A stretch of 24,416 bases of DNA, taken from positions 1 through 24,416 of the IMG/VR virus record IMGVR_UViG_3300029911_000143. One strand, written 5' to 3'. The notes beneath the pieces were generated by a model. That model worked only from the letters and a program-made list of their open reading frames with translations, had not been told where the DNA came from and made no database searches. Of this stretch, positions 1-24,416 are shown piece after piece. Within the stretch, counting starts at the first letter, position 1, and every line of letters starts with the position of its first letter. Position numbers and translations under genes: made by a program. Source of the stretch: a virus.

Positions 1-77
1 CAGATTGTGCTGGCCTTGGCTCCGGACGCGGCTATGCCGAGAATGCCAAGTGCCGCGCCCGAAGTTCCTTTGCCCAT
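1..77 (-). CDS. Start of a hypothetical phage protein, cut by the left edge
   Basis: Only the first 25 or so codons are inside the window. The visible N-terminus begins MGKGTSGAALGILGIAASGA and is rich in Gly, Ala and Ile, so it could be a membrane-inserting or flexible segment of a virion protein. The ATG (75-77 on the minus strand) is chosen because the conserved start-associated motif lies directly before it, with GGAA 9 nt upstream, as at three other genes. The stop codon of the upstream gene lies inside that motif. From its place after the tail-tip peptidase it may be a tail tip or central fibre protein, but nothing visible proves this. Confidence 0.5.
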   Translation of the reverse strand, partial: MGKGTSGAALGILGIAASGAKASTI

Positions 78-78
78 A

Positions 79-94
79 GGATCAGCTTCCGTTT
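79..94 (-). promoter_or_regulatory. Start-associated motif, copy 1
   Basis: The minus strand reads AAACGGAAGCTGATCC and then T-ATG. GGAA is 9 nt before the ATG of the left-edge gene. The TGA stop of the 77-residue gene upstream is formed inside the motif (CTGATCC). Confidence 0.7.
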
Positions 95-315
95 CTTGCC
101 TTGCTTCTCAAATACCGCTCGTGCCGTTTCCGCGAAACCTCGCTACTCTGCCGCTCCGCGTAAGCGTGGCTGCAAGGGCGCCAGGTGTCGCCTTCCAGAA
201 TTCGCCCCTCGCGTTCCACGGCATCCATGAACGCCACATACCGCTCGCGCTGCTCATCGGTGAGGCACGTGCCAAGCCCCAACTCCAAGAGGCCAACGCG
301 CGCGGTCGCGGTCAT
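82..315 (-). CDS. Small hypothetical protein (77 aa)
   Basis: The family is not recognised. The product is charged and probably helical, with a central acidic/basic stretch (about residues 19-45, DEQRERYVAFMDAVEREGR) and a basic C-terminus rich in Arg and Lys. It has no signal peptide or membrane segment. The ATG at 315 is supported by a copy of the start-associated motif just before it. The preceding NlpC/P60 gene ends only 14 nt upstream. Being sandwiched between two motif copies suggests an inserted small accessory gene of the tail region. It could be a regulator or a minor virion protein, and the sequence does not decide. Confidence 0.55.
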   Translation of the reverse strand: MTATARVGLLELGLGTCLTDEQRERYVAFMDAVEREGRILEGDTWRPCSHAYAERQSSEVSRKRHERYLRSKARNGS

Positions 316-316
316 C

Positions 317-333
317 GGAACAGTTTCCGTTAT
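317..333 (-). promoter_or_regulatory. Start-associated motif, copy 2
   Basis: The minus strand reads AACGGAAACTGTTCCG directly followed by ATG at 315. CGGAA and TTCCG form a perfect 5-bp inverted repeat around a 4-nt centre. The TAA of the upstream peptidase gene abuts the motif. Confidence 0.7.
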
Positions 334-788
334 TCAAAATAAACCAGGTCGCGGAACCTATACCCGCACACGGCCTGCTCTCGCCAATGACCCGAGAGGG
401 CGTGCTCCACGACCTTCTTGGCGGTTGCGTCGGCGTGGATCACATACGGCACGTCGCCCACGAATTGCGAGACCAGCCCAACGTGAAAGGGATGCGGGCA
501 GGGCTTGAGGTGGAAGAGAACCACGTCGGCGAGCCTCAGTTCGTCCACCGGCACCCGGACACCCTCTTTCGCCAGTGCGCGCTCGAGCGAATCATCGTTA
601 GGAGTGTTGCGGTAATTCAGGTGAAGCACTCGCATCCCGTCCACGGGGTTCCAGCCAGCGTGAAGCGCGGAGACGATCACGAGGCCCGTACAGTCGATGC
701 CCAGGGCCGTTCGCCCCTGGTGCTGCCACGGAGCCCCGAGGAGGTCTCTCGCTTCCTTGACGACGCGGTGGGGGGATTGGATGGGCAT
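330..788 (-). CDS. Tail-tip NlpC/P60-family peptidase (GTA gp14-like)
   Basis: A 152-residue protein with the compact NlpC/P60 cysteine peptidase layout. Cys33 lies in a GIDCTGLV motif preceded by WQHQGR, His102 lies in FHVGLVS, and His118 lies in YVIHAD. Together they form a plausible Cys-His-His catalytic triad. This family cleaves peptidoglycan stem peptides. In phages and gene transfer agents the protein sits at the tail tip and helps the tail cross the cell wall. The ATG overlaps the stop of the DUF2163 gene (TAATG), which indicates translational coupling. The order DUF2460, DUF2163, NlpC/P60 matches genes 12-14 of the Rhodobacter gene transfer agent. The minus-strand frame stays open further upstream, but the start at 788 fits the family length and the overlap. 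Confidence 0.85.
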   Translation of the reverse strand: MPIQSPHRVVKEARDLLGAPWQHQGRTALGIDCTGLVIVSALHAGWNPVDGMRVLHLNYRNTPNDDSLERALAKEGVRVPVDELRLADVVLFHLKPCPHPFHVGLVSQFVGDVPYVIHADATAKKVVEHALSGHWREQAVCGYRFRDLVYFE

Positions 789-1702
789 TAGCCGGAAACC
801 CTCACAACGCCATCGGGCCCAGGAATCGCCGGCTCTCCGGCGAAATACTTCCCGCTGGTAAAACACGCCTGCCAATCCTCGAACGTAACCGGCGGGCCAA
901 TCGTGACCACGCACGCATCCCCGGCCGTCATAGGCGTTGGCGTGCCGGGATCGTCCAGGATAGTCGCGCCCGCCGTTGGGTCCCACTGCTGGATGCCGTA
1001 GGTCCCGGCGTTGGCGCCGCTCGCAAAGGCGACCGTGCCGCCCACGAAGCGCCGCGCCGGAAAACCGGCTGTGGCGGAAAGTGTGATCTGCCGGTTGGGG
1101 TAGGTGCCCACGCTGCTCACTGTGGTGGAGAGTTGCGAGGCTTTGCCGTCCGGCGTGTTGGTGCTGGTGCCCGGCGTGAAGAACGCGAGGGCCGGATGGT
1201 CCCAGGTTCGCGCCCGGCTGATGCCGCTGGTCACGTCGCCCACGTCGAATTGCAGGCCCCATTTGAGGCCCCGGCATTTGAGCGTCGCCTTGGAACCCGC
1301 GTAGGTCGTCTCGCCGATGGTGCCCCGCATGAGTCCGCGGATAACCGTGTTGGTCCGCCAGTCGAACATGAGCAGGGTAAAGGGGGCGCTCTTGAGTTTG
1401 CCGGTCGCGATGTCAAGCGCGGGGAGCCAAGAGCCGAGGGTCAGGTAGGACTCGAAGGTATCAAGGGCTGCGACCTTGAGATTCCATTCAAGGTTTGAGG
1501 TGCGGAGACTGCCGGCGGAGAGGTAGGTCGTGGCCGGAACGTCGATGGAGTTGATTGAGAAATCCGCGAGGTAGGAGTTGCGCCGGATGTTGGTGAAGGC
1601 GTAGACCGTGCCCTGGTTGCCCACAATGCGCAAGGCCAGCGCAAAGGCGGTGCTCTGGCTGGTCAGGAAGGCGAGTTGCGGGGAGGTGAGGGAGGAGGGC
1701 AT
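788..1702 (-). CDS. Tail-tip hub protein, DUF2163-like (GTA gp13-like)
   Basis: A 304-residue protein, typical in length for DUF2163 (BR0599-type) proteins, which form the hub of the tail tip in gene transfer agents and related siphophages. Visible support includes the beta-rich N-terminal half with LMRGTIGETTYAGSKATLKC, the mid-protein LKWGLQFDVGDVTSG, and a C-terminal FEDWQACFTSGKYFAGEPAIPG stretch that resembles the family's C-terminal F..C...F.N...F.GFP.vPG signature. Several of the usual cysteines are absent, so the metal or disulfide features of some relatives may be missing. It starts 7 nt after the preceding stop, with a motif copy just upstream, and overlaps the peptidase gene by 1 nt. 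Gene order strongly supports the role. Confidence 0.75.
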   Translation of the reverse strand: MPSSLTSPQLAFLTSQSTAFALALRIVGNQGTVYAFTNIRRNSYLADFSINSIDVPATTYLSAGSLRTSNLEWNLKVAALDTFESYLTLGSWLPALDIATGKLKSAPFTLLMFDWRTNTVIRGLMRGTIGETTYAGSKATLKCRGLKWGLQFDVGDVTSGISRARTWDHPALAFFTPGTSTNTPDGKASQLSTTVSSVGTYPNRQITLSATAGFPARRFVGGTVAFASGANAGTYGIQQWDPTAGATILDDPGTPTPMTAGDACVVTIGPPVTFEDWQACFTSGKYFAGEPAIPGPDGVVRVSG

Positions 1703-1705
1703 GGC

Positions 1706-1722
1706 GGGTCAGGTTCCGGTTT
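1706..1722 (-). promoter_or_regulatory. Start-associated motif, copy 3
   Basis: The minus strand reads AAACCGGAACCTGACCC and then GCC-ATG, with GGAA 11 nt before the start at 1702. It differs from the consensus at two or three positions. The upstream gene's TGA lies inside the motif, as in copy 1. Confidence 0.55.
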
Positions 1723-2182
1723 GGTCGGGAAGAAACTCAAAGATCAGCAAATTCCGCTTCTTGGTGACGCCGCATTGACGCCACCCGGCCATCTTGAAAC
1801 AAAAGCCCGGGTTCGCGCTTACCACCGCGCGAGGGTTCACGTAGGTGTAAAGACGATCACCGGGCCAACGCTCCTTTGCAAGTTCCACGGCCGCGCGGAT
1901 GAGTTCGCTTGACGTTCCCGCGCCTTCGTTTCGGAAGATGGCACAATTGACGCCCTCCTGGTGATCCATGGATCGGAACTTCCTCCATGCGAATAGCGCG
2001 CGCCCACACGGGGTCATGAGAACCATCTTCTCACCGGGCCCTATGAAGAGTTTAGGTTTGCGGCCATCCGCATAGATGTACCGGGAATAATGCTTGTCGA
2101 AGAGAGCCCTCGCGTGAGGATTCCCGTCCCGCACGGAGAGCCAAGTAATTCCTGGCATCGACTGAAATAGGCTCTCTTGCAT
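1709..2182 (-). CDS. Mom/GNAT-like protein, candidate DNA-modification or antirestriction enzyme
   Basis: A 157-residue protein of a type often found in phages. Motifs in order are DKHYSR (residues 29-34), a glycine turn FIGPGEK (46-52), ALFAWRKF (62-69), AIFRNEG (81-87), SSELI (91-95), YTYVNP (112-117), NPGFCFKMAGW (124-134) and a final hydrophobic strand LLIFEF. This layout recalls Mom-like, GNAT-fold proteins. Phage Mu Mom modifies adenine and protects DNA from restriction. That function is an inference here, and a different small-molecule transferase is possible. The gene sits between two tail-tip genes whose counterparts are adjacent in gene transfer agents, so it looks like an inserted accessory gene. 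A strong GGAGG lies 9 nt before the ATG, inside the end of the DUF2460 gene. Confidence 0.5.
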   Translation of the reverse strand: MQESLFQSMPGITWLSVRDGNPHARALFDKHYSRYIYADGRKPKLFIGPGEKMVLMTPCGRALFAWRKFRSMDHQEGVNCAIFRNEGAGTSSELIRAAVELAKERWPGDRLYTYVNPRAVVSANPGFCFKMAGWRQCGVTKKRNLLIFEFLPDQTGT

Positions 2183-2186
2183 GGAA

Positions 2187-2753
2187 TCAAACCTCCAACT
2201 GCTCTTCCAACCTCAAATCCAACGCATCAATAATCCCGTCCGGCGTGAATTCGAATTGCAGCCCGTTCTCCTGGAAGATCATCGGCCGGTAAAACGTCCC
2301 GGTCCAGGTGCCAGCTTCCGTTATCCCGGTCACGATCCCGGTCGCGGGGTCCAGCGTACCCGCGTTCACCGTCACGTCATTTGGCCGGGTAATCGGATGG
2401 TCGTAGGTAAGCCCCTGATTCGTGTACCGCTTGAACAGCCGCCACGTGCCGTTGAGTTCCAGGATCATGCCTGAACCGTTCTTGTCGGAATCCGCGTTGT
2501 CAATCGGGTCCGTCACAAGGAACCCGCAGCCCTTCGAGACCAGGAAGAACGAATAGAGGTCATCGAAGCTGATGCCCTCGGCCGTCTCGTAATCGCTCCG
2601 GCGGTAGCTCGCGGCAATGGTGAAGATCGCGTAGGGGTCGTTATCCTGCAGAACCCAATTGCCTATCTTGCCCTGCCGGGTCAGGTCGGCGGTGGGGATA
2701 CCCACCATTTTGATCCAGCCGGTCGGGAGTTCGATGTCGAGGATTGTGGCCAT
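2187..2753 (-). CDS. Distal tail protein, DUF2460-like (GTA gp12-like)
   Basis: A 188-residue beta-rich protein resembling DUF2460/TIGR02217, the distal tail component that joins the tube to the tip hub. Matching features are the fF..kG-type stretch LYSFFLVSKGCGFLVTDPID (about residues 66-85), WRLFKRYTNQG followed by HPITRPNDVTV, the DPATGIVTG turn, and the C-terminal WTGTFYRPMIFQENGLQFEF strand pair. It follows the tape measure directly and precedes the other tip genes, where Dit-type proteins are usually encoded. The start at 2753 has a motif copy with GGAA 9 nt upstream and no other purine-rich ribosome binding site. Confidence 0.75.
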   Translation of the reverse strand: MATILDIELPTGWIKMVGIPTADLTRQGKIGNWVLQDNDPYAIFTIAASYRRSDYETAEGISFDDLYSFFLVSKGCGFLVTDPIDNADSDKNGSGMILELNGTWRLFKRYTNQGLTYDHPITRPNDVTVNAGTLDPATGIVTGITEAGTWTGTFYRPMIFQENGLQFEFTPDGIIDALDLRLEEQLEV

Positions 2754-2754
2754 A

Positions 2755-2771
2755 GGGGCAGCTTCCGGTTT
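2755..2771 (-). promoter_or_regulatory. Start-associated motif, copy 4
   Basis: The minus strand reads AAACCGGAAGCTGCCCC and then T-ATG, with GGAA exactly 9 nt from the start at 2753. It fills most of the 23-nt gap after the tape measure stop codon and is the only candidate ribosome binding sequence there. Confidence 0.75.
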
Positions 2772-2776
2772 CTATT

Positions 2777-5700
2777 TTACATCCCCTGCGGGCCGATGGC
2801 TCCGGCACCCGAAGCGCCAGGGCCGAAGAAGTTGCCAATCGACTGTTCACCCGAGGGCGCGGACAGCGAGCCGAGCCCTCCCAGGCTCGAGGCCGTGCCG
2901 CCGGTCACCGTCGTGGATGCGCTAGTTATCTTTGTGCTGGGCGAAGTGATGTTGAGCGTACCTACATTGATGGTTTTTCCGGCCAGGGCGGTTTCTATGG
3001 GGTTCGCTCCGGCGTTGGCACCAAGGGCGCTCGTGGGCGCGAGCCCGGTTTGGCTCAAAGTCCCCGGACCAAGGGGATTGTGAAACTTATCGAAGTAGGT
3101 TCCGGCGGTCCCCAGGAAATTCGAAGTCGTGTCGGGCCGAGACGGGTCAACCGCGGGGAAGGTGAGCTTTTCGGGCGCCGCCGGGTGCGCCTTCGCATGA
3201 TGTCCGAACAGCGAGTTAAAGATGCCTTGCCCCTCATCCAGCAATCCCCCCTGCTTTTTGTCCGTCGCCCCCTTCCCAAGCAAGCTGTTTGTCAGGAAGC
3301 TCGAAACCTCCGACAGCGCTTCGTCCTTCAAATCCTCCTCGAACTTGCGCCAGCCGGATTGAAGGCCCTTGTTCATCGCGTCGTCAATGATCGACTCAAA
3401 GTCGGCGCCGACGGCGCGGAGGCGCTGCAATGAATCCTGCTGGCTGGCTCCGGCGCGCTGCGCGGCTTCGGTGGACTCGCGTGCCGCCTTCTCCCCAGAA
3501 GTCTCCGGCTTGGCGTCCGGGAGCGCGCGGAGGGCGTCCTGATACGCTAGTTCAATGCTGAGCCGTTGCTGTGCCGTGGTGGCGAGTTCGAGCTGCATTT
3601 GCTTCTGGGTTTCGAGTGCCTGGTTCTGGTAATCGTGGATCTTCGAGCGCTCTTCCTCGGCCTCCTTGTTCCGCTCCTCGGCGTCGTATTCGTCCATATA
3701 GAAGGCGAGGCGCGCTTTCTGTTGCTCAGTGGTGAGCCCCGGATCGGCGGCGAGTTTGGCGCTCTCGGCATCCGAAGCGGCATTGCGGCGCCCGGCCAGG
3801 TCGTTCTGCGGAAGCGCGTCGATCCCGAGTTCGGCCATGCGGGCGGCGTGTTCCTTGGCGGCTTGGGTATCGCTATCGAAGCTACTAATCTGGTCGCGGC
3901 CGAACTGTCCGATCTGCACTTGGTTCGCGGCGTCATCGGCCTGGGCGAGCATATCCGCCGTGGGCGTGGTGACGTGGGCCGCGTCCATCAGCGACTTGAG
4001 AGTTTCGCGGTAAGCCTTCTCTTGCTCGACAATTTCCTTGCGCTTCGTGGCGTTGGCCATGCCCTTGGCGATCAGTCCGGCTTCGAAGTCCAAGAGATCG
4101 TTCTCCTGGTTGTCTTGCTCGGTGCGCTTCCCAATGCCGGTTTGGGCGTCGGCAGTTTGGCCGGCATCGTACTTCCCCATGGTAGCCGCGACGTCCGCCT
4201 GTACGTGCCCCTGGGCCGCCGTGTAGACCTGAGCGGCGAGCGAAGTGTGCCCGGCCGCCGCAAGAGCGTCAGCAGTATTAAATTCTCTCAAGTACCGGCC
4301 ATGAGCTTCCATCTCCGCATTCGCCTGGGCGATGGCGCGGGTGTAGGTCGCCATATTGACAGCGGAGCCTTGGAGGAGCGATGCTCCGGCGGAAAGAGCC
4401 GCCGCCTTCTCTTGTTCACCCTTCACGAACTTTGCGGATTCGGCATCGGCACTTGATTGAGCGCCACCAACGGCCCCGGCTATCGCCTCGTTTTTGTCGG
4501 ACTGGGGGGTGTAGAGGTCTTGAGACTGGTCAAAAAGCAGGGCGGAAATATCATCGTTCTTGCCCGCGAGAGCCGATTCCCGAAGAGTAGCCTTGAGTTT
4601 GGTTTCCGCCGCATGAGTAGCCTTTTGAACCGAGACCACGTAATCCACGCGGTTCGCCACGGCGCGAAGCGCGGTTGCATAATCGTCGTAGGCTACGCCC
4701 TTCTTGGCGGCATCGGCTTTCCACTTCGCGACTTGCTTCTCGTCAAGGAAGCTGTCCTGCACTTCCTCTCGCGCCTCTCCGGACTCGCCCGGCGCCAAGT
4801 CCATCGAGCTAAATTCCTTGCCCCAGCCGATCGGGAGCTTGCCCTGCAGGAGGTCTCCGTTAAAATCGGGCTCCCAGGGAGTTCGCCTCGGTTGAACACG
4901 GTTCGTGTCAATGATTGGTGTCGAGGCCACGCGCTGGCCGGCCGGAGTATTGGGATCCAGTGCGTCGGGCGAGACGACCCAGTCCGGCCAAACGGTGGGC
5001 GCATTGTGCGAACCGTACTGATCCAGAAACTTGCCGTCCGGACCAACGGCCATGGCGTGACCCGCGCCCGCGCCCGCCTCGCGCCCGGCGTAAAGCAAAT
5101 CGCCCGGTGAAAGCGCTTGGCCGGTATAGGGAACGCCGACTCCAGCGGCTTTGAACCGCTCCATGGCTTGCGCGGCCGTGGCAGCTCCGGCAAAGATTTT
5201 ATTGAATTCCGGTGTAATGCCCTGAACCGTTTCGCGAAGCAAGCGCTCGCAAAGGTGGGCATATTCGGCCGTACCGGCTTCCTGTTTGGCCTGGGCTGCC
5301 TTGGCGATGGCCTCCCCGATGGGACCGGAGGGGGTGCCGGCGTAAGCGTCCGCCGACTTCTTGGACGCGGCTTGGAGGGCTTCCTGTTGGCTCTGGAGGC
5401 TGTTCTGTTGCGCGGCCGAGGCGTTGTAAACCGTATTGACGCCCCATTGCCCCGTGTTCCACAGCGCGTTCATGCGCCCGGAGTAATTCAGTTCCTTGGA
5501 AGCCTGAGCCGCCGCGCCCTCGACAAAGGACGGGTCAGCGCCCACCTTGATCACGTCCTTGTACATGTCGCTGAAGATGGTGCGCAGCCGGTCCCGAGTG
5601 CCGGTCATGCGCTCCATCTGGTCATTGATGGCGGCGACTCCGGTCAGGATATCCAGCAGGTGAGGCGGTATCCCCGCAAAAGCGCCCTCTGCGATCTTGG

Positions 5701-8683
5701 CCTGCATCGCGAGTTCGTTCTTGTTGCCGGCGGATTCGTCAACCGTGTTGAGCTTTTCGCCCATGCCTTGAACGGTTGATCCAAGTTGCTGCCAGGCGCG
5801 GATAGCCGCTTCGACGGATTTGATTTGGTCGCCAAGGAGGCGCTGCGCGGTTTCGTTGTCGGCGGCTTGATTGCCGAGTCCAGACGCGCCATCATCCGGC
5901 TTTTGATCCTTGAGCCAATCGGCCGCACGATTCGCCTTATTGTACTCCGCGAGTTCCCGCATCCGGTTTATGTCCGGATGCCCCTCCCCTTGAAGCTTCT
6001 TGAGGCGCGCGCGCTCCTCCGCGAGTTGGGCCGGATTGAGCTTGTCGAATGCTGCCGTCTGTTCGTTGATTGCGGCGGCGACTTCCTTGGTAGCACCGGC
6101 GGCCTTGTGCTGGGCGGCTTCGTATTTCTCGATGGCCGCGTAGGCCTCTTGCATGTTGGTCAGGTAATCGGGGTCGGTGGGATTCGGCACCATGGACATT
6201 GGCTGTTCCGGGTCGAGAGGGTTCCAATCCGAGCCCTGGTCTTGATTCGAATCCGGGACCATCGGCACGTCCGGCAGCGTCACGCCAGCCGCCTTCGCGC
6301 GCTGTTCCAATTTTCGGCGATTTTCTTCCGGCGTGGGCACTCCCGGATTATCACCCCCCGCAATATCGGCTTGCTGCCGAAGCGTTACGTCCAAAGTGAC
6401 CACGTGAGTCTCAAGCTCGTGGATAAATTGCGTGAGCGAATTCTCCACGAGGGCCTTGGAGTTGTCGTCAATGTTCGGGTCAAGCGCGATCTTGGCTTTT
6501 TCATCAGAGGCCGCTTTCAAAACTTTCAACAACTCGGCCGTATTGTCTTTGGCCGCCGCCGCCTTGTCTCCAAGGTCCGCAATAGCCTTTTGGGCGCCGG
6601 CTGATGCCCCGGAGAACTGCAACGCGTCTTTGATGGACCGCTGCATCGTGTCGAGTTGGGTTTGGAGATTGTATGCGGCGGTATCGGCTTCATCCATCGC
6701 CGCCTGGATCTTGTAGGTCTCGGTGCCGAGCGCTTCCCATGCGAGCCCCAGGAGTCCGGCCGTGACAACGAGCCCGGAAAGGGCGAGCGCGGCGCCCCCA
6801 AGCTCAACAGTTCCCAAACCGGCCAAGCCACCACTGAATAGCGCGCCGATCCCCCCGGCCGCCTGAATGGCCTTCATCGCCGTGAACAGTGCTCCAAGGC
6901 CATCCACGAGCTTAATAATCCCCATCCCTTCCATGGGGATAGCCGCCATCTCCAGGAGCGCGCCGCCGAGAATTTTGACGTTGGCCGCCATCATCGTGAG
7001 CGGGCCAAGGGCCACAAGCATCCCCGCGAAACCCTCGATGGCCTTTTGTTCCGCCGGGGAAAGCGCGTCCCATGCCTTAATGGCCGCGTCCAAGGCCTGG
7101 GGGATTTCCTGCCCGGCTTCGCGCGCCAGGCTCGTGAGCGCGGGCATGAGCCTTTCCCCAATGGAAATGGCGGCGGCGTCCGTCGTGGCCTTCAACTTCG
7201 CGAATTCGGCATTGGCGCCTTCCATCTGCCCGGCGGCGGCGGAAAGCGAAATGCCGTTGATCCCGGAAAAGGATTCGAGGATTGTCCGGTATTCCTGCGC
7301 CTGGTCGCCGGCCGTGCTCATCGCGGCCTTGAGGGCGTTGACGCTGCCGAAGATCGGCGCGAGTTTGGCTTCCGCGTCATCGCCGTCGCCCACCTTGGCG
7401 AACAGGCCCTCCAACATCGACTCGAAGCCCTCTGTCCGCATCTTCTCGCGCAGATCCTCAAAGGTCTCGCCCAGCCCGGCCACGGCCTTTTGCGCCTGCT
7501 GAGACGGCTTCTCGAAGTTGAGGAGTAGCCGCTGTAGGGCGGTCGCTGCGGTGCCGGCCGGAATCCCGACGCGGGTCATCGTAGCGATCGAGGCCGCGAC
7601 TTGCTCAATCGGCACGTGCGCGCCAGCCGCGGCTTCCACGACTTTCGGGAAGGCCATCGCGAACTGCGCGGCTTCGACGCCGCCTTGCTTGGCCGTGTTG
7701 ACCAGAATATCCGTCACACGGGCCGCGTCGCTCACGGGCATCTTGTAAGCGTTCAGGACCGTGGAAACGCTCGAAACCACGTCCTTGACTTCGCCCAGCC
7801 CCGCCGTGGCACCGATGGCCGAGACGCGAAGCACTTCCATGGCATCGGCACCGGACTTGGTTTTGGACCCGGCGATCAGCAGCGCGTCCGCAAGCTCGGT
7901 TGGCGTGTTTTTAATGTTGGGGTCTTGGGAGAGCTTGAGGACGGCCTGGGAGTACTTATCAATGTTCTCGACGCCGAGATTTGTCATCGTCGTCGCCTGC
8001 AGCATGGCGGCTTGAAAGTCGCCCGTCGTGTCCATCACGTACTTACCCAACTCAACCGCCGGCGCGGTCACCGTGGCGCTCAGAATCGCGCCCGTGCGCA
8101 TCTGCCGGTAACCGCTGCCCGCGAGGCTCTCGCCAGCGCTCGAGGCCCGCTGCGCCCACGTCTTGGCCTCGGCCTCGCTTTGGCGCGCCGAGCTCTCCTC
8201 CGCGATTTGCGCCATCCGCTGGGCGTGCTGCTGGGCGCTCGCTTCCTGACGAGCCTGTGACTCTTGCTGAATCGAAGTCTGCCGCGCCCCCGATTGCTCC
8301 AGAACCGCGTCCGCCCCCGCCTGCCCCTCCCGCAAAATCGCCGCCTGCCGTTCCTGGCTCACTTGCAAAATCTGCTGGACCTTCGCCTGAGTCGCCGCCG
8401 CGATCCGCTCCGGATTGCCGCCGAAACTGCCGCCTCCGGAACCGCCGGGGCCACCGTTTACACCGATGTTGATGTTGAGGGATTCAGCCTGGAGGGACCG
8501 GAGGGCCTCCTGGAGCCGCGCGACGTTCGCCATGCCGGAAGCGACATCAACGTCAACTCTCCCGGCACTCCACTCGCGGGACGCCAGAGAGGCCATAACG
8601 TCCTCGACGTGCTTGACCTTTTGGTCAAAGTCGGAGGCGTCGCCCTCCAAAACGGTTCTGAGAACTGCTACATCGGTGGCCAT
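2777..8683 (-). CDS. Tail tape measure protein with embedded Cys/His peptidase-like domain
   Basis: At 1968 residues this is by far the longest gene, which is typical of a tape measure. A Gln/Ala/Arg-rich coiled-coil segment spans about residues 85-190. A region like the TP901-type tape measure core follows (about 215-475, with TNLGVENIDKYSQAV, LADALLIAGSKTKSGADAMEV and GIPAGTAATALQRLL). A strongly hydrophobic stretch (about 550-655) could form membrane helices during DNA entry. Further on, HLCERLLRETV (Cys1145) and GHAMAVGPDG (His1209) are spaced like the catalytic pair of CHAP or NlpC/P60 peptidases. The C-terminus is Gly/Ser/Thr-rich. Using the rule of about 0.15 nm per residue, the tail would be near 300 nm. 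It follows the G/GT chaperones directly, starting 2 nt after the stop of the frameshifted product. Residues between about 1250 and 1900 are charged and helical, with no recognised domain. Confidence 0.9.
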   Translation of the reverse strand: MATDVAVLRTVLEGDASDFDQKVKHVEDVMASLASREWSAGRVDVDVASGMANVARLQEALRSLQAESLNINIGVNGGPGGSGGGSFGGNPERIAAATQAKVQQILQVSQERQAAILREGQAGADAVLEQSGARQTSIQQESQARQEASAQQHAQRMAQIAEESSARQSEAEAKTWAQRASSAGESLAGSGYRQMRTGAILSATVTAPAVELGKYVMDTTGDFQAAMLQATTMTNLGVENIDKYSQAVLKLSQDPNIKNTPTELADALLIAGSKTKSGADAMEVLRVSAIGATAGLGEVKDVVSSVSTVLNAYKMPVSDAARVTDILVNTAKQGGVEAAQFAMAFPKVVEAAAGAHVPIEQVAASIATMTRVGIPAGTAATALQRLLLNFEKPSQQAQKAVAGLGETFEDLREKMRTEGFESMLEGLFAKVGDGDDAEAKLAPIFGSVNALKAAMSTAGDQAQEYRTILESFSGINGISLSAAAGQMEGANAEFAKLKATTDAAAISIGERLMPALTSLAREAGQEIPQALDAAIKAWDALSPAEQKAIEGFAGMLVALGPLTMMAANVKILGGALLEMAAIPMEGMGIIKLVDGLGALFTAMKAIQAAGGIGALFSGGLAGLGTVELGGAALALSGLVVTAGLLGLAWEALGTETYKIQAAMDEADTAAYNLQTQLDTMQRSIKDALQFSGASAGAQKAIADLGDKAAAAKDNTAELLKVLKAASDEKAKIALDPNIDDNSKALVENSLTQFIHELETHVVTLDVTLRQQADIAGGDNPGVPTPEENRRKLEQRAKAAGVTLPDVPMVPDSNQDQGSDWNPLDPEQPMSMVPNPTDPDYLTNMQEAYAAIEKYEAAQHKAAGATKEVAAAINEQTAAFDKLNPAQLAEERARLKKLQGEGHPDINRMRELAEYNKANRAADWLKDQKPDDGASGLGNQAADNETAQRLLGDQIKSVEAAIRAWQQLGSTVQGMGEKLNTVDESAGNKNELAMQAKIAEGAFAGIPPHLLDILTGVAAINDQMERMTGTRDRLRTIFSDMYKDVIKVGADPSFVEGAAAQASKELNYSGRMNALWNTGQWGVNTVYNASAAQQNSLQSQQEALQAASKKSADAYAGTPSGPIGEAIAKAAQAKQEAGTAEYAHLCERLLRETVQGITPEFNKIFAGAATAAQAMERFKAAGVGVPYTGQALSPGDLLYAGREAGAGAGHAMAVGPDGKFLDQYGSHNAPTVWPDWVVSPDALDPNTPAGQRVASTPIIDTNRVQPRRTPWEPDFNGDLLQGKLPIGWGKEFSSMDLAPGESGEAREEVQDSFLDEKQVAKWKADAAKKGVAYDDYATALRAVANRVDYVVSVQKATHAAETKLKATLRESALAGKNDDISALLFDQSQDLYTPQSDKNEAIAGAVGGAQSSADAESAKFVKGEQEKAAALSAGASLLQGSAVNMATYTRAIAQANAEMEAHGRYLREFNTADALAAAGHTSLAAQVYTAAQGHVQADVAATMGKYDAGQTADAQTGIGKRTEQDNQENDLLDFEAGLIAKGMANATKRKEIVEQEKAYRETLKSLMDAAHVTTPTADMLAQADDAANQVQIGQFGRDQISSFDSDTQAAKEHAARMAELGIDALPQNDLAGRRNAASDAESAKLAADPGLTTEQQKARLAFYMDEYDAEERNKEAEEERSKIHDYQNQALETQKQMQLELATTAQQRLSIELAYQDALRALPDAKPETSGEKAARESTEAAQRAGASQQDSLQRLRAVGADFESIIDDAMNKGLQSGWRKFEEDLKDEALSEVSSFLTNSLLGKGATDKKQGGLLDEGQGIFNSLFGHHAKAHPAAPEKLTFPAVDPSRPDTTSNFLGTAGTYFDKFHNPLGPGTLSQTGLAPTSALGANAGANPIETALAGKTINVGTLNITSPSTKITSASTTVTGGTASSLGGLGSLSAPSGEQSIGNFFGPGASGAGAIGPQGM

Positions 8684-8685
8684 GG

Positions 8686-9560
8686 TTATTTCAGCCTTCG
8701 GTTATTTCCGGGGGCGTCCTTGTGTTTGCGCTCTCGCTCGCGCTTGATTTCCCGGTTTTTGTCCAAAATCGGAGTAGCTTCCGCCTCCGCGTCCAGCCAT
8801 CCAGCCAGCCGGTGGAACAAAGCCGGCCGCTCCTTCAAGAGCCTCTCGCCCGCCTCGTACTCCAGGTAGGCTTTGCCCACACGCTGGATGTTCTTGTCCG
8901 AGATGAACGCCGGTTGCGGGCACGGCCAGAGCGTCTTGGCGGCGCGCTCCAATTCCTTCTCTTTGCGCAAGCCAATGGCGGTCTTGGCCGGGTCCTTTTC
9001 GCCTTCGTGCCCGAGGTAGGCAACTAGCTCCCAGAACGCGGCCGGGTCGCTAAAGGGCCGAACACACCGCGCTCAACAGCTTCGAGAATGCCCTCCAGCA
9101 GGTCAGGAGAGAACGTCAGCAGATTTTCCACGGTCACCGGCCACGGTTCACCCTCATCAGTCAAGTCCCATTTGGCGGTCAGGTGCGCGATGCGTTCAGC
9201 CTGGTTGGCCGCCAGCGCCTTCTCGGCCGCGCGCAACTGCCCCAGGAGGGCCTCAACCTGTTCCGAGAACTCTTTGGTGCGCTTCTCGATTTCGGCCGGC
9301 GTGGGGCCGCGCTGCCGCTTGCCCTGGCCAACTTTCGCGTTGATGATGAGGGCGAAGTAGGAGGTATCGCCGGTGGCCGCGCAAATGCTCTTGAGCTTCA
9401 CGACTTCGCGCTTGAGGTCGCCCTCGGCTTCCACCAGCGGGCGATAGGTGTCGTTCGTGACGGAGATGCGCTCCAGGTAAGCGTCAATCTGGAATTCGAC
9501 GCTCCCGCGCTGGATCTTGATCGGGGTCGTGGCGTTGTGGACTTGCGAGATATCGGGCAT
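8686..9560 (-). CDS. Tail assembly chaperone fusion (GT type) made by -1 frameshift
   Basis: This is the extended product expected if ribosomes slip back one base at CCCTTTA (9057-9051) in the chaperone gene. The -1 frame is closed by a TGA about five codons upstream of the heptamer, then stays open through FSDPAAFWELVAYLGHEGEK and on to a TAA at 8686. The fusion would be 170 residues from frame 0 plus 121 new residues, 291 in total. In lambda and most long-tailed siphophages the rarer GT form bridges tape measure and tube subunits. The T part has no good start of its own: the first candidate is an internal TTG at about 8970 without a clear Shine-Dalgarno. It ends 2 nt before the tape measure ATG. 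Confidence 0.75.
9024..9560 (-). CDS. Tail assembly chaperone (G type)
   Basis: A 178-residue protein located between the tail tube and the tape measure, the usual place for the lambda G-type chaperone that coats the tape measure before the tube polymerises. The N-terminal part is beta-rich (about residues 14-75). It is followed by a long charged helix around residues 88-130 (EIEKRTKEFSEQVEALLGQL, then RAAEKALAANQAERI) and a C-terminal SPDLLEGILEAVERGVFG. The start at 9560 is chosen because AAGGA lies 4 nt upstream and because the upstream frame would run through a terminator-like hairpin. The stop TAG at 9024 is 25 nt after a canonical slippery heptamer, so this is probably the non-frameshifted, abundant form. 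Confidence 0.75.
   Translation of the reverse strand: MPDISQVHNATTPIKIQRGSVEFQIDAYLERISVTNDTYRPLVEAEGDLKREVVKLKSICAATGDTSYFALIINAKVGQGKRQRGPTPAEIEKRTKEFSEQVEALLGQLRAAEKALAANQAERIAHLTAKWDLTDEGEPWPVTVENLLTFSPDLLEGILEAVERGVFGPLATRPRSGS
9051..9057 (-). other. -1 ribosomal slippery heptamer CCCTTTA
   Basis: On the coding strand the frame is GGC CCT TTA GCG, so the heptamer fits X-XXY-YYZ with X=C, Y=T, Z=A. It is inside the only window (about 50 nt) where the chaperone frame and the -1 frame are both open. Confidence 0.75.
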
Positions 9561-9581
9561 GGATTCCTTGGGGATGGGGAG

Positions 9582-9645
9582 TAAAAACAGGAGGGCCACC
9601 TTCGACGCGTCCCCCACGCGTGAGCGTGAACGCCGAAGGTGGCCC
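9582..9645 (-). terminator. Intrinsic terminator or attenuator after the tail tube gene
   Basis: A perfect 12-bp inverted repeat (GGGCCACCTTCG at 9593-9604 and CGAAGGTGGCCC at 9634-9645) encloses a 29-nt loop that can fold a second hairpin (ACGCGT-CCCCC-ACGCGT). On the minus strand the stem is followed by TCCTGTTTTTA, a modest U-tract. It would reduce readthrough from the highly expressed tube gene into the chaperone gene. There is no other gene in this 130-nt gap. Confidence 0.7.
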
Positions 9646-9675
9646 GTGAGTGAGTAGGGTTCCGGAGGGGTTTCC

Positions 9676-9692
9676 GGAACAGTTGCCGGTTT
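9676..9692 (-). promoter_or_regulatory. Start-associated motif, divergent copy 5 without a start codon
   Basis: The minus strand reads AAACCGGCAACTGTTCC right after the tail tube stop. The base changes are in GGAAGC (GGCAAC), and no ATG follows at the usual distance. The next gene starts about 115 nt further on, past the hairpin. It may mark a junction where a gene was lost. Confidence 0.5.
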
Positions 9693-10221
9693 ACGACTGA
9701 GCTTCGAAGTAGACCGGGCCGGTGAAGGAGAACGACAGGTCTCCGCCAATCACGGTCGCGGTCGCGATGTCGATGCTCAGGCTCGGGATGGAAAGCGTGC
9801 CGCGAATCTGGAGCTTGCCCGTGGCGTCACCGAAGGGCCGGATCACAATGTCCGCGAAGCCTCGGCCCAGCGTGTGAAGGATGCCGGTGCGGATGCCCTG
9901 CATCCAGATGATGAAGGCGCCGGTCTGGTCTCCGCCGTCGCCGGTGTCGTACTTACAGGTGAGCTTGGCGTCGTTCAGGGCCACGATGTGGCTCTTCCAG
10001 AAGCCGTTGACGTCGGCGCCCAGCTTGGTGACGTCCACTTCGCCCTCGGTCGTGGCGACCTTGGCGTCGTACAGGTAATTGTTGACGTCGCCGGCGATCT
10101 GGTAATCGGTCTTGAACGTGGTGAGCGTCCCGCCGCTCAAGCCGTTGATGCCGGTGAGGGCAGGGGAGGGGACAGCGCCGGTCCCGATGTAGATTCTTGC
10201 GCCAGCTCCAATTTGTGCCAT
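9691..10221 (-). CDS. Major tail tube protein
   Basis: A 176-residue beta-rich protein with the length and position of a siphovirus major tail tube subunit, directly before the G/GT chaperones and tape measure. It begins MAQIGAGARIYIGTGAVPSP. It contains the segment GEVDVTKLGADVNGFWKSHI (about residues 60-79), which aligns with the first domain of the neighbouring 769-residue protein (EEVDHTRLGQIGAPWKSHL). The C-terminus ends in alternating hydrophobic strands (LSIDIATATVIGGDLSFSFT). The Shine-Dalgarno is weak (CGGAG about 12 nt upstream). The protein should polymerise into hexameric rings forming the tail lumen. A terminator-like hairpin follows, which fits a need for high expression. Confidence 0.75.
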   Translation of the reverse strand: MAQIGAGARIYIGTGAVPSPALTGINGLSGGTLTTFKTDYQIAGDVNNYLYDAKVATTEGEVDVTKLGADVNGFWKSHIVALNDAKLTCKYDTGDGGDQTGAFIIWMQGIRTGILHTLGRGFADIVIRPFGDATGKLQIRGTLSIPSLSIDIATATVIGGDLSFSFTGPVYFEAQS

Positions 10222-10278
10222 GGTAGGTTTTGTCTCCGAGAGGTTGCGTGGGTTGATCGGCCAGGAGCCGGGTAGAAA

Positions 10279-12588
10279 TTACAGCCTTGCGAACGTCACA
10301 TGCGAGATCGCGGTGCCGGTGACGGCCGTTTGATTCACGCGGACATGCGGGTAAATCGTGGTCCCCGGCGGGATATAAATGGAAGCTGTTCCGGGTTGGG
10401 TTGCGGACGGGAAGGTCCCCAGCGCGACGTAGGTGCCGGGGCTGCCGTCCACGTCCGGCGCGTGGTCCACGGCCTGCGTCAGCGAACCTCCGGCGCTCAC
10501 GAAGAGTACCTGCTGTTGGAGCATCGCGCCATTGCTGGTCGTGGTGCTGCTCGGGATATCGGCGAGGTCGGAGCTTGAACCGGTGCCGCTGATGACGTTG
10601 GCATTGGTGTAGGTGTGGCCTTCCACCGCGCTCGCGTCCACGATGCCGGTGGCCACGCTACCGCCCGTGGTCGTGCCAGCCGCCGTGGCTCCGGTCCCGG
10701 TCGCGGCGGCTGGCACGTTGCCGGACGCGGGCGGGAAATAGGCGTTGTAGAGTCCGCTGCCAGCGCTGCCGGCGGCAACGGTGGCGATGGTGGAGTTGGC
10801 GAGGACGGTGCCCTTCGCGGCGGTCTGGGTCAGAACCCCCACGGTTACGGTGGGGCTGACTGCGCCGGCGGCGGTGGGGTAGAGCAGGTTGAGGTTGAGG
10901 GAAGCGCCGGCCGGCGGGGTATATGAACCGGTGTCTCCGGCCCCGCCGATGTCATTGCCTCCGTGGTCCGTCCAATACGCCGCGTTTCCGGTGGGAAAGT
11001 CAGCCGCTGGATTCGGCGTATCGGCGACGGCCGGCGGCAGCGAATAGGCGCGTCCATAGGTGGTCACTGACTCAGCAATGGTGTCTCCCAGCGTGCCGGA
11101 TACCACCCATTGTTCGTCCGGCGGCGACCAATACAGGTAGCCGGCCGGGCCCCACCAGCCACCCATGGAGCCGCCACTTTGAACGAAATAGAACTGTCCG
11201 TTCAGACTGCCGGCGTAGGTAAATGCGTCGTACCCGTGAAACTCGGAGGTCATCACGACCGAGCCGCCGCTGCCCGCCGCGCTCGTACCGGTCACATAAA
11301 CCTCTGCGTCGCTCCCACCCGCCGCGCGCAAATTCGCCTGGATCGTGGAGATCGAATCCCCCGGCGTCACCGTCACACCGTCAATCGAAATCGCCGCGGA
11401 GGCCGTCACGTTGTCGATCACGCCGGTGACCACTTTTAAAAGCGGCGCGGGATACGAACTGAAGGTGAAGGTGATGGTCCCGTTGAGCAAACCGCCGGAA
11501 AGGGTGATGCCTCCGGACGCCGTGACCGTCTGCCCGCTGTAGGCCGCGCACGCCTCAATGGCCGAGATCCAATCCGCGTTGGAAGTCGGGTCCGCAACGT
11601 CGGAGAGGGCCGCGTTGCCGGTGCCCTGAACGGCCGCCCAGACCGGCGACGGGACGTTGGTGAACTCCACAGATTGCTGAGGCGAAACCGGCGCGGCGCT
11701 GGAACCAACGACCGTCGCATTCGCGTAAATCCCGGCGAGAGCCTGCAAGAGCCCCTGCACCGTCGAAGAGGAAGCGCCCAAGGTGAAGTTCCCAGAGCCG
11801 TCAATGGTGTACTCGCCCGCGTCGCCACCGGCGATGGTGAAGGACTGCACCGCGCCGCTCCGGATTTCCGGCGGTTCAATGGGCGTACCAGCCAGTGAGC
11901 CCCCGAAGGAAATGGCGAGACTTCCGGAATACAACACATGCGGGGAAGAACCTGAAGTGCTGAGCGTCCCAGTGACCGTGATCGTACCGCCGAGCAGCGC
12001 CTCCAGAAGCGTCACGAGCGACGAATTCGAGGTCGCAGCCGTGAATGGAGCGGAAACTGCCCCGCCATCCACCACGAAGCAAAACCGCTGATTCGCATCA
12101 ACGCTGGTGTAGACCAGGTTCAATCCAGAGGTGCTGGTCGCACTCCCGTTCCCCACCGGCGTCCACCCAACGCGGCCGCACACCATCCCCGGCGAAGCCG
12201 CCGACGTGATGAAATCCGTGTCGAGCGAAACAATCCCGTTGACGGGAATAGAAATCTCGGCCGGTTTCGTGGCGCGGACGTTGGCGATGATCGAGAGGTA
12301 ATTGAACCCGGCGCCGAAGGGGCAGAGCGCCAGCGTGTGCAGTGTGCGCAGGTTGATGAGGTTCTCGAGGCGGTTGATCGCGTCGATATCCACGCTCGGG
12401 CAGTCGCCGTTCAGGCTCACCTTGCCATCATTCAGCGTCACCAGGTGACTTTTCCACGGCGCGCCGATCTGGCCAAGGCGTGTGTGATCGACTTCCTCCT
12501 GAGAGAAAGTGACCATCGCCTTGGCCTGGTCCTGATGAATAGGAACGCCGTCCAGGTAGATTTGTGCTCCGGCTCCAATTTGCGCCAT
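10279..12588 (-). CDS. Giant tail tube-like protein with a long beta-rich extension
   Basis: A 769-residue protein whose first about 130 residues are related to the major tail tube protein next to it: the same MAQIGAGA start, KSHLVTLNDGKVSL against KSHIVALNDAKLTC, and LHTLALCPFGAGFNYL against LHTLGRGFADIVIRPFG. After this tube domain come about 600 residues that are Gly, Ser, Thr and Ala-rich, almost free of Lys and Cys, and probably a chain of beta domains exposed on the virion surface. Around residues 588-615 the GTVLANSTI and SGLYNAYFP stretches echo GTILAQNSTSGLYNAY in the head decoration protein. TGAGGAATCT precedes the ATG. It could be an alternative tube subunit, a terminal ring or a surface-display protein. 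The order (terminator, this, tube) resembles a duplicated lambda gpV, which also carries an extra surface domain. Confidence 0.65.
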   Translation of the reverse strand: MAQIGAGAQIYLDGVPIHQDQAKAMVTFSQEEVDHTRLGQIGAPWKSHLVTLNDGKVSLNGDCPSVDIDAINRLENLINLRTLHTLALCPFGAGFNYLSIIANVRATKPAEISIPVNGIVSLDTDFITSAASPGMVCGRVGWTPVGNGSATSTSGLNLVYTSVDANQRFCFVVDGGAVSAPFTAATSNSSLVTLLEALLGGTITVTGTLSTSGSSPHVLYSGSLAISFGGSLAGTPIEPPEIRSGAVQSFTIAGGDAGEYTIDGSGNFTLGASSSTVQGLLQALAGIYANATVVGSSAAPVSPQQSVEFTNVPSPVWAAVQGTGNAALSDVADPTSNADWISAIEACAAYSGQTVTASGGITLSGGLLNGTITFTFSSYPAPLLKVVTGVIDNVTASAAISIDGVTVTPGDSISTIQANLRAAGGSDAEVYVTGTSAAGSGGSVVMTSEFHGYDAFTYAGSLNGQFYFVQSGGSMGGWWGPAGYLYWSPPDEQWVVSGTLGDTIAESVTTYGRAYSLPPAVADTPNPAADFPTGNAAYWTDHGGNDIGGAGDTGSYTPPAGASLNLNLLYPTAAGAVSPTVTVGVLTQTAAKGTVLANSTIATVAAGSAGSGLYNAYFPPASGNVPAAATGTGATAAGTTTGGSVATGIVDASAVEGHTYTNANVISGTGSSSDLADIPSSTTTSNGAMLQQQVLFVSAGGSLTQAVDHAPDVDGSPGTYVALGTFPSATQPGTASIYIPPGTTIYPHVRVNQTAVTGTAISHVTFARL

Positions 12589-12598
12589 TTTAGATTCC

Positions 12599-13072
12599 TC
12601 AGACAGTGGAGATCGTGAACAGGAACAGATGGCCGGTGTGCCAACGCTCGTCTTTGTCGATCAACTCATTATACGGACCGATATCGCACATCTCAACAGG
12701 GACGCCGACTTGCCAGCCCACGGGCCCCAGGATGGCCGCGAGAAGCGCCTGCCCCGGCAATCCGCCGCCATTGGTCCAAAGCTGATAATTGGAGTTGGCG
12801 AGGGAGTCCACGACCGCATAGCCGGTCTCGCCGGCCACGTCAGAGGACACGGCTTTCATGCTCACTTGAATCATCCGGCACTCGCCGGCCGCGCCGCCCA
12901 ACTTCTTTTTGGCGCGATTGCTCTTCACGCACAACACAAACGCCGGCATGGGATCCTCAGCCTGAATCGAACCCAGGAAGATCCCGGCCGCTGAAATATC
13001 TTCGCACTCCTCAATGAGCACCGCGCGCAGCGCTGCGAGGAGGTCGCTCGATCCGGTTGAAGTCGTCGCCAT
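12599..13072 (-). CDS. Tail terminator/completion-like protein
   Basis: A 157-residue protein assigned mainly by position between an HK97 gp10-like gene and the tail tube genes, where lambda gpU-type tail terminators lie. The composition is mixed alpha/beta: an N-terminal helix (LLAALRAVLIEECEDI), a central KKKLGGAAGECRMIQVSMKAV segment like a beta strand pair, and a C-terminal HTGHLFLFTISTV strand. The length is in the usual range of 130-160 residues. Its ATG directly follows the TAA of the upstream gene (TAAATG). I do not recognise a diagnostic motif, so a head-tail joining role is also possible. Confidence 0.5.
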   Translation of the reverse strand: MATTSTGSSDLLAALRAVLIEECEDISAAGIFLGSIQAEDPMPAFVLCVKSNRAKKKLGGAAGECRMIQVSMKAVSSDVAGETGYAVVDSLANSNYQLWTNGGGLPGQALLAAILGPVGWQVGVPVEMCDIGPYNELIDKDERWHTGHLFLFTISTV

Positions 13073-13618
13073 TTAAACCATCCCCGCGAAATGCTCTTCG
13101 GCGTGCGTGGCCCACCAGTTCAAAACGAAAGGCAACATCCACGCCCTTTCTTCGTAGCGGCCCGTGTAAACATTGTTGTGCCCGAACTCCCAGAAGATCC
13201 CGTAAGCCAGCATCGTATACACCGCCGCTCGGATCACGCCGTCATCGTCGCTGATTTCCTCCGGAGACGAGGCTACGCGCGCCTCGAAATGCTCCTCCGT
13301 GTATGCCATGCGGGTTACCGTGTCCCGGACCGGTTGCTCCCAGCGCGAGTCCCCGGAGGTGTATGCCTCGCGCGCGGCGTCAACTCGCTCCGAGAAATCT
13401 CCCTCGATGCCCGTGCCCGTCGTCCCCTGGACCGCCAGGCTTTGCGCGAGGGCCGTAGTATCCGGCTGGAGGGGCAGGTCGCCGCCTTCGAAGCTCTCCC
13501 GCAAATCGTCCCGCATCGCTTCCGCCGCGGTGCCGATCCGTCGCGCGAACTCGCCGCGCAACTGCGCGCGAACCTCGCTGATCCGGTTCGTGGTGACGAT
13601 GATGCGAGAAGAGGGCAT
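13073..13618 (-). CDS. HK97 gp10-like neck/tail-joining protein
   Basis: A 181-residue protein that fits the HK97 gp10-like family of head-tail joining proteins. The N-terminal half has a long helix of the family type (ISEVRAQLRGEFARRIGTAA followed by EAMRDDLRESF). The C-terminal part carries the hallmark order of a hydrophobic YxxFWEFGH motif (YGIFWEFGHNN), a short basic link and AWMLPFVLNWW in place of the usual aRPwlrPAl. The start at 13618 overlaps the upstream stop as TAATG. A longer reading frame exists upstream, but it would lie inside the previous gene. The central ERVDAAREAYTSGDSRWEQP region is longer than in most relatives. Confidence 0.65.
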   Translation of the reverse strand: MPSSRIIVTTNRISEVRAQLRGEFARRIGTAAEAMRDDLRESFEGGDLPLQPDTTALAQSLAVQGTTGTGIEGDFSERVDAAREAYTSGDSRWEQPVRDTVTRMAYTEEHFEARVASSPEEISDDDGVIRAAVYTMLAYGIFWEFGHNNVYTGRYEERAWMLPFVLNWWATHAEEHFAGMV

Positions 13619-14286
13619 TAGCTGAATACCTGCTCGCACATCACAGCGCGATTCACCGCGAACGTGGAAGGCGCGCTCGGGTTGGTTACCTGAAAAATGG
13701 ACAATGGGGCAACCGCCGTCCAGACCACGCCGCCATCCGTCACCGTCGCGCCCAGCGTCGTGGGCCACGCCGGTTCACTCGCGCCCGTGGTTCCCGCCGT
13801 GGTGCATTGGTACGACAGCCGGTTCGCCATGATCTTCGCGCTCGTGGCCGGCTGCTCGTATTGGCCCACCGCGTAGGACTGCGACGGCTGCCAGCCAATC
13901 CCGGCCAGAAGCTGGAGGGGTGCGTACTTGGGCGCGATCGTCAGGTAATCCGCCATGCGGACGTCCGGACTATCGCCCTCTCCGAAGATGAAAACCCACG
14001 GAACCACGTCCACGGGCTGGTCTTCCCACTGCTCATCCTTGGCCTGTTTCTTCGCGCCCTGGTTGGCGTAGTAGGTCCCGGCCAGCAAGTACATTTGGTC
14101 GGGCCGCGTCCCATCGGTGCCCCGGGTGAGCCTCGCGCCGAATTTGTCCACGCCGGCGCCTCCAGCCACGGGCGCACCAGCAATCGGCCGGCGCCACACT
14201 TGGACGATATCGGAGCCGGTGCCGGGGGAAACCTGAGTGCGCAGATTCGTGACCTGCCGCTGAATGTCGGCGTAGACGTTGGGCAT
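13618..14286 (-). CDS. Neck/stopper-like protein with embedded carbohydrate-binding-like module
   Basis: A 222-residue protein in the head-completion position between a connector and the gp10-like protein. Residues about 131-192 look like a small CBM5/12-type or phage adhesin module: GWQPSQSYAVGQ, then YQCTTAGTTGASEPAWP, then TVTDGGVVWTAV, with aromatic residues Trp132, Tyr138, Trp174 and Trp189 and a single Cys161. Such modules are common in tail fibres and surface proteins and are unexpected in a neck protein. The flanking parts (1-125 and 195-222) would then be the structural body. The ATG overlaps the upstream TAA (TAAATG), and GGGGAG precedes it. The core function is inferred from gene order. 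Confidence 0.5.
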   Translation of the reverse strand: MPNVYADIQRQVTNLRTQVSPGTGSDIVQVWRRPIAGAPVAGGAGVDKFGARLTRGTDGTRPDQMYLLAGTYYANQGAKKQAKDEQWEDQPVDVVPWVFIFGEGDSPDVRMADYLTIAPKYAPLQLLAGIGWQPSQSYAVGQYEQPATSAKIMANRLSYQCTTAGTTGASEPAWPTTLGATVTDGGVVWTAVAPLSIFQVTNPSAPSTFAVNRAVMCEQVFS

Positions 14287-14799
14287 TTACGCTCCCCACC
14301 CTTCCCACATGGCGTTGCGCCAAGGGTTCAAGCCAAAGGTGCCGAACCAATTCCACAGGCTACTCTCGTAGCCCGTGTTGCCACAGGGGTTCGCGCTGGT
14401 CACAAGCCCGGTTGCCGGATCGATTTTGACGTTGCCGCCTGCCACCATCGGCCCGAACTGCATACCGCGGCTGGCGCTCGTTTGGCCAAGGATGATTTGA
14501 AAGTCCCAAATCGCCGTCGCGATCCGGGTTAGTTCCCCGGCACGGTCGGAGAATTCAATGTTTGTGATGCTGTCCGAGAACCGCCGTGCCTGTTGCTGCC
14601 AATACTGGGCGTAAGATGAGACGATTTGAAAGGCCGCGTAGCGGGTGTCGCCCTTGAGGGTGAGGATTCCGTTGATATATTCGTCGGGGAAAACCGGGTC
14701 CGTCACCGTCGTGTCCACGCCATCCGTGGCGTTGTCGCCCACCAGGGCGCGGATTTCGTCCAGGATCGAGAGCCGGGTGAGGTCGTAGGTGGCGGACAT
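14287..14799 (-). CDS. Head-tail connector (adaptor)-like protein
   Basis: A 170-residue protein in the place of gp6/gp15-type adaptors, directly after the capsid group. The N-terminal half is helical and starts with LSILDEIRALVGDN, followed by the loop DPVFPDEYINGILTLKGD and helix RYAAFQIVSSYAQYWQQQAR, a pattern seen in phage adaptor proteins with several helices around the portal. The C-terminal half is unusual, aromatic and Gly-rich (SLWNWFGTFGLNPWRNAMWE). No specific motif was recognised. It begins a new group of overlapping genes after a hairpin at 14811-14841. No Shine-Dalgarno is visible before the ATG (TTCCCTTATCGCC). Confidence 0.5.
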   Translation of the reverse strand: MSATYDLTRLSILDEIRALVGDNATDGVDTTVTDPVFPDEYINGILTLKGDTRYAAFQIVSSYAQYWQQQARRFSDSITNIEFSDRAGELTRIATAIWDFQIILGQTSASRGMQFGPMVAGGNVKIDPATGLVTSANPCGNTGYESSLWNWFGTFGLNPWRNAMWEGWGA

Positions 14800-14810
14800 G
14801 GCGATAAGGG

Positions 14811-14841
14811 AAAAGCGCGCGCCCGGGTGGACGCGCGCTTT
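14811..14841 (-). terminator. Terminator-like hairpin after the capsid group
   Basis: A perfect 10-bp stem (AAAGCGCGCG at 14812-14821 and CGCGCGCTTT at 14832-14841) has a 10-nt loop. On the minus strand it ends in TTTTCCCTTA, so the U-tract is short and termination is probably partial. It sits in the 63-nt gap between the small post-capsid gene and the connector gene. Confidence 0.6.
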
Positions 14842-14862
14842 GATGTGACTCTACCGGTTGGG

Positions 14863-15189
14863 TTACTTGCTCGATTGGTTGAGTGCAGTGGCCGCGTCTC
14901 GCGAGGTCTGCACCACGGGCGCCTTGTCGAGCACGCCATCCGGGACGGCGGGCGTGTTCGGGTTGATCGGCGTGAACGCGGGGCGATTGCCTTCCGGCTC
15001 GGCCGGTTCGCCCGGGGTGCGCACTTTGGCGATGGCGTTGGTGCGGAGGTGGAAGCTCAAATCGCTGATGCCCAGGTCTTTGAAATCCTGCTCGGAGAGC
15101 TCATCTCCCTTGTTCAGGGAGAAAAACCCTCCGTTCTTCTTGTCTTCGAAGTTACCGAGTTTGGTAACCAGAACTTGATAATAGGCCAT
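14863..15189 (-). CDS. Small hypothetical protein after the major capsid gene (108 aa)
   Basis: The start at 15189 is chosen because AAGGATC lies 6 nt upstream. The open frame goes further but lacks such support. The N-terminal 60 residues contain a short KNGGFFSLNKGDELSEQDFK segment with the look of a small beta barrel. The C-terminal half is Pro/Ala/Asn-rich and probably disordered (RTPGEPAEPEGNRPAFTPIN). Small genes at this place in lambda-like and Mu-like head modules often encode minor head or head-completion proteins such as lambda FI. No specific family was recognised. Confidence 0.55.
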   Translation of the reverse strand: MAYYQVLVTKLGNFEDKKNGGFFSLNKGDELSEQDFKDLGISDLSFHLRTNAIAKVRTPGEPAEPEGNRPAFTPINPNTPAVPDGVLDKAPVVQTSRDAATALNQSSK

Positions 15190-15223
15190 AGTTTTGATCC
15201 TTGGGGGTGAGGATGGACGGTTG

Positions 15224-16279
15224 TTACGCCGAAGTGATGGTGACAACCTGGAGGGTCCGCTTCATCACGGCGCCCCCGTTGAAGCCCATGTGAACATCAA
15301 TACGGGGCGGGATCGCGATGCGAACGCCGCCCACCGCGTTCTGGAAGTCGTTGACGAAGGAGTACACGCCCGGGGCCATGCCCGGATTGAGCGCGTTCTT
15401 CGTCATGATGGCCGCGCCCGGCTTCTCGCCGGTGGGGCGAGCGGCCAGAACCTGGACCACGCCATCCGGGAAGTCCAATACCCAAGTGCCGGAAGCATTC
15501 AGGTAGCCCGTCTCCACGATCTTGACCTGCGGGGCACCGGACGCCAGGAGGATTTCGTTGACGTCCTTGAGCGAACGCATGGCGAGTGGCGTGGTGGTGG
15601 GGAAGCGCCCGTAAAGGTCCGCGCTGTTACTGTTGAACCGCAAGTCCTGAAAGGTCTTGGAGCTCATATAAGCCGTGGCGCGACTACCAAAATCGTTGCT
15701 GGTTCCGCGACCGTAATTGATCTGCAGATTCATCAGATCAAGCAGCGGAGTCGCGCTCGCGTGAGTGGTCCATGCGGTGCCCGGCGAAAACGTCTGCTGG
15801 GTGTAGCTGGTGCTGTAGCCCGGCGAACCGTCCGGCAGGTTGATGGTCAGGGTGCCCGTATTGAGCAGCGTGCCCATCATCTGTTTCCAGCGCCAGCGGT
15901 ATTGCACGGCGAGGCGCCCCTGATCGGCGGCCACCAGGTCGTGGACGTTGATATCCACGTTGAGTCCGTCGAAGTTGCCGGTTCCGGTGCGCTCCATGAG
16001 CTCGGTTTCGCCGAGGGTCAGGAAGTTGCCGAAGAACCCGGGGGTGGCCTCATAGCTCTTCTGGCCGATGCGAGACGTGTTGGTCGGCGAACCGCCTTCG
16101 CCGCGCAGGCTCATGATGCCGGTCTGGTTGTCATCCTGAGTCCAGATCAGCCGCGTGCGCTGGATGTTCTCCAGGGGGAAGAAGTCGCTGAGTGCTTCCT
16201 CTTCCAGGAGGTTCGGCACCAGTTCGGCGGCGATCCGCTGGTAAGTGGCTTGGGGTTCGTAGACGTATACGACTGTCAT
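15224..16279 (-). CDS. Major capsid protein, lambda gpE-like
   Basis: A 351-residue protein close in length to lambda gpE (about 340). It follows the protease and decoration genes, as gpE follows C and D in lambda. The N-terminal arm (YEPQATYQRIAAELVPNLLE) is followed by a region of acidic and aromatic residues and the segment LVAADQGRLAVQYRWRWKQM, similar to the long helix region of this family. The C-terminal RIAIPPRIDVHMGFNGGAVM and LQVVTITSA match the family's last strands. The product builds the icosahedral shell. GAGGAAAAACTACC precedes the ATG, and a motif copy lies about 20 nt upstream. A small out-of-frame reading frame ends in an ATGA overlap with this start. Confidence 0.8.
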   Translation of the reverse strand: MTVVYVYEPQATYQRIAAELVPNLLEEEALSDFFPLENIQRTRLIWTQDDNQTGIMSLRGEGGSPTNTSRIGQKSYEATPGFFGNFLTLGETELMERTGTGNFDGLNVDINVHDLVAADQGRLAVQYRWRWKQMMGTLLNTGTLTINLPDGSPGYSTSYTQQTFSPGTAWTTHASATPLLDLMNLQINYGRGTSNDFGSRATAYMSSKTFQDLRFNSNSADLYGRFPTTTPLAMRSLKDVNEILLASGAPQVKIVETGYLNASGTWVLDFPDGVVQVLAARPTGEKPGAAIMTKNALNPGMAPGVYSFVNDFQNAVGGVRIAIPPRIDVHMGFNGGAVMKRTLQVVTITSA

Positions 16280-16476
16280 GGTAGTTTTTCCTCAGAGTCA
16301 AACGGAACAGCTTCCGGTTTGCGGCCGGAGTTACGGGATGAGAACGATTTGCGTGGATCCGGAACTGATGAACCGGACTCCGGGGATGAGGCCCTGCAGA
16401 ATCGCGGCGGCGCCGGCCTGCAAGTCGCTGATGTTGAAATAGCCGCGGTGGTAGCACTGCAACGTCGGCTTGGCAT
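16276..16476 (-). CDS. Possible nested out-of-frame small ORF (66 aa) coupled to the capsid start
   Basis: This reading frame lies in a different frame inside the end of the decoration gene and through the intergenic gap. It is listed only because its ATG is preceded by AAACCGGAATCTATTCC with GGAA exactly 9 nt upstream, as at four ordinary genes, and because its TGA overlaps the major capsid ATG (ATGA). The encoded peptide (MPSRRCSATTAAIST...) is Ser/Pro/Arg-rich and looks like a shadow of the main frame. If translated, it could act mainly by coupling ribosomes onto the capsid gene. Its last part is encoded by another motif copy. Confidence 0.2.
   Translation of the reverse strand: MPSRRCSATTAAISTSATCRPAPPRFCRASSPESGSSVPDPRKSFSSRNSGRKPEAVPFDSEEKLP
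16300..16320 (-). promoter_or_regulatory. Start-associated motif, copy 6
   Basis: The plus strand AAACGGAA-CAGC-TTCCGGTTT is the most symmetric copy and could form a hairpin of about 8 bp with a 4-nt loop. It lies after the decoration stop and 20 nt before the capsid ATG, which has its own GAGGAA ribosome binding site. Confidence 0.7.
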
Positions 16477-17083
16477 CGGAATAGATTCCGGTTTCGTTCA
16501 CGTTCTGACCGATGAACACATTGCCGCTCGCATCCGTGGAGAAATCGAACATGGCAATCGCGACGCCGGAAACGGCTTTGTTGTAAATCGGCTCCCGCTG
16601 GCCACCGTAAACCGGTGCCGTGATGCTGTGCGCCGCGCCGGTCCAACCGGAGAAAACCTGGTGGAAGATTCCGCCGGCCGGGTCCGTGATGTAGATGTTG
16701 GCGGAAGCTGCACCGGCCGGGAGGGGCGTGATCGCTGTGATCGCGATATGATTGGTGGAACCCACGGTCACCGAGGCCGGCGTATTGATCGTGGTCTCAT
16801 TGCCGGCGGCATCGACCAGCGTGTAGGCCACCTGGTAAACGCCGGTGGGCAGCGTGCCGTCGCTGCCGGTCGGGGTGAGCGTCAGCGCCGTGGTGGGCGC
16901 CGCGAGCACGGCGGACGCATAGGCGTTGTAGAGCCCCGAAGTGGAGTTCTGCGCGAGGATGGTTCCCCGCGCGGTCTGGGAAATGCTCGCGGCCAGCGCC
17001 ACGGCGATGGTGCGCGCATCGTCCGGATAAAGTGCCGGCTCGATCTTGCTGGGGTTTTGTGCTTGGAGTAGACGCTGGGCCAT
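16331..17083 (-). CDS. Head decoration protein, lambda gpD-like, with an Ig-like insertion
   Basis: A 250-residue protein, about twice lambda gpD (110). The two ends look like a gpD-type decoration fold: TARGTILAQNSTSGLYNAYA (about 37-56), and then KAVSGVAIAMFDF (169-181) and LQCYHRGYFNISDLQAGAAA (208-227), comparable to lambda AVGILAVAAD and YKSGTFRYEDV. Between them, about residues 64-160, lies a Thr/Val-rich stretch with GVYQVAYTLVDAAGNETTI and TPASVTV, the pattern of an immunoglobulin-like or fibronectin-like domain. It would trimerise on the capsid shell and display the extra domain outward. GGAGGG lies 6 nt before the ATG. The position between protease and capsid matches lambda C-D-E. 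The insertion boundaries are estimates. Confidence 0.65.
   Translation of the reverse strand: MAQRLLQAQNPSKIEPALYPDDARTIAVALAASISQTARGTILAQNSTSGLYNAYASAVLAAPTTALTLTPTGSDGTLPTGVYQVAYTLVDAAGNETTINTPASVTVGSTNHIAITAITPLPAGAASANIYITDPAGGIFHQVFSGWTGAAHSITAPVYGGQREPIYNKAVSGVAIAMFDFSTDASGNVFIGQNVNETGIYSDAKPTLQCYHRGYFNISDLQAGAAAILQGLIPGVRFISSGSTQIVLIP
16478..16494 (-). promoter_or_regulatory. Start-associated motif, intragenic copy
   Basis: The minus strand reads AAACCGGAATCTATTCC and then G-ATG. It is inside the decoration coding sequence, where it also encodes part of NETGIYSDA, and differs from the 24.2-kb copy at only two positions. Confidence 0.45.
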
Positions 17084-17090
17084 GGTATTC

Positions 17091-17132
17091 CCTCCGGGGA
17101 AGGTTCGCTATGTCTCTCGGCGATGCCGGAGG
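17091..17132 (-). promoter_or_regulatory. Possible hairpin sequestering the decoration gene ribosome binding site
   Basis: CCTCCGG (17091-17097) and CCGGAGG (17126-17132) are perfect 7-bp complements. On the minus strand the second arm is CCGGAGG, the Shine-Dalgarno of the decoration gene, so folding would hide it. The loop is 28 nt, so stability depends on structure not visible here. Confidence 0.4.
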
Positions 17133-17136
17133 TTGA

Positions 17137-17751
17137 TTAATTGCGTGCGGCGCGTGGCTTCTTGCCGGTGAGGCGTTCGACTTCGGCGGTCACGAGATCC
17201 TCATTGACCGGCCCCTCTTTCTTCGCGCCCTTGACCGGTGTGGTCTCTCGGCTAAAGATCACCTGAGACTGGGCCGGGAGTTCGCGGACGGTCTCGCCGG
17301 TGAGGTTGTGGCTCGGAAGGCCGCTGTAGACAGCCTCCAGGGATTCGGCGCGGGTGAGGGGCACGCTCTTCGCTTGGTCGCCTTTGCCCACCGAGAAGGT
17401 CACGCGGTTCTCGCTCTTGGCGTCGTCGTCAAGCGCCCGCTTGAAATCCGCCTTGACCGATTCCAATTGCGCCGGAATAATGCGGTTCTCATCGAGCAGC
17501 CGCACCGCGATTTCGTTGGCGCGAGTGGCGCGGGCCGCGTCGCTATTCGAGAACGCGGCGGACTTGGCGGATTCAGCTTCCGCCTCCAGGGTCGCGAGAC
17601 GGGCTTCGAGGGCCAGTTCGTTCGCGGATTTGGCGGCAGCCGGGGCGCCCGAAGCGCCGCCGGCGCCTTCCTCGGACACGAAAAGGGAGCGCAAGGCTTT
17701 CCCGAATTTGACGGCAAGACCGATTTCTTCGGCGGTGGCTTCTTGGGGCAT
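17137..17751 (-). CDS. Nested in-frame scaffold protein (Mu gpZ / lambda Nu3-like)
   Basis: In-frame internal start at Met265 of the protease gene, giving about 204 residues beginning MPQEATAEEIGLAVKFGKAL. AGAGGAAC lies 3-4 nt before AAAATG, a better Shine-Dalgarno than many in the window. The start falls between the basic middle segment and the Ala/Glu-rich helical part, so the product would be scaffold alone. In Mu (gene Z in I) and lambda (Nu3 in C) the same nested arrangement supplies excess scaffold. A sigma-70-like promoter candidate is just upstream (17776-17804), so it may also have its own transcript. Confidence 0.6.
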   Translation of the reverse strand: MPQEATAEEIGLAVKFGKALRSLFVSEEGAGGASGAPAAAKSANELALEARLATLEAEAESAKSAAFSNSDAARATRANEIAVRLLDENRIIPAQLESVKADFKRALDDDAKSENRVTFSVGKGDQAKSVPLTRAESLEAVYSGLPSHNLTGETVRELPAQSQVIFSRETTPVKGAKKEGPVNEDLVTAEVERLTGKKPRAARN

Positions 17752-18543
17752 TTTGTTCCTCTGTTCTGAACCGTCATTGTACGGGCGATCATTTTGTTTC
17801 CCAACACGCGGAGCGCCGGAGTTGAAACTGGCGGTCATATCGTCCGCGTCCGGCTCCTCGTGAGCCACGGAGACGCCTCGGGTCGGATAGGCGTAATCGC
17901 GGTAGGGCGGGAACTTTTTGCGCTTGGCGATTTTCTCCAACCGGTCCCGGACCTTTGTGGGATCCTTGGCGCGGTGCAACTGGCTCATGGACTGGTCGCG
18001 CTCCTCGGCCGTGCGCGCCGGGAAGAGCTTGTTGTCGGGATCGCCCATGTCCTGATCCCCTGCCGCGTCCTGCTCACCCTTGGACCTGAATGCGAAAGCG
18101 AGCGGTTGCACGCCGCGCCCCTGGGAGAACGCCGCGTAGGCCGCCGGCGCCTTGGTGAAAAAGGCCGCGCCGTCAATGCGCGGGTCGATGGCCAGCGCCA
18201 CGGCTTCAATTTTCCGGGTGCGCCAATCGGTGAATTCCGCACTCACGGTGCGCTGAGAATCGCCCAGGAGGAGTGCGAGCGGCTCCGGCTCCTCCCACGT
18301 GGCGAAGATGGCCTTCTCGCCGGTCTCCGGGTCATCTTCCACGCGAAAGCTGTGCACGTCGCCCAGCTTGCCGTCCAGAAGGCCCGGGATGTGCTCATAA
18401 TTGACCGGCGCCGGGGCGTTGCTGGCCTTGGCGATGGCATACAAATCGGCCTCGGTGACGACGCCGATACCCTTGTCGCTGTAGTCTCCGGCGCGGAAAA
18501 CCGGGCCGTTTTTGGCCTTGAAAGGGCCTTCGTATTTGCTCAT
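17137..18543 (-). CDS. Prohead protease/scaffold, Mu gpI-like
   Basis: A 468-residue protein with an N-terminal protease domain. The Pro-x-Asn-Tyr-Glu-His51 element in PVNYEHIPGLLDGKLGDVHS (47-66) and Ser101 in RTVSAEFTDWRTRKIEAVAL (98-117) fit the catalytic His and Ser of Mu gpI-type maturation proteases, followed by AIDPRIDGAAFF. A middle segment (about 176-225, AEERDQSMSQLHRAKDPTKV) is basic and unassigned. The C-terminal 200 residues are Ala/Glu-rich and helical (LEARLATLEAEAESAKSAAF), as expected of an internal scaffold. A strong internal start at 17751 would yield that scaffold alone. TGAGGAACTT precedes the ATG at 18543. The protease acts inside the prohead, cutting the scaffold and probably itself during maturation. 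Confidence 0.75.
   Translation of the reverse strand: MSKYEGPFKAKNGPVFRAGDYSDKGIGVVTEADLYAIAKASNAPAPVNYEHIPGLLDGKLGDVHSFRVEDDPETGEKAIFATWEEPEPLALLLGDSQRTVSAEFTDWRTRKIEAVALAIDPRIDGAAFFTKAPAAYAAFSQGRGVQPLAFAFRSKGEQDAAGDQDMGDPDNKLFPARTAEERDQSMSQLHRAKDPTKVRDRLEKIAKRKKFPPYRDYAYPTRGVSVAHEEPDADDMTASFNSGAPRVGKQNDRPYNDGSEQRNKMPQEATAEEIGLAVKFGKALRSLFVSEEGAGGASGAPAAAKSANELALEARLATLEAEAESAKSAAFSNSDAARATRANEIAVRLLDENRIIPAQLESVKADFKRALDDDAKSENRVTFSVGKGDQAKSVPLTRAESLEAVYSGLPSHNLTGETVRELPAQSQVIFSRETTPVKGAKKEGPVNEDLVTAEVERLTGKKPRAARN
17776..17804 (-). promoter_or_regulatory. Promoter candidate upstream of the nested scaffold start
   Basis: The minus strand has TTGGGA, 17 nt, TACAAT, ending 24 nt before the nested ATG. 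The 3' part (CGCCCGTACAATG) is identical to the candidate before the portal gene. It is wholly inside coding sequence, and the -35 is a poor match, so chance is possible. Confidence 0.3.
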
Positions 18544-18550
18544 AAGTTCC

Positions 18551-18901
18551 TCAAAGGTTCAAAACCGATTGGGTGATTTGCCACTTCACGACGGGAGCGA
18601 GCTCGAGGTCTTCAATCTCGGCCCAGGTCTTCCGCGGAAAAAAGATCAGGTCGCAGGGCACATGAACCTCGAAGCCGTGCTTCCGGCGAATCAAAAAGAT
18701 CGGGGTCAGGGCGTCCCGGTGCTCTTCGTCAAGCAGGCGATACGCGAGGTCAACGCACGCCCTTTTGTCGGGAAGAATTTCGATGGCGTACTGAGAAACC
18801 CATCCGTCGTCGCCCTCTTCCATGTCCGGGATGCGCTTCGCCTCTTGCTCGGCCGGGAGTGATGCACAAGGCGGGAACTGCGCGAAGAAATCAAATTTCA
18901 T
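18551..18901 (-). CDS. Hypothetical protein between portal and protease (116 aa)
   Basis: The family is not recognised. It starts in an ATGA overlap with the portal stop, with GAGGTGGAAGC just upstream, so it is translationally coupled to the portal. Acidic overall, with an N-terminal FDFFAQFPPCASLP and a central DLAYRLLDEEHRDALTPIFLI (about 50-70), then a beta-rich HVPCDLIFFPRKTW. No signal peptide. Small genes at this place in Mu-like head modules may encode minor head or morphogenesis proteins, but this one gives no decisive motif. Confidence 0.6.
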   Translation of the reverse strand: MKFDFFAQFPPCASLPAEQEAKRIPDMEEGDDGWVSQYAIEILPDKRACVDLAYRLLDEEHRDALTPIFLIRRKHGFEVHVPCDLIFFPRKTWAEIEDLELAPVVKWQITQSVLNL

Positions 18902-20661
18902 GCTTCCACCTCGTTAACCGGAACAGCTTCCGTTTGGCGCGAAAATCCGGCTCCGTCGCGCCCCATAACCTTTTTGGAGACCCGTTCGCCCGCGTTGCGG
19001 CCAATGCGATTTTTAACGTCCTGATCCAGCCCCCCGCCGGCGCCTCCGGGCTGCGATCCGTCACCCGCGGGGTCAGGGGTGCCCGTCGCCACCAGGAGCG
19101 CCTTTTCAGCCTTGATGTCTTCCATCCATTGGCGAATATCGCACTCCGGCAGCCCGAGGTAATTCTGCAGCTCCGGCAACATGGAGTAATGGCCGCCGCC
19201 GTTCGCCATGAACTGGCCGATGCCCACCAGCAGCGGCACAAGGTCGTCGTTGTCGATCTTGCCCAGGTCCGGCTCAGGGATGTACTTGCGGAACTCGGGG
19301 CCGAAGTTGAGCTCCACCAGCGGGGCCAGAATGTCGTATTTGACCATCCGGCAGATTTTTTCCTTGAGGTAGTGGACCGGCGTATTGAGCACGTTTTCAT
19401 GCACCGTGCCGGCCGCCTTGGCTTGGTGCGGAGACGCGGAGGTCGCCAACTTCTGGAACGTGATTCCCTTGATAATCGCGGCGTCGTGTTGCTCGATGGA
19501 GCCGGCGAGGTAGCCGCCATCATTCACGTTTTGAGAAAGCGTGATTATGGTTCCAGCGGGCGCCGCGACGGCATTTCCGGCCTGCATGAACTGAAGTACC
19601 TGAAGGAGGGCTTGCGAAGCCGTGATCTTGGGCGCGCTCGTGTTGACGGTGCCGTCCGGATTGAAAGGGTATTGATCCGGCGCGGTCGGCGAAGCAATGC
19701 CGATGGGGATGGGCAGGCCAAACCGGCGACCGTAAAGGTTCGCCTGTTCCAGCCGGTGCATTTTCAAATACCACTGGTTGTAAATCGACCGCCACCAGCT
19801 GCGCCCGCGGGGATCGGCGAATTCGTCCAGCAGGGTAAGCACGGCAAACTTTTCGCGGGAGACGAAATTCCAGATGGCCGGGATCGGCATAATCGGCGGC
19901 GTGGTGGCCATCTTCGGCTTGCCCGCGCCGGGATCCACAATCTGCTTGGCCGGCGCATTGAGGAGCGTCTCCGTGGTGACCAGCGTGTTTTTGCCGTCCG
20001 TCGATTCCACCAGGCGCGTGAGCTCGGCGAGCCATTGCTCGTAGGGCCCCGTGTAAACCGCGAAGCCCAGGAAGTTGAAAAACACGTCCACCACGAAAAA
20101 TGTGTTGTGGCGGCTCTTGGGCTTGATTTTGGCGAAGTAATACCGGTTCGCGTCCTCGCCGGTCCCGCGCTCGTAGGTGATTTCCGCCATGTTGTTGCCG
20201 AACCGCATGGCCGCCCACAACATTTGCGCGAGTACGTCATCAATCGTGGTGTGCCGCTTGCCCAGATTGTCCAGCGCGCGCCGGCAGAAATCACGGACCT
20301 GGATTCCGTTGTCAAAATCGTCCGGGTCTCTCTCTGGATCCGCATAGGCGGGCCGCAGCGTCAACTTCCGGCGCAGCGTCATCATGACCAGCGTCATCGT
20401 TGAAGAGAAAATCTGCTCATCCGCCGCCATGCGCCCGTAGACGTCGTTGCCAATCAGGTTGTCAAGGTCGTCGTCGGGCGTGGGGAGTTGCGCCAGCCAC
20501 ATCCACGTGGGGACGCTGAAGCCGCCGGAGACATATTCAAGCCGGGGGTCGGTCTGCTGGACATTTATCCCCTGCGCGCCCGCCGTCTGGACCAGGGAAT
20601 TTACCGTCGCGTCTCTGTCCGGAATGCTGACGGGTGTGGGTGCGCTTTTGGGGAGAGCCAT
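18898..20661 (-). CDS. Portal protein, DUF935/Mu gp29-like
   Basis: A protein of about 587 residues. Features of the DUF935 (Mu gp29) portal family are LTLRPAYADPERDPDDFDNG near residue 105, the NRYYFAKIKPKSRHNTFFVV segment (about 172-190), and SREKFAVLTLLDEFADPRGR followed by SWWRSIYNQWYLK (about 268-305), the usual KF...DP.G.G..r..y..w.lK signature. RFGLPIPIGIASP and a helical C-terminal region with LEDQDV-type charged helices follow. The product forms the dodecameric ring through which DNA is packaged. The ATG at 20661 is preferred over an in-frame GTG one codon earlier. GGGG lies 4 nt upstream. It ends in an ATGA overlap with the next gene, and a motif copy is embedded in its last codons. 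Confidence 0.8.
   Translation of the reverse strand: MALPKSAPTPVSIPDRDATVNSLVQTAGAQGINVQQTDPRLEYVSGGFSVPTWMWLAQLPTPDDDLDNLIGNDVYGRMAADEQIFSSTMTLVMMTLRRKLTLRPAYADPERDPDDFDNGIQVRDFCRRALDNLGKRHTTIDDVLAQMLWAAMRFGNNMAEITYERGTGEDANRYYFAKIKPKSRHNTFFVVDVFFNFLGFAVYTGPYEQWLAELTRLVESTDGKNTLVTTETLLNAPAKQIVDPGAGKPKMATTPPIMPIPAIWNFVSREKFAVLTLLDEFADPRGRSWWRSIYNQWYLKMHRLEQANLYGRRFGLPIPIGIASPTAPDQYPFNPDGTVNTSAPKITASQALLQVLQFMQAGNAVAAPAGTIITLSQNVNDGGYLAGSIEQHDAAIIKGITFQKLATSASPHQAKAAGTVHENVLNTPVHYLKEKICRMVKYDILAPLVELNFGPEFRKYIPEPDLGKIDNDDLVPLLVGIGQFMANGGGHYSMLPELQNYLGLPECDIRQWMEDIKAEKALLVATGTPDPAGDGSQPGGAGGGLDQDVKNRIGRNAGERVSKKVMGRDGAGFSRQTEAVPVNEVEA
18916..18935 (-). promoter_or_regulatory. Start-associated motif, copy 7
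   Basis: The minus strand reads AAACGGAAGCTGTTCCGGTT inside the last codons of the portal gene, where it encodes TEAVPV, 14 nt before the ATG at 18901. That gene also has a separate GAGG ribosome binding site. Confidence 0.7.
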
Positions 20662-20669
20662 CACGCCCC

Positions 20670-20698
20670 ATTGTACGGGCGCGAATTTTCACAATCAA
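20670..20698 (-). promoter_or_regulatory. Sigma-70-type promoter candidate before the portal gene
   Basis: The minus strand has TTGATT, exactly 17 nt, TACAAT, a good match to the vegetative consensus. It spans the stop of the sigma factor gene and the 33-nt gap. Initiation about 7 nt past TACAAT would place the transcript start within a few bases of the portal ATG, so the transcript would be leaderless or nearly so. Confidence 0.45.
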
Positions 20699-21384
20699 CA
20701 ATCGCGGGGGTCGGAGAGCATCGACTTGAGTAGCGCGGCGCCCTGGTTGCGGATCACGCGGACCCGTTCGTCCGAGACGCCCATAATCGCGCCGACTTCG
20801 ACCAGGGTGCGTGTTTTTCCATCGCTCAGGCCGTACAGAAGCGTGATGACCTTCGCCTCGGCCGGGCGTAATTTCGCCACGGCCGCCCGGATTTCCACCG
20901 CGGTCGTGGCGGAATCCACGCGCCTTTCAGCCAAATCATGGACTGCTGGGCCAGTGTCCGGCACGGACTCAGCCATCTCTTCGTAATCATCAATTTCCGA
21001 TGGATCACGAAGAAAGGACGGCCTCCACATTGTCGAACACGGATCCAGGCGCTCACAGTCCACCGCGAGATAGACGTACTTCCAAATCCATCTGGTCGCG
21101 TAAGTGGAGAATTTAAACCCGCGCTTCGGGTCGTAGAGTCGCATCGCGTCGTAGAGTCCGAAAGTTCCCTCCTGCACAAGGTCCCGGAACTCCACGCACG
21201 CCCGGTCGGACGCGGGAAGCGAGCGATACCGGTTTGAAACCACGTAGTAGACGAGCCGGATATTCCCTTCCACGATCCTCTGCCCGGCCGCGACATCGCC
21301 CGCGCGATACCGCTCCAGCGAGTACAAGAACGTCGCTTGGTCCATGGCCGGCGGCAGGTTGTTTGGGTCAAGAGGTATGGACAT
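20695..21384 (-). CDS. Phage-encoded sigma-70 family factor
   Basis: A 229-residue protein with two recognisable sigma parts. Region 2 (about 30-108) has GNIRLVYYVVSNRYRS, EFRDLVQEGTFGLYDAMRLY and DPKRGFKFSTYATRWIWKYV, with the aromatic-rich 2.3/2.4 helix that melts and reads the -10 element. Region 4 (about 165-222) has LRPAEAKVITLLYGL and then the helix-turn-helix TLVEVGAIMGVSDERVRVIR that reads the -35. The linker (110-160) is acidic and has no clear region 3; region 1 is minimal. It should bind host RNA polymerase core and redirect transcription. It lies between large terminase and portal, an unusual place. Its own start has a motif copy with GGAA 9 nt upstream. It could activate late phage genes or alter host transcription. 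Confidence 0.85.
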   Translation of the reverse strand: MSIPLDPNNLPPAMDQATFLYSLERYRAGDVAAGQRIVEGNIRLVYYVVSNRYRSLPASDRACVEFRDLVQEGTFGLYDAMRLYDPKRGFKFSTYATRWIWKYVYLAVDCERLDPCSTMWRPSFLRDPSEIDDYEEMAESVPDTGPAVHDLAERRVDSATTAVEIRAAVAKLRPAEAKVITLLYGLSDGKTRTLVEVGAIMGVSDERVRVIRNQGAALLKSMLSDPRDC

Positions 21385-21385
21385 C

Positions 21386-21402
21386 GGGGCAGCTTCCGGT
21401 TT
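21386..21402 (-). promoter_or_regulatory. Start-associated motif, copy 8
   Basis: The minus strand reads AAACCGGAAGCTGCCCC and then G-ATG of the sigma gene. The TAA of large terminase directly abuts it, so the motif fills the whole gap. It is identical over 17 nt to copy 4, almost 19 kb away. Confidence 0.75.
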
Positions 21403-22949
21403 TAGCGGAGAAAGCGGTCTCCTCGGTTCACCTGGTCCAACCTGAACCCGCCATCTCTCATCTGCCCGAGCCCCATACCGGCGGCCAAGACTCCCATGGG
21501 GGCGCCTATCGCGGGTGCATCGTGCTGCCTCGGCGGTGCGGTGCCGGCCTCGCTTGCGTCTCTCGCAAGAAATGCCTCGGTGCCGAAGTATCGGAGGGCG
21601 GCCATGTAGTGCCGCTTCTTCTCATCCACGGGCTTTTCACCCTGCATCACTTCGCCCGTGTTCTTGTCGGTGGGCCGCGAGAACGTCCCGAAGTCGTCAA
21701 TAACTTCGGCGCAAGCCGCGCGGTCCACACGGAGGAGCCCGCGCATCATGGCGGAGTTAACCGCGTTGACCTGGCCCCAAAAGTCCTTGATCGCGGGCGG
21801 CGTAGATCGGAGTCCGCCGCGTAGCAACTCCATGCGCCATCTTTCCTCGGAAATCTGGCCCACCGCACACCAAATCAGGTTCGGCCACCTGCGTACAATG
21901 TCCTCGCCGCGCCATTCCATGCTGTGCTCGCGGTCACAGTAGAGATCCGTGATCGTCCAAATCTGGGTCACCGGATCCATCGCGCCCGAAAGGCCGTAGA
22001 AATTCACGTCGCCCGGGTCGAACGCCGCCGCCCGAGGGTAATACGGCGGTGTCGCGATGCCCTCCACTTCGAACTGTGGATCCCATTGGTCGAAAATCAA
22101 GCCGGCCGGCCGCGTGAAAATACCCCTGTAGCGCTGATCGAACAGCCATTTCGGCAGCGATCGACGCGCGATTTCAAATTCTTCCGGCGGAAAGGCGGGA
22201 TTTCGCGTCGAATCGAAGCGCACGAAGTGCATTTGCGGATGCACGGTACCCAGGTGCATTCGCGTGGCGAAATTTCGGTAATCGCGCTTCTTGACGTCCT
22301 CGGCCGCGGCCCGCCACTGTTTGTAGAAGTCGTACATCCACCCAAGGCCGTAGACGATACTCCCAAAGCACAGCCGCCCCATTTTCAGGTGATTTGGGCG
22401 CCCAACCTTGTTGTTGTACGGGGCAACTTGGCCCCTCGCAATGGAAAGCCGTCCGCGCATTTCCAGGAGCGACGACCGGCGGAAGGCATCTTGCCCGGTT
22501 TCGTCGCCCACGGCCGCAAGGGCGGTGTAGCCGGCGAAGCTGTCCGAGTCCGACGCGAAGCAAAAGTTGATCGATGTCTTCTCTTTTTGCTCGTGGCCCC
22601 ACAGTGCCTGTTCGCCCAAGGGCGTGAAGGTGAGGCTCATTTTTGGCTGGGAGGTGAATTTCGCCCAGCCCGACAGCCCTTCGAAGATGCGACGGAAGCC
22701 TGGCACCAGCTTATTGCGCAAAATCGTGAGCTCGGGGCCTATCGCGAGGTAGCAAATCTCCGGATTGCCCGGACCGCACCGGATCATTTCTTCTATCAAC
22801 CAGTGCGCTAATAGCGAAGTTTTCCCGCTCTGCAGGCCGGCGGAGATGTAGGTCTCCGTGGCCAAGGAATCCATGGCGAGGGCCTGGCCCGGGTGAAGAG
22901 CGACCTCCATCCGGCCATTCGCGCCCATCCGCATCAATTCTTGGGCCAT
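21402..22949 (-). CDS. Terminase large subunit
   Basis: A 515-residue DNA packaging motor. Walker A is AGLQSGKTS (residues 37-45). Walker B is probably ALAAVGDE (143-150, Asp149/Glu150). The nuclease part begins at AAAFDPGDVNF (Asp311) and includes TITDLYCDREHS (333-343) and the C-terminal DEKKRHYMAALRYF, in place of the usual D/H-x-x-DALRY. The start at 22949 is chosen because it lies 5 nt after the stop of the small terminase and leads into the ATPase domain. The open frame continues upstream but only as overlap with that gene. The last about 40 residues are Gly/Met-rich and probably flexible. It cuts concatemers and drives DNA through the portal. Confidence 0.85.
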   Translation of the reverse strand: MAQELMRMGANGRMEVALHPGQALAMDSLATETYISAGLQSGKTSLLAHWLIEEMIRCGPGNPEICYLAIGPELTILRNKLVPGFRRIFEGLSGWAKFTSQPKMSLTFTPLGEQALWGHEQKEKTSINFCFASDSDSFAGYTALAAVGDETGQDAFRRSSLLEMRGRLSIARGQVAPYNNKVGRPNHLKMGRLCFGSIVYGLGWMYDFYKQWRAAAEDVKKRDYRNFATRMHLGTVHPQMHFVRFDSTRNPAFPPEEFEIARRSLPKWLFDQRYRGIFTRPAGLIFDQWDPQFEVEGIATPPYYPRAAAFDPGDVNFYGLSGAMDPVTQIWTITDLYCDREHSMEWRGEDIVRRWPNLIWCAVGQISEERWRMELLRGGLRSTPPAIKDFWGQVNAVNSAMMRGLLRVDRAACAEVIDDFGTFSRPTDKNTGEVMQGEKPVDEKKRHYMAALRYFGTEAFLARDASEAGTAPPRQHDAPAIGAPMGVLAAGMGLGQMRDGGFRLDQVNRGDRFLR

Positions 22950-22954
22950 GGAGA

Positions 22955-23761
22955 TTAATCTTCGGGGAAATCGGGCTCGGTCTGGGCTTCGATGATATCG
23001 CCTTCGAATTCGGCCAGTGTGTCCGCGAGGTAATCCGCCACCTGGGCCTCGGAGGGACGTTTGATTTCGAAAATGTTGGCGGTGAACTGCGCGCCGGCAA
23101 ATTGGCCGGTGAACTTGGTTTGCATCCCGAGAGCCGTATAGCCGTGGGTGATCAGGTCGGTGAGGGCGTTCGTCTCGGCTTTGTGCGAGGAGGCGGACTT
23201 GTTGATCGTCGCGACTTCTCCGGACGCGCTTTGTTTCTGCTCGGTCTCGTTTCGAAGTCGCTTGCGCGTAAGGTCGATGGCCTCCGTGATCGATTCGAGC
23301 GCCATCTCGCGGAAGTTCTGGCGCATCGAGGCAACCAGTTCGTCCGCCTTGTTTCCCCCCTGGAGCACTGGCAGCGAGTCCAGTCGCCTTTGCCGGAATT
23401 CCTCCCAACGGCCGGCGTCTTTCCAGCGCATGAGCGTGCTGGCGTTGACCTCCCAGAGCGCGGCGAGCGCGGAATCCGGCAGGTCTCCCGGGCCCTCGAT
23501 GTAATGCGCGCGGATCGATTCGTACCCGTAGCGAACGATGTTGTCTTTCTCGCTCCCGGATCGGCAATAGCCGTTGGCTATGAGCGTGGGGTGAAGGAAT
23601 TCAGCGGATCCGCACGGCTTGGTGACGGCGAGCTGCACGCCCACCTTTTCAAGTTCGCGAGCATCACGCAACTTCTTGCGCTCCGCCACCAATTCGTCAA
23701 CATCCGCCGGGCCTGGCTTATTGGCCTCGCGCCGCGCTCGCTTGAGGGGAGATCCAGCCAT
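22955..23761 (-). CDS. Terminase small subunit-like DNA-binding protein
   Basis: A 268-residue protein directly before large terminase. The start at 23761 begins MAGSPLKRARREANK, a basic N-terminal tail, and lies 5 nt after the preceding stop. A helix-turn-helix (DSALAALWEVNASTLMRWKD, about 96-115) resembles the terminase small-subunit DNA-binding module. The middle (about 150-210) is a long charged helix, and the C-terminus is acidic (EAQVADYLADTLAEFEGDII). It should recognise the packaging site and load the motor. It is longer than many small subunits (140-190). The family is inferred from HTH plus position. Confidence 0.65.
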   Translation of the reverse strand: MAGSPLKRARREANKPGPADVDELVAERKKLRDARELEKVGVQLAVTKPCGSAEFLHPTLIANGYCRSGSEKDNIVRYGYESIRAHYIEGPGDLPDSALAALWEVNASTLMRWKDAGRWEEFRQRRLDSLPVLQGGNKADELVASMRQNFREMALESITEAIDLTRKRLRNETEQKQSASGEVATINKSASSHKAETNALTDLITHGYTALGMQTKFTGQFAGAQFTANIFEIKRPSEAQVADYLADTLAEFEGDIIEAQTEPDFPED

Positions 23762-23766
23762 CGGAG

Positions 23767-24195
23767 TTACTCGCTCCCGTGGTTCGCGTAAGCGCCGTTG
23801 ACGACTTCCGGTCGCGCCTCGGCATATTTCTTCGCCTGGGCCCAAACCTTTTTGCGCGCGCCTTCGCTCATGCGCTTGACCTTGGCCAGCGCTTCGGTGC
23901 GGGAATCAGCGGTCGCACCCACGAATTTCTTGCGGAGTTTCTTCGCGAGTTCTCGCACCGCGGTGGCCTCACGCTTTTGCTCTTTGGTGAGCTCGCGGGG
24001 CTTGTCCGGGATCAGCTTGCGCCGAACCGGGTAAAGCACTGCGCCGACGACTTCGCGAATGCGCTCTTCGCTCCAGCCGGGATGATTGCGGCGTAGGTTG
24101 CCCATCACGCCGCGCGTCTCCGCGTCATCGCGGTTGGCGAAATGTACCTCGCGGGAATTCGCCGGAAGGGGGATTTCTGTCGGGTTCGATTTCAT
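23767..24195 (-). CDS. Basic hypothetical protein (142 aa) at the head of the structural operon
   Basis: The start is taken as the ATG at 24195. Strongly basic helical protein: KPRELTKEQKREATAVRELA and KKLRKKFVGATADSRTEALA (about 65-103), then KVKRMSEGARKKVWAQAKKYAEAR. No membrane segment or clear HTH is seen. It could bind DNA or RNA and might help the terminase, but no family was recognised. A TATAAT hexamer lies 7 nt before the ATG and there is no Shine-Dalgarno, so the mRNA may be leaderless. The next gene begins 5 nt after its stop. Confidence 0.55.
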   Translation of the reverse strand: MKSNPTEIPLPANSREVHFANRDDAETRGVMGNLRRNHPGWSEERIREVVGAVLYPVRRKLIPDKPRELTKEQKREATAVRELAKKLRKKFVGATADSRTEALAKVKRMSEGARKKVWAQAKKYAEARPEVVNGAYANHGSE

Positions 24196-24202
24196 GGAAG
24201 GA

Positions 24203-24208
24203 ATTATA
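24203..24208 (-). promoter_or_regulatory. TATAAT -10 box 7 nt before the first gene's ATG
   Basis: A perfect TATAAT on the minus strand. No TTGACA-like hexamer is found at 16-18 nt; instead GGAAGC of motif copy 9 occupies the -35 position. Transcription would begin at or next to the ATG. Confidence 0.45.
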
Positions 24209-24220
24209 TCAAACCAAAGA

Positions 24221-24238
24221 GGAATAGCTTCCGTTTTT
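24221..24238 (-). promoter_or_regulatory. Start-associated motif, copy 9
   Basis: The minus strand reads AAAAACGGAAGCTATTCC, 25 nt before the ATG at 24195 and 12 nt before TATAAT. This is the only copy next to a clear -10 box, so here it may be a -35-like element or operator. Confidence 0.65.
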
Positions 24239-24356
24239 GCTATCCTATCGCTACCGGCTTCGCCGGAATCCCCACAAACAGCGCCGGCACCTTTCACCCA
24301 AACGAAAGCGCGCCAGGAGAGCCAATCCCGACGCGCTGTTTGCTGAATGGAGCAAC

Positions 24357-24416
24357 GTGAGTATACAAATTCCGCGCCAAGACGGCGACACATCCCGCAC
24401 ACCTCCAATTGCCAGA
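24357..24416 (+). CDS. Possible start of a divergent gene, cut by the right edge
   Basis: A plus-strand GTG at 24357 follows GGAGCAAC, a fair Shine-Dalgarno, and opens a frame of 20 codons to the edge (MSIQIPRQDGDTSRTPPIAR). The family cannot be told. If real, it would be transcribed away from the structural operon. The frame is too short to be sure. Confidence 0.35.
   Translation, partial: MSIQIPRQDGDTSRTPPIAR

Follow-up and report, generated by a model that had tools for sequence, protein, structure and literature searches.

Short repeats dispersed along phage genomes next to start codons were described in 2011 as start-associated sequences (SAS) of cluster K mycobacteriophages, and their function is still unproven (PMC3203893). 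The SAS is an asymmetric 13-bp repeat with the consensus GGGATAGGAGCCC, which occurs in 11-19 copies per genome a few bases before ATG, includes a Shine-Dalgarno-like core, keeps a single orientation with one reversed copy and sometimes holds the upstream stop codon (PMC3203893). The stoperators of L5 and cluster A phages are likewise dispersed in short intergenic gaps and over stop or start codons, in one orientation relative to transcription and with one copy at a promoter (PMC9283540). Finally, ParB-family sites are scattered across genomes in RK2 and N15 (PMC5016525), among them the KorB operator OB of RK2 (TTTTAGCGGCTAAAA; PMC11790492).

Here we analyse a window of 24,416 nucleotides (the whole stretch of DNA studied) from an uncultivated phage, where a 17-letter DNA word with the consensus AA[AC]CGGAAGCTG[TC][TC]CC recurs at nearly half of the gene boundaries. 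It resembles the SAS in being an asymmetric repeat, in its copy number (12 in 30 kb), in lying a few bases before ATG in a single orientation with one reversed copy, in sometimes including the upstream stop, in its Shine-Dalgarno-like core and in its absence from unrelated phages and host genomes. The two consensus sequences do not match, however, and the SAS lies in the non-structural half of the genome with virtually all copies a few nucleotides from a start, whereas the new motif occupies the structural/late operon, has only 5/12 strong copies at the Shine-Dalgarno position, no more than 3 nt from a real start, is intragenic in several places and has a palindromic counterpart in a relative. 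With the L5 stoperators it shares dispersed sites in short gaps, co-orientation with transcription and a promoter copy, but its sequence is different and near-palindromic in part and in that relative. Like the RK2 and N15 systems, the lineage has scattered short sites, one of them close to a promoter, which are inverted repeats in the relative and in about half of the window copies, and the relative, apparently a phage-plasmid, encodes ParA/ParB and has the site core AGC-N-GCT. Unlike in those systems, no ParB was found in the available part (29.9 kb) of the window's phage, no parB-adjacent sites were seen in the relative, and the sites of the window are degenerate and directional, occur in larger numbers and have merged with ribosome-binding sites.

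Copies along the late operon

The repeat is real and non-random: the window contains 11 copies with at most three mismatches, compared to 0.08 expected from dinucleotide shuffles. Scored with a leave-one-out (LOO) position weight matrix, the junction copies reach 20-28 bits, while shuffled windows hold about 0.6 matches of at least 13 bits each. Junctions make up 5.7% of the window sequence, and 8 of the 11 copies lie within them in a strict test (p=1.5e-8); copy 79, whose gene is cut by the window end, stands outside these eight and brings the junction copies to nine. The nine are those of the preliminary description, at 79, 317, 1706, 2755, 9676, 16304, 18920, 21386 and 24221; as with every gene of the window, they are on the - strand. 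Seven coordinates were correct as given, and two (16300 and 18916) were off by 4 and are in register at 16304 and 18920.

Four copies end exactly one base before a start codon. These are 79..95 (GAAACGGAAGCTGATCC; LOO 21.3 bits; ATG at 77), 317..333 (ATAACGGAAACTGTTCC; 22.2 bits; ATG at 315), which includes the NlpC/P60 stop codon, 2755..2771 (AAACCGGAAGCTGCCCC; 23.7 bits; ATG at 2753) and 21386..21402 (again AAACCGGAAGCTGCCCC; 23.7 bits; ATG at 21384). The last of these spans the terminase stop and adjoins the start of an RNA polymerase sigma factor gene with regions 2 and 4 (20695..21384, - strand; Pfam Sigma70_r2 3e-12, Sigma70_r4 3e-9; PHROG 351). Copy 1706..1722 (AAACCGGAACCTGACCC; 20.0 bits) lies over the stop of gene 1709-2182, and the baseplate hub ATG (1702) follows three bases on, while copy 9676..9692 (AAACCGGCAACTGTTCC; 21.1 bits) overlaps the end of gene 9691-10221 at its stop codon, and the following start is about 115 nt further on. 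The exact consensus copy 16304..16320 (CAAACCGGAAGCTGTTCCGTTTG), which is palindromic, occupies the gap between the decoration and major capsid genes. The capsid ATG follows 24 nt on and has its own GAGGA; this gene (15224..16279, - strand) was assigned by gene order and synteny with the relative (43% identical) and has no Pfam match. A further palindromic copy, 18920..18936 (CAAACGGAAGCTGTTCCGGTT), falls in the final codons of the portal gene (18898..20664, - strand; PHROG 113; 50% identical in the relative), 18 nt before the ATG of gene 18551-18901. The first late gene (start 24195) has a TATAAT promoter whose -35 region is covered by copy 24221..24237 (AAAACGGAAGCTATTCC).

The claim that all copies sit at junctions in one orientation holds for most of them. 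Two further copies had escaped the preliminary description: copy 16478..16494 (AAACCGGAATCTATTCC; - strand) lies within the decoration-protein gene and is followed one base later by an ATG (16476) that is out of frame, and copy 10376..10392 (TAAATGGAAGCTGTTCC) is reversed, on the + strand inside gene 10279-12588. A near-identical 29.9-kb contig of the same species (G001) adds another intragenic copy at L010:1718, and one of its co-directional copies sits in the early region, which is transcribed the opposite way. Counting G001 and the window together, 11/12 strong copies are co-oriented with transcription, and dispersed sites of one orientation are thus present as in L5.

A CT centre is invariant and an AAACC flank is conserved among the copies. 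The inverted repeat noted earlier in many copies is intact in about half of them, in the window at 317, 16304, 16478, 18920 and 24221. Most start-adjacent copies are non-palindromic, their right arm being broken (CCCC, ATCC, ACCC). Stems are absent or broken at 79, 1706, 2755 and 21386 and are not conserved; an RNA hairpin operator was rejected. Searches with Rfam (gathering score) and for tRNA gave no match in the window.

A diverged palindrome in a syntenic relative

A search of viral contigs for the capsid, terminase and portal proteins recovered only G001, a distant syntenic relative (G002; structural proteins 43-57% identical) and a distant 12-kb contig (L017) from which the motif is absent. 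Terminase relatives were found neither in genome contigs nor in phages, and portal matches were weak in phages and absent from plasmids. The exact sequence AAACCGGAAGCTGTTCC occurs in 62 viral and 73 genome stretches with one match each, where a scan for second copies returned weak or isolated extras only; ATG-linked forms of the motif gave 2 and 0 matches, the two loci being without further junction copies. These scattered single matches in other genomes and viruses look like chance.

According to the preliminary description, absence of the motif from gene junctions in relatives would count against its proposal. The exact sequence is indeed lacking in G002, but this phage carries a diverged counterpart, the near-perfect palindrome GCGAAGC-A-GCTTCGC, in exactly five copies of 37-50 bits (the next best match has 11 bits); read along transcription, the central base is identical in all five. 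Elsewhere the palindrome has six single chance matches, without ParB HTH domains. The portal-tail sites of both phages align codon by codon and without a gap in the protein alignment and match base by base (GGAGCCGGATTTTCG..AAA..GAAGC), while the rest of the tail aligns poorly. In both phages, moreover, the TATAAT box of the first late gene has a site immediately upstream. The degenerate tenth copy suspected at about 8686-8705, before the tape measure, scores -1.3 bits, no better than chance in 60 positions; at this junction G002 has a full palindrome. The spacing differs between the phages, GGAA-N4-TTCC in the window and CGAA-N5-TTCG in G002.

G002 encodes two proteins with ParB_N and HTH_ParB domains, ParA, a RepA-like initiator and an integrase, harbours an iteron replicon, and looks like a phage-plasmid. 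None of its five strong palindromes lies beside parAB, and the 29.9 kb of G001, an incomplete genome, yielded no ParB_N domain.

A proposed operator, a possible ribosome-binding site and alternative readings

Among the functions proposed earlier, a regulator site in DNA is the best supported, because orthologous, diverged palindromic sites occur in the syntenic relative. We regard the motif, with a probability of roughly 0.5, as a dispersed, fast-evolving DNA operator for a phage-encoded binding protein, most likely a ParB/KorB-type clamp or a comparable silencer of the stoperator style; the protein itself is putative and deduced from its sites. The operators would act during a quiescent phase in which the phage genome is maintained, probably outside the chromosome, and in which bound protein may block the late promoter and hinder elongation through the late operon, and/or the bound sites may serve partition. 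At four or five junctions the left half-site GGAA, at Shine-Dalgarno distance, would double as a ribosome-binding site, and therefore start-adjacent copies would keep the left half and centre and mostly lose the right arm. A narrower version is tentative: ParB-type clamp loading sites might have spread by copying over the late operon in a phage-plasmid lineage and become joined to ribosome-binding sites; a single short sequence would then serve partition or silencing in DNA and translation initiation in mRNA, and would diverge with its protein.

The operator model is supported by the non-random, junction-enriched and co-oriented copies, by the site over the late -35 region shared by both phages, by the portal-tail alignment with the five-fold palindrome and by the ParA/ParB/RepA-like/iteron set of G002. 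The core AAGC-A-GCTT of G002 also resembles the centre of the KorB OB, but the resemblance is short and could be coincidence. Against the model stand the lack of a ParB_N domain or repressor gene in the incomplete 29.9 kb of G001, the distance of the strong G002 palindromes from parAB, the broken right arms and the N4 versus N5 spacing; a pure dimeric palindrome also fails to explain the orientation with transcription and the invariant CT centre. The diverged palindrome and the ParA/ParB set provide start-associated repeats with an ancestry and with a candidate for the binding protein. Should the operator reading hold, it would show how phages distribute an operator along an operon by combining it with ribosome-binding sites, and how the operator diverges in step with its protein.

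True stoperators, i.e. asymmetric sites at which a cI/L5-type immunity repressor halts elongation in the lysogen without involvement of ParB, are a less probable solution. The arrangement in short gaps, over stop and start codons, in one orientation and with one promoter copy is the L5 pattern (PMC9283540), yet neither G001 (29.9 kb, incomplete) nor G002 yielded a cI/L5-type repressor, the G002 sites are near-perfect palindromes where known stoperators are asymmetric, and the strong copy 10376 is reversed.

Comparably doubtful is a translation-initiation element akin to the SAS, read in mRNA by the ribosome or a phage RNA-binding protein, with GGAAGCTG[A/T]TCC pairing with the 16S 3' tail in a bulged and extended fashion. 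As described earlier, a spacing of exactly 9 nt separates GGAA from the ATG at 77, 315, 2753 and 21384, where the GGA of the motif is the sole Shine-Dalgarno-like match (-3.5 kcal/mol; most other genes have about -5 to -10); a fifth copy has this spacing at the out-of-frame ATG 16476, and the motif is oriented with transcription. Due to the fixed GGAA-N9-ATG spacing, ribosome landing is a plausible additional function at four or five genes, for which the motif would also be the only ribosome-binding sequence. It cannot account for the intragenic copies, for those 18-115 nt before starts that have a Shine-Dalgarno of their own, for the CT centre or for the AAACC flank, and the G002 counterpart is at the Shine-Dalgarno position in 0/5 sites. 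Extended 16S pairing was rejected as a general property, since it is strong in copy 79 only (-12.7 kcal/mol) and moderate (-6 to -9) in most others.

The promoter, RNA hairpin and recombination readings are not supported. The phage has a sigma factor of its own, GGAA is similar to ECF-type -35 elements and copy 24221 covers a -35 region, but a promoter element read by this factor is very improbable: the other copies have no conserved -10 at a fixed downstream distance, start-adjacent copies leave no space for a -10 and a leader, and G002 also encodes a sigma factor yet has only five palindromes. Just as improbable is the earlier proposal of a recombination seam, or of a short mobile repeat remaining at the borders of modules: although copies lie at gene borders and the accessory genes 1709-2182 and 18551-18901, both near copies, have no G002 counterpart, copies also lie within conserved genes, the fixed ATG spacing goes unexplained, and most sites are flanked by collinear G002 orthologues (terminase-sigma, portal, decoration-capsid, 9691-gpG and TMP-2187).

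The late module and its repeats

The window is a viral contig of 24,416 bases with every gene on the minus strand, and it represents a tailed phage's late module. PHROG recognises terminase, portal and tape measure, the baseplate hub has a Pfam match and NlpC/P60 a weak one, Pfam also finds a sigma factor containing both region 2 and region 4 (20695-21384, minus strand), and the capsid gene was assigned by synteny. Two overlapping ORFs ahead of the tape measure (8686-9560) look like the gpG/gpGT tail-chaperone pair, whose two parts are usually linked by a ribosomal frameshift. The near-identical contig G001 (29,943 bases, 99.8% identity) reaches about 4.7 kb beyond the window, into an early region that is encoded on the opposite strand and includes a DnaB-type helicase. 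A second relative, G002 (58,695 bases), is distant but syntenic (protein identity 57% for terminase, 50% for portal and 43% for capsid).

At up to three mismatches, the 17-mer has 11 matches in the window versus 0.08 expected. All nine junction copies claimed in the preliminary description were recovered at junctions (79, 317, 1706, 2755, 9676, 16304, 18920, 21386 and 24221; enrichment p=1.5e-8), while the tenth, placed before the tape measure, is not supported (-1.3 bits). Copy 16478 lies within the decoration gene, copy 10376 is intragenic and reversed, and G001 adds one intragenic copy (23.4 bits), co-oriented with its own, opposite-strand transcription, so that 11 of the 12 strong copies of window and G001 run with transcription. 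The sites are non-random, directional and junction-placed; all 12 copies agree at the third A of AAAC, at GG, at the second A of GGAA, at CT and at CC.

Start-adjacent and palindromic copies

Four genes have a fixed motif-to-ATG spacing of one base, and the hub gene's copy leaves three. At starts with an adjacent copy, the motif's GGA is the sole Shine-Dalgarno-like match. A translation element as primary function is unlikely. In layout the repeats are most alike to the start-associated sequences of cluster K mycobacteriophages (PMC3203893) and to stoperators, the dispersed repressor sites of L5/cluster A phages, but they differ from the former in sequence and in placement, only 5 of 12 copies being at a real start.

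Copies distant from starts (16304, 18920, 24221) and copy 16478 are imperfect palindromes, such as CAAACCGGAA-GCTG-TTCCGTTTG. Most start-adjacent copies retain AAACCGGAAGCTG without an intact right arm (CCCC, ATCC, ACCC), whereas copy 317 still has that arm. We infer that the palindromic form came first and that start-adjacent copies are half-sites adapted to serve as ribosome-binding sites as well. An RNA hairpin was rejected, as its stem is not conserved across copies, most start-adjacent ones lacking the right arm. Copy 16478 also stands one base from an ATG, albeit out-of-frame; the 66-codon ORF beginning there (16276-16476) overlaps the capsid start at its end through an ATGA and is probably no gene, yet repeats the motif-N-ATG arrangement.

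Related palindromes in the distant phage

The 17-mer is absent from G002, where unbiased counting of repeated words surfaced TTGCGAAGCTGCTTCG, whose sites are palindromes AGACATTRCGAAGC-W-GCTTCGYAATGTCT. There are exactly five (37-50 bits); the next-best place, at 11 bits, is at the level of shuffled sequence. On G002 one precedes the TATAAT of the first late gene (43128), a second is in the portal tail (48101), a third directly adjoins the tape-measure ATG on its upstream side (57937), a fourth separates two genes (14500) and the fifth is within a ParB gene (24562); in all five the central base in the transcription direction is A.

Window motif and G002 palindrome appear to derive from one ancestral site. 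The strongest evidence is the portal tail, where a protein alignment made blind to the site pairs GAGFSRQTEA with GAEFSSKSEA, and the DNA aligns ungapped (GGAGCCGGATTTTCGCGCCAAACGGAAGCTGTTCCG in the window versus GGAGCCGAATTTTCGAGTAAAAGCGAAGCAGCTTCG). A late-promoter site is common to both phages (window copy 24221; G002 palindrome 43128). Sequence comparison reveals orthology at one position and a common late-promoter placement. By ancestry the G002 palindromes are closest to the window repeats. Before the tape measure, the window holds at most a remnant.

At the window's late promoter (24195-24215), TATAAT ends 7 nt ahead of the first late gene's ATG, so that the mRNA would be almost leaderless; the site has no Shine-Dalgarno sequence. 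G002 contains exactly four TATAATCAGTCAAG (28634(+), 40564(+), 40666(-), 43155(+)), apparently a -10 element and start region common to these promoters; the palindrome stands upstream of just one of them. A promoter-like TTGAGA-17-TATAAT (11/12) occurs on the coding strand at 12668-12696, inside gene 12599-13072.

A putative dispersed operator

The repeats are best read as a putative dispersed phage operator overlapping ribosome-binding sites, and we put the probability that they are DNA operators for a ParB-type or similar protein at about 0.5. A phage-encoded protein would bind the sites, cover the -35 region at 24221 and dot the late operon with obstacles or loading sites, whereby late genes would be silenced and/or the resting genome partitioned. 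An effect on RNA polymerase, as with stoperators (PMC9283540), seems favoured over a purely symmetric partition site, because the sites are oriented with transcription. A classical repressor acting through stoperators is unlikely. The layout is alike, but no cognate repressor was identified in G001 or G002.

ParB-family proteins recognise short inverted repeats, sometimes scattered genome-wide, as in RK2 and N15 (PMC5016525), and KorB silences near and far promoters through such sites (PMC11790492); that the KorB operator shares a central AGC-N-GCT with the G002 site is only a lead. Since G002 encodes ParA, two proteins that each combine ParB_N with HTH_ParB (a ParB of 362 aa and a ParB-like one of 635 aa), a RepA-like initiator accompanied by iterons (TTCCCCCAGATACCGCGTTT; seven copies, five near-exact) and a tyrosine integrase (L014:9892-13134 and L014:13560-14555), it is probably a phage-plasmid. 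No ParB_N domain was found in the 29.9 kb of the partial genome G001, and the protein binding the window repeats may be encoded beyond them. G002 further carries a Prokaryotic E2 family D protein (L014:15384-16151) adjoining a gene that resembles ThiF-type (E1) by sequence, which together look like a phage-borne set for ubiquitin-like conjugation.
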